The notes under the pieces: model-generated | The model's input: the letters and a program-made list of their open reading frames with translations, nothing else | Database searches by the model: none | What the model was told of the DNA's origin: nothing | Virus record (IMG/VR): IMGVR_UViG_3300023184_000094 | Coordinates: 1 to 64,000 of that record | Length of the DNA: 64,000 nucleotides | DNA from: a virus | Strand: one strand, 5' to 3' | Shown here: piece by piece, positions 1-64,000 of the stretch | Layout: the number at the start of each line of letters is the position of its first letter | Numbering within the stretch: the first letter of the stretch is position 1 | Made by a program: the position numbers and the translations under genes

Positions 1-486
1 TTTACGTGTTTTAGCTTCAACAACTTGTTTCAAGATTTGAACGTTGATTCTGTTACCTGGTGTGCCTTCTAAAGTGCTTGTTGAAGCAGCTTTACCAGCT
101 GTTGTACCAGAGTAAGCAGTTGCAATTTTGAATGGACTTAGAGCTTCATCACCACCTACTGTGCTGTCGCCTGAAGTTGCTGTAACAGCATCTGCATAAC
201 GTACACGTAGTGTGTGGATTTGTGCTACTGGGCCAGTCATTGGTTGAACGCCGACGATTTCGTTAGCGATAACTGTTGGCATTACTCGACGAATTACTGG
301 AAGAATAACGCGGTTTAATGTAGCTACGTTACCTACTGCTGTAGCGCCACTAGTTGCTGTTTCCATCAAGTGCTTCTTCGTATTTTCTAAAATTACAGCC
401 ATTGTAGTTCTTTTCGAACCTTGTAGACCTTCTAACAGGGCGTCTTTGGTCTCTGTCCAACGGCCTTCTAATAGTTGGGTTGTCAT
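1..486 (-). CDS. 23: Major capsid protein gp23, N-terminal part (cut by window edge)
   Basis: This is the first 162 codons of the T4-type major capsid protein, which forms the hexamers of the prohead shell and is trimmed by the gp21 protease. The reading frame is open to the window edge, so the C-terminal part is missing. The stretch LPVIRRVMPTVIANEIVGVQ, followed by PMTGPVAQIHTLRVRY, is the signature region of T4 gp23 and its aquatic relatives. The start is the ATG at 486, preceded by an AAAGGAAA ribosome binding site. Its position directly after gp22 and gp21 on the same strand matches the T4 order 20-67-68-21-22-23. Confidence 0.95.
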   Translation of the reverse strand, partial: MTTQLLEGRWTETKDALLEGLQGSKRTTMAVILENTKKHLMETATSGATAVGNVATLNRVILPVIRRVMPTVIANEIVGVQPMTGPVAQIHTLRVRYADAVTATSGDSTVGGDEALSPFKIATAYSGTTAGKAASTSTLEGTPGNRINVQILKQVVEAKTRK

Positions 487-515
487 TTCTTATTTTCCTT
501 TAAAAAAAATTACTA

Positions 516-1610
516 CTATTTTAGCCCTGCTAAACGTCGAATTTCTACAACATTGTTGAGGGATTCTTCGTTTGTTTTAGCAGATTTATCACCTGTCACT
601 TCTACACGACTCTCAGCTAGTACAGCTTTTTCAGCTTTGACAGCTGGAGTGTTGTTTAGAACTGCTGGTAGATACTTGTCATATGCAGTTTGTAGTCTTT
701 CAGTCTGCACACTCTCGAGTAGGCTGCTCATTACTTCAGCTTTCTCTTTGTTTAATGTCTTAAGTAATCCATCAAGTTTTTCCTTACGGTTAATACTTTC
801 TGTGATTACGCGAACTTCACGGTTCTTAGATTCAACTAATGCTTCTTTTTCTGTAATTGCTTTTTGACTTTCAGCGATAATAGCATCTTTCTCTGCTAAT
901 ACTGCTTGAAGTTTTGCGAATTCTTTGTTCTCACTAAGATGAGTTCCAGCGAATTCTGTAGCAAATGCTTCAAATAAGCGACGACCGAACATGTTCTCAC
1001 GAGCAGTTTGGATGTCTTCTTTAAGTTGAGCTAATTCTGAGCCTAGATTGGTTGCCACTGCTTCCTTAACAAGTTTAGCACTGCGTTTAACAAAAGCACC
1101 TTGTAGTTCAGCTAATTTTTGTTTAGCTTCTGCAACAAGTTTAACTTTAGTTTCGACAACAGCTTGCTTGTCTTGGTCAAACTCTTTGATCTCTTCAGCT
1201 AGTGCATGGATAACAAATTTTTCTAGTTTAGCGATAGCTTCACTTTGAACTTTCTTATCTGTGCGTAGTTCTTTGATCTCTTCAGCTAATTTAGTAACCA
1301 TAAAGTCATTAAATTTGCCTGCGCTTTCAACCATGTGACGTTTAAATTTCACGCGGTCTTCTGTAAGAGCTTGTTTCTCTTCTGCGAACTCTTTGAGTTC
1401 AGAGCTGAGACTTTCAGTGACCATCTTGTCTAGAGCTTCAACCATTACATTTTTGTCGTGCTCATAGCGGCCAGCGAATTCTTCACGCAATTCTGCGCGA
1501 ATAACGTCACGTGCTTCAGTTAACTTTGATTCCCAAGCTTCATTTAATGCAGTTTGAGTTTCTTCGTTAATGATGCCACTATCTAACAATGGTTTGATAG
1601 CATCTAACAT
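516..1610 (-). CDS. 22: Prohead core scaffolding protein gp22
   Basis: A 364-residue protein made almost entirely of charged, heptad-like helices rich in Glu, Lys, Ala and Leu (for example ELKEFAEEKQALTEDR near residue 75 and KLAEEIKELRTDKK near residue 107), as expected for the coiled-coil scaffold that fills the T4 prohead and is destroyed by gp21 during maturation. T4 gp22 is shorter (about 270 residues). The segment MFGRRLFEAFATEFAGTHLS near residue 207 is the least repetitive part and resembles the conserved gp22 core. It lies between the protease and capsid genes, exactly where gene 22 is expected. Identity rests on both composition and position. Confidence 0.9.
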   Translation of the reverse strand: MLDAIKPLLDSGIINEETQTALNEAWESKLTEARDVIRAELREEFAGRYEHDKNVMVEALDKMVTESLSSELKEFAEEKQALTEDRVKFKRHMVESAGKFNDFMVTKLAEEIKELRTDKKVQSEAIAKLEKFVIHALAEEIKEFDQDKQAVVETKVKLVAEAKQKLAELQGAFVKRSAKLVKEAVATNLGSELAQLKEDIQTARENMFGRRLFEAFATEFAGTHLSENKEFAKLQAVLAEKDAIIAESQKAITEKEALVESKNREVRVITESINRKEKLDGLLKTLNKEKAEVMSSLLESVQTERLQTAYDKYLPAVLNNTPAVKAEKAVLAESRVEVTGDKSAKTNEESLNNVVEIRRLAGLK

Positions 1611-1619
1611 TACGATCTC

Positions 1620-2261
1620 CTATTTAATTTTCAAATCTTTGATAAGGCCTTTTACAGCTTCTCTTAGATATTTTTGTACCTTTTGATCTGCGCTGGCCTC
1701 TTTAGCCAATTCGAATACCTTACTGCCACCCTTCATATTCATCAGTCCTTCGTAAATCGCTGTTGGATAAGCATTTGGTGCGCTTGGTTGCGCAACTACA
1801 TCTACTGTGACTATTTCAAAGTCACTTACTCGGCCATCACCATCGCTCACGTTACCGCTACCACGAGATGAAACACCTAATTTTACTCCTGACTCCAGCA
1901 TTGTTGTTACCAACAATCCCATTGGAGTAGGAAGAATCTTTAATTTACCAAACCCATTAGGACCATCCATCCACATATCTGTAATCATATGTGAAACACG
2001 ATCTAAATTAATTTTCAAATCATCAGGGTGATCGACTTCGCCTAAGACGCTGTAACCACCCTTGATCTGTTCATTTAGTGTGCTAACGGCTTTTTCAATC
2101 TCATTTACAGGATATACACGCTCATTGTGGTTTTTAACGCCACCTTGGATGAATATACCTTTCATGTAAAGATTCTTACCTTTGCCGTCAGCTGTGCCTT
2201 CAGTGATAACTTCCATGCGGGCTGCGTCAAATGTTAAGTTCTCTTTAAGATAAAATGCCAT
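1620..2261 (-). CDS. 21: Prohead core protease gp21
   Basis: A 213-residue serine protease of the T4 gp21 (peptidase U9-like) family. It cleaves scaffold, core and capsid proteins during head maturation. The likely catalytic His lies in GEVDHPDD (His78) and the likely catalytic Ser in GVSSRGSG (Ser131/132), the two most conserved blocks of this family. The N-terminal segment NHNERVYP is also typical. Its size matches T4 gp21 (212 residues). It lies 9 nt downstream of the preceding gene on the same strand and just upstream of gp22, so it belongs to the head assembly operon. Confidence 0.95.
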   Translation of the reverse strand: MAFYLKENLTFDAARMEVITEGTADGKGKNLYMKGIFIQGGVKNHNERVYPVNEIEKAVSTLNEQIKGGYSVLGEVDHPDDLKINLDRVSHMITDMWMDGPNGFGKLKILPTPMGLLVTTMLESGVKLGVSSRGSGNVSDGDGRVSDFEIVTVDVVAQPSAPNAYPTAIYEGLMNMKGGSKVFELAKEASADQKVQKYLREAVKGLIKDLKIK

Positions 2262-2274
2262 TATAGTTTCCTAA

Positions 2275-3183
2275 TTATCTAGCTTTAACTGGACTAACTT
2301 TGTTAATTGGGCGACTACCGTCTGCACCAGCTAGTTTACCTTCTTGACCACCTTGTTGTGCTTCTTTAGTTTTAAATGCTGTTTTACCTGCATTTGCACC
2401 TGGTTTGTTTTGTGGGTTGCTTACTAGTGTACCTTTTGGTTTTTCGCTAGCTGCAGGACGTGTGCCGTCTTGATCAGCTGTGCCACCTTTACTAAATGCT
2501 GCTGTGCCGCCCATGTCATTCTTACCAGCTACAACAGACTTAGTGTTTTTACCACCTGATGCTGGAGTTTTAGCACCTGTGCCTGCCATTTTGCCTTCTG
2601 AACCTTGACCTGTGTCAGCTACTTTTTCTACGTATTCGCGAACGATAGTTTCATCTAACTCGTCTTCAGCTTCTACTTCAGCGTCTTCTTCTTCTTCTTT
2701 GTCTTCAGCTTCGTAGAATTCTTCGTTACCTACTTCTTCTTCGCCGCCTAATTCTTCTGAACCTTCGTCACCGTGGATGCCTGGCATTTCGTGTTCTTCG
2801 TGTTCTTCGCCAGCCATTAGTGCGTCAAATTCCGCTTTTAATTCGTCTAATGCTGATTCTAAATCATCAACACGTGCTTCAACACCTTCTTCTTCACCGT
2901 GTTCTTCACCTGAAAGTTCGTCAGCATCAAAAGCACCAACTTCTTCGTCAGAACCTTCTTCGCCTTCTTCTTCCTCTTCGCTGATACCTTGTTCGTCCAT
3001 TTGAACGTCTTGTACCATGTCTTCAACTTGGTTACCACCAACTTCATCTAGGTCTTCTTCAGCTACTAGGTTTTCGTAAATATCACGTGATTTTTCCACA
3101 ACGATTTCGTGGAACAATTCGCGAGCTTTGTCTGTCTCATCGTTGATGATGAATTCGACTAATTGTTCGTATTTGTTGTTCAT
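2275..3183 (-). CDS. Acidic prohead core protein (gp67/gp68 position)
   Basis: A 302-residue protein with three parts. An N-terminal helix-rich region (residues 1-40, including VVEKSRDIYENL) resembles prohead core proteins of aquatic T4-like phages. The centre (about residues 45-185) is extremely acidic, with long Glu/Asp runs. The C-terminal third is Gly/Lys/Ala-rich, low in complexity and basic. It lies between the portal and protease genes, where T4 has the small internal core proteins gp67 and gp68, but it is much longer than either. A good AAGGAG ribosome binding site precedes the ATG. I infer that it is an internal head protein, probably processed by gp21; the exact T4 counterpart cannot be decided from sequence. 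Confidence 0.75.
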   Translation of the reverse strand: MNNKYEQLVEFIINDETDKARELFHEIVVEKSRDIYENLVAEEDLDEVGGNQVEDMVQDVQMDEQGISEEEEEGEEGSDEEVGAFDADELSGEEHGEEEGVEARVDDLESALDELKAEFDALMAGEEHEEHEMPGIHGDEGSEELGGEEEVGNEEFYEAEDKEEEEDAEVEAEDELDETIVREYVEKVADTGQGSEGKMAGTGAKTPASGGKNTKSVVAGKNDMGGTAAFSKGGTADQDGTRPAASEKPKGTLVSNPQNKPGANAGKTAFKTKEAQQGGQEGKLAGADGSRPINKVSPVKAR

Positions 3184-3242
3184 TATGAACTCCTTAAAAA
3201 TTAATATTAAATCCGGACTAATACTTGAATAGAACTGTATTA

Positions 3243-3258
3243 TGTTTATATATTTACA
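3243..3258 (-). promoter_or_regulatory. Probable late promoter for the core/protease/capsid genes
   Basis: On the minus strand this stretch holds two overlapping one-mismatch copies of the T4 late octamer TATAAATA (TGTAAATA at 3251-3258 and TATAAACA at 3243-3250), 60-75 nt upstream of the acidic core protein start at 3183. It lies in a 131-nt gap, the largest in this head operon. Assignment rests on motif match and position only. Confidence 0.5.
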
Positions 3259-3314
3259 TAATATTTTGGAAAGGGGGGTTAAATGCTATGTTTTTGAATC
3301 GTTTTGACAGATAA

Positions 3315-3539
3315 CTACATCATTGGTGCTTCAGCTGCAGGTACCTTATATTGATCTTGCACTGTTTCTAGTTTTTTCTCGTGTTCTAACTTACGCACAT
3401 CATTCATGATACGTAGGCGATTCAGCTGTTTTAGTGTGAGCTTGGTCTTGCGTAGGTCGCTGAGTTTGAGTGTGGTATTATCGTCTTTTTCAGTGCGATA
3501 ACCATCCGTTTCTTGTTCAAATACTTCTAGTAGGTTCAT
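3315..3539 (-). CDS. Small conserved prohead-region protein (gp67-like position)
   Basis: A 74-residue, highly charged helical protein with a conserved middle (LRKTKLTLKQLNRLRIMNDV) and an Ala/Pro-rich tail (KVPAAEAPMM). Short proteins of this type are common between the portal and protease genes of aquatic T4-like phages, where T4 encodes the core protein gp67. The frame can be extended by five codons to a TTG at 3554, but I prefer the ATG at 3539 because it is a standard start and the extension only fills the gap to the portal stop codon. Function is inferred from position: probably a prohead core or portal-assembly component. Confidence 0.7.
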   Translation of the reverse strand: MNLLEVFEQETDGYRTEKDDNTTLKLSDLRKTKLTLKQLNRLRIMNDVRKLEHEKKLETVQDQYKVPAAEAPMM

Positions 3540-3557
3540 AAGTTTATTTACCAAATA

Positions 3558-5279
3558 TTACAAACCTAGGCTGCCGCCTGGAGCGGCTGCTGGATTACCT
3601 ACCGTATCTGGTTGTCCTGGACCCGGTTGTCCTCCAAGGTCTGCGCCTGGCATACCCGGTGCTGGTGCTAGATTATCCATGTCTTGCTGTATGCCCGCTG
3701 TGCTGACACCTACTGCACGCAAGCCAGCTTCTGGAGCTTCTGTGTCCTGCACCTTGCCGTTTTCTTCTGCCCATAGTTCATCATTGCGTGTCATTTCTTC
3801 TTCGCTGAGATCTAGATAACGCTCAAGTAAGAAACGTTTTGAAAGATAAGGCACTGGTTCTAACTGCACGAATGTATTAATACGCACTTGATCGACTTCT
3901 GCTTGGCGGTATTTGGCAAAGTTCTGTGGCTCATTGAAACGCAATTCAAATAGAGCATTGTCAATATTGATGCCTCTCCAGCGCATGAACATCTTAAATT
4001 CCATGTCTAGTTTTTCTGCGATCAGTGTTTGTAAGCGCATACAGTATTGGTTAAAGCGCCACTCTTGGATCAGTGCTGTAGTAGTCTTACCATCGCTGTA
4101 GGTTCTTTCGCTGTCATCATTGCCTGTGGGCAAGTAGCTTGACGGAATACGTAGACCGCGGAACATCTTGTTGGTAAAGTAGCGTAGGTCAGTGATCTCA
4201 CCAAGGTTTTGACCACCTGGGAATACTTCCACACTGGATCCACGTCCTTCTGCTGTCACGGGGAAGAAGTAGTCTTCGTTAGTTGATAGTGGATTATATG
4301 TAGCATCCATCATGTTCTGTCCGCCACCAGTTTGTGTAGGAATCCTACGTTGATGGATTTCATTTTTAATACGATCAACATAGGCCATGGCCAAGTGTGT
4401 GGGCATGTTACCTACGTCAATCTTAAAGATACGACGTTCCGGAGCACGTTGTATGCGATAGATTAGGATAGCATCTTCTAATAGTTCTTTTTGTTTGAAT
4501 ATCTTGAAAATACTTTCTAATACTGAGTTACCAAATGGCCAGTTTAAGTCTAGGCCTTCTGTCAATGATATATGCACTACATGTTCTGCGTCAATCACTG
4601 CTTCGTTCTGTGCATGACCAAAACGGCTACCACCACTGTAAGGACTCTGTGGTTGCACATAAGCGCCGCTGGGTCCACCTACCTGTGGGTGATTGATAAA
4701 TGTATCACTGGAACTCAATGCAGTGGCTGTCAAGTTCATAAAGTTGATGTTTAGATCTTTGATGACATACTGCTCTGGTTTCTTACCTTCAGCTTCGTTG
4801 ACAATAACTTTAGTAACTTTGAACATCTCTGTCCAAAATAGTTTAAATGTTTCCGGATCACGTAGGAATACCTGATCGCCATACTTGATAGTATTGCGGA
4901 ATAGTTTAAACAAGCGTTTGTTAAGATCGTTTAAGCTGACCCATTGTTGTAGCTGTTCACGGATGATTTTTACTTCGTTGTCTGTTGGATCTTCTTTGAA
5001 GAATAGATCAAAGCCTGTGCCGTTTTCGTTATTAGTCTGTGTGCTGAACTCTGCGATGATATCTAAGGCCGCGTTTACTTCGCTGTCCATGTCCATCTGT
5101 TCATATTGATTATAGCGTTCTGTACGGTTTGGGTGACCGATGTAGACTTCTGGTAGTTGACTAGCAAAATTACGATAACCAGCATCTGGTAGGTTATTGA
5201 CCCCATTGCTGCCATTGATCGGACTCATTAAACCACTAACATTTGGGTTAGCAGTTTTGAAATATTTTTTCCATGCCAT
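3558..5279 (-). CDS. 20: Portal vertex protein gp20
   Basis: A 573-residue portal protein. It forms the dodecameric ring at the head-tail vertex, nucleates prohead assembly and is the channel for DNA packaging. The segment ILIYRIQRAPERRIFKIDVG (about residue 274) is the hallmark of T4-type portals. Conserved DMDSEVNAALDIIAEF near residue 63 and RGLRIPSSYLP near residue 381 support it. Length is close to T4 gp20 (524 residues), with a Pro/Gly-rich C-terminal tail (residues 530-573) added. It is the first gene of the head operon behind a perfect late promoter, with the core, protease, scaffold and capsid genes following. Confidence 0.97.
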   Translation of the reverse strand: MAWKKYFKTANPNVSGLMSPINGSNGVNNLPDAGYRNFASQLPEVYIGHPNRTERYNQYEQMDMDSEVNAALDIIAEFSTQTNNENGTGFDLFFKEDPTDNEVKIIREQLQQWVSLNDLNKRLFKLFRNTIKYGDQVFLRDPETFKLFWTEMFKVTKVIVNEAEGKKPEQYVIKDLNINFMNLTATALSSSDTFINHPQVGGPSGAYVQPQSPYSGGSRFGHAQNEAVIDAEHVVHISLTEGLDLNWPFGNSVLESIFKIFKQKELLEDAILIYRIQRAPERRIFKIDVGNMPTHLAMAYVDRIKNEIHQRRIPTQTGGGQNMMDATYNPLSTNEDYFFPVTAEGRGSSVEVFPGGQNLGEITDLRYFTNKMFRGLRIPSSYLPTGNDDSERTYSDGKTTTALIQEWRFNQYCMRLQTLIAEKLDMEFKMFMRWRGINIDNALFELRFNEPQNFAKYRQAEVDQVRINTFVQLEPVPYLSKRFLLERYLDLSEEEMTRNDELWAEENGKVQDTEAPEAGLRAVGVSTAGIQQDMDNLAPAPGMPGADLGGQPGPGQPDTVGNPAAAPGGSLGL

Positions 5280-5291
5280 AGTATTAATCTC

Positions 5292-5306
5292 TAGTGTGAT
5301 ACACTA
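5292..5306. repeat. Inverted repeat in the portal gene leader
   Basis: A perfect 6-bp inverted repeat (TAGTGT and ACACTA around GAT) sits directly downstream of, and overlaps by two bases, the minus-strand late promoter of gene 20. It would form a small hairpin at the 5' end of the portal mRNA or could be a protein-binding half-site pair. No T-run follows, so it is not a standard terminator. Confidence 0.35.
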
Positions 5307-5312
5307 TTTATA
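5305..5312 (-). promoter_or_regulatory. T4-type late promoter of the portal gene
   Basis: Minus-strand TATAAATA, an exact match to the T4 late promoter octamer recognised by gp55-bound RNA polymerase, 26 nt upstream of the gp20 ATG at 5279. The presence of a gp55 gene in this window supports the reading. Confidence 0.8.
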
Positions 5313-5316
5313 GTCT

Positions 5317-7443
5317 TTAATAGCTATGCTGTAATATTCCTGATGTTAGATTGTTGTTTTGTTTCATTGCTCGGACCAAATCTTGTATCGCTGAGTAGGT
5401 TTGACTGTGTCCATTTTTGATTTCATCAACCATTGATTGGATAGACGATTGCGATGAATCAGCAGATCCAGCCGTTTGTTGTTTGATCTCTACAGGAACC
5501 GATTTACCATCTGGTAATGGGATAACTGCTTCTGTTCCGTGTAATACTGCTTGATATCCGCTGTTAGGTCCAGCAGTAACACCACCAAAGGCCATCTGTG
5601 GAACATCAATGCCTTTCATACGTTCTTCGTAGATGTTTTTGTGATTGGTTTGAGGCGCACCAAATGCCTTGCGCAGGTTTTCGTCGTATTTGCGTGCTTT
5701 GGCTGCATCTTCTGCTGACATTTCTGCAATTTCAGCTTCACGTTTTTGTTTTACTTCCATTGCACGTTTATCTTGAGCCATCTGATATTCAGCTAGGCCA
5801 CCATATTGTTTTTTGTATTCTTCTAAAGCAGCTTTTTCTGCAGCGGCTTTTTCTGGTGATGGGCCACTGACTGCCTCAATAGCATCACCAATCATCTTCA
5901 TTGTCTGTGCGTTGACTTTCTCTAAAAGTTTAGCATAAGTATCAAGATTTTTATTAACTTTAGTTTCCATCAACACTTGGAATTGTTTAGTAGAGTCGTA
6001 TAACGCAGCTGTTTTTGTGCTCAAATCATCTGTAGCATTGGCCTGTGCTTCGTTAGCTTCTTGTGATTTTTTAGCGGCATTAACATCTGGATCAGGACCA
6101 TATGCGGCCATAAATTTATTACTGATATCGGCCATACCGCTAGCTGTACCTTGAACACCTGCCACTGCGGCTCGGTCGATCGCTTCAGTAAACTTACCTT
6201 GTGATGTGGCTATCTTTTTAGCGGCAGTCCTAGCCTGTTCGTCAGTGAATGTTGCAATATCAGTATTACCAGCTTTGACCTGCTCACCAACACTTTTGAC
6301 CATGTCAACCATGGCTTTGTTGGCTGCGATTTTTGGATCAGTGATATTACCAAACGTTAGATACTGTGTTAATGCTGCTTGGACTTCAGGACCGGCTTTG
6401 CTTAATACTGAGTTGGCACTCATGAATGCAGTTTTTTGATCACCAGTGAGTTTAGTCATCAACGCACCACGCTGTGCTTCAGCACGAGCACGTTCCATTA
6501 ATTTCTTAGCATCCTGCCCTGTGATGTCTGCGATAACTTTTAAATCTGTTGCGTATTTTCTTGTACCTTCTGCAATCTCTTTATCGCTCATAGCACGCAG
6601 TTTGCCTGCGGCCTGCATATTAGCCATAAAACTGGTCATCACAGCACCTTGTTCTTCATAGGTATAACCCATTTTAAACATTTCAGTGCGTAGGTTTTGT
6701 CCACTCTTACCTATCGTTTTAGCCGCTGATCCTAGTCCTTCAGCTAGTCGCTGTGCGGCATCGCCACCCGACAATCCAAATTTGTTTAATTCTTCTTTAT
6801 TTTTTGCTACTATAGCGGAGAAATCTTTAATACCCAACCCCGCAGCATGTGCAACGTCAGACATCTGTTGCATACCACCAGAGAAACTGGCTCCAACTTT
6901 GTTATAACTCTGCAGAGCATCGACGTTTTTCTGTAGTTGATCAGCAAAAACATTATTAGCGGCTTTGAGTAGTTCTTGTGCTAGTTTTGCGGCTGCGCTG
7001 GCTGCTTCACCCACAAACGGAATTGCTTTAGCCAGACCTTGTGCAAAGTCACCAACTACGTCAATACCGGTGTTGATTAAATCACGGCCAGCTTTGATAG
7101 GATTATCTGCTATATCTGCATAGTTGGTCATGAACTTGACAGCAACTGCGGTTGCAGTGACACCAAGATTTTTTAAACTAGACATTGCCGCATCACCAGC
7201 GGCTGCCCAACCAACACTGATCTTAGTCAGATCTTCTGCAGCATCTTTAGCACCTTTGGCAAGATCTTTGGTACTCTTAGCCGCATCTTGACTAGCTTTG
7301 TTTTGTGGGTTAGCACCAGCTTTACCAGACATGGCTTTCTGGGCTGCCTGCATCGCTTCTAATATGCTACGTAAGGTTTCCTCGCTGGCAGCATTTTCCG
7401 CTTCAACGGTTCCGAATCCTGGTATGTCAACTTTTACGGCCAT
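5317..7443 (-). CDS. Tail tape measure protein (gp29-like position)
   Basis: A 708-residue Ala/Lys-rich, mostly helical protein. It would fill the tail tube, set its length and be ejected ahead of the DNA. Residues 125-180 (for example FVGEAASAAAKLAQELLKAA) form a hydrophobic Ala-rich helical region of the kind seen in tape measure proteins. The segment near residue 635 (AFGGVTAGPNSGYQAVLHGT, then EAVIPLPDGKSVPVEI) is a motif repeatedly found near the end of tape measure proteins of aquatic myoviruses. It is longer than T4 gp29 (590 residues). It lies downstream of no other gene on its strand, and its divergent neighbour is hub gene 26, which fits a tail role. Confidence 0.8.
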   Translation of the reverse strand: MAVKVDIPGFGTVEAENAASEETLRSILEAMQAAQKAMSGKAGANPQNKASQDAAKSTKDLAKGAKDAAEDLTKISVGWAAAGDAAMSSLKNLGVTATAVAVKFMTNYADIADNPIKAGRDLINTGIDVVGDFAQGLAKAIPFVGEAASAAAKLAQELLKAANNVFADQLQKNVDALQSYNKVGASFSGGMQQMSDVAHAAGLGIKDFSAIVAKNKEELNKFGLSGGDAAQRLAEGLGSAAKTIGKSGQNLRTEMFKMGYTYEEQGAVMTSFMANMQAAGKLRAMSDKEIAEGTRKYATDLKVIADITGQDAKKLMERARAEAQRGALMTKLTGDQKTAFMSANSVLSKAGPEVQAALTQYLTFGNITDPKIAANKAMVDMVKSVGEQVKAGNTDIATFTDEQARTAAKKIATSQGKFTEAIDRAAVAGVQGTASGMADISNKFMAAYGPDPDVNAAKKSQEANEAQANATDDLSTKTAALYDSTKQFQVLMETKVNKNLDTYAKLLEKVNAQTMKMIGDAIEAVSGPSPEKAAAEKAALEEYKKQYGGLAEYQMAQDKRAMEVKQKREAEIAEMSAEDAAKARKYDENLRKAFGAPQTNHKNIYEERMKGIDVPQMAFGGVTAGPNSGYQAVLHGTEAVIPLPDGKSVPVEIKQQTAGSADSSQSSIQSMVDEIKNGHSQTYSAIQDLVRAMKQNNNLTSGILQHSY

Positions 7444-7455
7444 GGGTTTTTATCC

Positions 7456-7488
7456 AATAAATACACAAAGTATATACATATATTTATG
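7456..7488. promoter_or_regulatory. Divergent pair of late-type promoters between tape measure and gene 26
   Basis: The 58-nt divergent gap holds AATAAATA on the plus strand (7456-7463) and CATAAATA on the minus strand (7481-7488), each one mismatch from TATAAATA. The plus copy would serve gene 26 (ATG 7502) and the minus copy the tape measure gene (ATG 7443). A GGAG ribosome binding site at 7488-7491 precedes gene 26. Confidence 0.5.
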
Positions 7489-7501
7489 GAGATCAAAATC
7501 A

Positions 7502-8344
7502 ATGGAAAAACCTAACAATAATCCTCTGTTTAAGCATTTTAGGCAGCCAGCAATTTACCTAAAACTGCCTAGCCAAGGTAAGTTTTATCCAGCCAATAGT
7601 TTAGATATTTCGGTAACCGGTGATGTTCCTATCTACCCAATGACTGTCAAAGATGAATTAACACTAAAGACTCCAGATGCACTGATGAATGGTTCAGGCA
7701 TGGCTGAAGTTATCCGTAGCTGCTGTCCAGCACTAAAAGATCCGTGGGTCATTCCTGCTGTGGATCTTGATGCTATCTTTATTGCTATCCGTTTAGCCAG
7801 TTACGGAACTACCATGGAGATCACTACTGCTTGCCCACATTGTAAAGAATCAAATGACCACGGCGTAAATTTAACCACATTGTTAGAAAATATCACTCCT
7901 GCAAATTACAATGATCAGCCAAGGATTGACAATTTAATTTTTAAATTTAAACCACAAAGCTATAAAGATATTAATTTAATGAATATCGCCACATTTGAAG
8001 AACGTAGGTTAGTTAATAACGTGCTCAGCAGTGAACTAGCAGACGATGAGAAGAAACGCTTGTTTGATGAAAGTTTTAAGAAAATCACAGAACTAAATGT
8101 CAGCATGTTGATCAGCTGTATCGAAAGCATAACAGTAGATGGTAACACAGTAGCTGATGAAATTCAAATTAGAGAATTTCTAGATAATACCAGCAGAACT
8201 ATTTTTGCTGAGATCAAAGATAAAATCCAAGAACTGATGAATCGCAATAAAATACAACCTATTTCTGTAGTCTGCGATAATCAAGAATGTGCAAAGGAAT
8301 ACACTACCGATCTAGTGTTTGACCAAGCAAATTTTTTCGAATAA
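7502..8344 (+). CDS. 26: Baseplate hub subunit gp26-like protein
   Basis: A 280-residue protein of the T4 baseplate hub family (gp26/gp51-type). The N-terminal part, FRQPAIYLKLPSQGKFYP then YPMTVKDELTLKTPDALMNG, is the conserved signature found in many T4-like phages. Two cysteine pairs, CPHC at about residues 111-114 and CDNQEC at about 258-263, could bind zinc. The frame is open further upstream into the tape measure gene on the opposite strand, but the ATG at 7502 has a GGAG ribosome binding site 10 nt before it and starts the conserved sequence. The product would act in assembly of the central hub that initiates the tail tube. Confidence 0.85.
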   Translation: MEKPNNNPLFKHFRQPAIYLKLPSQGKFYPANSLDISVTGDVPIYPMTVKDELTLKTPDALMNGSGMAEVIRSCCPALKDPWVIPAVDLDAIFIAIRLASYGTTMEITTACPHCKESNDHGVNLTTLLENITPANYNDQPRIDNLIFKFKPQSYKDINLMNIATFEERRLVNNVLSSELADDEKKRLFDESFKKITELNVSMLISCIESITVDGNTVADEIQIREFLDNTSRTIFAEIKDKIQELMNRNKIQPISVVCDNQECAKEYTTDLVFDQANFFE

Positions 8345-8349
8345 GGCTT

Positions 8350-8568
8350 TTGTCACTCAGCGTTGAGGAAATTACTGCAATGATCGAGCAGTTAGAAAAA
8401 GAGACAAAAGCCATGCGCACCGAGATCCTAAAACTCTGCTGGTACATGCGAGGGGCCTTAAGCTATGAAGAAGGCATGCTACTAAGCTTCGTCGATCGAG
8501 ATATCATATCCTCTATAATCAAAGACAATATGGAAACAACTCAGAAGTCGGGCCTGCCTTTCTTTTAA
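8350..8568 (+). CDS. Small conserved protein downstream of hub gene 26
   Basis: A 72-residue predicted helical protein starting at TTG (8350), five bases after the gene 26 stop codon, with AAGG just upstream; a later ATG at 8380 would remove ten residues. The sequence EEITAMIEQLEKETKAMRTE, then LCWYMRGALSYEE, resembles a small protein often found next to gene 26 in aquatic T4-like phages. The close spacing indicates translational coupling, and a role in hub or tail assembly is likely (T4 has gene 51 here), but the protein is far shorter than T4 gp51 and no direct function can be read from it. Confidence 0.65.
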   Translation: MSLSVEEITAMIEQLEKETKAMRTEILKLCWYMRGALSYEEGMLLSFVDRDIISSIIKDNMETTQKSGLPFF

Positions 8569-8627
8569 GATTGTAGTTATCCAAAAGTTCTAACCATTAA
8601 CTACCTGTATTAAACTTTGCCTACGAC

Positions 8628-8635
8628 TCTAAATA
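8628..8635 (+). promoter_or_regulatory. Possible late promoter for the small membrane protein
   Basis: TCTAAATA, one mismatch from the late octamer TATAAATA, 50 nt upstream of the ATG at 8685 in a 116-nt non-coding gap. An exceptionally good ribosome binding site (AAAGGAGGT) follows. The promoter call rests on the motif only. Confidence 0.4.
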
Positions 8636-8684
8636 GATTACCCATTGCGGAAACGTAGTGTTGGTTTTAAAGGAGGTCCAGATA

Positions 8685-8918
8685 ATGGATATCTTAGCAA
8701 CAATTAAGAAGTGGGCAAGTGCCCTTGCAGATACAACAGTGAGTGTTTTGGCATTGTTGATCGTGTTAGAAGTATTATTCAAGGGAGCAGCTATCCCATT
8801 TCTACCAACAGTAGATGTCATTGGTTCAGTAACAGGTATCATTAAATCAGTGGGATCAGAAGGTGTTGTTGGTCTAGTGGCAGTATGGGTACTGTATTCA
8901 ATCTGGAAGAACAAATAA
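8685..8918 (+). CDS. Small membrane protein, two predicted transmembrane helices
   Basis: A 77-residue protein starting MDILATIKKWASALADTTVS. Hydrophobic segments at about residues 19-35 (VSVLALLIVLEVLFKGA) and 57-73 (VVGLVAVWVLYSIW) are joined by a short polar loop and followed by a KNK tail. The start at 8685 is chosen because a near-perfect AAAGGAGGT lies 9 nt before it; the in-frame upstream codons lack such a site. Small two-helix membrane proteins in phages are often holins, and the strong translation signal and stand-alone unit with its own terminator fit a dosage-controlled product. There is no neighbouring endolysin here, so this remains a suggestion. Confidence 0.75.
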   Translation: MDILATIKKWASALADTTVSVLALLIVLEVLFKGAAIPFLPTVDVIGSVTGIIKSVGSEGVVGLVAVWVLYSIWKNK

Positions 8919-8944
8919 GTCTTTAGTTCTTTTTGGTTTAAAGC

Positions 8945-8980
8945 AAGCGTGAGTATTCATTTATATTCACGCTTTTTTAT
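8945..8980 (+). terminator. Strong intrinsic terminator
   Basis: Arms AAGCGTGAGTAT (8945-8956) and ATATTCACGCTT (8963-8974) form a 12-bp stem with one G-T pair and a 6-nt loop, followed by a T-run on the plus strand. It closes the gene 26 to membrane protein unit and separates it from the oppositely transcribed RNA region. Confidence 0.9.
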
Positions 8981-8990
8981 TGACTCCGTT

Positions 8991-9434
8991 TTAAGATGTC
9001 TGCGACATCTGCATTTCGCTTGCGCTCATGCTTTTCTTTCTATTCTAATTAACTTTGACTCTTACTATGATTAATGTAAGCTCTTAATGCTTTATCTAGA
9101 TCCTTCAGTCACAATTTACCTACTACAGGCAAATTGCAACGATGAACTTTATCTGAGTCCTGTTCGCACACTAACTAGAAGAGATTGCATTCACTTGCAC
9201 GGAGGCGGTCAGCCGGTACCCCCTACTCTAGATTTATCTGGCGGTAGCTCACATAGCCGTAGTTAGCCAACTATGTTTTTGCTCTCAGGTTGGTTTGTTT
9301 CAGAGCCTGAATCTTTTGGTTTTTACACCTAATTGATTGCCGTGTCGTCCTGTGTGTAGTCTTCTCTACACGTTCCAAGTAGGCATAACCTACCATCTCC
9401 TCAGGACACAGAAATACATCTGCATCATTGACTG
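8991..9434 (-). ncRNA. Unassigned structured non-coding RNA region
   Basis: About 440 nt with no plausible protein gene but dense base pairing. Reading the minus strand 5' to 3', I see a three-way junction (closing helix 9347-9352 with 9402-9407, hairpins 9379-9393 and 9354-9371). Next come a possible H-type pseudoknot at 9281-9310, a 6-bp stem 9251-9256/9271-9276, and a G-rich hairpin 9201-9223 with a CUGA loop. Further on are an 11-bp stem 9111-9121/9127-9137, a GCAA tetraloop hairpin 9011-9031, and a 7-bp hairpin 8994-9010. In two stems the pairs that are G-U on the minus strand become A-C mismatches on the plus strand, which argues that the minus strand is the RNA. I cannot match it to tmRNA, RNase P RNA, tRNA or a group I/II intron core. 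Ends are approximate; it directly follows the GIY-YIG gene. Confidence 0.6.
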
Positions 9435-9869
9435 TTATTTGTTAATTTTTAAATCTTTAACGGAATTCTTACCTAGTCTGATCTGGATGATGCCATTGTA
9501 GTTGTTTTCACGCAACAATACATCTTCCTTGAACTGGTAATAGGCTTCCAAGTAGTTAGTTTCGCCACGTGACTCACATAGATGTATGATTTCACGAGTG
9601 AACTTGTCCTTGCCTAGTCGGTCTATGTCTGCTTGGAGTCTGGGACTTGAGCCCCAGTATTCTTTCCAATCAGTTTCGACAGTTTCCCTGCGCTTGTTTT
9701 TCTTGCCTTTTAGAGGTGGTCTCTTTTTGATGGTTTTGAAGTATTTCCTGCCAACATAATCATAGCCGTTGACAGTGTTAGTTATTCTGTAGATAAAGCC
9801 ATAATATTCATTGATATCCTCAGACTCAAAGGGTTTACCACGATAAGTCCAAGGATAATCATAGGTCAT
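9435..9869 (-). CDS. GIY-YIG homing endonuclease-like protein
   Basis: A 144-residue protein with a GIY-YIG nuclease core. YYGFIYRITN at about residue 22 is the GIY strand and DYVGRKYF at about residue 37 the YIG strand with the following catalytic Arg (in GRKYF). A conserved WKEYWGSSP block near residue 68 and a Glu-containing EAYYQF near residue 109 complete the fold. Free-standing endonucleases of this form, starting YPWTYRGKPF, are scattered through T4-like phage genomes and cleave DNA to promote their own spread. It starts one base before the stop of the upstream basic protein gene and is followed at once by the structured RNA region, so it could belong to a mobile unit with that RNA. 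Confidence 0.85.
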   Translation of the reverse strand: MTYDYPWTYRGKPFESEDINEYYGFIYRITNTVNGYDYVGRKYFKTIKKRPPLKGKKNKRRETVETDWKEYWGSSPRLQADIDRLGKDKFTREIIHLCESRGETNYLEAYYQFKEDVLLRENNYNGIIQIRLGKNSVKDLKINK

Positions 9870-9870
9870 A

Positions 9871-10056
9871 TTACTTGCCTGTCATTGCATTTTTCTTATC
9901 TTGGATTTCTGCACGTCTAGCTTTGGCTAGTTTAGCTAGATCACCTAGTGCGCCACGAGCACGTGCCGCTGAAGCTTTAACGCCTTTGCCTTCAAATTTT
10001 TCTGATTCTGCTTTGTATAACTCAACTGCTGCTAAAATATCGTCATGAATTGCCAT
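9871..10056 (-). CDS. Small basic histone H1 (Hc1)-like protein
   Basis: A 61-residue helical protein. The section KASAARARGALGDLAKLAKA (about residues 27-46) resembles the N-terminal domain of bacterial histone H1-like proteins (Hc1 family) and of small histone-like proteins in aquatic phages. A DNA-binding role, such as organising phage or host DNA, is a reasonable inference, but the long Lys/Ala tail of true Hc1 is missing. The start ATG at 10056 is preceded by AAAAGGAAAAG. It sits between another small basic protein gene and the GIY-YIG gene, all on one strand. Confidence 0.6.
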   Translation of the reverse strand: MAIHDDILAAVELYKAESEKFEGKGVKASAARARGALGDLAKLAKARRAEIQDKKNAMTGK

Positions 10057-10078
10057 GTTTACTTTTCCTTTTTAAAAA

Positions 10079-10276
10079 TTATACTACCGATCTTGCCTGT
10101 TTCCTAGCGATTTCTTTACTAATCTTTGCCTTGTCTTTTTTGCGTTGTGTTTTATCTATTAATGCTGTTAATTGTGTTAGGTTTAACGGTCTTAATCTAG
10201 GTTTGCCACTTTTATATTGTAGTGGATGATTGTGTCTTTTACTTGGATGAACTCTTGCTGTTGCTCCGCCTGCCAT
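10079..10276 (-). CDS. Small, very basic conserved-looking protein
   Basis: A 65-residue protein rich in Lys, Arg and His with motifs VHPSKRHNHPLQYKSGKPR and RPLNLTQLTALIDK, ending in an Arg/Lys helix. No known domain is recognised. The strong positive charge suggests nucleic acid binding. It lies 9 nt after the radical SAM gene and 22 nt before the Hc1-like gene, so it is probably co-transcribed with gp55, gp47 and gp46. An alternative is a small ribosome- or RNA-polymerase-binding protein; nothing here decides. Confidence 0.6.
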   Translation of the reverse strand: MAGGATARVHPSKRHNHPLQYKSGKPRLRPLNLTQLTALIDKTQRKKDKAKISKEIARKQARSVV

Positions 10277-10285
10277 ATTACTCCT

Positions 10286-11299
10286 TTACCATTCGGTTGC
10301 GTATTGTTGATTTACCACTGATATATTACATTTAGTCTTACATTCGGTCCAGGAAAAATTTTCAAATTTCTCGTCCCAGAACGCATCTTTCAACACAAGA
10401 TCTAGTGGTTTTTTGTTTAAATTAAAACTCCGACCTAGGTCTAACCATTCATTATTATGTGAATAACGATTAGCTACCCAACAACAAGGAAAGAAATCCC
10501 CTTGGCTGTTGATGAATAAACCTTTGGAGCCAATACCACACAAGGCTTTAACACCATTTATTTCTTTAGCTGATTGGTATAATCTTAGATTAGTCGCATG
10601 CCCTACGGTGGATTCCGTTCGTCCAGAAAGATTTATAATTTCTCGTTGGAATCTATAATTACTACTGATTAATTCATCACGGGGCTGTAACTGGTCATTT
10701 TCGGGATATGCTGAATAAATCTTATGAAATTTAGTGCTACGGGTAATTTGAAACTGATCAAATCTCAATTTCCTTGCCAACTGCTCCATGTCTTTTAATC
10801 GATCTTGGTTAAAACTAAAAGCAATAGCGTCCCAGGTCATGTATGTATCACTGACAAATCTAAATGCAATAATGCCTGCTGTAATACTACTCCAATCACT
10901 GTTGATTCTGTATTGCTCATTACTAGTTTGATCCCAGCCATCTAAACTAAAATGTATGTGATCATTATGATCTAATACAACGCCTAGCTGTTGCCACCAC
11001 TCAATACTTTTATAGCTTCCATTGGTAATAATAACAAACTTAATTGGTTTAACGCTCTTAAAGTATTTGATTACATCTATTAGATCATGTGCGTAGATAG
11101 GATCTCCGTCATCACCACAGAATGTAATCTTTTCTACATTATTCTGGATAAACTCTGGAGTAAAATTTCTTTTAAAGAAATCTAGTTTAAGTTCGGTGTT
11201 GACTAGGGTATCAGGAACTTCTGTGCGAGCACAACGTGGACACTTCAAGGTACACTTACTTGATATTTCTATGTGCCAATGCCACGTTGCTAGTTTCAT
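10286..11299 (-). CDS. Radical SAM enzyme with C-terminal SPASM-like region
   Basis: A 337-residue radical SAM protein. Cys16, Cys20 and Cys23 (CTLKCPRC) form the CX3CX2C site for the 4Fe-4S cluster that cleaves S-adenosylmethionine. The usual GGE motif is replaced by FCGDDGDP near residue 60. A C-terminal cysteine group (CGIGSKG, FFPCCW and CKTKC) has the spacing style of SPASM auxiliary-cluster domains, so the barrel-then-SPASM order is canonical. Its ATG overlaps the gp46 stop by 4 nt (ATGA), which places it firmly inside the recombination operon. SPASM enzymes often modify peptides, but the substrate cannot be inferred. It is not close in sequence to the six radical SAM proteins at 50.9-61.4 kb, which have the opposite domain order. 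Confidence 0.85.
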   Translation of the reverse strand: MKLATWHWHIEISSKCTLKCPRCARTEVPDTLVNTELKLDFFKRNFTPEFIQNNVEKITFCGDDGDPIYAHDLIDVIKYFKSVKPIKFVIITNGSYKSIEWWQQLGVVLDHNDHIHFSLDGWDQTSNEQYRINSDWSSITAGIIAFRFVSDTYMTWDAIAFSFNQDRLKDMEQLARKLRFDQFQITRSTKFHKIYSAYPENDQLQPRDELISSNYRFQREIINLSGRTESTVGHATNLRLYQSAKEINGVKALCGIGSKGLFINSQGDFFPCCWVANRYSHNNEWLDLGRSFNLNKKPLDLVLKDAFWDEKFENFSWTECKTKCNISVVNQQYATEW

Positions 11300-13068
11300 G
11301 TAATATCGATATCCGTATTATAGCTGGTAAATCCGTTTTCTTTTACAACGGTAAGAACATTATTCACACGACCACCTAGTTCATCTCTATGTGATACTAG
11401 CCAAATTGATTTATGTGCATCACGCGACATCTTCTTAAGGATAGCCATGGCATTCTCTACACCCGACGCATCCATGCCCGAATCAATCAATTCATCGATG
11501 AATAACAAGTTGATAGGTTGATATAAACTTTCCCACACATCACGGAAGCTCCACGATAAGGAAAGTATAAGTCTATTACGTTCACCACGGCTTAGATTGT
11601 CAAAGTCTAGCTCACGTCCTAGTTCAGTGATGTTGACGCTTAGGTCATTCATAAACACCACGGTATGGGGTAAGCCAATACGGTCAAGATATTGGCTCAG
11701 TCTGGCGTTCAAGTAGCTCAGATTTTGATCGATGATTCTCTTACGGATATAAGAATCTTTATTAGTTAATAGCTTGTATAGGAATTCCTGATGATCTTTG
11801 ACACGGCTAAGTTCATTCATCTTAGTATAATCAATTTCAGCAAGTGCAGTGGCCTTCATATCTGCGATCTGTTCAGTGTAAGGATCATCCTCTGCTGTCT
11901 TGCTGGTGATCTGTTCTTGTATGCTAGCGATACTACTACGATGTTGGATAGCATCACCTTCATTATCATAGAATGTGTTGGGCATAGATCCTAGCTCACC
12001 CAATTCTTGTTTTGCTAGGATCAATGCTTCTAAATCTCCAGCGTGAATACCTTGCTGTATTTCTGCATCACGAAGTTTGCTTTCTTTGATGGCTAATAGT
12101 TCAATATGTTTTTCATCATGTAAATCTTGTTTACAAGTATTACACTTATGTTCACGTAGAGTAGCAATATCACCTGTTAAGTTGGCGATACCTTTGACTT
12201 CACGAGATAGGTCCTGCTCACTACGTGCTATGGCTTTGTCTAAATCTGTAATGTCTTTACGTTTTTGATTATAAGTTGATAATTCTTTATGTGCGGCTAT
12301 CTCCGCGTCAATATCTAATTTAAGTAATTCATCTAATGCTGTCTGTAATTTAGCGACATCATCTTTACGTTTAGTTAACCACAACATCTGACGACGCTGT
12401 GTGGCTTCAATCTGTTCTTCAATACGCTTATTGGCATCAGTCACTGCCTTGATGTTGGCTTCTTCCTGTTGTATGGCGTCCTTTGTAGCCTTACTCTGCT
12501 CTTTGAGTGCTTCTGCCTTCTCACTCAATAAAGTAATACCCAACAGTTGCTCGATTATAGCACGTTGATCGTTTGGCTTTAATGCTAGGAATGGTTCTGT
12601 GTATGTATTCAGAGCCACCACGTGCTTGAACATCTCATGACTCATGCCCAATAAACGTTCAATCTCTTGTTGCGTTTCTCTGCTGTCGCCTTGACTGTTG
12701 TCGTCTTTGGCTTCTTGTTCCTGTTCACCGATATAGAATTTCAATACATTAGGCTTACGACCACGTTCAATCTTATAGTCGATACCATTGACCTCAAATT
12801 CGATAGTGACCAACATGGCCTTGGTATTGGTTTTGTTTACAAGATTATCTTTACGTATGTTAGTAAGTGCTGTTCCATATAAGGCATAGCTAAGAGCATT
12901 GATGATCGTAGTTTTACCTGTGCCATTTCTGGCACCAGTATCGTCACCACCCAGGTCGATATTTTCACCCAAGACTAATGTAAGGTCTTTACGGTCAAAG
13001 TTAACAGCCTGGGTGCTATTACCCACGCTCATAAAGTTTTTAACTGTGAGATATTTTATCTTGAACAA
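11296..13068 (-). CDS. 46: Recombination endonuclease subunit gp46 (SbcC/Rad50-like ATPase)
   Basis: A 590-residue SMC-type ATPase that works with gp47 in DNA end resection for recombination-dependent replication and repair. The N-terminus FKIKYLTVKNFMSVGN is typical. Walker A is GARNGTGKT at residues 45-53. A zinc hook CNTC lies at residues 309-312 between two short coiled-coil arms. The C-terminal ABC signature LSRGERNRL and Walker B NLLFIDELIDSGMD complete the ATPase. Size is close to T4 gp46 (560 residues). It starts one base after the gp47 stop codon, as in other T4-like phages where the pair is co-translated. Confidence 0.95.
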   Translation of the reverse strand: MFKIKYLTVKNFMSVGNSTQAVNFDRKDLTLVLGENIDLGGDDTGARNGTGKTTIINALSYALYGTALTNIRKDNLVNKTNTKAMLVTIEFEVNGIDYKIERGRKPNVLKFYIGEQEQEAKDDNSQGDSRETQQEIERLLGMSHEMFKHVVALNTYTEPFLALKPNDQRAIIEQLLGITLLSEKAEALKEQSKATKDAIQQEEANIKAVTDANKRIEEQIEATQRRQMLWLTKRKDDVAKLQTALDELLKLDIDAEIAAHKELSTYNQKRKDITDLDKAIARSEQDLSREVKGIANLTGDIATLREHKCNTCKQDLHDEKHIELLAIKESKLRDAEIQQGIHAGDLEALILAKQELGELGSMPNTFYDNEGDAIQHRSSIASIQEQITSKTAEDDPYTEQIADMKATALAEIDYTKMNELSRVKDHQEFLYKLLTNKDSYIRKRIIDQNLSYLNARLSQYLDRIGLPHTVVFMNDLSVNITELGRELDFDNLSRGERNRLILSLSWSFRDVWESLYQPINLLFIDELIDSGMDASGVENAMAILKKMSRDAHKSIWLVSHRDELGGRVNNVLTVVKENGFTSYNTDIDIT

Positions 13069-13069
13069 A

Positions 13070-14086
13070 TTATAGGTGCCTATAGATATCTAATAATAAA
13101 TTAGGATCGTAATGATCACTGGCGATATTAGTTAGTTGACTGGTCACGATACTGTCGATACTTTCAAATTTAATATTACCTAGCATGATGTCTGTACCAA
13201 TGTCTGCATTCTTAACTGGTAATAATGTTAGTTCACGTAGTTGGTAAGTGCCAACAAATGTTTCTTTAATGAACGTTGCTTCTTCATAACTGATATCAAT
13301 GTCTAGGTTAACACGACAGTGCATGTTTGGTAATAGTAATGCTTCTGGGGTTCTAAGAACATCACTGAGATTCAACACACGATATCTAGGTTGTCCTGGC
13401 CAAGTATGGAACACAGGCTCTTGCCCCCACTCTAAGATCATCATGCCACGAGCATCATCACCAGCGTCGGCATAGTTATGTGGAAAACAATTACCCATAT
13501 AGGTAATATTCCCACGTGTCTGACGTTTGTGAAAGTGTCCAGTGAATACCTTCTCTACACCATTGAATGCACCTTCTTTGATCTCTCCGGTGTCGGGCAT
13601 AGCTACCATGGCATTCATATAGAAGTGTGGTAGTTCTAGATGTCCAAACATATATTTGGCTGAAATCTTACCCAGCTTCTTATGATCATCACCAACTAGC
13701 CAAGGAACGATACTGACATCACCTTCACTATAGAAGTCGTTGATGATCTCAATGTTGGGAATATGACGTGCCCATTCGGCACTTTGAATATCACGCTTGT
13801 CACGATAGTATAAGTCATGATTGCCCGGAATAAAGAACACACGATCAAAGGCCTTGCCCAATAATTCTAAGGCGGTAAGACTATAATTCAGGGTGACTAT
13901 GTTGATAGCGGCACGATTGTTATGCCAATCACCTGTCATGAAACAGGTATCACAGCCCTCAGCTTTGGCGGTTTCTATAAACCATTTGACAAAGTTAAGA
14001 CAATCGTCGTTGTGTGTGGCGCTGTTAGACTTTAATCCAAAATGAATGTCAGTCAGAACAGCCGCTTTCTTGAATAGATTAGCCAT
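13070..14086 (-). CDS. 47: Recombination endonuclease subunit gp47 (SbcD/Mre11-like nuclease)
   Basis: A 338-residue metallophosphoesterase, the nuclease partner of gp46. All phosphoesterase motifs are visible: LTDIHFG (Asp13, His15), GDWHNNR (Asp53), GNHD (residues 88-91), GHLE (His149) and GHFH (His184, His186), which bind two metal ions at the active site. Length matches T4 gp47 (339 residues). It lies 50 nt after gp55 and immediately before gp46 on the same strand. Confidence 0.96.
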   Translation of the reverse strand: MANLFKKAAVLTDIHFGLKSNSATHNDDCLNFVKWFIETAKAEGCDTCFMTGDWHNNRAAINIVTLNYSLTALELLGKAFDRVFFIPGNHDLYYRDKRDIQSAEWARHIPNIEIINDFYSEGDVSIVPWLVGDDHKKLGKISAKYMFGHLELPHFYMNAMVAMPDTGEIKEGAFNGVEKVFTGHFHKRQTRGNITYMGNCFPHNYADAGDDARGMMILEWGQEPVFHTWPGQPRYRVLNLSDVLRTPEALLLPNMHCRVNLDIDISYEEATFIKETFVGTYQLRELTLLPVKNADIGTDIMLGNIKFESIDSIVTSQLTNIASDHYDPNLLLDIYRHL

Positions 14087-14136
14087 AGTTATAGTATACG
14101 TGAGTTAAGAGTAAAGTGCAAATCTTATATTGCCGA

Positions 14137-15018
14137 TTATTCTTCGTAGTGTCCACCACCAGCACCCCAGTCGCCTTGACGTGTGTAGCTTGGTGAATAA
14201 TTGTTCATCTCTAAAATATCATCACGGATATTTTGATTTCGTTTTTCTATGTTTAATACACGAGTGAAACTATTTGTGATAGCCGCTGTGTAATAAGCAA
14301 ATGGATTTTGACTTTTTGCTTCGTCAAACTGTAGACCAATTTGGCTTAATTGTAGCAATGCTTGACTGCGCATTTCGTCGTTGTAAGTATACCCACGCCA
14401 GTTTGATCTAGTAGCATATCGTTCACATAGTTTAATAAACATATGAGCCAGTTTAGCAGTCATAGTGCCGTGATCTTTACTAAACTTGCCTTTTTCAACC
14501 CCATCTTTCCAGTGGCTTTTACCTACACAGATAGGAGTTAATTCTTCTGTAACTTGATAATGTTGAAACGGTGGAAAGTTAACCTTGGTATATTTGGTTG
14601 CACCCTTGACCACAACTGGTTCGTCATATTCAGTTTCAAAATTTTCTTCATCAGCATCATACTCTTCTTGTGCTTTAAGATCAGCTTTTTTCTGTTTAAC
14701 GTCGTCGATCGGTATATGTTCCCAGGTCATGACGCGGAATACTACATCAGTTATGGGAATATCTTTAGTGGGGGTCAAGAATTCATCTAATTTACGTTTA
14801 TTGCCTAACAGTAGTTCTGCTTCTTGTGCTTCTTTGGCCAGACGTTCTGCACGCATCTTGCGAGCTTCCTGCACTGCTTTTTTAGTAATCTTGTCAACGC
14901 CAAGGACAATCATGTCATAACTTTTTACTTCATCGCTGATAAAACTACAATATGTCAGTTTACTCTTGTGTATTTCCTTAAGAATATCTTTATTGTTTAG
15001 ATAATTTACCTTTCTCAT
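14137..15018 (-). CDS. 55: Late-transcription sigma factor gp55
   Basis: A 293-residue protein whose C-terminal half matches gp55, the sigma-like factor that directs host RNA polymerase to TATAAATA late promoters. YTYNDEMRSQALLQLSQIGL (about residue 208) and KSQNPFAYYTAAITNSFTR (about residue 237) are the conserved blocks. T4 gp55 has 185 residues; here there is an additional charged N-terminal part (residues 1-130, including a helical ARKMRAERLAKEAQEAELLL), and the tail ends DWGAGGGHYEE with no hydrophobic clamp-binding motif that I recognise. The late octamers in this window support the assignment. It heads the minus-strand gp55-gp47-gp46 unit behind a host-type promoter. Confidence 0.88.
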   Translation of the reverse strand: MRKVNYLNNKDILKEIHKSKLTYCSFISDEVKSYDMIVLGVDKITKKAVQEARKMRAERLAKEAQEAELLLGNKRKLDEFLTPTKDIPITDVVFRVMTWEHIPIDDVKQKKADLKAQEEYDADEENFETEYDEPVVVKGATKYTKVNFPPFQHYQVTEELTPICVGKSHWKDGVEKGKFSKDHGTMTAKLAHMFIKLCERYATRSNWRGYTYNDEMRSQALLQLSQIGLQFDEAKSQNPFAYYTAAITNSFTRVLNIEKRNQNIRDDILEMNNYSPSYTRQGDWGAGGGHYEE

Positions 15019-15046
15019 GGGTTACGGGTTCCTTTTAACTACTACT

Positions 15047-15075
15047 ATTATAATACCTATAAATACTAAGAACAA
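15047..15075 (-). promoter_or_regulatory. Host sigma70-type promoter for gene 55
   Basis: On the minus strand, TTGTTC (15070-15075) and a perfect TATAAT (15047-15052) are separated by 17 nt, about 30 nt upstream of the gp55 ATG. An AAAAGGAA ribosome binding site lies between. It lets unmodified host polymerase make gp55 before late transcription starts. Its spacer contains the opposite-strand late promoter. Confidence 0.6.
15058..15065 (+). promoter_or_regulatory. T4-type late promoter of the baseplate operon
   Basis: An exact TATAAATA, 24 nt upstream of the ATG at 15090, with AGAGGT as ribosome binding site between them. It lies inside the spacer of the divergent sigma70-type promoter for gene 55. 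Confidence 0.85.
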
Positions 15076-15089
15076 GAGGTATTTTAAAA

Positions 15090-16121
15090 ATGGCACTAAA
15101 TTTAGGCGGCATCTTTAGTCAATCTAACAGTCTAGCTCCCGGAGAATCCGGTGGAATCCCAGGTAGTAATACTGTGTTTGATCTGCTGAATCCTAGTAAA
15201 GCTCGCAGTGCTATCAGCGGACTTCTACCAGGTGGTACTAGCAGTTTGGCTAAAGCCGTGCCTAATATTGGATTTCAAAATGCTTCAGGATCTGGCGGAG
15301 CCACTGCTGCTGCCGAAGACGATTGGCGTGTGCGTGTAAGTCTAGCCGCTGGTGCGGGTATATTCTATCAAGATCCTACACTGTTACCAAATGCTTTGAT
15401 GTATCCTTTATTAGAAACCAATGGTGTTATTTGGCCATATGTTCCACAGATCAGTGTAACACATCAAGCCAACTATACTTCAGCTGCCCTTACACATAGT
15501 AATTATCCCGCACACTTTTATAACAATTCAGAAGTGGCAGACATACAGGTATCGGGAGAATTTACCGTTCAAAGTCCTGCAGACGGACAATATCTAATGG
15601 CGGCTATATACTTTTTCCGTGCATCAACCAAAATGTTTTTTGGACAAGGTGCAAACGTAGGTAATCCACCACCAATAGTATTCTTAGATGGTTACGGTAG
15701 CCACTATTTCCCGCACGTGCCTTGTGTGATCACATCATTCCAACACACCATGCCAGCAGAAGTAGATTACCTACAAGTGCCGATCAGCAAAACTACATTA
15801 ACTGAATCAGCCGCGTCAGCACCAGCTGGACCAAACAGTGCAGTTGATCTAGCAACTAATAGTATCACAGGCGCCAACTATGAAACATATACCCCGGCTT
15901 TACTAGATTCTAGCAAAGAAGGAACCAAGGCAACCACGGCACCCACATTAGCATATAACACAATAACAACAACTACTCGTGTACCAGCAGTCAGCACTAT
16001 AGCAGTGACCTTGCGTCCAATTTACAGTCGTAAAAATCTACACGAACGCTTTGATCTTAACAAGTTTGCCAATGGTGACTTATTAGCAGACAACGACAAA
16101 GGATTTGGAGGATTTATCTAA
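15090..16121 (+). CDS. Baseplate tail-tube cap/initiator protein (gp48/gp54-like)
   Basis: A 343-residue tail-tube-like baseplate protein. After a flexible Gly/Ser-rich N-terminus (residues 1-75), the folded part begins DDWRVRVSLAAGAGIFY and continues NGVIWPYVPQISVTHQANY and ADGQYLMAAIYFFRASTKMF, blocks typical of the gp48/gp54 proteins that cap the hub and start tube polymerisation in aquatic T4-like phages. T4 gp48 has 364 and gp54 has 320 residues; which one this is cannot be settled and only one is present here. It is the first gene after the late promoter, and its stop overlaps the gp53 start by one base. Confidence 0.75.
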   Translation: MALNLGGIFSQSNSLAPGESGGIPGSNTVFDLLNPSKARSAISGLLPGGTSSLAKAVPNIGFQNASGSGGATAAAEDDWRVRVSLAAGAGIFYQDPTLLPNALMYPLLETNGVIWPYVPQISVTHQANYTSAALTHSNYPAHFYNNSEVADIQVSGEFTVQSPADGQYLMAAIYFFRASTKMFFGQGANVGNPPPIVFLDGYGSHYFPHVPCVITSFQHTMPAEVDYLQVPISKTTLTESAASAPAGPNSAVDLATNSITGANYETYTPALLDSSKEGTKATTAPTLAYNTITTTTRVPAVSTIAVTLRPIYSRKNLHERFDLNKFANGDLLADNDKGFGGFI

Positions 16122-16423
16122 TGGCAGTTACATATTCAAGGACCAGTCCTTACGCTAACACCGACATCTATGGTTTCTTTTTAGATGTGGCTAATATTCC
16201 CGCTATACCGATTGACCCAAAAGATGTGGAATATCAGATTGACGCTATCTATCAAAGTCGCCCTGATCTACTAGCATTTGACTTATATGGTGACCCATCA
16301 TTATGGTGGGTATTTGCTATACGTAATCCAAATGTCCTACAAGACCCTATATTTGATTTCCAACCTGGCGTCACTATCTATGTGCCGCAGAAACAGAATT
16401 TAACCTCAGCATTGGGACTATAG
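16121..16423 (+). CDS. 53: Baseplate wedge protein gp53
   Basis: A 100-residue wedge protein that helps join the wedges around the hub. The sequence shows the family pattern clearly: YSRTSPYANTDIYG at the start, IYQSRPDLLAFDLYGDPSLW and WVFAIRNPNVLQDPIFDF in the middle, and a final VTIYVPQ strand of the kind that recalls a LysM fold. T4 gp53 has 196 residues; the short form is usual in aquatic phages. It overlaps its upstream neighbour by one base and is followed after 4 nt by the lysozyme-domain protein. Confidence 0.93.
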   Translation: MAVTYSRTSPYANTDIYGFFLDVANIPAIPIDPKDVEYQIDAIYQSRPDLLAFDLYGDPSLWWVFAIRNPNVLQDPIFDFQPGVTIYVPQKQNLTSALGL

Positions 16424-16427
16424 GTAG

Positions 16428-19274
16428 ATGGCCACTAGTCAAGCAGCTCAAACCGCATTAAGTTACTTCCAAGGCAAGGGATGGTCTCCAGCACAGGCCG
16501 CTGGTATCGTCGGTAATTTACAACAAGAATCTGGATTAAATCCCCAGGCATTCAATGGCGCAGGTGGTGGTAATGGCGCTGCAGGTATTGCACAATGGCG
16601 AGGTTCTAGACAGACCGATTTCCAATCATTTGCTGGTGTTCCGTTAAGTCAATCTACTTATCAACAACAGTTGGATTTTGTTAACTATGAACTAACACAA
16701 GGCACAATGAAGTCGGCGGGCACTAAACTCAAAGCAACAACTACTGCTGCTGATGCCGCTACCGCAGTTGACAAATATTACGAAATCAGTGACGGTACTG
16801 ATCTACAAAAACGTATCAACAATGCCAATTCACTAACAGGCAGTGGACCAAATGTACCAACTACCCAGGCTCCCTCCGAAGTTGCTCCAGAAGAAGTAAC
16901 AGCTGCCCCCGATGCACCCTTGGCATTATTACCTATTCCTAATAGACTACATCAATATCCTAGCTATATCTATGGATTAAGCCTACATTTGCTAACTGAT
17001 GAAGAATATAATCAAGTAGTAGAAAAAGAAACTTATACTCCTAAACGAGTGTTGATTGCCGGTGCTGGTCGTTGGAGCCCGGATAATTTTCCACGCAGTG
17101 AATTTTTTAGTGAAGATTTTTATTTCGAAGATCTTAACATGACTACAATAATCAGCCCAAATGATTTTAGTAGAAATACCAATGCAATCGAGACATCATT
17201 TACTATCATTGAACCATATGGCTTTACCTTAATGGAACGATTACTAAAAGCCGCCGATGCTATCAAGAGTGCAAATTATTTAGATATGCCCTATCTATTA
17301 CAGATAGATTTCTTTACTATAGACGACTCTGGAAAAATTGTAGGATCAGTAGATGCGCTACGTAAACGTATACCAATTAAACTAGTTAAAATGGACATGC
17401 GAGTCAGCGGTAAAGGATCACAATATAGTATCAGTGCTGTACCATTTAACCATTCAGCTTATGATACAACTACAGTAACAACTCCGGCTAACTTTGAAAT
17501 CACAGCCAGCACAGTGTTTGATTTTTTTCAATCAACAGAAGGCACACCGGCCGATCCTGCATTTGCTGGTAATCAAGTGCCAGGTGAACGTGCTGTAACC
17601 CAACAATACAATCAAGGGCCAAACTTTAGTGGCACTGCTAGTAATACTGTATATACTAAAGCTAAAAGCTACGGTACTGCTATAAATGATTATTTTAAGA
17701 ATCTCGAAGAAGATCGTAAATTAGGTAATAAAGATGTTTATCGATTTGAGTTTGATGAAGAAATTGGTAAATCCACGTTTGTGCATTCTGAATTAAATAC
17801 TCCCAAACGAACTCCCTTTAAAGATAATACTGGCAAAGATATAATCAGTATGAAGCGTGCGGATCTAGGTGGTGAGCAGGGTATTTACGATTCTACTAAA
17901 GTTATTTTCCAAGTTAATTTTGGTACTACTATAGAAAAATTATTAGAATATGTAATACGAAATAGTGATTATATTCAAGATCAATTAGTCGTTCCTGAAG
18001 ATGCTGATTACGAATCAAAAAAGAAAGCCTTGGAAAAAGAACCATTGAAATGGTTTAAAATAGTACCAAGGGTCAGGCTGCTAGGTTTTGATCAAGTCCG
18101 AAAGATATGGGCGAGAGAAATCACCTATCAAATAAAATCTTATAAGATGTATAATATTCGTAGTTCGTTAGGTCCCCAAGGCGTGCAATTACATCCAGTG
18201 AAAAATTACAGCTATATCTACACTGGACAAAATGATGACGTCTTTGATTTTGATATAACATTCAATGCTCTTTATTATACACAAGTTACCAGCTATAGAG
18301 ATAATTTAACAGAAGTCACTCCAACAGCGGCTAGTGCTACTACCGACAATCAATATCAAAATGCCCCAAATTGGTCAGGTGATGAAAATTCTAAAACAAC
18401 TGATTACAATGCGGTTACCCCATCGATATTAAAATCGGTGGTACAGAATAGTCAAGCAACAGCCACTGGCGGCGCAACTACAGCAAGACAAGTAGCATCC
18501 GTCGACCTTGCTGATAGTTTGATGACAAATAGCCAAGCAGATATGTTAAATGTAAAATTAAAAATCTTAGGGGATCCTGACTATATTAAACAAGACGATA
18601 TATTCTATAGACCGGTGCCAACAGGCACCGCCGCTGTGGAGGTAAAACCTAGTAGTGATCCAAGGTTACTACCTAATGATAGTAGTTTAGCCATGGATGA
18701 CGGTGCACTTTATGTGCAAGTTTTATTTAGAACACCAATAGACATAGATGAATCTACAGGATTGATGAAATTTGATGATAGATATCAACATAGTCTTTTC
18801 AGCGGGCTATATCAAGTTATACAAGTAACTAGCAACTTCCACGGTGGACAATTTACACAAGATTTAGATTTAGTTCGTATGCCAAGACAAAGTGCGTTTG
18901 ATTATGTTAACGGACAAAATAATAAATCTGATCAAAGATCAGAAACTACAAAAGCATTCCCTGGACAATTAGGAGTCACAGAGTCGCCACCGATCATTCC
19001 TAGCCTATTACAAAGTGGCGGAGCACAAAAGTCTACTGCTGATGCCAGTGACACTGCAATTGATCAAACTCCTGGGCAGGATCAACAGGCAGCACAAGAA
19101 GCCAATAACGTACCGCCATTGCTAACACAGAATGCACAGGATCTGCGTGTAGTAAATGAAACTGCACCAGAAGAAACCATAACTGCTCAAACAGAACCGC
19201 AGGCCATAGCACCTAACTTTACTCCAATATCTAGTAGAGGTAATAGAGTGCCTGGCGCAACAGCAATAGTATAA
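16428..19274 (+). CDS. Baseplate protein with N-terminal tail lysozyme domain
   Basis: A 948-residue protein. Residues 1-140 form a tail-lysozyme domain of the phage lysozyme-2 type: GKGWSPAQAAGIVGNLQQES then GLNPQAFN, with Glu34 as the probable catalytic residue, and GIAQWRGSRQ near residue 59. A Pro/Ala linker (about 145-175) leads to a large region (IYGLSLHLLTDEEYNQ, then MPYLLQIDFFTIDDSGKI, RIPIKLVKMDMRVSGKGSQY) that I think is a hub protein of the aquatic T4-like type, possibly filling the role of gp27. The C-terminal 130 residues are Gln/Pro/Ala-rich. It sits between gp53 and the gp5 spike. The domain would cut peptidoglycan locally during DNA entry. Confidence 0.75.
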   Translation: MATSQAAQTALSYFQGKGWSPAQAAGIVGNLQQESGLNPQAFNGAGGGNGAAGIAQWRGSRQTDFQSFAGVPLSQSTYQQQLDFVNYELTQGTMKSAGTKLKATTTAADAATAVDKYYEISDGTDLQKRINNANSLTGSGPNVPTTQAPSEVAPEEVTAAPDAPLALLPIPNRLHQYPSYIYGLSLHLLTDEEYNQVVEKETYTPKRVLIAGAGRWSPDNFPRSEFFSEDFYFEDLNMTTIISPNDFSRNTNAIETSFTIIEPYGFTLMERLLKAADAIKSANYLDMPYLLQIDFFTIDDSGKIVGSVDALRKRIPIKLVKMDMRVSGKGSQYSISAVPFNHSAYDTTTVTTPANFEITASTVFDFFQSTEGTPADPAFAGNQVPGERAVTQQYNQGPNFSGTASNTVYTKAKSYGTAINDYFKNLEEDRKLGNKDVYRFEFDEEIGKSTFVHSELNTPKRTPFKDNTGKDIISMKRADLGGEQGIYDSTKVIFQVNFGTTIEKLLEYVIRNSDYIQDQLVVPEDADYESKKKALEKEPLKWFKIVPRVRLLGFDQVRKIWAREITYQIKSYKMYNIRSSLGPQGVQLHPVKNYSYIYTGQNDDVFDFDITFNALYYTQVTSYRDNLTEVTPTAASATTDNQYQNAPNWSGDENSKTTDYNAVTPSILKSVVQNSQATATGGATTARQVASVDLADSLMTNSQADMLNVKLKILGDPDYIKQDDIFYRPVPTGTAAVEVKPSSDPRLLPNDSSLAMDDGALYVQVLFRTPIDIDESTGLMKFDDRYQHSLFSGLYQVIQVTSNFHGGQFTQDLDLVRMPRQSAFDYVNGQNNKSDQRSETTKAFPGQLGVTESPPIIPSLLQSGGAQKSTADASDTAIDQTPGQDQQAAQEANNVPPLLTQNAQDLRVVNETAPEETITAQTEPQAIAPNFTPISSRGNRVPGATAIV

Positions 19275-19289
19275 TCAAAGGAAAGATAA

Positions 19290-21371
19290 ATGGCAATCGA
19301 TCATCGCATAGGTAGTAAAGTAATTAAAGCGGCACGCAGAGAACAGGCCACTGGTACTCGTGTCGACCCATATCCATATGTAGGTATAGTTAAAAATAAT
19401 TTAGATCCTACACGAAGTGGTCGATTACAGGTTTATATTCCGGATCTAGGTGGACCACCAGACGATCCAAATAACTGGCGCACAGTTGGTTATGCTAGCC
19501 CATTTATGGGTTACACCAATCAAATTCAAAAACAATCTGACACGCCCAATAAATCTAATACCTTTGAAAATGTTGCGCATAGTTATGGCATGTGGATGGT
19601 TCCGCCAGACATTGGTGTTGAAGTTATTGTTATGTTTATTGCAGGAGATCCACTACGCGGTTATTTTATCGCCTGTGTTAATAGTAGTCTCAGTCATTAT
19701 ATGATCCCTGCACTAGCCGGCACTCAAAACGTAGATATCAACAGCCTTAGCGCCAACGATAGAAAATCGTATGAAAAAGGTGATATAGTTCCTGTAGTAG
19801 AATTTAACGAATATACTAAAGATTTTACCAACACAGCATTTTATCTCAATAATAAACCCATACACGAGATACAATATAATATATTAAAAACCCAAGGATT
19901 AGATCAAGATCCGGTGCGCGGAGCAATATCTAGTTCTAGCCAACGTGAGAGCCCAAGCCAAGTATTTGGTATTAGTACACCAGGAAGACCGTATCCAAAC
20001 GACCCAGCAGATGATCCACAATATCTTGAAAAATTAAATTCGGGAGCACTACCACCTGATTACTTTAAGATTAAATCGCGCAAAGGCGGACATGTGTTTG
20101 TTATGGATGATGGTGCTACACTAGGTGAAGACCAATTGGTAAGATTGCGCACTGCTAGCGGACATCAATTGTTAATGCATGATACTAATAATACTATCTA
20201 TATCGGTCATGCTGATGGCGGTAGTTGGATCGAATTAGGATCAGATGGTAGTATTAGTGCCTACGCATCTGGAACATTTAATGTTCGTAGCGAAAATAAT
20301 ATTAATCTACACAGTGATTTAGATATTAATATACAGGCATTTGGCAGTATTAATATGAAATCCGGCACACAAATTAAATTAGAAACTGTTAAAACAGAAT
20401 TATTAACAGGACAGTTACGTGTTGAATCTACAGGGCAAACTGAATTTAAAGCAGGTGCAGCCTTTAACGTCGAAACAGAGTCGTCGATGTCATTACGAGC
20501 TACGGGAACATTTGCTACCGAAGGATCGGGCATATATCAAAATAGTGGTAAGACTGTACCAGTAAAAGGGGTTGATACTTTACAAATAAATTCCTTACCA
20601 AACACAGCATTAAATTCCAACGGTGCCTGGCGCATAGTTCCCAATGCCCTAAGCACTATAGTAACAGTGGCTCCGACACACGAACCATTTCAACGAGGAA
20701 ATACTGGCGTATTTTTTAAACCAACCAGCCCTGGCATCCAACCTGCTGCCGCTTATCAAGGTGCGGTAGATGCTACTAAAACCGCTGGAGATTCAGGAGT
20801 GCAGAATCCAGCAGGAGAAAAAGATTTACGAAACCAGCCACCGTGCGGTTGCACCATTGGTAATTTAGCCGGTGACCAGTTAACTGCTTATTTTGCACAG
20901 ATAGGTAAAAGTGAAAGTGGTGGGAACTATCAAGCAGTAAATAGTATCGGTTATGTAGGCAAATATCAATTTGGCTACACAGCATTAATTGACGCAGGAT
21001 ATGTAAAAAGTAGTTGTAGGAGTAATGCTCAATTACGTAATCCTAATAGTTGGACTGGTAAAAACGGAATTGATAGTTTAGATACTTGGTTAGCTAACCC
21101 AAATGAACAAGAATCGGCTATGTGTAGTTATACGCAACGCAATTATACCACCATGTGTAAGATTGGTGCTGTAGATGCTGGCCAATCTCCAGAAGATGTA
21201 GCTGGTATGTTGGCAGTTAGTCACTTATTAGGACCAGGTGGGGCTAAACAATATCGTAGCGGACAAAACTCAGCTGATGCATACGGAACCACTGGGGCAA
21301 CATATTTTAACAAAGGTAAGTATGCAGTGGCGGTTCTAGCACCTAAAGTCCAGGCTGTTAACCAAGGATAA
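19290..21371 (+). CDS. 5: Baseplate central spike protein gp5-like with C-terminal muralytic domain
   Basis: A 693-residue spike protein. Residues 25-150 form the gp5 OB-fold (YVGIVKNNLDPTRSGRLQVY, then GVEVIVMFIAGDPLRGYFI). Residues 250-410 form a beta-helix needle with short repeats (DGSISAYASGTFNVRSENNI, NLHSDLDINIQAFGSINMKS) that would trimerise. A C-terminal domain after a CGCTIG linker carries IGKSESGGNYQAVN with a probable catalytic Glu542, then GYVGKYQFGYTALIDAGY, as in lytic transglycosylase-like phage proteins. In T4 gp5 (575 residues) the lysozyme domain lies between the OB-fold and the needle, so the order differs here. A ribosome binding site AAAGGAAAG precedes the ATG. Confidence 0.88.
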   Translation: MAIDHRIGSKVIKAARREQATGTRVDPYPYVGIVKNNLDPTRSGRLQVYIPDLGGPPDDPNNWRTVGYASPFMGYTNQIQKQSDTPNKSNTFENVAHSYGMWMVPPDIGVEVIVMFIAGDPLRGYFIACVNSSLSHYMIPALAGTQNVDINSLSANDRKSYEKGDIVPVVEFNEYTKDFTNTAFYLNNKPIHEIQYNILKTQGLDQDPVRGAISSSSQRESPSQVFGISTPGRPYPNDPADDPQYLEKLNSGALPPDYFKIKSRKGGHVFVMDDGATLGEDQLVRLRTASGHQLLMHDTNNTIYIGHADGGSWIELGSDGSISAYASGTFNVRSENNINLHSDLDINIQAFGSINMKSGTQIKLETVKTELLTGQLRVESTGQTEFKAGAAFNVETESSMSLRATGTFATEGSGIYQNSGKTVPVKGVDTLQINSLPNTALNSNGAWRIVPNALSTIVTVAPTHEPFQRGNTGVFFKPTSPGIQPAAAYQGAVDATKTAGDSGVQNPAGEKDLRNQPPCGCTIGNLAGDQLTAYFAQIGKSESGGNYQAVNSIGYVGKYQFGYTALIDAGYVKSSCRSNAQLRNPNSWTGKNGIDSLDTWLANPNEQESAMCSYTQRNYTTMCKIGAVDAGQSPEDVAGMLAVSHLLGPGGAKQYRSGQNSADAYGTTGATYFNKGKYAVAVLAPKVQAVNQG

Positions 21372-21379
21372 ATATTTAC

Positions 21380-21757
21380 ATGGCCACTACATATAAAGGA
21401 TTTAGCACCCTAGGAACTAGCAAGAATTTCCGCCTCACGGATTTTGATTTGATCAAGCAGGACATTTTTAATCATTTCAATATACGCAAAGGTGAAAAGC
21501 TCATGCGTCCAAATTTTGGCACTATCATTTGGAATGTTTTATTTGAGCCATTTACAGAAGACTTAAAAAGCGTGATCACACAGGATATCCGTGCTATCGC
21601 TGGCTATGACCCACGTGTGAGCTTTGATAATATCATAGTTACAGAATATGATCAAGGTATACAAATAGAACTACAACTACGCTACGTTTTAACTAATCAA
21701 TCCAGAGTCATGTTAATGAATTTTAACGGCACTACAAACACACTTTCTGTACAGTAA
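21380..21757 (+). CDS. 25: Baseplate wedge protein gp25
   Basis: A 125-residue protein with the gp25 lysozyme-like fold found in all contractile injection machines. It clamps the wedge to the sheath start. The signature RKGEKLMRPNFGTIIWN (about residue 36) followed by FEPFTEDLKSVITQDI is unmistakable, and the length matches T4 gp25 (132 residues). It lies between gp5 and gp6, as expected. The enzyme activity once ascribed to this family is not expected. Confidence 0.95.
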   Translation: MATTYKGFSTLGTSKNFRLTDFDLIKQDIFNHFNIRKGEKLMRPNFGTIIWNVLFEPFTEDLKSVITQDIRAIAGYDPRVSFDNIIVTEYDQGIQIELQLRYVLTNQSRVMLMNFNGTTNTLSVQ

Positions 21758-21780
21758 TTAACTACATAGTTTATTTTCCT

Positions 21781-21788
21781 GATAAATA
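21781..21788 (+). promoter_or_regulatory. Late-type promoter before gene 6
   Basis: GATAAATA, one mismatch from the late octamer, in the 51-nt gap between gp25 and gp6, 20 nt before the ATG at 21809 with AGGGAAA as ribosome binding site. It would give a separate start for the large gene 6 to giant protein transcript. Confidence 0.5.
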
Positions 21789-21808
21789 CTAGATAATAGG
21801 GAAATAGC

Positions 21809-24800
21809 ATGGCAACCACCACACGACAAACCAGTTTATTAGTCTCACAAGATTGGACTAAGCTATATCAAGCGTTCCGTAACGCAGACTTCCAAAGCTA
21901 TGACTTCGAAACTCTACGTGCTAGTATGGTCAGCTACTTACAGCTTTACTATCCTGAAGATTTTAATGACTTCATTGAATCTAGTGAATTCATTGCCCTT
22001 ATAGATATGATCGCGTTCCTAGGTCAAAGCCTAGCGTTCCGCGCAGATCTGAATGCCCGTGAAAACTTTATCGATACAGCACAACGTCGTGACAGTATTC
22101 TTAAACTAGCACGTCTGGTCAGCTATAATCCTAAACGTAATATTCCTGCCGTTGGCTTGTTAAAATTCAACAGCGTATCAACTACTGAAAATGTATTTGA
22201 CAGCAACGGACTTAATCTAAGTGGCCTAGTGATTAATTGGGCAGATGCAGGCAATAGCAATTGGTTAGAACAAATGACCCTGATACTTAATGCGTCATTA
22301 GTCAACAATCAAGCTATTGGAAAACCTAGTTATAGTCAGATCATTAATGGCATTACTAACGAAGAATATCAAATCAACTTGGTATCCAATATATTAGCTA
22401 CTTACAGTTTTAAATCAACAGTGGCCGGAACACAGATGTCGTTTGAGATGGTAAGTCCTACCAGTGCAAATGCAACTTATATCTACGAAGCTGATCCTAA
22501 ACTAAATGCTCCATTTAACTTTTTATATAGAAATGACAATCTAGGCAACGGCAGCAACAACACAGGTTATTTCTTATATTTCAAACAAGGTGAACTAAAG
22601 AGCTTAGATTTCAATCTTGCTGAAAGTATTCCTAATCGTGTCTACAGTATCAACACCAACAACATCAATAACACAGATGTTTGGTTATACAGCCTAGACA
22701 GTAATGGTAACTTGGATACGCTATGGGAAAAAGTTCCAGCAGTGGCCAACACTAATGTTATCTACAACGCAACATTAAACAAAAACATCTATCAGATCAA
22801 CAGCCGCGCAGGTGATCAAATTGATTTGGTCTTTGGTGATGGATCATTTGCTAACATTCCACAAGGTAACTTCCGTATCTACTATCGCGTCAGCAATGGC
22901 CTACAATATAAGATCACTCCTGATGAAATGCAAGGATTAGTAATACCGATCAACTACGTCAGTGCCGCCGGTCGTGTTGAAACTATCACAATCACAGCCA
23001 GCTTACAATATACAGTAGCCAATGCCACTGCACGTGAAAGTCTTGACAGCGTTAAACAAAAAGCGCCACAACAATTCTACACACAGAATCGTATGATCAC
23101 CGGTGAAGATTATAATATCTTACCTTATACATTATTCAATGATATTTTAAAGATCAAAGCAGTTAATAGAACATCAAGTGGTATCAGCCGTTATTTAGAT
23201 GTTATCGATGTAACTGGGAAATATTCATCTACTAATATCTTTGCACAAGATGGCATGTTATACCGTGACAACACGGTCAATACATTCAGCTTTGACTACA
23301 ATACCACCAATGACATTTATAAAGTTATCTACGATCGTATAGCACCGATCGCACAAGCACCAGAAACACTACAGTTTTTCTATGCACACTATCCCTTATT
23401 AGATCTAACTGACATCTATTGGCATACATCAACGATTATCGCCAATGGTTGCACGGGCTATTTTGTTGACAGCACAGGTAAGATCCTACAGATTGGCGCA
23501 GCAGTGACCAGCACCAACAAATATATCGTGCAGAGTTCTATAGTTAAACTATCAGCAGGTGATGGTAATTACTTTGATGCACAGAATCGTATACAAACAG
23601 GTACACCACGTAACCCAGGCGACAAGTATTATGTCTATGCTGCGATTGAACTAGTGGTAGGAGATGGCACTAACGGTGGTCAAGGTAATTTGTCAAATGG
23701 TGAAGGTCCGGTGACTATCAATCAGATCATACCCGTAGATGAACTACCGGTAGCTGATCGAGTATTTGCTGTGTTTAATGTAGCGTTTTCAAATGCTCTA
23801 GTATCGACTATGGTTGGTTATATACAGGCTTTTGCTAATTTTGGTCTACGCTATGATATAGCATCAGCTAGCTGGAAGATCATCACACCACAAGATTTAA
23901 ATACCGTTGATGCATTTACTTTAACCAATGCTGGCGACACTAGTGGACAGGCCTTAGACAGCAGTTGGCTCATAGCATTCCAGACTGTAGGGCAAACATA
24001 CACGGTCAGCTATCGTGGATTAAATTATGTATTTGAAAGCGTGCAAGAAACTAATTTCTACTATGACGGAACCACAAAAATATTTGATGCTACTACTGGA
24101 TTAACAGTTAAAGATCAGATCAAAGTATTAAAAGTCAATACACAACCCGATAACAGTAATGCATTGGCACTTGACTATATCTGGAACATCTACGAGAGCA
24201 TCACTGAAGTTGATGGATACACTGATATCAACAGGATCTATGTAACATTCTCTGATGTTGACAATGATGGTATTCCAGACAACCCTGAACTATTTGAATT
24301 ATTAGTTAATCCTAATGTTGATACTACAAACAAATATGTCTACTTCCAATCAACCACAGGCTATGACAATTTTGTAACTGAAACACCGGTTGATAACAAC
24401 ACCGTGGTATCACAATATGCTAGCCTACGTGATGCACAGGTAGCAGCTACATTATATCAAAATGGCCAACTATTTTATATTGTACCAAGTGATACGTTTT
24501 ATCAATTAGAGATCACCGGAGCAGTCTATACACTAAATCTTGTTACTGGATATTCAGCTAAACTAGGTCGCCAAGACATCTACTTCCAATACCGTCATAA
24601 TAGTCCAAACAATCGACGCATTGATCCAAGTCCAAATAACATCATTGACTTGTATATCCTAACACAACAATACAGCATCGATTACCAGGCCTGGGCACAG
24701 GACATCACAGGAACTATCACAGAACCTAGTTTACCAACCAGTGAACAGTTAGAACTTAGCTACAGCAGTTTAGATAATTACAAAGCTGTCAGTGACACAA

Positions 24801-25210
24801 TCATCTATAATCCTGCACAGTTCAAACCATTGTTTGGAGCCAAGGCAGATCCTAAACTACAGGCACAGTTTAAAGTAGTTAAAAATTCTAATATTGTCAT
24901 CAGTGACAACGAAATACAAACATCAGTGATCGCTGCTATCAACAGCTACTTTGATGTGGCCAATTGGGACTTTGGTGAAACATTCTATTTCAGTGAACTT
25001 GCGGCATACTTACACATGCAACTAGTTCCAAAAATTAGCAGTATCGTTATTGTTCCTGCCAACGAGGCCAGCGTGTTTGGTAGCTTGATGCAGGTCAATG
25101 CAAACATTAATGAAATCATTACCAGTTGCGCGACTGTCAATGATGTTAAGATTATCACTGCCATCACAGCGGCACAACTTAATCAAACTGGCGCACTAAT
25201 AACTGCTTAG
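21809..25210 (+). CDS. 6: Baseplate wedge protein gp6 (enlarged)
   Basis: An 1133-residue wedge protein, the heart of the baseplate inner ring. The N-terminal 120 residues (SYLQLYYPEDFNDFIESSEF, IALIDMIAFLGQSLAFRADL, then NARENFIDTAQRRDSIL) are the gp6 signature. The C-terminal part contains IQTSVIAAINSYFDVANWDF and GETFYFSELAAYL, the usual gp6/J-like end. T4 gp6 has 660 residues; the extra length lies between about residues 480 and 950, including a calcium-loop-like DVDNDGIPDNPE near residue 816. The ATG has AGGGAAA upstream. It is followed after 7 nt by the giant protein. Confidence 0.92.
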   Translation: MATTTRQTSLLVSQDWTKLYQAFRNADFQSYDFETLRASMVSYLQLYYPEDFNDFIESSEFIALIDMIAFLGQSLAFRADLNARENFIDTAQRRDSILKLARLVSYNPKRNIPAVGLLKFNSVSTTENVFDSNGLNLSGLVINWADAGNSNWLEQMTLILNASLVNNQAIGKPSYSQIINGITNEEYQINLVSNILATYSFKSTVAGTQMSFEMVSPTSANATYIYEADPKLNAPFNFLYRNDNLGNGSNNTGYFLYFKQGELKSLDFNLAESIPNRVYSINTNNINNTDVWLYSLDSNGNLDTLWEKVPAVANTNVIYNATLNKNIYQINSRAGDQIDLVFGDGSFANIPQGNFRIYYRVSNGLQYKITPDEMQGLVIPINYVSAAGRVETITITASLQYTVANATARESLDSVKQKAPQQFYTQNRMITGEDYNILPYTLFNDILKIKAVNRTSSGISRYLDVIDVTGKYSSTNIFAQDGMLYRDNTVNTFSFDYNTTNDIYKVIYDRIAPIAQAPETLQFFYAHYPLLDLTDIYWHTSTIIANGCTGYFVDSTGKILQIGAAVTSTNKYIVQSSIVKLSAGDGNYFDAQNRIQTGTPRNPGDKYYVYAAIELVVGDGTNGGQGNLSNGEGPVTINQIIPVDELPVADRVFAVFNVAFSNALVSTMVGYIQAFANFGLRYDIASASWKIITPQDLNTVDAFTLTNAGDTSGQALDSSWLIAFQTVGQTYTVSYRGLNYVFESVQETNFYYDGTTKIFDATTGLTVKDQIKVLKVNTQPDNSNALALDYIWNIYESITEVDGYTDINRIYVTFSDVDNDGIPDNPELFELLVNPNVDTTNKYVYFQSTTGYDNFVTETPVDNNTVVSQYASLRDAQVAATLYQNGQLFYIVPSDTFYQLEITGAVYTLNLVTGYSAKLGRQDIYFQYRHNSPNNRRIDPSPNNIIDLYILTQQYSIDYQAWAQDITGTITEPSLPTSEQLELSYSSLDNYKAVSDTIIYNPAQFKPLFGAKADPKLQAQFKVVKNSNIVISDNEIQTSVIAAINSYFDVANWDFGETFYFSELAAYLHMQLVPKISSIVIVPANEASVFGSLMQVNANINEIITSCATVNDVKIITAITAAQLNQTGALITA

Positions 25211-25217
25211 GACTATA

Positions 25218-28200
25218 ATGGCTGAAAGAAAAACCTATAACTTTTTACCCACTACCTTTAGATCTGACACGAACCAAAAGTTCTTGGCGGCTACCATGGA
25301 TCAGTTGGTATCAGAACCAAATTTTACCACCTTGTATGGTTATATTGGTCGTAGATTTGCTCCCACTTATAAAAGCACAGACAGCTATGTCCTTGAAGAC
25401 ACTGCGGTCAGACAAGACTATCAACTTGAACCTAGTGTAGTCATACGTGATCAACAAAATAATATCACATTCTTTGCGACCTATGTTGATCTACTTGAAA
25501 AGATCAGCTACTATGGTGGTATCACCACTGATCAAAATAGATTGTTTGAACAAGAATATTATACCTTTGACCCACGCATCAGCTATGACAAGTTTGTTAA
25601 CTTCAGCCAATACTATTGGCTACCTGATGGTCCTGACTTTGTAGAAGTTAATACCACAGGTCTTGATCTCAGCATAGATTATGTAGTTACTAGAGATGCA
25701 GCCAATGGTCGGTATATATTCAAGAGCAATGGTGTAGTAGACAACAGTATTATTTTAGCACGTGGAGGTAGTTATACCTTTACTGTCGATCAACCAGGCG
25801 TTCCATTCTGGTTACAAACTGAGCTAGGCGTAGATGGAGTAATCTCAGCGACACCTACACTAAGTTCAAGAGATATCCTAGGCATCCAGAATAATGGTAT
25901 CGATGTTGGAACTATAACATTCGATGTTCCGCAGACTTCAGCACAGGATAGATTCATAGCTCAACAACTAGTATACACGGTTGACTACGCGACCCCATTT
26001 AATACTTTACCATTCAGCAGATTCCACAATCAATTAGTATCAACATTTTTAGCCAACTATCCACAGTATGGTGGAATCACAGGCCAACTCAACGGCAAGC
26101 ATCTAGTGTTTGTTAATGTCCAACTAGCGACCAATGTGGGCGAAGAAGTATGGACCTATCCTGAAGTAGTAGTTGATACATTACCAGCAACAGCTGGGGC
26201 ATCAGGCACCAATGTTATTACCTTGTCATCGACAGATAAATTAATCGCTAATCTTGCAGTATCTGGCACAGGTGTTCCAAGTGGAACTACTATCGTCAGC
26301 GTTGATTCAGCTAATGCTAATGTTACACTTAGCGCAAATCTTACTACCACAGCCAGTGGTGCATATACATTTACTGCCCCTAACTTTGACGCTGGCTATG
26401 TAGTGCCGGATGATCAACGTTACGGTGTATTCCGTGTAGTCTATGTTGATGCTGGTATTAAAAATGCAGATGGATCTACTGACTATGTGACAAGACTGGT
26501 ATTTGAACAAGCAGTTAATGTAGATGAAAAAGTCTATGTAAGATTTGGTGTTGCTAACGCTAATAAAGAATACTACAAAGACTACGATGGCTTTATGAAA
26601 CAGGTTCCAATAATTACCTGTCAATTAAACAATCTATGGATTCAAGATGGTACTAGAGCAGACATTTATAAAAATGTGCAGCTAGTAAATTACAATGGGT
26701 GGACTATTGATGTTGATACTGATATCATTGGCCAATTGGCCTACACCAGTCCTAACGGTGTAAACTTTACTAGTGGATTAAAAATACAATTTGCAGAAGA
26801 TGTAACACCTACCAGCTATCAAAATCGTCAATTCTATGTAGAACAAGTTGGCGATACTAGCCAATACAACGGTGGTATAAGACTAGTTCCAGTTGACGAA
26901 TTAATTACTCCAGAAGCATATAATGCTGAACTGGCACTAAATTATCCAAACGAAATATTCCCTGATTATATCACTATCAATCGTGCCAGTGTTGATCGCA
27001 ACGCCTGGTCACGTAATAACCGTTGGTTCCATATTGATGTAGTTTTACTCACTGCTGAATATAACGGAACACAACCAACCATTGATCAAGCTAGCCGAGC
27101 CCAACGTCCTATCGTGCAGTTTGACTGCGATCTACAATTGATCAATGAAGGTCGTATTGGACTTGATCATATTGATATCTTAGATACCAGCACTAAAAAT
27201 GCCTTTACAGAATTACAAGGACAGACTTATGCGATAGCATTTGGTGTTACCTTGTTTGATGGTCTGCGTGTGATCTTTGCCGCCGATGAAGATCCATTAG
27301 TCCGTAATAAAATTTATGTTGTTAGTCTAGTCCAATATGAAGTTGATGATCAACAGCTACCTACAGGTCCGTACCACATTGAATTGTCATTAGCTGACGA
27401 CGGAGATGTAGCGACATACTCTACCGTAGTAGTTGCTATTGGCCAATACAAAGGTAGTCAATGGTGGTATGACGGTGTCACTTGGAATGCTAGTCAGACT
27501 AAATCAGCACTGCAACAACCTCCATTGTTTGACATATTAGATGCCAGTGGCAAGAGCTTTTCAACTTATACGAGAAGCACATTTACAGGTACAGAAATTT
27601 TTGGTTATGTGCGTGCTACCTCAGGAACAACAGACCCAATCTTGTCAAAAGGTATCATTCCTACGATCTATGATAGTAACAATAATCCTGTAACTAATTT
27701 CTATCTTAGCTACAAGACATTCACCACACAAGGCGACATCAAGTTCCAAAACTATTTCAATACTGATACATTTAGCTATGTCAATGCCAATGATATTATA
27801 ACCACACAGCTGATTAATACTGGTTACATACAAAAAATCTTAGCTGCTGAAACTCTACAACCTAAAAACACTTGGGATACAGTTCCTGAACCTAGCCATC
27901 AATACCAACAGATTAGTTATATCTTTGATGGCACTAATAATCCATTTGTCGTAGACATCGTTCCCGAAGTAGAAGCATCGATACCTTATACTAAAGTATT
28001 CCAAAATTTCCAATACCTACAACCAACAGATTGGACCTTAGCCAACAGTGCTGTTCGATTATCTACATCATTGACAGTGGGTGATCAAGTTGACATCTTG
28101 ATCTATAGCCAACAGATCAGTAAATTAGGTTTCTATCAAGTTCCACAAAACTTAGATCTAAATGCACAAAATATCGACATAGATACACTAACACTTGGTC

Positions 28201-31200
28201 AGATACGTAACCATTTAGTAGCATTGGCACAGAACAGCACCATCGTTGAAGGTAATATCCTAGGACAAAGTAATCTTAGAGACATTGATATTAAACAACA
28301 AGGTGGCACGATCCTACAACATAGTAGTCCAACACCTTATGCAAGTTTGTTCTTGATTGACAAAACAGCTAATTATGTAAATGCATTGCGTTATGCACAA
28401 CAAGAATATACTAAATTTAAGAATAAGTTTTTAGAACTCAGCACCTCCTTGCCTGGCATACAACCAACAGATCCAGCGACCAGTGTTGATCTTATATTAG
28501 CTAAAATTAATCAAGTTAAGAATAAATCATTCCCTTGGTTCTACAGTGATATGGTGCCATATGGCACTTTAATTAATATCGTCAGCCAACAACCGGGTGT
28601 AGATGGGTTCTTAGTATTTGACCCATTGAAAACCAACTATGAAATCACCAACATATTCAATAGTCAAGAACTTAGTAATAAGGCAGTATTAGTCTATCGC
28701 AATGGTGTGCAGTTACTTAACAATGTTGACTATGCATTTAATACCACAACCCCATCGATTGACTTCTTGATTGGTCTGGAAATAGATGATGTCATCAAGA
28801 TCGTAGAATACAGTAATACCGACGGTAACTATATTCCAGAGACTCCTACTAAACTAGGCTTATGGCCAATTTTCCGTCCAGAGATATTCTTAGATGATAC
28901 CTATAGAACACCAACTACTGTTATTAGGGGTCACGATGGTAGTATTACACCAGCATTCGATGACTTCCGTGATGACTTTTTATTAGAGTTAGAAAAACGT
29001 ATCTACAACAATATCAAGTTACCATTGAGCGGCACATTTGGTGATATATTCCGAGTCATACCGGGCAGGTTTAGAACTAGCGAATATACCCTGGCTGAAA
29101 TTGACCAATTAGCATCTATCTATTTCTTAAACTGGATTGGAAACAATAAACTAGATTTCAGCACCAATGATACATTTGAACCCAATGATCCATTTACTTG
29201 GAACTATGCAGGCAGCACTGATGTTATCGATGGTGCAAACTTACCGGGTAGTTGGCGTGCTTGTTATCAATACTACTATGATACTATCCGACCACACATC
29301 ACACCTTGGGAAATGTTGGGATTCTCATCTGAACCAGATTGGTGGCAATCATACTATGGTCCTGGACCATACACCGGTGGTAACAAACTCTTATGGGATA
29401 ATCTAGAAGCAGGTCTTATCGTTGCTGGATTCCGCCAAGGTGTAGACCTAAACTATAAACGTCCAGGACTGAGCCAGATCATTCCGGTAGACGTAAATGG
29501 TAATCTATTAAGTCCACAACAGATATTAACACGCTCGCTGAATACTAAACGAGCGGCAGCAGCCTGGCAGGTAGGTCAATATGGTCCTGTAGAATTTGCC
29601 TGGCGCTCAAGCAGTGAATTCCCTTATGCTGTCCAGCAAGCTCTGGCATTGGCTAAACCAGCCAAGTATTTTGGATCATTGATAGATACCTACAATTATT
29701 CATACATCAATCCATTATTTACTATACAAGATTCAGCATCTGGGGTAACCACAGGATCTGAACAGTATCTGACTTTAACTACAAATCATCATATTACACA
29801 GAACGTTATCCAGTTCAATGGTGATACGAGTTCAGGCACATTATATAGAGGTGCAGGCTATTTAAACTGGATCGCTGATTATCTTATCAGCCAAGGTATT
29901 AATCCTTCTTCGTATATCTCACCATTGCTAAAAAATTTCCAAGTTAACCTAGCCTACAAGGTTGCAGGATTCACTGATCAAAAATATCTAGAAGTATTAG
30001 CTGAACAGGTCAGCCCTACTAGCACCAATGCCAGCGTATTAATACCAAACGAAAACTACGGTGTTTATCTAAATGAAAATCCCGTGCCCATTGACAAGTT
30101 GATCTATAGTGCAGTTATCGTTGAAAAGACTGATCTTGGTTGGACTGTCAGAGGTTACGATTTATTCAACAGTTTCTTTACTATCATTCCAAGCATAGTC
30201 AATAGTAATGCCTATAGAATAACTGTGTTGAACAGCAGTGCTACGATATTCAACAACTACCAAAACTTAAAATTAAATGTGCCATATGGTCATGAATTTA
30301 CCACAGCACAACAGGTAGCAGACTTCTTGATAGGCTATGAACGTTATCTGATAGCACAAGGCTTTACATTCACTGATTCAGATCCGATGCTAAATGAAAT
30401 GCGTGATTGGAAACTATCAGTTAAAGAATTCTTGTATTGGATACAACAAGGTTGGCGAGCAGGCAGTATTATCGTATTATCACCAGTGGCTGATAGTATC
30501 AGTGCTGTAACGATTGGGGCCATCACTGATGGAATCGAAGACAGCCAATATGCCAGCAAGGTATTAGATCAGAACTTTAATTTGGTTAGAAATAACAATT
30601 ACAATGTCATGCGATCAGCTACAGAGTTTAAACTTAATTTTACTGATCCTGCAACAGTCATAGGATATATTGAAGTTGATCTAGTGCAGTATGAACATGC
30701 CTTGGTGTTTGATAATGTCACAGTGTTCAATGATGTCATCTATCAACCAGAAAGCGGTAATAGACAGTTTAGATTAAAACTGGTAGGGCAAAAAACAGCA
30801 GCGTGGAATGGTAGTTTATCGGCTCCTGGATTCATCTACAATTCCGGAGTAGTCGCAAATTGGAATCAAGGTAAAGATTATCTGCAAGGTGATCTGGTCC
30901 AATACAAAAGCCAATATTATACTGCTTTGGTAGATGTAGTGGCCAGCACATCATTTGAATTCCAATACTGGCAACAGATTGATCAAACAAAAATACAAAA
31001 AGGTCTGTTACCTAATTTCTCAACACTAGCAGTGCAATCAAAATCATTCTATAACTCATATGCCGAGATCAAAGATCAAGATCAGATGAGTTACAGCCAT
31101 GCATTAATTGGCTTTAAACCGAGACAATATCTATCAGACCTTGGTGTAACAGAAACTACACAGATAGAATTCTACAAAGGATTTATCGCACAGAAAGGTA

Positions 31201-34200
31201 CTGCTAATGCTGTTAATCAGATGCTTAAAGCTACATTTAATAACCTAAGTAGCGATATTAATTTCTACGAAGAATGGGCCATGCGTGTTGGTGAATATGG
31301 TGCATTGGATACTAACCCGTTTGTAGAGATCCCATTGAATGAAAGCGCATTTGGTGTTAATCCAAGTGTGGCAAGATTTGTTGGTGAAGCTGATAATAAT
31401 CTAGCTGACGGCACTACAGTATTCAATCAATCACAGCTTTATAAATCTTACGGAACATATACCGGTAATATAGCACTTAATAGGACTGCGCACAGCGACT
31501 ATGACAATGATATTCCAACAGCAGGATATGTCAACGTTGATGATGTTGATACGCAGATATTTGATCTAGCTAACTATCAAGATCTAGATGGTCAGATAGC
31601 CAACATGGGCAGTGGGTATACTATATGGTGTGCTAAAGACTTTAGCCAACAGTGGAATGTCTATCGTGTAACAGAAACTAATAATTTTGTAACACAGGTC
31701 GCTAATGCTCTCAATGGATATATAACATTTACCACACAAGATCCTCACAAATTTATCGCAGGTAGTGTATTCCTAGTCAAAGACTTTGATCCAGCATTTG
31801 ATGGATTCTATCAAGTATATAAGGTAATGACAGCATCTAGTGTCATGGTAACCTATGCAGGCAGCACAGCTAATCTAACTACCCAAGATGGTCTAGGTGT
31901 ATTATTCCGTATGGACAGTATGCGATTTACCTATATGGAAGACAGTCGTGTTTATGGCTTATTAAATCCACCCAATGGATGGAAAGTTGGTGATAAGATT
32001 TGGATCGATGACGACGCTGCTACAAATGCAGTGCAAGGTCAACCATATGGATCACAACCAAGTGGCACCTGGAAAGTCTATGAGAAACAACATCCGTGGG
32101 CAATAGAACAACAATTAACTAAACAATCAGGTGAATACAGCGCCGGAGATGGATTTGGATCAAGCGTGAAAATGTCTGGTGACGGATTGATAGTGGTCAC
32201 CGGAGCACCAAACTCTAACAGCAATGTTGGTGTAGTTAATACATTCTTAAAAGATTTTGAAGGAGTGTTCCAAGAAAGTTTCAGTATCAGTCCACTGAGC
32301 GCAAATACTCGAGCATTTGGTCACGCTGTTGATCTTGGCACTGATCCATCCTCTAATACAGTATTAGCAGTTGGTGCTCCAAAGAGCTATGGCAATGTGG
32401 GTTATGTCTACGTCTATTACAAATCAGAATTTGCCACTGCGTTTGATCGTAGTCAGATCATCGTAGGTAATGTGTTGTCTCAAGGACAGTTTGGCCACAG
32501 CCTAGCATTTAGTCAAACAGGTGATTGGTTGTATGTGGGTGCACCTGGTGATACTGCAATATCTAGCGGTAATGTCCATGTCTATGGTCTCAACAGATAC
32601 ATTCCAGTTGCAGAACAGATAACTTCAGTTAGTAGTTTATATACATTGACATTAAGTTCAGCTCTAGGTACTACAGCCAATGTCGGTGATATAATCACAC
32701 AGGCTGCCACTGGTGCACAAGCTACTATTACCTATGTTGAAAGTGCCAGCTCTTATCAAGTAGATAATGTAATTAACTTTGTTTATGATGCAAACGTAGC
32801 TGTTGGAAATGCTAACATATCAGCTAAACTTAGTATCACCACCGGCGGGTTCTTGTCTAATGTAGATGCATATCCGTTAACTTCAAATACCTATGCTGTG
32901 ACTAGTAACATATTCTTAACAGCATTTACTCCAGCCGTCACTAATGATCCAAGTTCACTATTGATTACCAATGCGACCAAGACATTTATTCCAAATCTTG
33001 ATTATTATCTAAATGGAACAACGATCAACTTTGTCAACAATGGTAATGTCGCAAACCCACAAAAACTTGATACTGGTACTATAAGCATTAAACAGAAACC
33101 GTATTATCAATTATTAACGACATTGACATTACCAACCAGCAACACTGGGGCACAATTTGGCTTTGCATTGTCAAGCAGTTTCGATGGCGCACAACTAGCA
33201 GTTGGCACACCTAACGATAATATCGTTGGTACCGGAGGTGATCTTAAGATTGGTGCAGGTAGTGTTTATGTATATGATCGTGTGATCGAAGCATTTAACA
33301 CAGTTATAGATGCTGATCCGAGCACTGGTGGTCAAGACTACACTACAGAGAATCCAATCGCATCAGTCCACAAAGTGACTATAGATAACGTTGAAGTTAC
33401 TAACTATACTGTCGTTGGTACTAACAAGATCAGATTTATTACTCCGCCACCAATCGGTCGCGTCCTATACGTTGAAGTTAATCAGTTTAATCTATTAGAA
33501 AGATTGATCGGAGTAGACAGCTTAGAAGGTGGCCTTGCTGCGATCCAAAGTAATGCGGCATTCGGAACTAGCTTAACGATCTGTTCAAACAACTGTGCGA
33601 TCTATGTAGGTGCGCCTAACTATGATAATGGCACAGAATATAATAGTGGTGCTGTCTGGAAATTCCATAACAGAGGTCGACTATATGGTACCAACACTGG
33701 TTATACTGTAAACCCAGTGTTTATGCCTGGTGATAAGATTCGTCTAGACAACTTTGAGATCACTGTCAGTGGTCGTTGGATGCCTGCTACTATTGGTAAT
33801 ATTCTAACATTGAGCAGTAATGTCCGTGCTAATGTTGGCGATTATATCACGCAGACTGTATCTGCTACAGGTGTGGCTAATGTAACAGTATTGGTTGATA
33901 CTCCTGCAACCGGAAGTAAATTTATCACAGTTGGTGATTATAATAATGCTAATGTCTTCAGTTGGTCATCAGGCAATGTTGTTAGTGTTGTCTATGGTGC
34001 TGCAGTCACAACAACCACAGCGCAGTTAAGAGCCAGCTTAGATAGTTTAGTCAAAGACATCAATGACGCGAATCTATTAGGTATTTCAGCAGTTAATCAA
34101 GCAGGTAGATTAAGATTAAATTCTGACAGCACCAAAGCTAAAAACCTACTACGTATCCTATCAGGTAGTAACCAACCTAACAGCCCAGGTGTGTATGCCG

Positions 34201-37200
34201 ATGCTGATTTGATCATATTTGCATTCATGCAGATCATCGTCAATCCGTATGGCGCACCAGGCGAATACTTTGGTAACAAAGTCAAGCTGGCAGCAAATGC
34301 GTATATGTTGGTCATTGGCAGTGCCCGTGGAACCACAAAAGAATTTACTACGTTTGATGTGTCTACTACCCCACTTGGCACTACCATGGATCAAAGCACT
34401 ACGAGATTGTATGACAGCATATACGGTAGTGGCAGTGTGTATGTTTATGAATTGTATGATGATCCACGTAATGCTGTAGAAGATCCAGGTCGTTATAGTT
34501 TTGCACAACAGATAGATCCAGGTAGTTTGACCGCTGGTGCACAATTTGGTTATAGTCTAGACATTGAAGGAACATTTATCACAGTATCTGCTCCAGGTAC
34601 CACCCTAAGTAGCAAACCTGCACAGTCTGGAACTGTTTATATATTTGCTAACCCAATAATGACACGTGGTTGGGAACTTATCCGTTACCAACAACCTAAA
34701 GTAGACCTTGATAGTATCAGTCGTGGTTATCTATACGATAACACAACCAGCTTGATCAAATATAATCTACAGTTTATTGATCCTGCTAAAGGCCGCATCC
34801 TAGGACAAGCCGAACAAGAAATTTCATTCAAAACAGAATATGACCCTGCTATCTATAACAGAGGAACTAATCCTAAAGCAGATATCAATCAGAACGTCTA
34901 TTGGGGCAACAACCAAGTTGGCCAAGTATGGTGGAATCTTGCTAAACTCAGATACATCGACTACGAACAAGATACATTAACCTATCGTAGTTTATACTGG
35001 GGGCAACTATTCCCAGGATCAACAGTTGAAGTCCTTGAATGGGTGAGAAGCAATTATCTACCAAGCCAATATGCGGCTAATGGCGGTGATGGCATACCTG
35101 AATATGCAGATGACAGTGCCTACGTAGAAGAAATCTTTGTAGATCCGGTGACTAGCATCATCGTCACCCGTTACTACTATTGGGTTAAGAATAAAACCAG
35201 CGTTGATCCAAATAACCCAAGTAGGAAGTTACCAGTTAGTGCTATCACAGACTATATACTAAATCCTAAAAATCAAAACATTGCCTTTGCTGCGGTGATA
35301 CGCAATGATGCTTTAGCATTCTATAATGTCAGTAATTATCTGTCAGCTGATAATACTATCATGCATCTTGATCATCAATTGATGATTAATACTGATATCA
35401 TACACAGTGAATATGAGCTAGTGCAACAAGGCAATCCAAAGAATCTCATACCTACCAAGATAGTTAATAAATTAATTGACAGTCTAAGTGGTATAGATCA
35501 ATCAGGTGCGACAGTGCCGGATCCAAGACTAAGTCAAGCTGACAGATATGGTATCAGCTTTAGACCAAGACAAAATATGTTTGTTGATAGACTACAAGCT
35601 GTCAACGAGATGGTAAGTTTTGTCAATGATATATTTGCTGTTAACCCTATAACTGAACAATTTGATCTAACAGGATTAAATGCACAAGAATCTACACCTA
35701 GCTACAAGAAAGGTGAATACGATCAAGGAGTGACAACTGAAATAGAATTGTCTTATATCAATACAGATGAACTCACTCCCGGATATCGAGTATTAGTAAA
35801 CAACGATACAGCCCAGAATGGTCTTTGGGTATTATACCAATTATCAGAATCTAAGACTTGGGAAATCATCAAAGTCCAAAGTTATAAGACCAGTTTGTAT
35901 TGGAACTATGTTGATTGGTATGCTGACGGATATACCTCAGCGACTAAACCGGACTTCAGTGTTACCACTACTAATGATGCATTAAAATTACGTGCTGTTG
36001 GTGGAGAGATTATTTACATCAGTAATGCTACGGGTGCAGGTACTTGGCAATTGGTTGTAGTCCAAGATGATGGAACATTGCAGGTAGTAGGTATACAAAA
36101 TGGCACTATACAGCTCAATACATCATTGGGTGATTTTGCAGGCAATGGGTTAGGCTTTAGTAATCAAGACTTTGACAGCAACAGATTTGACCAGAACCCC
36201 AACAATGAAATCCGTGCTATCGTAGAGTCATTGAATAACGAACTGTTTACCAACACCTTAGAAGGTGAGTTTAACAACATGTTCTTTATTCTAGTTAACT
36301 ATCTATTGACAGAACAAAATTATGTTGACTGGTTATTTAAATCTAGCTTTATCAGTGTCACACATAAATTAAGATCATTAGCACAGTTCCCAAGCTATGT
36401 GGTTGACAATCAGACCTACTATCAAGACTATATTGATGAAGTTAAACCTTATAGAACTAAGATACGTGAATATTTAATTGACTATACTGGTGACGACACA
36501 TATGAAGGCAGCGTCACAGACTTTGACTTACCAGCTTACTATGACACATCAACTGGTTACGGTATATTCCGTAGTCCAAGCGGTGAAGTTCCTTATGTTG
36601 AAGAGGATGAAGCGACCTGGCAGACATTCCCATACAATCAATGGTATGCTAATAGAAATCTAGTAGTATCAAGTATACAATTAGAAAGCGGTGGAGCCAA
36701 TTATGCTACTCCGCCTACAGTGACTATCTCTAGCCTAGATGGCAATGGTAGTGGCGCCGCTGCTACAGCAGTCATAGATGGTAACACTGGCGCTATACTA
36801 TCAATCACCTTAACTAGCGCAGGCTTTGGATATACCACAACACCAAGAGTGACGATCAATGGTAGTTCTACCACACAGGCTAATGCCTATGCAGTGATGA
36901 AGAGTCCATTTGCTCGTAGCTTTGATACCAAGATGAAGTTTGACCGTATCAGTTATGACAGCACAGTTCAACGTTGGGCAGCTAATACAACCTATACAGC
37001 AGGACAGATCGTCAGCTATGCATTCCAAGATGGCAACGTGATGATACGTAAGGCCTATAGTGTAAACTCAAACATTACCACAGCTTCTACATTTATTCCA
37101 AGTGACTATACTGAGTATTCAGCAAACGCATTTAGTAATGCCAACGATCGTATAGTCGGGTTCTATGAGCCAACTGATATGATGCCAGCTATTGATGTTA

Positions 37201-38723
37201 TATCTGTGCCGGTAACATTAGCTAACACTGCCGCTGATACTGATACAATCTATGTATTCAATTCTCCAGCACTACTACCGGGTATGTATATTACCAGCAA
37301 CGATGTTGAAGCAGGATACATAGCCAACATAGTATCTAATGTTGTATTGATGGTCAACAGTCGTGGCACTATCACTGCTGATGTTGCTAATAACAGCACA
37401 GCTATTTCGGGCATAACCGGCAATATCCATCCATCATTTGAAACTTCTCCACAAGTGGGCGAATACGTCAGTGGCGTCGGTATACCGTTTGAAACTACTA
37501 TCGTAAATAATAGTTGGTTCGCTAATAGTTTGAATTTAAGTAATCCTGCTACGATCACAGCCAATGCTGAACCGATCAGTTACGGTGGTATACCGATCAA
37601 AGTTACACAGATCAAACTTACAGTAAATGTTACGCTTAACACAGATGATACTATAACAGCAAACTATGATAATCTAAGTCCGTTGATAACCGGCATTGAT
37701 TACCCACAGTTACCTGTGCAAGGTGCTGACTTTAGTCTAAGCCCATTATATGGACGTAGATATGACGTTGCATCATATGATGCTGTCCAATACAGCAGTG
37801 ACGGTCTAGCACTATTATCTACTAGAAACTTAGATGTGGCTATGTATAGCCTATACAGTCAACTCAGTCTAGGAACAGCTCCAGAAGATATCATCACCGA
37901 TGGCGGTGCCTATGTTGATACCAATCACAGCCATGCTCCAGAAGAACTAGTTCCAGGTAGGACCTATGATACCTTAGACATGCGAGTCTATACTAAGATC
38001 AATGCCAACGCTAATATCATAGCCTATCGCGTGTTTGATAACATGATGGATGAAACCAACTATCTACGTATATCGAGCGCGGCTACTACTACCTTAGAGC
38101 TACCTTTACAGTTAACAGACAGCGAAATTTTCGTAGTTGATGCAACAGTATTACCAACACCTAGCACATTATATGCACGTCCTGGGGTGGTATTCATCAA
38201 CGGTGAACGCATAACTTATTATACTAAAACCGTATATAGTCCAGTTGCTTGGACTACTAATACCAGCTACCCGATTGGTACAGCTATCAGCAACAGTGGA
38301 ATTAACTATAGGACCACAGGTAATGTTAATGCTCCTGATAATTTTGGCAATGCCCATGTCCAAGCGAACATTTCTGTATTACCAGGATTAAATGTTCTAG
38401 GACAGCTACGTAGGGGAACACAGGGAACAGGTGCTTATCTAGAACATGGTGCAGGTGCACAGGTCGTCGATGCTAGTTCAGCACAGACTATACCAGGTAC
38501 GTTTGCTGGAAATCTAATGGTATTTGCTAATGTATTATACAACAGCGGATCAGGAACTGCTATAGATGGAACGGGGTTAACTGGATCAACTACACCTGGT
38601 GCATTGTTCCTAAAAGCCAACATAGCACCGATAGTTGAAACATCTCAAGGCCTGAGCTCAGAAGATGCGATAAATACATTAACCACTGAAAGTAATGTAG
38701 AAATTTACACCGAGGATATATAA
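25218..38723 (+). CDS. Giant 4501-residue baseplate-region protein with FG-GAP propeller (gp7 position)
   Basis: This single 13.5-kb gene occupies the place of T4 gene 7, just after gene 6, so a wedge or peripheral baseplate role is likely, but T4 gp7 has only 1032 residues. Seven FG-GAP-type repeats begin near residues 2310, 2364, 2422, 2644, 2779, 3016 and 3107 (for example GDGFGSSVKMSGDG with VTGAPNSN; GQFGHSLAFSQTGDWLYVGA), the count of an integrin-alpha-like propeller, with insertions after blades 3 and 5. Other modules include a possible carbohydrate-binding WNQGKDYLQGDLVQYKSQYY near residue 1880 and paired SGGANYATPPTV / SAGFGYTTTPRV strands near residue 3825. No frameshift is seen. 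It probably projects from the baseplate and may bind the host surface. Confidence 0.8.
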   Translation: MAERKTYNFLPTTFRSDTNQKFLAATMDQLVSEPNFTTLYGYIGRRFAPTYKSTDSYVLEDTAVRQDYQLEPSVVIRDQQNNITFFATYVDLLEKISYYGGITTDQNRLFEQEYYTFDPRISYDKFVNFSQYYWLPDGPDFVEVNTTGLDLSIDYVVTRDAANGRYIFKSNGVVDNSIILARGGSYTFTVDQPGVPFWLQTELGVDGVISATPTLSSRDILGIQNNGIDVGTITFDVPQTSAQDRFIAQQLVYTVDYATPFNTLPFSRFHNQLVSTFLANYPQYGGITGQLNGKHLVFVNVQLATNVGEEVWTYPEVVVDTLPATAGASGTNVITLSSTDKLIANLAVSGTGVPSGTTIVSVDSANANVTLSANLTTTASGAYTFTAPNFDAGYVVPDDQRYGVFRVVYVDAGIKNADGSTDYVTRLVFEQAVNVDEKVYVRFGVANANKEYYKDYDGFMKQVPIITCQLNNLWIQDGTRADIYKNVQLVNYNGWTIDVDTDIIGQLAYTSPNGVNFTSGLKIQFAEDVTPTSYQNRQFYVEQVGDTSQYNGGIRLVPVDELITPEAYNAELALNYPNEIFPDYITINRASVDRNAWSRNNRWFHIDVVLLTAEYNGTQPTIDQASRAQRPIVQFDCDLQLINEGRIGLDHIDILDTSTKNAFTELQGQTYAIAFGVTLFDGLRVIFAADEDPLVRNKIYVVSLVQYEVDDQQLPTGPYHIELSLADDGDVATYSTVVVAIGQYKGSQWWYDGVTWNASQTKSALQQPPLFDILDASGKSFSTYTRSTFTGTEIFGYVRATSGTTDPILSKGIIPTIYDSNNNPVTNFYLSYKTFTTQGDIKFQNYFNTDTFSYVNANDIITTQLINTGYIQKILAAETLQPKNTWDTVPEPSHQYQQISYIFDGTNNPFVVDIVPEVEASIPYTKVFQNFQYLQPTDWTLANSAVRLSTSLTVGDQVDILIYSQQISKLGFYQVPQNLDLNAQNIDIDTLTLGQIRNHLVALAQNSTIVEGNILGQSNLRDIDIKQQGGTILQHSSPTPYASLFLIDKTANYVNALRYAQQEYTKFKNKFLELSTSLPGIQPTDPATSVDLILAKINQVKNKSFPWFYSDMVPYGTLINIVSQQPGVDGFLVFDPLKTNYEITNIFNSQELSNKAVLVYRNGVQLLNNVDYAFNTTTPSIDFLIGLEIDDVIKIVEYSNTDGNYIPETPTKLGLWPIFRPEIFLDDTYRTPTTVIRGHDGSITPAFDDFRDDFLLELEKRIYNNIKLPLSGTFGDIFRVIPGRFRTSEYTLAEIDQLASIYFLNWIGNNKLDFSTNDTFEPNDPFTWNYAGSTDVIDGANLPGSWRACYQYYYDTIRPHITPWEMLGFSSEPDWWQSYYGPGPYTGGNKLLWDNLEAGLIVAGFRQGVDLNYKRPGLSQIIPVDVNGNLLSPQQILTRSLNTKRAAAAWQVGQYGPVEFAWRSSSEFPYAVQQALALAKPAKYFGSLIDTYNYSYINPLFTIQDSASGVTTGSEQYLTLTTNHHITQNVIQFNGDTSSGTLYRGAGYLNWIADYLISQGINPSSYISPLLKNFQVNLAYKVAGFTDQKYLEVLAEQVSPTSTNASVLIPNENYGVYLNENPVPIDKLIYSAVIVEKTDLGWTVRGYDLFNSFFTIIPSIVNSNAYRITVLNSSATIFNNYQNLKLNVPYGHEFTTAQQVADFLIGYERYLIAQGFTFTDSDPMLNEMRDWKLSVKEFLYWIQQGWRAGSIIVLSPVADSISAVTIGAITDGIEDSQYASKVLDQNFNLVRNNNYNVMRSATEFKLNFTDPATVIGYIEVDLVQYEHALVFDNVTVFNDVIYQPESGNRQFRLKLVGQKTAAWNGSLSAPGFIYNSGVVANWNQGKDYLQGDLVQYKSQYYTALVDVVASTSFEFQYWQQIDQTKIQKGLLPNFSTLAVQSKSFYNSYAEIKDQDQMSYSHALIGFKPRQYLSDLGVTETTQIEFYKGFIAQKGTANAVNQMLKATFNNLSSDINFYEEWAMRVGEYGALDTNPFVEIPLNESAFGVNPSVARFVGEADNNLADGTTVFNQSQLYKSYGTYTGNIALNRTAHSDYDNDIPTAGYVNVDDVDTQIFDLANYQDLDGQIANMGSGYTIWCAKDFSQQWNVYRVTETNNFVTQVANALNGYITFTTQDPHKFIAGSVFLVKDFDPAFDGFYQVYKVMTASSVMVTYAGSTANLTTQDGLGVLFRMDSMRFTYMEDSRVYGLLNPPNGWKVGDKIWIDDDAATNAVQGQPYGSQPSGTWKVYEKQHPWAIEQQLTKQSGEYSAGDGFGSSVKMSGDGLIVVTGAPNSNSNVGVVNTFLKDFEGVFQESFSISPLSANTRAFGHAVDLGTDPSSNTVLAVGAPKSYGNVGYVYVYYKSEFATAFDRSQIIVGNVLSQGQFGHSLAFSQTGDWLYVGAPGDTAISSGNVHVYGLNRYIPVAEQITSVSSLYTLTLSSALGTTANVGDIITQAATGAQATITYVESASSYQVDNVINFVYDANVAVGNANISAKLSITTGGFLSNVDAYPLTSNTYAVTSNIFLTAFTPAVTNDPSSLLITNATKTFIPNLDYYLNGTTINFVNNGNVANPQKLDTGTISIKQKPYYQLLTTLTLPTSNTGAQFGFALSSSFDGAQLAVGTPNDNIVGTGGDLKIGAGSVYVYDRVIEAFNTVIDADPSTGGQDYTTENPIASVHKVTIDNVEVTNYTVVGTNKIRFITPPPIGRVLYVEVNQFNLLERLIGVDSLEGGLAAIQSNAAFGTSLTICSNNCAIYVGAPNYDNGTEYNSGAVWKFHNRGRLYGTNTGYTVNPVFMPGDKIRLDNFEITVSGRWMPATIGNILTLSSNVRANVGDYITQTVSATGVANVTVLVDTPATGSKFITVGDYNNANVFSWSSGNVVSVVYGAAVTTTTAQLRASLDSLVKDINDANLLGISAVNQAGRLRLNSDSTKAKNLLRILSGSNQPNSPGVYADADLIIFAFMQIIVNPYGAPGEYFGNKVKLAANAYMLVIGSARGTTKEFTTFDVSTTPLGTTMDQSTTRLYDSIYGSGSVYVYELYDDPRNAVEDPGRYSFAQQIDPGSLTAGAQFGYSLDIEGTFITVSAPGTTLSSKPAQSGTVYIFANPIMTRGWELIRYQQPKVDLDSISRGYLYDNTTSLIKYNLQFIDPAKGRILGQAEQEISFKTEYDPAIYNRGTNPKADINQNVYWGNNQVGQVWWNLAKLRYIDYEQDTLTYRSLYWGQLFPGSTVEVLEWVRSNYLPSQYAANGGDGIPEYADDSAYVEEIFVDPVTSIIVTRYYYWVKNKTSVDPNNPSRKLPVSAITDYILNPKNQNIAFAAVIRNDALAFYNVSNYLSADNTIMHLDHQLMINTDIIHSEYELVQQGNPKNLIPTKIVNKLIDSLSGIDQSGATVPDPRLSQADRYGISFRPRQNMFVDRLQAVNEMVSFVNDIFAVNPITEQFDLTGLNAQESTPSYKKGEYDQGVTTEIELSYINTDELTPGYRVLVNNDTAQNGLWVLYQLSESKTWEIIKVQSYKTSLYWNYVDWYADGYTSATKPDFSVTTTNDALKLRAVGGEIIYISNATGAGTWQLVVVQDDGTLQVVGIQNGTIQLNTSLGDFAGNGLGFSNQDFDSNRFDQNPNNEIRAIVESLNNELFTNTLEGEFNNMFFILVNYLLTEQNYVDWLFKSSFISVTHKLRSLAQFPSYVVDNQTYYQDYIDEVKPYRTKIREYLIDYTGDDTYEGSVTDFDLPAYYDTSTGYGIFRSPSGEVPYVEEDEATWQTFPYNQWYANRNLVVSSIQLESGGANYATPPTVTISSLDGNGSGAAATAVIDGNTGAILSITLTSAGFGYTTTPRVTINGSSTTQANAYAVMKSPFARSFDTKMKFDRISYDSTVQRWAANTTYTAGQIVSYAFQDGNVMIRKAYSVNSNITTASTFIPSDYTEYSANAFSNANDRIVGFYEPTDMMPAIDVISVPVTLANTAADTDTIYVFNSPALLPGMYITSNDVEAGYIANIVSNVVLMVNSRGTITADVANNSTAISGITGNIHPSFETSPQVGEYVSGVGIPFETTIVNNSWFANSLNLSNPATITANAEPISYGGIPIKVTQIKLTVNVTLNTDDTITANYDNLSPLITGIDYPQLPVQGADFSLSPLYGRRYDVASYDAVQYSSDGLALLSTRNLDVAMYSLYSQLSLGTAPEDIITDGGAYVDTNHSHAPEELVPGRTYDTLDMRVYTKINANANIIAYRVFDNMMDETNYLRISSAATTTLELPLQLTDSEIFVVDATVLPTPSTLYARPGVVFINGERITYYTKTVYSPVAWTTNTSYPIGTAISNSGINYRTTGNVNAPDNFGNAHVQANISVLPGLNVLGQLRRGTQGTGAYLEHGAGAQVVDASSAQTIPGTFAGNLMVFANVLYNSGSGTAIDGTGLTGSTTPGALFLKANIAPIVETSQGLSSEDAINTLTTESNVEIYTEDI

Positions 38724-40945
38724 TGACAATTAAGATTAGCCAACTTGGAAATGTAGCTGCCATACAGGGCAATGTCCTGTTACCAATAGTCAGCAACATT
38801 ACGGGCACTCAAACAACCGTAAAAGCCAATGTGGATCAACTACAAAATTACATTTTAAGTAATGCCGGCAATATAACACCATTGGCCAGTAATACTTATA
38901 GCCTTGGTAACTCTACTACATGGTGGAAAGATCTTTGGATCAGCAATACAACGATTTATATTGGTGGCGTTGCTTTAGCCACAGCAGGTGGTAAATTAAC
39001 CTTGGGCGGTGCCAATGTAGGCACAACTGGCTTAGATACCTATACTGGTAATGTTAGTGGTGGAGCAGTTAGCCTAAGTGGAGCGGTAGGACCAATCCTT
39101 AGTGCGTCAGTAGTCGACGGTGGTCAAGGCTTTAGTGCAGGCCTAACATGGTTGACAGGGATTAGCCAAGTAAATGGAGCTTATTGCACTGTTAGTGCCC
39201 CAACTGTTACTGCCCCTCCAAACAGATCAATCATAAGTGTAGTAATAGTTAACCCAGGTAATGCATTCCACGTAGGTGATCTTATAACAGTGGTCAATGA
39301 TAATACTCCTGATCCAGGTAACGGATATCCTGTGAGTAACGCTACTATCAGAGTTACTGAACTCATAGGCGCCCCTAAGCCAGCGATCTATGTTGGTAAC
39401 ACTGCTTGGAGTTTTGGTGCTGAAGGTGAGTTAACTACTCCGGGTAATATCTTATTACCTGACAGCACAGCGATCTACAACGAAGATGAAAATACAGCAG
39501 TCTTTACCAGCAATATTCTCAGCGATACCACAGGGGTGTCAATAACAGATGGTGGCAATGCCAGTGTATATGTTGGTGGAAACACGTGGACATTTGATCC
39601 ATCTGGAACTACAACATTCCCTGGTAATACAACCATTGACATCAATGGTGATATATCAGCTGGCAATATTGATGTTTACGATGTTACGACTGACACTGTT
39701 AGTTTAGGTTCTACAGAATTATACGGTAGCAGCGGCAGTGTTATATTCAGTGAAGCGACAATAACCACCACAGTCGGAAGCCAATATTGGGGATTCAACC
39801 CAGCCGGAATTACATGGTTCTATGTAGCCGATACCGCCGGAGTTGAAGTGGGTATGCAGATCTATTGGGGAGCGTATCCAATAGGCTCGGTCACAAGTGT
39901 GACATCTGGTAACGTTTCTTGCACTCCATTACAATATGTAACTCCAAACTTCGTTGCTAACACATTGGTATCATTTGGTAATCTTGCTTCTTTATCAACA
40001 GATACTATTTCGAGTCCAACTGGCAATGTTTCAATTGAGGGCAATGTTTCAACTGGTAATGTATCAGTGACAGGTAATATCACGGTATTGCAATGGCTCA
40101 ATGCCTCACCAACAGGTAATATCAATATTGGCAGTCCAGTCAGACACAATAGTAATGTTACAGTCTTACAATGGCTGAACGGTCCCCCATCTGCTAACTT
40201 AAATATCAGTTCAGGTAGCGGACAACCTATACGATTATTAGCAAACGCAGGTGCAAAAGCCTGGACATTTAACAGCAATGGCAGCGTAACGTTCCCAGAT
40301 AATACTCTACAAACTTCTGGTTACCCTGGACAACTTTATGGTAATGCACAAGTCAGCACATATCTACCAACCTACGGTGGTAATGTTGGGCCAATTGCTG
40401 TCAGTGGTAATTTATCAGTCTTTGGCGTAGTTAATGCTGGCTTCCCAAGCGCAATATCTTATCCTGGCGTAGTAGTAAATGCTGTAAATGATGCTAACAG
40501 TTATGTGCAATTAAACATACAAAATATTAATACTGTGGGCAATTTGGTTAGCACAGATGTTATAGCTACAGCACCCAATGGCACAGATTCTAGTCGTTAC
40601 ATTGACATGGGCATCAACGGTAATAACTATAGTTCGAGCTCATGGACAATTAGTGGCGCAAATGACGGCTATGTTTACATTAATTCAGGTAATTTGACCC
40701 TAGGAACAGACACCCCAAATACCACGGTCAAAGTCCACGTAGGTGGGACCTTAGCTGGTAATGTGGTCGCAACATTTAGTAATTCTAATGTGACCATTGG
40801 TGGTAATTTGATCGTAAGTAACACTTATGTTCCGACAGCTAATAACTCAGTGGGCTCTAAAGGACAAATTAGCTACGACAGCAGTTACGTTTATGTATGT
40901 ATTGCGGCCAATACTTGGCGACGTGCTAACTTGGCGATATGGTAA
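38723..40945 (+). CDS. Tail fibre-like virion protein
   Basis: A 740-residue protein rich in Gly, Asn, Thr and Val with short beta repeats such as WTFDPSGTTTFPGN and WTFNSNGSVTFPDN, typical of trimeric fibre shafts in aquatic T4-like phages. The N-terminus MTIKISQLGNVAAIQGNVLL, then a segment SNTYSLGNSTTWWKDLWI near residue 56, is a common fibre attachment style. The C-terminus GQISYDSSYVYVCIAANTWR reads like a terminal knob. The ATG overlaps the giant protein stop by one base (TAATG), so the two are translationally coupled and possibly assembled together. Confidence 0.75.
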   Translation: MTIKISQLGNVAAIQGNVLLPIVSNITGTQTTVKANVDQLQNYILSNAGNITPLASNTYSLGNSTTWWKDLWISNTTIYIGGVALATAGGKLTLGGANVGTTGLDTYTGNVSGGAVSLSGAVGPILSASVVDGGQGFSAGLTWLTGISQVNGAYCTVSAPTVTAPPNRSIISVVIVNPGNAFHVGDLITVVNDNTPDPGNGYPVSNATIRVTELIGAPKPAIYVGNTAWSFGAEGELTTPGNILLPDSTAIYNEDENTAVFTSNILSDTTGVSITDGGNASVYVGGNTWTFDPSGTTTFPGNTTIDINGDISAGNIDVYDVTTDTVSLGSTELYGSSGSVIFSEATITTTVGSQYWGFNPAGITWFYVADTAGVEVGMQIYWGAYPIGSVTSVTSGNVSCTPLQYVTPNFVANTLVSFGNLASLSTDTISSPTGNVSIEGNVSTGNVSVTGNITVLQWLNASPTGNINIGSPVRHNSNVTVLQWLNGPPSANLNISSGSGQPIRLLANAGAKAWTFNSNGSVTFPDNTLQTSGYPGQLYGNAQVSTYLPTYGGNVGPIAVSGNLSVFGVVNAGFPSAISYPGVVVNAVNDANSYVQLNIQNINTVGNLVSTDVIATAPNGTDSSRYIDMGINGNNYSSSSWTISGANDGYVYINSGNLTLGTDTPNTTVKVHVGGTLAGNVVATFSNSNVTIGGNLIVSNTYVPTANNSVGSKGQISYDSSYVYVCIAANTWRRANLAIW

Positions 40946-40954
40946 GAAAAATCT

Positions 40955-41635
40955 ATGGATAATATAGCGATAAATAAGAATATGACTACTACAACACAAG
41001 ATATTCAATCAAAAAAACAACCTGATGAAAAGGGCGGTATACACCTACAGGGCCATATCAAGATATTTGATCCTGTGACCAAGGAAGTATTTGTTAATAA
41101 ACGCAATGCTATCCACTATGAAAACTTCTCAGTGGCACTGGCAGAAAATGTTGCTAATAAAGGCACCAAGTTTATCACAGAAATGCACTTTGGTAATGGT
41201 GGCACCACAGTTGACCCTACAGGCGTTATTACATACTTGCCCACGAATACCAATGTGGCCAATGCTGATTTGTATAATCCTACTTACTTTAAAATCGTAG
41301 ATGATACAAATGCAGCCAATACAGATCCAGTGAACAACAAGATGATCGTGAATCATACTCCTGGACTAAAATATACAGATATAGTAGTAAGTTGTTTACT
41401 TGACTACGGTGAGCCAAGTGGACAAGCAGTGTTTGACAACAGCCAGACCCTAAACGGTGATTTTGTATTCGACGAATTGGGATTATTTGGTTACTTGAAT
41501 GGTGCGTCAGGATTAGGTGCAGGATTACCATTATTGACACACGTGATTTTCAGCCCAGTGCAGAAGGCACTGAATAGGCTTATTCAAATTGAATATACCG
41601 TGAGAGTTCAAACATTAACAAACTTGACAGCATAA
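40955..41635 (+). CDS. Conserved-looking virion protein of the fibre cluster
   Basis: A 226-residue protein with a polar N-terminal tail (residues 1-35) and a folded part beginning HIKIFDPVTKEVFVNKRNAI, then HYENFSVALAENVANKGTKF and ITEMHFGNGGTTVDPTGVIT. I recognise this as a type of structural protein found beside fibre genes in aquatic T4-like phages, but no function is known to me. The region from 20 residues in is well structured, so it may be a fibre connector or chaperone. An ATG at 40982 would give a nine-residue shorter form; a GATAAATA octamer lies inside the first codons. Confidence 0.6.
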   Translation: MDNIAINKNMTTTTQDIQSKKQPDEKGGIHLQGHIKIFDPVTKEVFVNKRNAIHYENFSVALAENVANKGTKFITEMHFGNGGTTVDPTGVITYLPTNTNVANADLYNPTYFKIVDDTNAANTDPVNNKMIVNHTPGLKYTDIVVSCLLDYGEPSGQAVFDNSQTLNGDFVFDELGLFGYLNGASGLGAGLPLLTHVIFSPVQKALNRLIQIEYTVRVQTLTNLTA

Positions 41636-41650
41636 CTAGGATAACGAAAA

Positions 41651-43042
41651 ATGTCGTATGTAATTAACTTACCCAATGGCGGAACACTTTGCACTATACT
41701 TGATGGTACAGTGAACAATACTGCTTCCAGCTTGACTTTAGTAGGACGTAACTATGCAGGTTACGGGGAAATCATCGCTGAGGACCTTGTAGCATTATTA
41801 GTAAACTTCTCTAACAGTGTGAGTCCAACTGCTCCTAACGTTGGACAATTATGGTATGATACCAGTAATAAGACATTAAAAGTCTGGACAGCCACTTCTG
41901 TCTGGAAAAACGTAGGTAGTTGCACAAGTCAATCATCACCTCCAAGCACAACAGTCGCAGGCGACCTATGGTGGGATGATACCAATAAACAGTTATACTG
42001 CTATGATGGTACTACTCCTTATGCAGCCGCAGGCTGGATCTTAGTAGGCCCTGGTTACAGTGTAGTCTACGGTAAGAGTGGCGCACTTTGGGAACAGATC
42101 AGCAATGGTACAACTACATTTGATGTTGTTTCTATGTATCTCGATGGCACACGCACAGCGATAATCAGCTCATCAGCATTTACTCCAGCAACACCAATCA
42201 CAGGATTTAGCAGTATTAAAGTTGGCTATAATATGAGCACAACCAGCACTGCTGGTACAATTTGGGGAACAGCTAATAATGCTAGCTATCTAGGTGACCA
42301 ACCAGCGGCTAATTATTTCCGCAACAACATTAACAACAGCGGTACAGGCACACTGACGATTTTAAACAACAGTGGGTTGACACTTGGTAACTATCAAGTT
42401 GCTACACTATCTACAGCCAGCAACACATTAACAATCACTAATAATATCAACGGTGGTAATATCAGTGTTAAAGCTACTACAGCAGGCATCGCTACACAAT
42501 ACCTAAGCATCAACGGTGTTAGTGGCGCGGTTGAAGTTGCTGCCGACCCAACAACAGTGTTGGGTGTTACGACTAAACAATATGTTGATAATAGATTTAT
42601 TAATGCTAACCTATGGGGCATTTCAACAGCAATAACAGCACCAGCAGGCACAAGTAACACGATGATAGCTACCACAGAATTCGTAGCATCAGGTTTATCT
42701 GGATTATTTCCATATAAGATCTATCAAAACAATAGTTGGATGTGGATCAATGACAGCGGCACAGGATCAGCAAACTTGGTGATCGATGGATCAACAGTAA
42801 TGCTAGCCACATCAACAGGTGTAAACTTGTCTAGTGGTGCTACCGTTGACGTTGCTACCGCAGGTCGCGGTGATTCAGGTGATGCTAAAGTAGCATCAAC
42901 AGGTTATGTAAGAACAGCAGGACAATGGTGGGGCAATGCGGCACATCGCAGTGCTAAGATCGTCAGCACTAGTGAACCTAATCCAGGCGTCAATGATGTA
43001 GGTTCTGCGGATGGTGACTTCTGGTTCCAAATAGAAAGTTAA
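41651..43042 (+). CDS. Tail fibre protein, paralogue 1 of 3
   Basis: A 463-residue fibre protein. Its N-terminal domain (residues 1-150) holds DGTVNNTASSLTLVGRNYAG, then VALLVNFSNSVSPTAPNVGQ and LWYDTSNKTLKVW, followed by a second GDLWWDDTNKQLY unit. The same domain begins the genes at 43056 and 45209. A shaft of short beta repeats (NNINGGNISVKATTAG) follows, and a C-terminal end with TGYVRTAGQWWGNAAHRSA. The shared N-terminus probably docks onto a common baseplate site while the ends vary. Confidence 0.75.
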   Translation: MSYVINLPNGGTLCTILDGTVNNTASSLTLVGRNYAGYGEIIAEDLVALLVNFSNSVSPTAPNVGQLWYDTSNKTLKVWTATSVWKNVGSCTSQSSPPSTTVAGDLWWDDTNKQLYCYDGTTPYAAAGWILVGPGYSVVYGKSGALWEQISNGTTTFDVVSMYLDGTRTAIISSSAFTPATPITGFSSIKVGYNMSTTSTAGTIWGTANNASYLGDQPAANYFRNNINNSGTGTLTILNNSGLTLGNYQVATLSTASNTLTITNNINGGNISVKATTAGIATQYLSINGVSGAVEVAADPTTVLGVTTKQYVDNRFINANLWGISTAITAPAGTSNTMIATTEFVASGLSGLFPYKIYQNNSWMWINDSGTGSANLVIDGSTVMLATSTGVNLSSGATVDVATAGRGDSGDAKVASTGYVRTAGQWWGNAAHRSAKIVSTSEPNPGVNDVGSADGDFWFQIES

Positions 43043-43055
43043 TTAAGGCGAAAGA

Positions 43056-44330
43056 ATGGCATATTCAATAACAACAACATCTGGTAGCTTTGTAGCTACC
43101 GTTCAAGATGCGACAATCAATACATCTGCTACTCCACTGACTTTAATTGGTAGAGATTACGCAGGCTATGGTGCTTTCTTAAATGAAAACTTTGTGCACC
43201 TCTTAGAAAATTTTGCGGCTAATACTGCCCCTGCGCAAGCAAAAAGACTCACAGGCATGCTTTGGTATGATACTCAAGTAAACACTTTGAAGGTGTGGAA
43301 TATTGGCGCAAACGTTTGGAAACCTGTTGGTAGTAGTATTTCACAAGCAGGAGCACCCTTGACTGGGACCGCAGGTGATCTGTGGTTTGACACTACCAAT
43401 AATCAACTATATGCTTGGAGTGAGATCAGCCTTACCTGGGTATTAATTGGACCTCCTAGCACACTACAAGGATCTGGTGCCGTTGTTACTACTATCAATG
43501 ATTCTAGTTCCAATCCGCATGTAGTTATACAACTTAAAGTTGAAGACAGCATCGTAGGTATAATTAGCTATGACGCTGCATTTACCCCACAAATCACCTT
43601 ATCCGGGTTCCCTACAATCAAACCAGGGTTTAATCTAAACAGTACCAGCTCAGTTGGCGCACAGTTTACAGGTGATGCCAGTAACGCACTTTATCTAAAT
43701 GGTGTAGCTTCTAATCAATTCTTGCGTAGTGATCAAAATACCAGCACACCTTATAGCCTAGGCGTGGGTAATTTAATAGTTGGAACAGATTTAACAATCG
43801 CATCTCAAGCTAGCGAAGTCAGCGTTCGCGGCACTACTAACTATAAAGACATTACTTTCTATGCAAATATTGGTGGTAATACCACAACTAAATCAATAGC
43901 TATCAGTGGCAGCACTGGCAGTGTAAGTTTTGACAAGTCAGTCAGCATCAGCGAAAATTTATCTGCAGCAGGTACACTATCAGTTACCGGAGTCAGCACA
44001 TTAGTAGGTGCGGTATCTGTGCAAAATGGATTATTACCAACCAGTGATAATACTATCGATATTGGTCTCAGCAATAAAAAATTCAACAAAATATATTCTA
44101 GTTCATTCGTTGGTAACTTAATCAACGGAAATGTAACTGCAACCACAGCAACAATATCAGGCAATCTAACAGTAGCCGGTAATATCTTTATTAATAGCAA
44201 CGTGGTTGCCACACAAAGTTATGTAACTTCAACTATAGCTACCGCTGGTAAAAACAGCCAAGGCAACAAATACGTATCTGCATCTCCCCCAAGTGGTGGC
44301 AGTAACGGGGATATTTGGTATCAAATATAA
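43056..44330 (+). CDS. Tail fibre protein, paralogue 2 of 3
   Basis: A 424-residue fibre protein with the same N-terminal docking domain as its neighbours (DATINTSATPLTLIGRDYAG then LNENFVHLLENFAANTAPAQ and GMLWYDTQVNTLKVW). The shaft contains repeat segments such as TIDIGLSNKKFNKIYSSSFV, a motif seen before fibre tips. The C-terminus is short (PPSGGSNGDIWYQI). Its stop overlaps the ATG of the glycine-rich protein by one base, so this fibre and the glycine-rich protein may be made in fixed proportion and act together. Confidence 0.75.
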   Translation: MAYSITTTSGSFVATVQDATINTSATPLTLIGRDYAGYGAFLNENFVHLLENFAANTAPAQAKRLTGMLWYDTQVNTLKVWNIGANVWKPVGSSISQAGAPLTGTAGDLWFDTTNNQLYAWSEISLTWVLIGPPSTLQGSGAVVTTINDSSSNPHVVIQLKVEDSIVGIISYDAAFTPQITLSGFPTIKPGFNLNSTSSVGAQFTGDASNALYLNGVASNQFLRSDQNTSTPYSLGVGNLIVGTDLTIASQASEVSVRGTTNYKDITFYANIGGNTTTKSIAISGSTGSVSFDKSVSISENLSAAGTLSVTGVSTLVGAVSVQNGLLPTSDNTIDIGLSNKKFNKIYSSSFVGNLINGNVTATTATISGNLTVAGNIFINSNVVATQSYVTSTIATAGKNSQGNKYVSASPPSGGSNGDIWYQI

Positions 44331-45172
44331 TGTCAAAATTATATGTATGGGACAGCAACACTCGTTCACAGGTCAAAGAACTCTATGTCAAAAATGGTGG
44401 TACTTGGGCTAATGTAAGATACGGTTATACTAACGTTAACGGTGTATGGCAACAGTTTTATCCTGACAGCATTACCACAACAACTTATAGCACTCCAGGA
44501 ACTTATACCTATACTATTCCAGCTGGCGTGCATTCTGCTAACTTAACCGTTGCAGGAGCAGGTGGAGGATCAGGTGGTGGCGATGGTGGTAATCCAGCTA
44601 CTGTTGGATTTGCTGGTAATGTTGTAACAGCTACTATACAAGTAACTCCAGGAGACGTGTTTACATTTATAGTTGGTGGTGGAGGTGCCGCTGGAGCCAC
44701 GACTCGTGGAACTGGGGGCGGAACTGGAGGCGTAGATCCAGGTGGAACATATAATGGTGGCCGCGGTGGTAACGCAGGCGGGTCTGGATCATCAGGTGCT
44801 GGTGGTGGTGGCGGAGCTGCAACCACAGTAAGACTAGGTGCTACTCAAATCATCGTAGCCGCTGGTGGCGGTGGAGCTGGAGGTGCGGGATTATATAGTG
44901 GCGGATTAGGGCAAGGTGCCACAGCTTATAATGCTACATCAACTGGAGCCCAAGGTGTAGACAAATCTGGTGACGGTGGTGGCGGCGGTGGTGGTGGTGC
45001 TGGATATCCATTAGGTGGTGGCGGAGGTGCAACACCGGGTGGTGACAGTGGTGCTTATTCTGGTATAAATGGTCAGAATTTAACACCTCTAGGTGTTACT
45101 CCTACGATTGGAACCAATGGTGGACCTGCTTCGAATCCAGGTGGAGATGGTTACGTAACCATTGCCCCGTAA
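44330..45172 (+). CDS. Glycine-rich adhesin-like protein
   Basis: A 280-residue protein. Residues 1-55 (SKLYVWDSNTRSQVKELYVK, then GVWQQFYP) form a small head, followed by a beta segment (TYTYTIPAGVHSANLTVAGA) and then about 180 residues dominated by runs of glycine (GGGGGAATTV, GDGGGGGGGGAGYPLGGG). Such glycine-rich patterns resemble the polyglycine-II adhesin tips of gp38-type proteins. The frame opens upstream at a TTG inside the previous gene, but the ATG at 44330, which overlaps its stop by one base, is the natural start. It is a candidate receptor-binding tip for the neighbouring fibre proteins. Confidence 0.65.
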   Translation: MSKLYVWDSNTRSQVKELYVKNGGTWANVRYGYTNVNGVWQQFYPDSITTTTYSTPGTYTYTIPAGVHSANLTVAGAGGGSGGGDGGNPATVGFAGNVVTATIQVTPGDVFTFIVGGGGAAGATTRGTGGGTGGVDPGGTYNGGRGGNAGGSGSSGAGGGGGAATTVRLGATQIIVAAGGGGAGGAGLYSGGLGQGATAYNATSTGAQGVDKSGDGGGGGGGGAGYPLGGGGGATPGGDSGAYSGINGQNLTPLGVTPTIGTNGGPASNPGGDGYVTIAP

Positions 45173-45176
45173 CAGT

Positions 45177-45198
45177 GATAAATAATATAATATAAATA
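45177..45198 (+). promoter_or_regulatory. Late promoter pair before the third fibre gene
   Basis: A one-mismatch GATAAATA (45177-45184) and an exact TATAAATA (45191-45198) lie in the 36-nt gap before the ATG at 45209. The exact octamer ends 10 nt before the start codon, leaving a very short leader that contains AGGTTAG. Confidence 0.75.
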
Positions 45199-45208
45199 GG
45201 TTAGAAAA

Positions 45209-46645
45209 ATGACATATACAGTTACTACAACAGCGGGTGCGGTTATAGCCGATGTTCAAGACGGTACCGTAAATACCACAGCAACTAGTATTACTTTAAT
45301 TGGTAAAAACTATGCTGGTTATGGTATTTTCCTTAATGAAAACTATGTGCAACACCTAGAGAACTTCTCTAACAGCACACCACCAAATGCACCTTTAACA
45401 GGCCAACTTTGGTATGACAATGTTAACGACGTGCTAAAAGTATATAACAGTGTTAATAATATTTGGAAACCAATTTCAAGCTCAATTTCACAGTCAACAG
45501 CACCATCAAATGCTATCTCAGTCACTGGTGATATTTGGTGGGATACTACTAATGCGCAATTAAAAGTATATTCAGGCAGTGCTTGGATCACAATCGGACC
45601 ATCATATACTTCAACAGCAGGTACTTCAGGTGCTGTAGTTGAAACTATATTAGATACCAGCTCAGGTAGTCATGTTGTGGTTAAATTCTATATCAGCAAC
45701 AGTGCTATTGCTATCCTAAGCAAAGATTCTACATTTACACCACAAACAGCGATTCCTGGATTTAGCACACTTATCCCAGGACTTAACTTGATCAGCCAAG
45801 CAACACTGACTGGTGCACAATTTACAGGTGCTACTACAGGTGCTAGCACATTAGGTGGATATTCAGCTAGCCAATTCTTGCTTAAAGATACTCCACAAAC
45901 TACCACAGGTGCATTAACTTTAGGTGGCGGTGCAACTATTGGTAGCGATCTGATATTAGATGCCAGTGGAGCCTCAGTAGCAGTGGTCCAAGAAACTACA
46001 AATAACAAGAACATACGGTTTGATGTAAACTCAAACGGTGTGCAGACAGCACTATTAACACTGGCTGCTTCGAGCAAACTATCAACATTCAGTGGTGCAC
46101 TAACAGCTACGGGTAATTTAACAGCATCAAGCTACAGTATATTTAATAATGCTTTAGTCCCATCAAGCAGTGGTGCGATTAATATTGGGTCAAGCGCACT
46201 TAAATTTGCCAATGTGTATGCTAACTACCTAGTAGGTACCTCAGTCACAGCACAATACGCTGACTTGGCAGAAAGATTTGAATCAGACGTATCATACCCG
46301 GCTGGTACAGTGGTAGCACTTGGTGGTGCTAAAGAAATTACTGCGGCCGCTGAAGATCTAACAGAAGACGTATTTGGTGTTATCAGCACTCGCGCAGCAT
46401 TCTTGATGAATGGCGATGCTGGATCAAATGTAACACATCCAGCCGTAGCAGTCCAAGGACGTGTTCCTGTGCGTGTTACAGGACAAGTTAAGAAAGGTGA
46501 TCGACTAGTTTCAGCAGGTGCTGGACTAGCCCGAGCAGCTAATCGTAGTGAAATTACAGCATTTAACGTTATCGGACGTAGCTTACAAGATAAAACGTCA
46601 GCAGGCGAAGGCACCGTAGAAGCCATTGTCAAGCTAAATAGTTAA
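45209..46645 (+). CDS. Tail fibre protein, paralogue 3 of 3
   Basis: A 478-residue fibre protein with the shared N-terminal domain (DGTVNTTATSITLIGKNYAG, then LNENYVQHLENFSNSTPPNA). It differs from its paralogues in having a long, complex C-terminal domain (residues 340-478): INIGSSALKFANVYANYLVG, AQYADLAERFESDVSYPAGT and AVQGRVPVRVTGQVKKGDRL. This ending is widespread at the tips of phage fibres and surface proteins. It has its own exact late promoter, so its dose may be set independently of the upstream fibres. Confidence 0.8.
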   Translation: MTYTVTTTAGAVIADVQDGTVNTTATSITLIGKNYAGYGIFLNENYVQHLENFSNSTPPNAPLTGQLWYDNVNDVLKVYNSVNNIWKPISSSISQSTAPSNAISVTGDIWWDTTNAQLKVYSGSAWITIGPSYTSTAGTSGAVVETILDTSSGSHVVVKFYISNSAIAILSKDSTFTPQTAIPGFSTLIPGLNLISQATLTGAQFTGATTGASTLGGYSASQFLLKDTPQTTTGALTLGGGATIGSDLILDASGASVAVVQETTNNKNIRFDVNSNGVQTALLTLAASSKLSTFSGALTATGNLTASSYSIFNNALVPSSSGAINIGSSALKFANVYANYLVGTSVTAQYADLAERFESDVSYPAGTVVALGGAKEITAAAEDLTEDVFGVISTRAAFLMNGDAGSNVTHPAVAVQGRVPVRVTGQVKKGDRLVSAGAGLARAANRSEITAFNVIGRSLQDKTSAGEGTVEAIVKLNS

Positions 46646-46662
46646 TAAAGGGTTAAAGTAAC

Positions 46663-47661
46663 ATGGCATATTCAACAGGCGGAACGATACAAGCGATTGA
46701 TTTTAACTATCTGGCAGCAGGTGGTAATACTCAAGTCGCTACAGCTGCGATTAACAACGTATTTTATGTTCTAGGAACATCAAAAGGTGCATTTGGTTAC
46801 GGCCAAGATTGCTCAAGTATCACCCCAGTCAGTGTTACCCCAGCAACAACAACGATCACAGCAGCACAATGGGCAGGTCTTGTTTACCTAGTAAATCGTG
46901 GCCTAGGACATCAAAGCGGTGCCGGTGCACAGCTAGCTTCAGGTAGTAATATCGGTGTTACGCCAGGCGCTACTATATCAGCTTTTGCCAACGTCAGCAC
47001 AGCGGTTACTACCATCAATACCAATGCTAATGTATTCACAGCACAAGGAACTACAACAGCTGGTAGTGTGTTAAATACCGCAGTCGTGTTTGTAGGATCC
47101 ACATCAACAGCGGCTAACACATTATCATTTACTAGAACTATAACTTTTGGCAGTGGTGATGCTGCACGTTATTTCTTCAATGCAGGCGGACAGATTAACT
47201 TTACTCTTACTGCTACAAACAACAATGCTACCCTACGCAGTGCTGACTTGGTAACAAACTGGCAAAGCGGTCAAGGTGGTGGCAGTATCAAAGGTATCAC
47301 AGCAGGTGCTAGGACTGGTTCAGGACAGACATTAACCTCAGAAGATCTAACATTAGGTTATTGGAAATGCACAGGCGCCAATCAAAGCATGCGTAAAATT
47401 ACCAGTAACAACTATCGTTACGAGTATAATACAGACTTTACAGAAATACTTGTAAGAACAAACGGAGTCCAAGGCAGTAATAACGACAACGGAACGATAA
47501 TCACATTTACCTTTAGTATTTCAATGGCTGGTGCTATCAATGCTGCAATGACTGGCCCATATAATGACAATGTCGACGTGACATTAGGTGTAAAATTTGA
47601 CATCGTTGAACCAGAAACCACATTCTTAACCAAAACTTGGACTAATCCAACAATAGCGTAG
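46663..47661 (+). CDS. Virion-like protein at the end of the fibre operon
   Basis: A 332-residue protein beginning MAYSTGGTIQAIDFNYLAAG, with a low-complexity Thr/Ala/Asn-rich centre (residues 90-155) and a structured C-terminal half (FNAGGQINFTLTATNNNATL, RSADLVTNW; NNYRYEYNTDFTEILVRTNG). The C-terminal half resembles surface proteins of aquatic phage tails, but I do not recognise a named family. Its position as the last gene before a strong terminator and after three fibre genes suggests a virion component, perhaps a decoration or fibre-associated protein. Confidence 0.6.
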   Translation: MAYSTGGTIQAIDFNYLAAGGNTQVATAAINNVFYVLGTSKGAFGYGQDCSSITPVSVTPATTTITAAQWAGLVYLVNRGLGHQSGAGAQLASGSNIGVTPGATISAFANVSTAVTTINTNANVFTAQGTTTAGSVLNTAVVFVGSTSTAANTLSFTRTITFGSGDAARYFFNAGGQINFTLTATNNNATLRSADLVTNWQSGQGGGSIKGITAGARTGSGQTLTSEDLTLGYWKCTGANQSMRKITSNNYRYEYNTDFTEILVRTNGVQGSNNDNGTIITFTFSISMAGAINAAMTGPYNDNVDVTLGVKFDIVEPETTFLTKTWTNPTIA

Positions 47662-47680
47662 TAATTATACAAATATATAA

Positions 47681-47710
47681 AAAGCACTCTTACACGAGTG
47701 CTTTTTTTTT
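47681..47710 (+). terminator. Strong intrinsic terminator at the end of the fibre operon
   Basis: A 9-bp perfect stem (AAAGCACTC 47681-47689 and GAGTGCTTT 47696-47704) with a 6-nt loop, running into nine or more T residues on the plus strand. It separates the virion operon from the accessory cassette. Confidence 0.9.
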
Positions 47711-47728
47711 GGCGGCAATATCACCACC

Positions 47729-47736
47729 GATAAATA
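47729..47736 (+). promoter_or_regulatory. Late-type promoter of the accessory cassette
   Basis: GATAAATA, one mismatch from TATAAATA, five nt before the ATG at 47742 and just after the terminator. In T4 late promoters transcription starts a few bases downstream, so the first mRNA would have almost no leader. It is the only promoter-like sequence I see before the 16-kb overlapping gene chain. Confidence 0.5.
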
Positions 47737-47741
47737 GCTGC

Positions 47742-48056
47742 ATGAGCGATTTAGAAAAACTTACCCAAGAAATACGATTAGCTACTAACTACCAAGTTAA
47801 TAAAAGGATCCTACGTGAAAAGATCCAAACAGATCTACATGTGCCTTACAATGGTGGATTATTCAAAGCATCACCAGAGTTGATAGCATTCCTTAGTGCA
47901 TGGGACACAGATGAATTATTCTTAGAAGATACATACCAAAATCCTGTCAAGATCAATCGTAAAGAATTACTCAATAAATGCCGTGAACATTATCAGATAA
48001 CGATGAACACGTGGCACGGTCAACATGAAGACATCAAGCGTGCAAGAAAAGTCTAG
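47742..48056 (+). CDS. Conserved-looking small protein, first gene of the accessory cassette
   Basis: A 104-residue, charged, helical protein: DLEKLTQEIRLATNYQVNKR, then REKIQTDLHVPYNGGLFKAS, PELIAFLSAWDTDELFLEDT and a helical end ITMNTWHGQHEDIKRARKV. Proteins of this kind occur widely in aquatic T4-like phages, usually beside tail genes, but I know no function. The frame can be opened upstream to a TTG inside the terminator, but the ATG at 47742 follows the late promoter directly and is preferred. Its end overlaps the next gene by 32 nt. Confidence 0.7.
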   Translation: MSDLEKLTQEIRLATNYQVNKRILREKIQTDLHVPYNGGLFKASPELIAFLSAWDTDELFLEDTYQNPVKINRKELLNKCREHYQITMNTWHGQHEDIKRARKV

Positions 48057-48831
48057 AGGCATATTACTATTTGCTTTCAATACCAGCGAAATTGACTATG
48101 TTGAAATAGCTCGTCGTTCTGCACGATTAGTTACCCATACATTAAATTTACCCGTTACATTAGTCACTGAGCAAGGTACCTCCGCTGACGGATTTGATCA
48201 GGTCATATACATCGACAATACCTTGCAAAATTACAAAATAGGTGAACGTGGCGCCTGGCGCAACGGTGATCGTTGGCAGGCTTATAATCTCAGCCCTTAC
48301 GATGAAACTATATTAATAGACAGCGATTATCTTGTATTAGATCAAAATCTACTTAAATTATTTGAACAAGATTTTGATTATCGTATAATGACGCACAATG
48401 ATAAACCTGCAGGTGCTTGGGCCTTGAATATGGGATTATTTGGTCTACAATATCTCTGGGCCACGGTTATCTTATTCCGTAAAACTTCACGTGCTGGTAT
48501 GCTGTTTGATCTAGTAGGCCGTATACAACGCAATTATCATTACTATTCTAGATTGTATCATATGCGAGATCGTAATTTCCGCAATGACTATGCATTTACT
48601 ATCGCTGATAATATCTTAAATGGATATCAGCCCGGAGAACAAGGCATTCCTTGGAGTATGTTAACGTTTGCTGATGTAGTGACCAGCATCACTGAAAAAG
48701 ACGATTTACTCACAATAAAAGAAACCGAAAAAGGTTATGTGATCCCCCGTCAAAATATACATGTCATGGACAAAGGCTATCTACTCAGTGATAACTTTGC
48801 TAACTTTGTGGAAGCAATATGCGTAAACTAG
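48025..48831 (+). CDS. Glycosyltransferase-like protein (GT-A fold, DxD)
   Basis: A 268-residue protein with the layout of a nucleotide-sugar transferase. An N-terminal strand GILLFAFNTSEIDYVEIARR is followed by ARLVTHTLNLPVTLVT and a DxD metal site in ETILIDSDYLVLDQ (Asp99 and Asp101). An acceptor-side region NMGLFGLQYLWATVILFRKT follows. The closest relative in this window is the next gene, which repeats the same plan. A GTG at 48040 is an alternative start. The donor and acceptor sugars cannot be predicted. Confidence 0.7.
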   Translation: MKTSSVQEKSRGILLFAFNTSEIDYVEIARRSARLVTHTLNLPVTLVTEQGTSADGFDQVIYIDNTLQNYKIGERGAWRNGDRWQAYNLSPYDETILIDSDYLVLDQNLLKLFEQDFDYRIMTHNDKPAGAWALNMGLFGLQYLWATVILFRKTSRAGMLFDLVGRIQRNYHYYSRLYHMRDRNFRNDYAFTIADNILNGYQPGEQGIPWSMLTFADVVTSITEKDDLLTIKETEKGYVIPRQNIHVMDKGYLLSDNFANFVEAICVN

Positions 48832-49682
48832 CACATCAAGAACAGCAAGGGTTCATGTCCATAGCACAGAATAGTGATGTAGATTATCTACAGCTAGCCT
48901 ACGTGCAGGCAATGAGTGTTAAATTAACCATGCCTGGCAGCAAGTATGCTGTAGCAGTCGACAGCAAAACATTAGAATCAGTCACAGATGCACATCGTAA
49001 GGTATTTGATTACGTTATTACCATAGAAGATGATCAGGCTGAAAATGATACATGGAAGATGCGCAACGAATGGCAGGCATTTTATCTAACACCATTTAAA
49101 GAAACAATTAAGTTAGAAAGTGATCTGGTTATCACTCGTGATATTAGCCATTGGTGGCCTGCTTTTAGATTACGTAATATTGTATTAAGCACAGGATGCC
49201 GCGATTATCTTGGCCAGCTGAGTGATATCAGAGCTTATAGGAAATTGTTTGATGATAACTCTTTACCAGATGTCTACAATGGATTGATGTATTTCCGTTA
49301 CACTCCAGAAGCCGCAGAGTTTTTTTGGTGGGCTAGAGAAATATTTGAAAACTGGGAGTATGTTAGAGATAATCTATTAAAAAATTGTCGAGATGATGAG
49401 CCTACAACAGATGTAGTCTATGCTTTAGCCGCTCAGATCTTAGGAGAGGAACTCTGCACATTACCAGCAATGGATTACATAAACTTTACACATATGAAAC
49501 CAATGGTAAACAAATTTAGCCAGACATTGCCCTGGAATGAATTAGTGGTGCATGAAACAGAATTGCCGATGATACGCATCAATAATGTCAATCAATATCA
49601 TCCACTGCACTATCAAGAAAAATCCTGGGTAACTGATGAACTAGTCGAGGAATATGAAGATGAGTTGGGAAGAAGAGTTTAA
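48819..49682 (+). CDS. Glycosyltransferase-like protein, divergent paralogue (ExD)
   Basis: A 287-residue relative of the preceding gene. YLQLAYVQAMSVKLTMPGSK corresponds to the donor-binding start, and the motif KETIKLESDLVITRD has Glu100-Ser-Asp102 where the neighbour has Asp-x-Asp, so the metal site is altered but still acidic. VYNGLMYFRYTPEAAEFFWW (about residue 151) matches the acceptor side seen in phage glycosyltransferases. It overlaps its upstream gene by 13 nt. The pair may act in sequence or as a heterodimer. Confidence 0.6.
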   Translation: MRKLAHQEQQGFMSIAQNSDVDYLQLAYVQAMSVKLTMPGSKYAVAVDSKTLESVTDAHRKVFDYVITIEDDQAENDTWKMRNEWQAFYLTPFKETIKLESDLVITRDISHWWPAFRLRNIVLSTGCRDYLGQLSDIRAYRKLFDDNSLPDVYNGLMYFRYTPEAAEFFWWAREIFENWEYVRDNLLKNCRDDEPTTDVVYALAAQILGEELCTLPAMDYINFTHMKPMVNKFSQTLPWNELVVHETELPMIRINNVNQYHPLHYQEKSWVTDELVEEYEDELGRRV

Positions 49683-50019
49683 CGCGGCCATGGCCGCCTT
49701 GGGCGGCACTATAGTCCCAGAATCGATCGAGTATCGTTTGCACTATGATGATTCTGGAAAGATCATCTCGTGTAGCCAACAGAACCATCCAGAAGATACA
49801 CAATATTTGGTTGTTGATCAGGAAACCTACGCTAACTACATGAAATATAGTGTAGATGTTAAAAAGAAACAACTCAAAAAGGTTGTAATTGACCCCGGAG
49901 TGAGTGTACAATTAAAGCGTAGTAGCCAAGGTTATGCGGTTGTTCGTCAACACGCAGGATTAATTTTGGAAGAAGGTGAGACTTGGACGGAAGTGGAATA
50001 TTATGAACCAAATAGTTGA
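49660..50019 (+). CDS. Protein of unknown function
   Basis: A 119-residue protein beginning MSWEEEFNAAMAALGGTIVP, then ESIEYRLHYDDSGKIISCSQ and a beta-rich middle (YLVVDQETYANYMKYSVD) with a tail (YAVVRQHAGLILEEGETWTE). I do not recognise a domain. Two in-frame ATGs lie six bases apart (49654 and 49660); GAGG at 49646-49649 is better spaced for the second, which I use. It overlaps the glycosyltransferase genes on both sides, so it is likely to be made with them and may be an accessory or acceptor protein. Confidence 0.65.
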   Translation: MSWEEEFNAAMAALGGTIVPESIEYRLHYDDSGKIISCSQQNHPEDTQYLVVDQETYANYMKYSVDVKKKQLKKVVIDPGVSVQLKRSSQGYAVVRQHAGLILEEGETWTEVEYYEPNS

Positions 50020-50899
50020 TATAGCAGATCTAGACTGCGTCTATCTTAGTTACGATGAGCCTCGTAAGGAAGAGACTTGGATCAAAATACAGAATATGGT
50101 TCCATGGGCCCAGCGTGTAGACGGAGTTAAAGGCAGTGATGCAGCACATAAAGCCGCTGCCGATGCTAGCACTACAGATCGCTTTGTGTTGATAGATGGT
50201 GATAATATACCAGACGCTGAGTTCTTTAACTTACAATTAACACTTGATGACACTAATAAAGACTGTGTATTCCGTTGGAAGGCACGTAATACGATAAATG
50301 GCTTGATGTATGGCAACGGTGGGTTAAGTTGCTGGACTAAAGAATTTGTCTATGCTATGAAGACACATGAGAATACAGATGGCACAGAAGCTAATGATGT
50401 AGAGTTTTGTTTTTATCCTAACTATTGGGCCATGCATGATTGCTATTCAACTACGTATCCTAACGCAACACCATTCCAAGCCTGGCGAGCAGGTTTCCGT
50501 GAAGGAGTAAAGATGTGCTTAAACAGAGGCAAACGTCCTACATTACAAGAGTTTGAAAATAAAGTCGTTAGTCGTAACTATGATCATTTGTGTATTTGGC
50601 AAACTGTAGGCGCAGATGTTGACAATGGCTTTTGGTCAATATATGGTGCACGCTTGGGCACATGGATGACCATGCTGAACAAAGAATGGGATTATCGACA
50701 AGTGCAGGATTTTGATGCCCTGGCAGAGCTATGGAAAGAGTTTGAGAATGATACACCAGATCATTGCACTAGCATTGGAAATCAATTAAGACAAAAATTA
50801 AGTCTACCTATCGTAGACATGGACCCAGAAGAAAGTAAATTTTTTAAACATCACTATAAGAGTGTATTTAGAAATAAAGGAGTAATGGAACGTGAGTAA
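50003..50899 (+). CDS. Phage-type GT-A glycosyltransferase-like protein
   Basis: A 298-residue protein with a clear nucleotide-sugar binding plan: LDCVYLSYDEPRKEETWIKI, then VPWAQRVDGVKGSDAAHKAA and the metal-binding motif RFVLIDGDNIPD (Asp65, Asp67). GNGGLSCWTKEFVYAMK and PFQAWRAGFREGVKMCLN follow. Similar proteins occur in aquatic T4-like phages near other sugar genes. The ATG at 50003 is preferred over an upstream in-frame start because the conserved sequence begins there. The sugar and target are not known. It overlaps the next radical SAM gene by 8 nt. Confidence 0.72.
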   Translation: MNQIVDIADLDCVYLSYDEPRKEETWIKIQNMVPWAQRVDGVKGSDAAHKAAADASTTDRFVLIDGDNIPDAEFFNLQLTLDDTNKDCVFRWKARNTINGLMYGNGGLSCWTKEFVYAMKTHENTDGTEANDVEFCFYPNYWAMHDCYSTTYPNATPFQAWRAGFREGVKMCLNRGKRPTLQEFENKVVSRNYDHLCIWQTVGADVDNGFWSIYGARLGTWMTMLNKEWDYRQVQDFDALAELWKEFENDTPDHCTSIGNQLRQKLSLPIVDMDPEESKFFKHHYKSVFRNKGVMERE

Positions 50900-52280
50900 A
50901 AGTGAATTTATGAATGCGGCAGAAGAGATGAAAGACAAACTAGGGCATAGCCTTTGTCTAGCTAAATGGCAACAGGTAAGCCTACACTTGCCTACTGGAC
51001 TTAATAATAGTTGCTACCATCCGCCATTGCATGAGATCGATGCGCAACCATTGGAGTTCCATCCTAGTGCTTTACACAATACAGCATATAAGAAAGAACA
51101 ACGTAAAAAGATGCTCAATGGTGAGCGTCCTAAAGAATGTAACTACTGTTGGACCATGGAAGATGCTGGGCATCTTAGTGATCGTCATTATCGTAGTGGT
51201 GAGCCCTGGGCGGCAGAACACTACAATAACATAGTCGATCAACCATGGGACGCAGATGTTACTCCTAGTTATGTAGAAGTAAATTTCAGCCACGGTTGTA
51301 ATCTTGCTTGTAGTTATTGTAGCCCACAGTTCTCAACTGAATGGGGCAAAGATATTGATCGTTGGGGAGCATATCCTACAAAGAGTCCACACAATGATCC
51401 TATGCATTTTAAAGGACGTCGTCAACCTATTCCTGTGCGTGAAAATAATCCCTATGTGGAAGCATTTTGGCGTTGGTGGCCTGATCTATACGGTAGCTTA
51501 AAACACTTCCGCATGACAGGTGGCGAACCTCTGATGGATAAGAACACGCATCGCGTGTTTGATTACATACTTGCTATGCCCAAGAAAGATCTACATGTAG
51601 ATGTTACTAGTAACTTTAGTGTAGAACCAGAACTATTTAACAAATATCTAGACAAAGTAAAACAACTATGCCAGGGTGAGCGTATTGAACATTTCATGCA
51701 GTATGTAAGTTTAGACACAGGCAATCCTGATCACGCGGCTTATATTCGTCATGGACTAAGTCCAAGTCGCCTACACAGTTATGTTCACAAATATCTAACT
51801 GAAGTTCCGCATCGCAACAGCTTGACGTATATCATCACAATGAATAACCTTAGTATCTTAGGCCTTCAACAGTTACTAGAACATATACTTGAACTACGTA
51901 AGCTGTATAGCACTGAATACCAACGTGTTTGGTTTGATACTCCTGTGTTGAGAACGCCAAGTTGGCAAAGCCTGCAGATACTGCCTGAAAGTTATACACG
52001 TATATTAGAAAATGTCATCAAGTGGATGAAGTTAAATCGATTAGATGAAACCAGTGATCGTTATGATGGATTTAAAGATTATGAGATACAACGCTTAGAG
52101 CGTGATCTAGACTGGATGAAGAAAGGTAAGAAGCTAAACGAAAAGTATCTACATGATACACGTGCTGACTTTTATCGCTTCTTTAACGAGTATGACAAAC
52201 GCCGCCAAACAGATTTCCTAGCAACATTTCCACAGATGAAAGATTTTTGGCAGGAGTGTAAATGGCATGCCGAAAACTAA
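50892..52280 (+). CDS. Radical SAM protein with N-terminal twitch/SPASM-like region (subgroup 1)
   Basis: A 462-residue radical SAM enzyme. The N-terminal 90 residues carry a cysteine group (LCLAKW with Cys22, NSCYHPP with Cys41, and CNYCW with Cys83 and Cys86) that looks like half of a SPASM/twitch auxiliary-cluster site. The barrel follows with Cys136, Cys140 and Cys143 (CNLACSYC) and a GGE motif in RMTGGEPLMD near residue 209. A helical tail ends FFNEYDKRRQTDFLATFPQM. The start is the GTG at 50892, set by AAAGGAG 9 nt upstream. It is closest to the gene at 53355. The reaction and substrate are unknown; this enzyme class often modifies peptides or sugars. Confidence 0.85.
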   Translation: MSKSEFMNAAEEMKDKLGHSLCLAKWQQVSLHLPTGLNNSCYHPPLHEIDAQPLEFHPSALHNTAYKKEQRKKMLNGERPKECNYCWTMEDAGHLSDRHYRSGEPWAAEHYNNIVDQPWDADVTPSYVEVNFSHGCNLACSYCSPQFSTEWGKDIDRWGAYPTKSPHNDPMHFKGRRQPIPVRENNPYVEAFWRWWPDLYGSLKHFRMTGGEPLMDKNTHRVFDYILAMPKKDLHVDVTSNFSVEPELFNKYLDKVKQLCQGERIEHFMQYVSLDTGNPDHAAYIRHGLSPSRLHSYVHKYLTEVPHRNSLTYIITMNNLSILGLQQLLEHILELRKLYSTEYQRVWFDTPVLRTPSWQSLQILPESYTRILENVIKWMKLNRLDETSDRYDGFKDYEIQRLERDLDWMKKGKKLNEKYLHDTRADFYRFFNEYDKRRQTDFLATFPQMKDFWQECKWHAEN

Positions 52281-53352
52281 ATTAAAATCGTTTGACTGCC
52301 AGGATATAAATTATTTTGGATCAACATATCAAAATATTGAACTTAAAATTTGTAAAGAACTAGAAGAATTTTTTACTTTTGATGATTATATTCCAATTAT
52401 TACAAGATTGTTCTTTAGTTTAATGAAAGAAAATAATACAATATCAGATAAATCTGTAAATGCTTTAAAAGTATATTTAGATAGTAATCATAATACAAAA
52501 GTAATAATCCTTGATATATTCGAAGGAACTAATATAATTGATTTTATTGACACAGTTGGATTAACAAAATATTGTGAGTTAAATCAAATTTATTTTATAA
52601 CCAGCGGGGAATTGCCACAAAATTGGAAATTCGTTAATATCCATGTTTTTGCTGATCACACGTTTACAACTCATAATCAATATATGACATATACACATCA
52701 TGATGATATATTTTTAAAAACAGTGAAACCATATACGTTTTTATTTTTAAATAAGGTAGCAAGAGATCATAGACAAGCGTTAATAAATCAATTATCAGAT
52801 AAAAATCTATTAGATAAAGCATTATGGTCAGATCTGAGCCAAGGAATTAAAATATCTGATGAATATAAAGATATGTTTAATAATAATAACTATAGCGGTT
52901 TAAAAATTAATAATATTGTATTTCCTTTAAATTGGCCAGACGGCAAAATTTGCCCTGAATTATTTATTGATACATATTTTTCAGTAGTTACCGAAACTAA
53001 TTATAATAATCCATATCAATATTATACAGAAAAAATATATAAAACAATCTTGATCGGACATCCATTTATTGCTGTCTCATCTAAGGGATTTTATAAAGGT
53101 CTAAAAAATCAAGGTTATAAAACATTTGAAAATCTAATAGATGAAACATTTGATCAAATTGATGATAACGATCTTCGTTTGCGTAAAATTGTTAATTCAA
53201 TCGAATACTTATGTAAACAAGATCTAATAAAATTTTTAAAAGAAGCTGAACATATTTGTAAACATAATAGACTAACATTCTTTGAAAATTTAGGAAAAAA
53301 TCAATTTAATAATCATTATAATTTAAAAAATTTTTTAGAACAACTAAACTAA
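52267..53352 (+). CDS. Glycosyltransferase-like protein of the TEK..G.PFI type
   Basis: A 361-residue protein. Its C-terminal part contains ETNYNNPYQYYTEKIYKTIL, then IGHPFIAVSSKGFYKGLKNQ and GYKTFENLIDETFDQIDDND, a pattern resembling fucosyltransferase (GT10)-like and related phage glycosyltransferases, in which the Glu and Lys bind the nucleotide sugar. The gene at 59075 shares this block. The codon use is markedly richer in A and T than its neighbours. No signal peptide or membrane segment is visible. It begins 14 nt before the preceding gene stops. Confidence 0.65.
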   Translation: MPKTKLKSFDCQDINYFGSTYQNIELKICKELEEFFTFDDYIPIITRLFFSLMKENNTISDKSVNALKVYLDSNHNTKVIILDIFEGTNIIDFIDTVGLTKYCELNQIYFITSGELPQNWKFVNIHVFADHTFTTHNQYMTYTHHDDIFLKTVKPYTFLFLNKVARDHRQALINQLSDKNLLDKALWSDLSQGIKISDEYKDMFNNNNYSGLKINNIVFPLNWPDGKICPELFIDTYFSVVTETNYNNPYQYYTEKIYKTILIGHPFIAVSSKGFYKGLKNQGYKTFENLIDETFDQIDDNDLRLRKIVNSIEYLCKQDLIKFLKEAEHICKHNRLTFFENLGKNQFNNHYNLKNFLEQLN

Positions 53353-53354
53353 TA

Positions 53355-54716
53355 ATGCCAAAAATTAATAACGAAACTGATCTACAATATAAACGCAGAG
53401 TTATTGACATTAAGTCAGCGAGCTTCTGTGGTGCTAAATGGTACAATGCTACTATATGGTTAGGCAGCGGTCAAACCACTAGTTGTCATCATCCCTTACC
53501 GCATCAGGTAAGTATAGAACAAGTTGCGGCTAACCCTAAAGCATTGCATAATACACCGCAAAAGAAAGAGCAACGTCGACAGATGCAGGCGGGTGAAAGA
53601 CCCAGTGGATGTGAATACTGCTGGAAGATTGAAGACATGGCCAATCGAGAAGATGCATCAGATGAAATTATCAGTGACCGTGTTTATAAAACAGTAATTT
53701 ATGAGGATAAAGATTTAGATGAAGCTTTCAATACTCCACCAGAACAAGACGTTAACCTACAAACCTTGGAAATTGCTTTCGATCGCACTTGTCAGCTCGC
53801 TTGCAGCTATTGCAATCCTGCTTTCAGCACTACTTGGGTTCGTGACATTCATCGTAATGGACCATATACCAACTTGGTTTCCGACGGTCGCAACCATTTT
53901 ACTCACACTCATGATAGTAGCCAACTTTATACTATCACTGACGTTAATCCATACGTTGAAGCCTTCTTCAAATGGTGGGAATCAGACCTACACAAGACGC
54001 TCAAAGAACTACGAATCACGGGAGGAGAGCCACTCATGTCAGGATACACATGGCGACTCATCGAATGGTTCAAAGATCACCGAGGTCAGAGCAAAACACG
54101 GCTTGCCATAAACAGCAATCTAGGATTTGAACAAGATAAATTAGAAAGGTTATTAGATGCCACAGAAGGTATTGAACTGGATCTGTATACAAGCAACGAA
54201 AGCACTAGTAGACACGCAGTATATATTCGTGATGGCCTGGATTGGGATCAATGGTGTGATAATGTTACTTACTTATTGGATAGTAAAAGACTGCGTGGCC
54301 TACATGTCATGTGCACCATCAATGCCCTATGCTTACTAAGTCTTAATGAGTTCCTATGGAATATCGTTAATCTTAAAAGGAAATATGGCAGAGATAGTAT
54401 TAACTTTAGTCTAAACATCTTACGCTTTCCTAGTTTCCAAAGTGTTCTAGTATTGCCACTGAGCATACGAGAACAATATGCCAATGATCTAGCTATTAGT
54501 TATGAAATCCTGGCAGATGAGGTAGACTGTCATGAGTTTGAATTTAATCAGCTGGGCAGATTAGTTGAATATCTACGCACTCCAGAACAAGATGCGCAGG
54601 CGTTACAGGTATTGCAACGTGACTTTAAGAACTTTTATGAACAGTATGATCAACGTCGAAGCAAGAACTTTAGGGAAACATTTCCACAATTAACAGAATG
54701 GTATGACACGCTATGA
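53355..54716 (+). CDS. Radical SAM protein with N-terminal twitch/SPASM-like region (subgroup 1)
   Basis: A 453-residue paralogue of the gene at 50892. The N-terminal cysteines appear in SFCGAKW, TTSCHHPLPHQ and CEYCWKIED, with the same spacing. The barrel motif is CQLACSYC (Cys146, Cys150, Cys153), the GGE motif is RITGGEPLMSG, and both end in a shared tail (FYEQYDQRRSKNFRETFPQL). The two differ in most surface positions, so each may have its own substrate. It starts 2 nt after the preceding glycosyltransferase gene and shares a 4-nt ATGA overlap with the SGNH-like gene downstream, so these are probably produced together. Confidence 0.85.
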   Translation: MPKINNETDLQYKRRVIDIKSASFCGAKWYNATIWLGSGQTTSCHHPLPHQVSIEQVAANPKALHNTPQKKEQRRQMQAGERPSGCEYCWKIEDMANREDASDEIISDRVYKTVIYEDKDLDEAFNTPPEQDVNLQTLEIAFDRTCQLACSYCNPAFSTTWVRDIHRNGPYTNLVSDGRNHFTHTHDSSQLYTITDVNPYVEAFFKWWESDLHKTLKELRITGGEPLMSGYTWRLIEWFKDHRGQSKTRLAINSNLGFEQDKLERLLDATEGIELDLYTSNESTSRHAVYIRDGLDWDQWCDNVTYLLDSKRLRGLHVMCTINALCLLSLNEFLWNIVNLKRKYGRDSINFSLNILRFPSFQSVLVLPLSIREQYANDLAISYEILADEVDCHEFEFNQLGRLVEYLRTPEQDAQALQVLQRDFKNFYEQYDQRRSKNFRETFPQLTEWYDTL

Positions 54717-55378
54717 CAATATTAGCATTTGGATGTAGTGTAACACATGGTGCCGATCTTATATATCCTAACCAGCATGAAGCAAATATAGAATTTAGTT
54801 ATCCTAATCTTGTTGCTCGAACATTAGGAGTAGAATGTAAAAATTATGCTGTATGCGGTATTAGTAATGAGGGTATATTCCACAAAACGATCAACACCTT
54901 GGTGAGATATAAAAGTGGTGAGATCACCGCAGTGATCGTAGGATGGACTAGCACCATGAGAGAATATTGGCGCACAGATAATAGAGAATGGTTTGTTATA
55001 CCTAGTTGGTGTGCTACTGCTGAGGATAATTCTCAGCTTAATTATTTTAAAGATTATACTGATAAAGATGTTAATACATATCCTAGAATCTGTGCTGATA
55101 AAGAAGAATATATGGATCCATTGTCTGACATTTATAATATCATTACCAAATATAAATTTGATATCGAAGAATACGAAAATAAAAAAAATAATTATATTGA
55201 CATGACGAGACTGTTATGTCAAGACAAGGGTGTGCGTTTGATTGAAACCTGTTGTATGGGAACAATCGGTAGCATAGAAATTAATATAGATAATTTTGGA
55301 TCTTGGAGACAAGGAAGGAATCATCCTACAAAAAAAGATCATGACCAAGTTGCACAGCATATATTATTGACATTATGA
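54713..55378 (+). CDS. SGNH-like hydrolase domain protein
   Basis: A 221-residue protein with SGNH/GDSL-type blocks: AFGCSVTHGADL at the N-terminus, where Ser9 would be the nucleophile, a central VIVGWTSTMREYWRTD, and a C-terminal RNHPTKKDHDQVAQHI with the expected His204 in HPT. The Asp normally three residues before this His is not visible (a Gly is there), so activity is uncertain. Enzymes of this fold remove acyl groups from sugars or lipids. It is joined to its neighbours by ATGA overlaps at both ends. Confidence 0.65.
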   Translation: MTILAFGCSVTHGADLIYPNQHEANIEFSYPNLVARTLGVECKNYAVCGISNEGIFHKTINTLVRYKSGEITAVIVGWTSTMREYWRTDNREWFVIPSWCATAEDNSQLNYFKDYTDKDVNTYPRICADKEEYMDPLSDIYNIITKYKFDIEEYENKKNNYIDMTRLLCQDKGVRLIETCCMGTIGSIEINIDNFGSWRQGRNHPTKKDHDQVAQHILLTL

Positions 55379-56664
55379 ACAAACATCATTATCATACACG
55401 TAAACCTGTTTATATTAGCGAAGACCAACTACGTGAAGATCAATTAGCACGCTTAGTTGATAGTAAGGTATTCTGTATGATTCCTTGGATACACATGCAT
55501 GCCTTTCCAGACGGACGAGCATATCCTTGCTGTTTAGGTGACATGGATCACCCCATTGGTAATTTTAAACAAGATACCATGGAACAGGTATGGAATCAAG
55601 ATGCATATAAAACCATGCGTAAGAATATGTTAGAAGAAACGCCCTGTAAAGAATGTAGTAAGTGCTATGAGCAAGAAGATAGTGGGTTCATGAGTATGCG
55701 TAACAGCACAAACAAAAACTTTGGACAACATATCGGTCTGATAGATCAAACTAAAAACGATGGTGTATTTGAAGATTTTAAACTGCGCTATTATGACATA
55801 CGTTTTAGTAATTTATGTAATTTTACCTGTAGAACGTGTGGTAGTGTTTTTAGTAGTGCATGGAATACTGAGGAAACAAAATTATTTAATATAAAAAATA
55901 AAGATTCTATAATGTATGCTGGACGCAATGAAGCTGACATGTGGGAACAAATGCAAGAACATATTCCATATTTAGAGCAGATATATTTTGCCGGTGGTGA
56001 ACCACTGATCATGGAAGAACATTACCGCATACTTAAAGAACTAGTCAAGCGTGAGAGGTTTGATGTTAGATTACAATACAATACTAATTTTAGTAGATTG
56101 AATCTTAAAAATGAAGATGTGTTGGACTATTGGGGATTATTTAAGAACGTTGGTATTGGTGCTAGTTTAGATGCCATGGGTCCTCGAGCTGAATATATAC
56201 GTAAAGGAACCAAGTGGGATGATATAGTTCGCAATCGTGAACGTATGATCGAGAAATGCCCTAATACAGATTTTTATGTTAGTAGCACAGTTAGCATTTA
56301 TAACGCTCTACACGTTATGGATTTTCATCGTGAATGGGTCGACCGTGGTCTTATCAAAGCACAGGATTGGAATATTAATATTCTCCAAGGTCCAGATCGT
56401 GATCGCATCGATGTATTGCCACAGTATTATAAGCAACAAATAATTGAAAAGGTCACTGAACATATTGACTGGCTAGAACCGCAAGATCCATTACAGCGTG
56501 CTACTAGTGGTTACCGTGGTATTTTAAATTTTATTAAAGATGATCGTCGTCATTTGTTAAAAGAGTTTTTTCGTATAAATGATATACTAGATTCATATAG
56601 AGAAGAAAAATTTGAAAATATATTTTTAGAATATTCTGAGTTGAGGAATTATGTCACTACCTGA
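55375..56664 (+). CDS. Radical SAM protein with N-terminal twitch/SPASM-like region (subgroup 2)
   Basis: A 429-residue protein with the N-terminal group FCMIPWIHMHAFPDGRAYPC, then CLGDMDH and CKECSKCYEQED, which matches a SPASM/twitch region placed before the barrel. The barrel motif is CNFTCRTC (Cys148, Cys152, Cys155), with the GGE motif IYFAGGEPLIMEE. IGASLDAMGPRAEYIRKGTK near residue 261 is typical of this subgroup. Its closest relatives in the window are the proteins at 56651 and 60114. It overlaps both neighbours. Confidence 0.88.
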   Translation: MNKHHYHTRKPVYISEDQLREDQLARLVDSKVFCMIPWIHMHAFPDGRAYPCCLGDMDHPIGNFKQDTMEQVWNQDAYKTMRKNMLEETPCKECSKCYEQEDSGFMSMRNSTNKNFGQHIGLIDQTKNDGVFEDFKLRYYDIRFSNLCNFTCRTCGSVFSSAWNTEETKLFNIKNKDSIMYAGRNEADMWEQMQEHIPYLEQIYFAGGEPLIMEEHYRILKELVKRERFDVRLQYNTNFSRLNLKNEDVLDYWGLFKNVGIGASLDAMGPRAEYIRKGTKWDDIVRNRERMIEKCPNTDFYVSSTVSIYNALHVMDFHREWVDRGLIKAQDWNINILQGPDRDRIDVLPQYYKQQIIEKVTEHIDWLEPQDPLQRATSGYRGILNFIKDDRRHLLKEFFRINDILDSYREEKFENIFLEYSELRNYVTT

Positions 56665-57865
56665 AAAAATTTGTATATTACCTTGGGTTAGCATTGAAGC
56701 CAGTGCTATCGGAACAGCACGCCCTTGTTGTCTTGCCCAAGATGAAATTACCTATCGTGATGAACATGGGATTGAACAAAAATATAATCTTAAAAAACAC
56801 ACTTTAGAAGAGATATATCATAGCCCATATATGCAGCTTTTACGCAGAGATTTTTTATATGGACATAAACCAGCAACATGTAAACGTTGTTGGAATGAAG
56901 AGGCAGCAGGCCGTATAAGTAAACGCATGAACAGCAGAATTAAATTAAAAGAATATTACGACAGTGTTGAATGGCACAATTTAGATCCTAATCAACTTTG
57001 GTTCATTGATCTTAAACTAGGTAATATTTGTAATTTAAAATGTCGCATCTGCGGATCTTGGTCTAGTAGTAAATGGGCTAAAGAAGAAATGGATTATGTT
57101 CCTGGCGATAATAGAAAAGAACATTCAGCATATCTTTGGCTTAAAGAAGGTGCCTGGCCTAGAGAGTCGGAAGTGTTCTGGGATAATCTAAAGAACTTAT
57201 TACCTAACGTCAAATACTTTGAATTCACTGGTGGCGAGCCATTCCTCATTGAACAACACTTTGAATTATTGCGCTATGCTGTAGAACAGGGTTATAGCAA
57301 AAATATAGATATACATTACAATACCAATGGAACAGTATTTCCAGAAGCAGCAGATTTATGGAGTAATTTTAAACACGTTGAAGTAGCATTTAGTATTGAC
57401 AATGTAGGTGATCGCTTTGAATATGAACGCTACGGTGCAGACTGGGAAGAAGTGCAGGAAAATATTGCCAAGTTTACTGCTATGCGTAGTAGTAAAATAT
57501 CAACACAATTATGCACCACAATGAATATACAAAATGTCTACTATCTACCTGAGCTGTGCGATTGGATATCAACCCAAACGTTTGATCATGTTTACTTTAA
57601 TATGTTACATGACCCGTGGCACATGTGTATCAGTAAGATGACTCCGCAAGCACAGGAACTGGTAATTGATAGATTAACTAAACACACATTTGATCCTAAA
57701 TATCGTGCAGAGATTTTGCGTATAGTGCAATTTATACGTAATGGTGAAGGGTCAGATGGCCAAGAATTTTTGCGTAAAATGCAAACCACTGACAAATATA
57801 GAGAACAGAGTTTGCGTGATACGCATAAAGAAATAGCTGAGGCGATGGGATATGAATTCAAATAA
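56651..57865 (+). CDS. Radical SAM protein with N-terminal twitch/SPASM-like region (subgroup 2)
   Basis: A 404-residue protein of the same plan. The N-terminal CILPWVSIEASAIGTARPCC and CKRCWNEEAAG supply auxiliary cysteines, and CNLKCRIC (Cys127, Cys131, Cys134) supplies the S-adenosylmethionine cluster. The GGE motif is EFTGGEPFLIEQ near residue 196. SIDNVGDRFEYERYGADWEE near residue 252 is the usual helix after the barrel. The protein overlaps its upstream gene by 14 nt and its downstream radical SAM neighbour by 14 nt, making three radical SAM genes in a row. Confidence 0.88.
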   Translation: MSLPEKICILPWVSIEASAIGTARPCCLAQDEITYRDEHGIEQKYNLKKHTLEEIYHSPYMQLLRRDFLYGHKPATCKRCWNEEAAGRISKRMNSRIKLKEYYDSVEWHNLDPNQLWFIDLKLGNICNLKCRICGSWSSSKWAKEEMDYVPGDNRKEHSAYLWLKEGAWPRESEVFWDNLKNLLPNVKYFEFTGGEPFLIEQHFELLRYAVEQGYSKNIDIHYNTNGTVFPEAADLWSNFKHVEVAFSIDNVGDRFEYERYGADWEEVQENIAKFTAMRSSKISTQLCTTMNIQNVYYLPELCDWISTQTFDHVYFNMLHDPWHMCISKMTPQAQELVIDRLTKHTFDPKYRAEILRIVQFIRNGEGSDGQEFLRKMQTTDKYREQSLRDTHKEIAEAMGYEFK

Positions 57866-59078
57866 TAATTTAGAAAATATCTACAAAGAATTAGGAAAAG
57901 ATGTTTGTTTGTTTCCGTTCTTTGGAGGGTTTTATCAGACCCACGGGGTATCTCACATTCAATCGGTGAACAACACTATCAGACCGTGTAGTTTAATCAA
58001 AGGTACCGATAAATGGAAAGTCATTGATTCCTCCCTATTACAAACAAGAAATACCGAAAGTTGGAAAAATCTCAGGAAAAATTTCATCGAAAAATCATGT
58101 CATGACAATGCTGACTGTTTAACTTGCAGCCAAGCTGAAAGGTCAGGAGGCAATAGTCCACGGATACTAAATAATCAGTTTTATGTTGAACATTTATCAA
58201 TTGATATCGTTAAAGAAATTAAACACATTATTAAAAATGATTATCAGAGTAATAATCTTGTAAGTTTAGATTTTTTTCCGTCAAGTTATTGTAATTATGA
58301 ATGTATTATGTGTAGCGGCATCGCTTCTAGTAAACGATGGATATTTGAACGAAAGTTAAATAGTAGACTCCACGATCTAGAAATTATCGAAAATAAATCA
58401 GACAAAGATTTTTATGACATATTAAACACTGTTGAAGTTATTAATTTTACCGGCGGCGAAACGATAATGCAGAAACAAGCGCATGAATTAATGGACTATC
58501 TGATAAAAAAAGATCTTGCTAAAAATATAATCATAACTTTATTAACAAACGCTAGTGCTTATCCTAACACACTAATAGAAAAATTTAAATTATTTAAAAA
58601 TGTGTTTTATACAATTAGCATTGATGGGATTGGCGATACGATCGAATATCAACGACGTGGATCTAAATGGAAAACTGTTGAGAAAAATGCATTAAAATTA
58701 TTGGAATCAATGGGATGTACGATTAATTATGTATTAACTGCTGTAAATGTTTTTAGCATATTAGATTTTATTTCTTGGTTAAACGAACATAAGATCAATG
58801 ATAGAATTTTTATTAGTTTAGTTTTTAATACAGAATACCTTTCGATAGCTGTTATTCCCCCTGAGCTCAGAGAGTCTTTATTGAATAGATTACAACTTGC
58901 AAGATCTGTATATACTACAAATCAAGATATCATTGATAGAGTATTAGAAATATTTAATCAAATTGAATATCAACCTTCGCTACTACCTGAATTTATAAAA
59001 CATATTAAAATAGAAGATAATGCTAGTAAAAAGACACTAGCAGAAGTTGTTCCTGAATGGGCGCCATATTTTAAATGA
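57852..59078 (+). CDS. Radical SAM protein, divergent AT-rich member
   Basis: A 408-residue protein with barrel motif CNYECIMC (Cys147, Cys151, Cys154) and GGE motif NFTGGETIMQKQ near residue 198. The N-terminal cysteine region is present but altered (VCLFPFFGG, IRPCSLIKG, CHDNADCLTCSQ), so the auxiliary cluster may be bound differently. SIDGIGDTIEYQRRGSKWKT near residue 257 matches the neighbour at 56651. The gene is clearly richer in A and T than the radical SAM genes on either side, which suggests a separate origin. It shares a 4-nt overlap with the downstream glycosyltransferase. Confidence 0.82.
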   Translation: MNSNNNLENIYKELGKDVCLFPFFGGFYQTHGVSHIQSVNNTIRPCSLIKGTDKWKVIDSSLLQTRNTESWKNLRKNFIEKSCHDNADCLTCSQAERSGGNSPRILNNQFYVEHLSIDIVKEIKHIIKNDYQSNNLVSLDFFPSSYCNYECIMCSGIASSKRWIFERKLNSRLHDLEIIENKSDKDFYDILNTVEVINFTGGETIMQKQAHELMDYLIKKDLAKNIIITLLTNASAYPNTLIEKFKLFKNVFYTISIDGIGDTIEYQRRGSKWKTVEKNALKLLESMGCTINYVLTAVNVFSILDFISWLNEHKINDRIFISLVFNTEYLSIAVIPPELRESLLNRLQLARSVYTTNQDIIDRVLEIFNQIEYQPSLLPEFIKHIKIEDNASKKTLAEVVPEWAPYFK

Positions 59079-60124
59079 TAAATTTAATTAGAATAGGGTG
59101 GACTGATATTAACAAGGATTATCTAGAATGGACCTTGCAAACGCAATTTAATTTAAAAGTCTATGTAGAAAATACAAATTATAATAATTCTGAAGATATA
59201 TTCGTTATTAGTCGACCTGAATTTTATAATAAAGAAATATTAATTAGATTGTTAGATCAAGGATTTAGGCTATTAATTGTTAATTTATGGGAAGCTCGTC
59301 CATATGTATTAGCTAAAGATTTCCAACCTTATTTAGATAATATTTTAGTAGTATTAGGATGTAAAGACCCATTTAATTACGGTTGGAAAAATGTTTTGTC
59401 AGTACCAAGATGGTTTTGGTATAACGAAAGTTTGTGGTATACCTGTGATAAAAACTTCCAATATCAGAATTATATTCCGCAAAGAAAAAATACTAAATTA
59501 TTCTTTATGCCTATTAAACGTAGTAAACCTTTTAGAACACAGACCGTAGAGAGATTAACAGAGTTTTTAGACGATGCTGTATGGAGTTATGTAGAACGTT
59601 GGAATGATGGCCTACATTTACCTACCAGAGAAGAAAATCCAGTTGCACGTATTGGATGGGATCGACAGTTTGAAGCCAATTGGTATGATGATACTTATTT
59701 TACTCTGGCAGTAGAAACTTATATAGGGCAAACACCGATTGAAAACGAAATAAAAGGAATAGTTTCTGATCAAGCAGGCCCATGTGAACTTTTTGTAACG
59801 GAAAAAACATTTAAGCCTATTGCACATCAACATCCATTTATGGTCTGTGGTATGAAGGGAACATTGGCTTTCCTTAAAGAAAATGGATTTGAAACATATG
59901 ATCATATATTTGATGAGAGTTACGATACCTTAGATTTCTTTGATGTGAGAGTAGATGCACTATACGATAATATTAAAAATTTTAATAAAGAAAAATATTC
60001 TGACCCGTTGACAGAGAAAAAGATCAAACATAATTACGATCGTTTCTATGATAGATCAGCAGTGCTAGCAGGTTTAAATAATGATCTAATAGAACCTATG
60101 CTGGAGTGGATTAATGCAACCTAA
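59075..60124 (+). CDS. Glycosyltransferase-like protein of the TEK..H.PFM type
   Basis: A 349-residue protein. Its block LFVTEKTFKPIAHQHPFMVC, then GMKGTLAFLKENGFETYDHI and FDESYDTLDFFDVRVDALYD, matches that of the gene at 52267 and of fucosyltransferase (GT10)-like phage enzymes. The N-terminal half begins MINLIRIGWTDINKDYLEWT and carries a strand DNILVVLGCKDPFNYGWKNV; it is longer and better defined than in the other copy. It lies between two radical SAM genes and overlaps both, so these are probably made together. The sugar donor is unknown. Confidence 0.72.
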   Translation: MINLIRIGWTDINKDYLEWTLQTQFNLKVYVENTNYNNSEDIFVISRPEFYNKEILIRLLDQGFRLLIVNLWEARPYVLAKDFQPYLDNILVVLGCKDPFNYGWKNVLSVPRWFWYNESLWYTCDKNFQYQNYIPQRKNTKLFFMPIKRSKPFRTQTVERLTEFLDDAVWSYVERWNDGLHLPTREENPVARIGWDRQFEANWYDDTYFTLAVETYIGQTPIENEIKGIVSDQAGPCELFVTEKTFKPIAHQHPFMVCGMKGTLAFLKENGFETYDHIFDESYDTLDFFDVRVDALYDNIKNFNKEKYSDPLTEKKIKHNYDRFYDRSAVLAGLNNDLIEPMLEWINAT

Positions 60125-61430
60125 ACCGCAGACTCTCTGCCTTGCACCTTGGACGCACACCTATCTAAGTCCTCAAACTGAACGCAGAATGTGCTGTGCA
60201 AGCCGTGAACCTGCGCAGAACTTTGAACAGTATATCGATACTAGTTCAGGCACGGGAAAGTATATTCCTATTACCTTAGAAGAACATTGGAATAGCGAAC
60301 ATATGAAGTCAGTGCGCCGGCGTATGATGGCAGGCGAAACCTTGTCTGAATGTGAAGTATGCAATGACAAGTTACTCAACACAGATGTTTACAGGAGTTA
60401 TTTTAATCGACTATTTGGTCATAAGTATGATAGTATATGGGACACTACAGACGAGCATGGTTATACAACTATGAAGCCTGTAAGTTGGGATTATCGCTTT
60501 AGTAATCTCTGTAACTTTAAGTGTCGCATGTGTGGTGATATGTTGTCTAGTAGTTGGGAAACTGAGCAAAGACAGCATGACATGATCAATTGGGATAATC
60601 CAAAAAATAATTGGATGCGCCCTGAAGTCAAAAAACAAATTGAACAGTTCCAAGATACACAGATAGAACGTGAGTTCGCAGATGCAGTCGAGAACCATCA
60701 AGTAGAAGAAGTATATTGGGTAGGCGGAGAGCCTCTAATGTATGAACAACATTGGCGTTATATGAATCGCATTGTTGAATTAGGAGATGGTAAAAATGTC
60801 TATGCTCGTTACAACACAAACCTCAGCCGTGTCACTTACCGTGGGACCAATCTGTATACTGATATTCTTAGCAGGCTTCGTGATTGGCAGATATGTGCAA
60901 GTCTTGATGGTACGGAAGAAATTGGAGAATATATCCGAACAGGTCTCAGCTATCCGCAGTGGCTTGAAAACTTTAAGGAAGGTCTTAGAGTCGCTACGCA
61001 CCGTAGACAAATGAGGATTGATTTCACGCTTACCTTACCGGGTATATTTGAACTCCGTAACATTGAGAAGTTAGCTACAGAATTGGGCGTAGACATACTT
61101 GCTAAAGTAGTCTTTAGTTTTAGTCCTGATATTATCATGTCGCCCTTGGCCCTACCCAAAGAGATTTTACATCCTTGGATAGACGAACTACTGGTTAGCC
61201 AAGACCCTGCAGGATGCCTGCAAAATAGCTCGCTAAGGGACATACTAATACAGCTTAAAACTCGCCCAACCTTTGTTGAACAGTGGCCAGATACTTACCA
61301 AACTGCGGTTGCAAAAGGCAAAGCTCGTGTGCTACAATTAGAGAGGATCCGCCAAGACAAATTAACTTTGGCTGATATTTTATTAGAAAGGAAAGATGCT
61401 TTTGAGTGGTATCAATCAATCAACTGTTAA
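60114..61430 (+). CDS. Radical SAM protein with N-terminal twitch/SPASM-like region (subgroup 2)
   Basis: A 438-residue protein with N-terminal LCLAPWTHTYLSPQTERRMC, then C and CEVCNDK, barrel motif CNFKCRMC (Cys133, Cys137, Cys140) and GGE motif VYWVGGEPLMYEQ near residue 204. The sequence WDYRFSNLCNF is close to that of the gene at 55375. The C-terminal 100 residues are helical and differ from the other copies (TYQTAVAKGKARVLQLERIR). It overlaps the unknown protein downstream by 35 nt, the longest overlap in the cassette. Substrate unknown. Confidence 0.88.
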   Translation: MQPKPQTLCLAPWTHTYLSPQTERRMCCASREPAQNFEQYIDTSSGTGKYIPITLEEHWNSEHMKSVRRRMMAGETLSECEVCNDKLLNTDVYRSYFNRLFGHKYDSIWDTTDEHGYTTMKPVSWDYRFSNLCNFKCRMCGDMLSSSWETEQRQHDMINWDNPKNNWMRPEVKKQIEQFQDTQIEREFADAVENHQVEEVYWVGGEPLMYEQHWRYMNRIVELGDGKNVYARYNTNLSRVTYRGTNLYTDILSRLRDWQICASLDGTEEIGEYIRTGLSYPQWLENFKEGLRVATHRRQMRIDFTLTLPGIFELRNIEKLATELGVDILAKVVFSFSPDIIMSPLALPKEILHPWIDELLVSQDPAGCLQNSSLRDILIQLKTRPTFVEQWPDTYQTAVAKGKARVLQLERIRQDKLTLADILLERKDAFEWYQSINC

Positions 61431-62580
61431 AGTAACCCTACGTAATCCATTGGATAAAACGGATCTATTAGACTATTATATTTGTGTTTATGATAATCAA
61501 TTGGCAAAAGATTGGATTATAGCACTTAAAAAATTGTTAACTGATAAAAACCATTTAGAAAAAAATTATTGTTTTTTGGGTTTTCCTAATTCTTCAAGAA
61601 CTTTAGAATATCTTTGTGATGAATTAAATAAAGCGGTATTTCAAATAAATCTTTTTAATGCAACTGAAATCTGGCAGAAAAACGGCCTAGATAGTTATCT
61701 CATCGAAGATTATTATATACCTGATACTGTAAGATACGGCGATGAATATCCTTATATTAAACAACATGTAGCACTTGAGCCTGCACTGTTCTTTGAAAAA
61801 ACTTTGGGGTATAGAGTCAAACACGAAGTAATGAATAGATTACATAATTATTTTGAAATTTTACAAGGAATAGTCGGAGCCCAGAGTAATTATTATAAAC
61901 TAGCAGATTACGATACCAAGTATGCTATTAGACAATTAAACATTATATGTCACGAAATAGAAAGTTTGGTTTTAAGTCAGCATAAACTTAAAACAATGCC
62001 TGAATGGGTTCGCCCAAGCCAAATCACCACGTTCTTACATGCTACTCGCTACCATCTTAGTAGAGAACATAAGCACCTTGCTGTAAAAAATAGTTATGAT
62101 AGAAGATTTGGTGAAGTGTATATGCATTGGACGCAAATTGGTAAAACTTTATTCGAGGTATTTCGTGATGAAAATGCACCTCAACTTGATTCAACGACCT
62201 GTGATGCAATCACCCATTTACAATATTACAGTGGTGAATTTGATATCGAATGGGGCAATGATGTTGTTTTTGGAAATCATGTTTTTCACGACGACCAAAT
62301 AAACAGATTTCATCAGTGGATAAAAGAACAACATCTAGATAAGACTGATCCTGATTTATGCCTTGGATATTTGCCAATGGGGAGTGTCGATTTAATTCGT
62401 AGTTTTGGAACCACTGACCCAGATAAAATAAGAACATTATTGGGGGGGTATCTTGACATTTATCAAATTGAAATAGACGATATAAAAGATACATTTAATT
62501 ACTGTTGGACTGACTTAGATTACAAACAACAACAAATAGCAATGATGAAGCCAGGATATGATTACAGTAGCCGGGGGTGA
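61396..62580 (+). CDS. Large protein of unknown function
   Basis: A 394-residue protein without a domain that I recognise. It starts MLLSGINQSTVKVTLRNPLD with GAAAGGAAAG directly before the ATG and inside the end of the upstream gene. The N-terminal half has alternating strands and helices (LLDYYICVYDNQLAKDWIIA, then KNYCFLGFPNSSRTLEYLCD), and the C-terminal half has a His-rich set (HLSREHKHL, NHVFHDDQINRFHQW) that could bind metal. It lies between a radical SAM gene and an SGNH-like gene and is AT-rich. It may be a partner protein of the cassette; nothing more is visible. Confidence 0.7.
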   Translation: MLLSGINQSTVKVTLRNPLDKTDLLDYYICVYDNQLAKDWIIALKKLLTDKNHLEKNYCFLGFPNSSRTLEYLCDELNKAVFQINLFNATEIWQKNGLDSYLIEDYYIPDTVRYGDEYPYIKQHVALEPALFFEKTLGYRVKHEVMNRLHNYFEILQGIVGAQSNYYKLADYDTKYAIRQLNIICHEIESLVLSQHKLKTMPEWVRPSQITTFLHATRYHLSREHKHLAVKNSYDRRFGEVYMHWTQIGKTLFEVFRDENAPQLDSTTCDAITHLQYYSGEFDIEWGNDVVFGNHVFHDDQINRFHQWIKEQHLDKTDPDLCLGYLPMGSVDLIRSFGTTDPDKIRTLLGGYLDIYQIEIDDIKDTFNYCWTDLDYKQQQIAMMKPGYDYSSRG

Positions 62581-63109
62581 TAGTATCATATGGGGTAGTG
62601 AGCTAGCAGATAGTCCACACGGCGCCCCCAATGGATACAGTCGTAATACATTTGCTGCACTATTAGCTGGTGATGAATATCATTGCTCAGCATATCCTGG
62701 TATAGGTAACAGGCAGATCTATTCTAGGATACGTGGTGATCTAACTCAGATGCCACACTGCGGGGTCATTGTGTGTTGGACCTGGCCTAGTCGTGACAAC
62801 GAACTTGACAGCGATAAATGGATCATAGGATTACAAAAATATCTGAAATTTCATGATTATCCTTACTTGTTTACCTGTGTAGATAATTGTGTAATTACTG
62901 ATAATCCAGAGATTGATTGGGACCGTTGGTTTATGTTTCCCCCAGGAACAGAAGCCAATGAAACAATAACACCAAGAGGATTTTATCAATGGGCAGTGGA
63001 AAATAAGTATAATATAGGAGTTGATGGGCATCCTTTAGAACAAGCACATCGTGATGCAGTAACATTGATTAGGGAGAAGTTCAATGAGTTGGTTAAGAAA
63101 TCTATATAA
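62558..63109 (+). CDS. SGNH-like hydrolase domain protein
   Basis: A 183-residue protein with the N-terminal block MITVAGGDSIIWGSELADSP, in which Ser9 in GGDS would be the nucleophile, a middle block YPGIGNRQIYSRIRGDL corresponding to the Gly/Asn-containing blocks of SGNH enzymes, and a C-terminal VDGHPLEQAHRDAVTLI with a His and an Asp two residues before it. The motif pattern is better kept than in the gene at 54713. Acyl transfer or removal on a sugar or peptide is the likely chemistry. It overlaps the upstream gene by 23 nt. Confidence 0.7.
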   Translation: MITVAGGDSIIWGSELADSPHGAPNGYSRNTFAALLAGDEYHCSAYPGIGNRQIYSRIRGDLTQMPHCGVIVCWTWPSRDNELDSDKWIIGLQKYLKFHDYPYLFTCVDNCVITDNPEIDWDRWFMFPPGTEANETITPRGFYQWAVENKYNIGVDGHPLEQAHRDAVTLIREKFNELVKKSI

Positions 63110-63185
63110 TCGAATCAAACTAGAAATAGCATATCGCAAAAAATTAAAAGCGTTGCGTAAAAGAGATCCTTTTATCTACAAATAA
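63084..63185 (+). CDS. 33-residue basic peptide gene
   Basis: A short gene encoding MSWLRNLYNRIKLEIAYRKK, then LKALRKRDPFIYK. It has AGGGAGAAG just before the ATG, overlaps the upstream gene by 26 nt and ends in TAATG, which supplies the ATG of the next gene, so it fits the overlapping chain exactly. The peptide is an amphipathic, highly basic helix ending in DPFIYK; short proteins with this ending seem familiar from aquatic T4-like phages. Function unknown. It could bind nucleic acid or membrane, or could be a substrate of the cassette enzymes. Confidence 0.75.
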   Translation: MSWLRNLYNRIKLEIAYRKKLKALRKRDPFIYK

Positions 63186-63829
63186 TGCGTTTACTAACAG
63201 TTGGTGATAGTTTTACTTGGGGTCAAGAGCTAGATGATAACACATCTGCTTGGCCGTATCTATTATCTGCCCGATTAGAGTATACGTTAGACAATCAGGC
63301 CAAGCCTGGCAGTGGTAACTTACGTATGGTTAGATATGCTATAGAACATATTGATAACTATGATATGATTATTATAGCCTGGACACATTTTGCCCGTAAT
63401 GAGTTTGCTGATGATTGTGGATTTTTTGATATATGGCCCGGATTTAATTCCAAATATTTTAAAGATATTATCCCGCATAGAGTAGAATTAATTGAATATT
63501 TTAATAAACATCATAATGATGATTACATGTATAGACAGTATTTGATCAATATTATTTTACTACAAAAATATTTAATGCTTAATAATAAACGCTATCTGAT
63601 GCTAGACGCATTTGGCAATCATCAATATAGTGGGAGAAATTCAGAAAAGAATAAAGATTTATTAGAACAAATTGATTCTACTTATTTTGTCGGCTGGCCA
63701 GATAAATCGATGATGGAGTGGACCTGGGGAACAGAAATGGGTGTAGGCGGACATTTCTTAGAAGAGGGGCATGTTAAAGTAGCAGAAAAATTATTTTATC
63801 AAATGGAAAATCTTTCATGGGTAAATTAA
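63185..63829 (+). CDS. SGNH-like hydrolase domain protein
   Basis: A 214-residue protein with the N-terminal block RLLTVGDSFTWGQELDDNTS, the GDS serine of SGNH enzymes (Ser9), then KPGSGNLRMVRYAIEHI, where the Gly and Asn are the expected oxyanion residues. YDMIIIAWTHFARNEF is the third block. The C-terminal GVGGHFLEEGHVKVAEKLFY supplies the His. All four SGNH landmarks can be seen, so this is the most convincing member of the group. It is one base overlapped with the 33-residue peptide gene. Confidence 0.75.
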   Translation: MRLLTVGDSFTWGQELDDNTSAWPYLLSARLEYTLDNQAKPGSGNLRMVRYAIEHIDNYDMIIIAWTHFARNEFADDCGFFDIWPGFNSKYFKDIIPHRVELIEYFNKHHNDDYMYRQYLINIILLQKYLMLNNKRYLMLDAFGNHQYSGRNSEKNKDLLEQIDSTYFVGWPDKSMMEWTWGTEMGVGGHFLEEGHVKVAEKLFYQMENLSWVN

Positions 63830-64000
63830 TCGCAGGTGGAGATAGTTTTATCTATGGTAGCGAATTAAAAGATGGATATTATTCCCCTAGCCAATCAACT
63901 TACCCTGCATTAATAGCAAAAGAACTTGGATGGGATTATGTCTGCACTGCTAGTCCTGGATTTGCTAACAGTAGTATTCGTCGGACAATTATCGATGCAT
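63817..64000 (+). CDS. SGNH-like protein, N-terminal part (cut by window edge)
   Basis: The frame from the ATG at 63817 stays open to the window edge and encodes MGKLIAGGDSFIYGSELKDG, then SPSQSTYPALIAKELGWDYV and CTASPGFANSSIRRTII. The GGDS block and the GFANSSIR block are the first two SGNH landmarks, and the first is very close to that of the gene at 62558. It overlaps its upstream neighbour by 13 nt and so continues the operon beyond this window. Confidence 0.75.
   Translation, partial: MGKLIAGGDSFIYGSELKDGYYSPSQSTYPALIAKELGWDYVCTASPGFANSSIRRTIIDA

Follow-up and report, generated by a model that had tools for sequence, protein, structure and literature searches.

In pelagimyophages, the host-recognition cluster carries glycosyltransferases (GTs) and radical SAM cassettes, for which modification of the O-chain was argued (PMC7029224). 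As in these clusters, the locus described here belongs to T4-like aquatic phages and has GTs and radical SAM genes near tail fibres. However, the radical SAM cassettes are mentioned there in passing, without the families, gene order and conserved unit found here. The module is absent from the regions of HTVC008M and Mosig examined, where radical SAM similarity is weak in HTVC008M and none in Mosig; homologues of the carbamoyltransferase, DegT and SGNH genes do occur there. Cyanophage clusters for carbohydrates and secondary metabolites, described as sporadic, were also linked to host-surface modification (PMC7824862). These share NodU-type carbamoyltransferases and GTs with the module, but where the module has radical SAMs they contain a halogenase and hydroxylases; radical SAMs go unmentioned in PMC7824862.

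In mycobacteriophages, phage-encoded GTs decorate structural proteins of the virion (Freeman et al. 2023, cited in PMC12619734). GTs are common to both systems, but host and structure are unrelated to those of the module, and the passage on them in PMC12619734 makes no reference to radical SAM, carbamoyl or peptide components. The “moraphage” jumbo lineage has core GTs too, but the word “radical” is absent from its description (PMC12619734), so this lineage could not be equated with the present one. Finally, mycofactocin and PQQ systems resemble the module in pairing a SPASM radical SAM with a conserved short peptide in which Tyr is the last or nearly the last residue, and mycofactocin also has a GT. 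They differ in domain order, and the module has no recognised RRE or peptidase and radical SAM scores far below the cut-off. The present gene set appears to encode a multi-step pathway, not described before, that makes an elaborate surface decoration.

Layout and expression of the cassette

The source fragment comes from a T4-like phage and is 72.6 kb long; its relatives reach 357 kb. The window, meaning the whole stretch analysed, is the 64,000 nt part of this record. A Thr-rich fibre-like protein of 332 aa with 16% Thr (46663..47661), which is a candidate for the carrier or for display, is followed by an intrinsic-terminator-like hairpin with a T run (47681..47713) and by g01 (47742..48056), a conserved 104-aa protein with no assigned function. 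All of these, and the genes up to g19 (63817..64566, of which the window holds 63817..64000), lie on the plus strand. The close packing reported by the first-pass annotation was confirmed, with one 2-nt gap, but overlaps range from 1 to 44 nt rather than 1 to 35 nt. An ATG further downstream in g05 would cut its 44-nt overlap. An Rfam search gave no match.

The genes described up to the window edge are present, but the cassette ends at about 70.5 kb of the record. Past g19 we found a NodU-type carbamoyltransferase (64532-65995 of the record), an SGNH-like gene (65992-66795), an APS-kinase-like kinase (66792-67226), a GT-like gene (67181-68527) and, on the minus strand, a DegT aminotransferase (68508-69617) and an epimerase (69577-70542). 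The original inventory had thus missed a core gene, the carbamoyltransferase, just past the edge.

The cassette had been placed in a late operon with the fibre genes. The hairpin, however, parts the fibre gene from g01, and TATAAATA has 3 occurrences in the window versus 8.5 expected. In relatives, a sigma70-like promoter is present in 57 of 147 distinct fibre-g01 gaps, compared with 2.4 in shuffles. A late operon, or co-expression with late genes, is therefore without support.

Enzyme families

The six radical SAM genes initially proposed are g06 (50892..52280, 298 bits), g08 (53355..54716, 281 bits), g10 (55375..56664, 399 bits), g11 (56651..57865, 337 bits), g12 (57852..59078, 223 bits) and g14 (60114..61430, 296 bits). 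All score above the curated 170-bit cut-off of NF033640 (N_Twi_rSAM, N-terminal twitch/SPASM), at 223-399 bits, and each has the CX3CX2C motif. In g10, g11 and g14, Pfam places SPASM before the Radical_SAM domain. They are paralogues from this single family and not an assortment, a point that the first-pass annotation had missed. Five of them (g06, g08, g10, g11 and g14) form the core, each in a separate clade, and within each clade the radical SAM and auxiliary-cluster cysteines are invariant. The sixth, g12, is an extra, divergent accessory copy with close relatives only in loci L039 and L040. The cassette enzymes are far below the cut-offs of mycofactocin, PQQ and sactipeptide models (mycofactocin 27 bits versus 265). 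NF033640 itself is defined by sequence only, and a literature search found no characterised activity for it. Pooled neighbourhoods of bacterial N_Twi radical SAMs, searched against Pfam, contained mixed genes with no clear glycan or peptide context, and so gave no substrate clue.

As for the five GT-like genes, three have GT-type similarity: g02 (48025..48831), GT8-like with a DSD motif; g03 (48819..49682), glycogenin-like (GT8-like); and g05 (49976..50899), GT-A-like, where it is weak. The accessory genes g07 (52267..53352) and g13 (59075..60124) are GT-like but unconfirmed. None of the five has a Pfam match. In a profile search, g03 matches glycogenin-1 with E=2.7e-4 over 107 residues, and the profile of g02 is homologous to that of g03 (hhalign 98.5%). 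For the AlphaFold model of g05, the best Foldseek matches are GT-A enzymes (RmlT, SunS, GalNAc-T; E 5.8e-4, TM ~0.3). No significant family match was found for g07, which is variably present among loci, and g13 had no support from Pfam or PDB. PDB profile searches with the radical SAMs, the fibre-like protein, g02, g05, g13, g15 and g23 gave no useful match.

Four SGNH-like genes had also been listed. Of these, g18 (63185..63829) passes Pfam DUF6071 (PF19547, 32.8 bits, cut-off 27), while the accessory g09 (54713..55378), found in 9 loci, is below the Lipase_GDSL cut-off (PF00657, E=0.0011). The remaining two, g16 (62558..63109) and g19, are tied to the SGNH genes only through similarity, with g16 resembling g18/g19 homologues in cassette loci. 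The carbamoyltransferase is above the cut-offs for Carbam_trans_N (121 bits) and Carbam_trans_C (159.7 bits), but scores 130.5 bits against the NodU equivalog NF041651, which requires >1000. Carbamoyltransferase, DegT and epimerase domains belong to the standard toolkit of sugar tailoring. Besides g01, two genes have no assignment, g04 (49654..50019, 121 aa) and g15 (61396..62580, 394 aa). The latter is highly conserved in one clade (mean column identity 67%), and a sequence-based search for a structural relative found none.

Conservation of the module

In hundreds of viral contigs the gene set is kept together and in order, contrary to the possibility, raised with the original proposal, that the genes never co-occur in other phages. 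This supports the idea of a coherent multi-step pathway. We considered 88 loci spanning the module, which represent 64 carbamoyltransferase clusters at 95% identity. Nine genes are present in 88/88: three GTs (g02, g03, g05), g06, g08, g10, g14, the 33-residue peptide and the carbamoyltransferase. Three of the nine had served as criteria for selecting the loci, namely g02, g06 and the carbamoyltransferase. Next come g01 (83/88), g11 (80/88; elsewhere there are g10-g11 fusions) and g15 (63/88). The presence of g04 follows g15, in 63/63 spanning loci with g15 and 2/25 without it. Radical SAM order is nearly fixed, either 06-08-10-11-14 or 06-08-10-14-11, and g10 and g11 are fused in 18 loci.

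When loci were selected by portal alone, 16/17 records had the radical SAM family; its presence in the lineage is thus close to universal and not sporadic. More than 580 g06-bearing viral stretches are among the matches listed. In named phages the search found only weak homologues, in Vibrio phages K566/K567, D484-type and F86 as well as in a marine virus from single-cell amplification. The best explanation is that the module is lineage-wide in T4-like aquatic uncultured phages, many of them jumbo. No host was assigned from MAG bins: the bins that hold cassette contigs belong to phyla unrelated to one another, and these contigs have the look of contaminating phage DNA.

The link to a fibre gene proposed by the first-pass annotation is real: the fibre-like gene precedes the module almost invariably, regardless of the gene used for locus selection. 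For fibre copies with >2.5 kb downstream, g01 and g02 come next in 250/254. Where loci were selected by the fibre gene and could be evaluated, g01 adjoins it in 75/75. This adjacency could reflect vertical synteny within one phage lineage rather than function. Identity of the fibre protein falls to 21%, a faster divergence than that of g06 and g10 (50% or more), as expected of an exposed protein. Its AlphaFold model (pLDDT 79) matches three viral models and no PDB fold. Some neighbouring structural proteins have Ser+Thr content equal to that of the fibre protein.

Possible product and significance

We tentatively favour virion decoration by a glycan or glycopeptide, edited through sequential radical chemistry and likely displayed via the Thr-rich fibre-like protein. 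A different role, which we consider unlikely, is the making or editing of a glycan on the envelope of the infected cell, blocking superinfection or changing the receptor. Such a role was proposed for GT islands of pelagimyophages and cyanophages (PMC7029224, PMC7824862), such clusters hold a carbamoyltransferase, DegT and an epimerase (Mosig), and the sigma70-like promoter suggests expression untied from late genes. Against this, the core is fixed and near-universal, the module adjoins a fibre-like gene almost without exception, and the genes examined include no recognisable flippase, polymerase or lipid-linked initiating transferase.

The peptide, g17 (63084..63185), is cationic and ends in RDPFIYK. 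It had merely been listed before, but it is a real and conserved ORF, a universal part of the module and not a stray one. SPASM radical SAMs are mostly peptide modifiers, and here they could modify the C-terminal DPFIYK of a precursor which, once glycosylated, would give a ribosomal glycopeptide or cofactor with a loose resemblance to mycofactocin. The peptide occurs in 102/102 loci covering radical SAM to carbamoyltransferase, is under purifying selection (pN/pS ~0.29) and has invariant D28-P29-F30-I31-Y32. It is also nearly restricted to the module, with host-type genomes outside cassettes almost without it: 1/144 Bdellovibrionota, there beside an N_Twi radical SAM and a g23-type gene, and 2/147 of the Pelagibacter-bin family, one of the two being the cassette itself. 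A tblastn search of the 33-mer in phages gave no match, although the low-complexity filter may mask it. Even so, a peptide-centred product seems quite improbable. No exporter was recognised, as with the RRE and peptidase, the peptide matches no NCBIfam precursor model, five radical SAMs are many for so few conserved residues, and a helical adaptor is equally possible.

Hypermodification of phage DNA bases by GTs and radical SAMs is very improbable: phage GTs are often DNA glucosyltransferases, but the cassette proteins match no DNA GT family, the carbamoyltransferase, SGNH and sugar-nucleotide enzymes indicate glycans, and the module adjoins a fibre-like gene.

Under virion decoration, the two glycogenin-like GTs and the GT-A enzyme would prime and then extend a sugar chain. 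The five paralogous N-terminal-SPASM radical SAMs may follow with a series of edits by H-abstraction, be it epimerisation, dehydrogenation or cross-linking, with g10 and g11 possibly working as a pair. SGNH enzymes would remodel acyl groups, carbamoyl caps would come from the NodU-type enzyme, and accessory GTs, kinase, aminotransferase and epimerase may diversify the product between phages. The peptide would be a fixed partner, either adaptor or second substrate. A more specific and doubtful version, which would be a viral biosynthetic pathway of a new kind, has five non-redundant radical SAMs acting in sequence with a dedicated peptide; their product would be a glycopeptide, radical-modified and carbamoylated, coating the adhesin throughout the lineage.

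The module is abundant and couples chemistry rarely found together in any virus. If virions are decorated, these phages spend 15-20 kb on a post-translational coat; if the product is a peptide, this would be a viral natural-product pathway. As for NF033640, the six cassette enzymes are members of it, and here five separate subclades form one unit. A family for which we found no described function thus gains a testable setting, with fixed gene order and candidate substrates.

Gene content and order of the cassette

The first-pass annotation described 47742-64000 as a packed cassette, and this description holds: the genes (g01 onward, numbered in order) lie on one strand without a break and overlap slightly. 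The record is 72,636 bases long, of which the window covers bases 1-64000, and the run extends past that edge to 68527 of the record. Beyond the window it encodes, in this order, an SGNH-like protein, a two-domain carbamoyltransferase, another SGNH-like protein, an APS-kinase-like kinase and a GT-like protein homologous to g05 (GT-A-like). Two convergent sugar-nucleotide genes, a DegT aminotransferase and then an NAD epimerase on the minus strand, close the added gene set, ending at 70542.

The phage is T4-like, with portal, head protease and baseplate genes all found, and the portals closest to its own come from the jumbo phages Atu_ph07 and PA5oct (~50%). Cassette-bearing records reach 357 kb, and 16/24 contain a T4-type portal. 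A single 4501-codon ORF (25218-38723), possibly a giant tail protein or adhesin, lies between the baseplate wedge and fibre genes.

Searches with g11, g06 and the fibre-like protein of each clade supplied the loci; the same contigs turn up in more than one scan, and cluster numbers therefore accompany the counts. In total, 88 loci span GT to carbamoyltransferase (64 clusters, carbamoyltransferase at 95%). All of them hold g02 and g03 (GT8-like), g05, the radical SAM genes g06, g08, g10 and g14, the peptide gene g17 and the carbamoyltransferase, with g02, g06 and the carbamoyltransferase being the selection criteria. The radical SAM gene g11 is present in 80. The two clades differ in radical SAM order, one having 06-08-10-11-14 and the other 06-08-10-14-11. 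Genes g04, g07, g09, g12, g13, g15, the kinase, DegT and the epimerase are variable accessories, and the distance from g05 to the carbamoyltransferase ranges from 7.3 to 15.5 kb.

Radical SAM enzymes and the 33-residue peptide

All six radical SAM genes of the cassette fall in the NCBIfam family NF033640, in which a twitch/SPASM domain is N-terminal to the radical SAM domain. This family occurs in 16/17 records picked by portal similarity only. Whole records have 6 to 16 members each. In a maximum likelihood tree (quick method, SH-aLRT), g06, g08, g10, g11 and g14 form separate clades, each with both main phage groups, which indicates that these five core enzymes were distinct genes before the phages diverged. 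Bacterial Oligoflexia sequences are nested in the g08 clade, and g12 is an additional, divergent copy. Every core clade retains its radical SAM and auxiliary-cluster cysteines without exception.

Fusion of g10 and g11 into a single ORF, ~840-857 residues long where whole, occurs in 18 loci that form 7 clusters (g06 at 95%), L169, L193, L422 and L463 among them. The fusions, which show two junction types, suggest that g10 and g11 act as a pair.

A seventh radical SAM gene (10286-11299, minus strand) has the usual layout, in which SPASM is C-terminal. Its neighbours encode SMC/RecN-like and metallophosphatase proteins and are likely a gp46/gp47-type pair. One g06 homologue (G002:193107-194384, the record of L021) has two in-frame stops, from gene decay or sequencing error. 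In bacterial contigs from Elusimicrobia and Oligoflexia (L098, L105, L096), N_Twi radical SAM genes sit together in groups of four to six, without the phage GTs.

The g17 peptide (63084-63185), like ~60 homologues, is cationic and ends in RDPFIYK. It is present in 102/102 loci covering radical SAM through carbamoyltransferase (76 clusters), with the consensus MxWLKxLxNKIKLEIxYRKKLKELRKRDPFIYK, an invariant DPFIY and a pN/pS of ~0.29. The single-cell marine virus AG-345-D19 has a related peptide near a carbamoyltransferase; in a Bdellovibrionia genome such a peptide adjoins GT23 and a radical SAM gene, and in a phage-like contig it adjoins GT23. Elsewhere it is almost missing, with one match among 144 Bdellovibrionota genomes and two among 147 Pelagibacter-bin-family genomes, one being the cassette contig itself.

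Fibre-like neighbour and transcription

The fibre-like protein encoded 5' of g01 (46663-47661) has 332 residues and 16% threonine, the highest among 46 window and record proteins compared. A homologue lies immediately 5' of g01 in both clades, and g01 and g02 follow it in 250/254 copies with >2.5 kb available downstream. Its model (pLDDT 79) matched no solved fold and resembles three unnamed viral models.

Membership of a late operon, as first proposed, is not borne out. In the window a terminator-like hairpin lies between the fibre gene and g01, and 57/147 distinct fibre-g01 gaps of relatives contain a sigma70-like promoter (2.4 in base-shuffled controls). The exact late octamer is below chance expectation in the window, its three copies each lying 18-32 bases 5' of gene starts; a variant, GATAAATA, is immediately 5' of g01. 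Taken together, the hairpin, the relatives' promoters and the scarce octamer indicate that the cassette is probably its own transcription unit. Gaps with the promoter include those of L210, L042 and L031. An inverted repeat with arms of at least 7 overlaps the promoter in 28 gaps; one example, spanning it as an operator would, is ACTGGTTAG...CTAACCAGT.

Possible products

Judged by its domains, the module would carry out sugar transfer, several radical H-abstractions, acyl-group editing and carbamoyl addition. The fibre link and the module's near-universality in the lineage speak for display on the virion; the pairing with the fibre gene could reflect common descent in one lineage, and is a lead rather than proof of a substrate. 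Remodelling of the host surface is favoured by the sigma70-like promoter and by precedent: pelagimyophage host-recognition clusters hold GTs and radical SAM cassettes (PMC7029224). A peptide product is favoured by the presence of the 33-mer. Sequence cannot tell these three apart.

Tasman Sea viromes are enriched in radical SAM and GT genes (PMC7150976). The open-licence literature yielded no description of the module, its gene order, the peptide or the function of NF033640. Vibrio phage K566, a 255-kb named record, is a possible tractable relative; a cluster at 16543-23285 (L087) holds four to five radical SAM genes that are weakly related. The constant core with variable accessories fits a shared glycan or glycopeptide scaffold bearing phage-specific caps.
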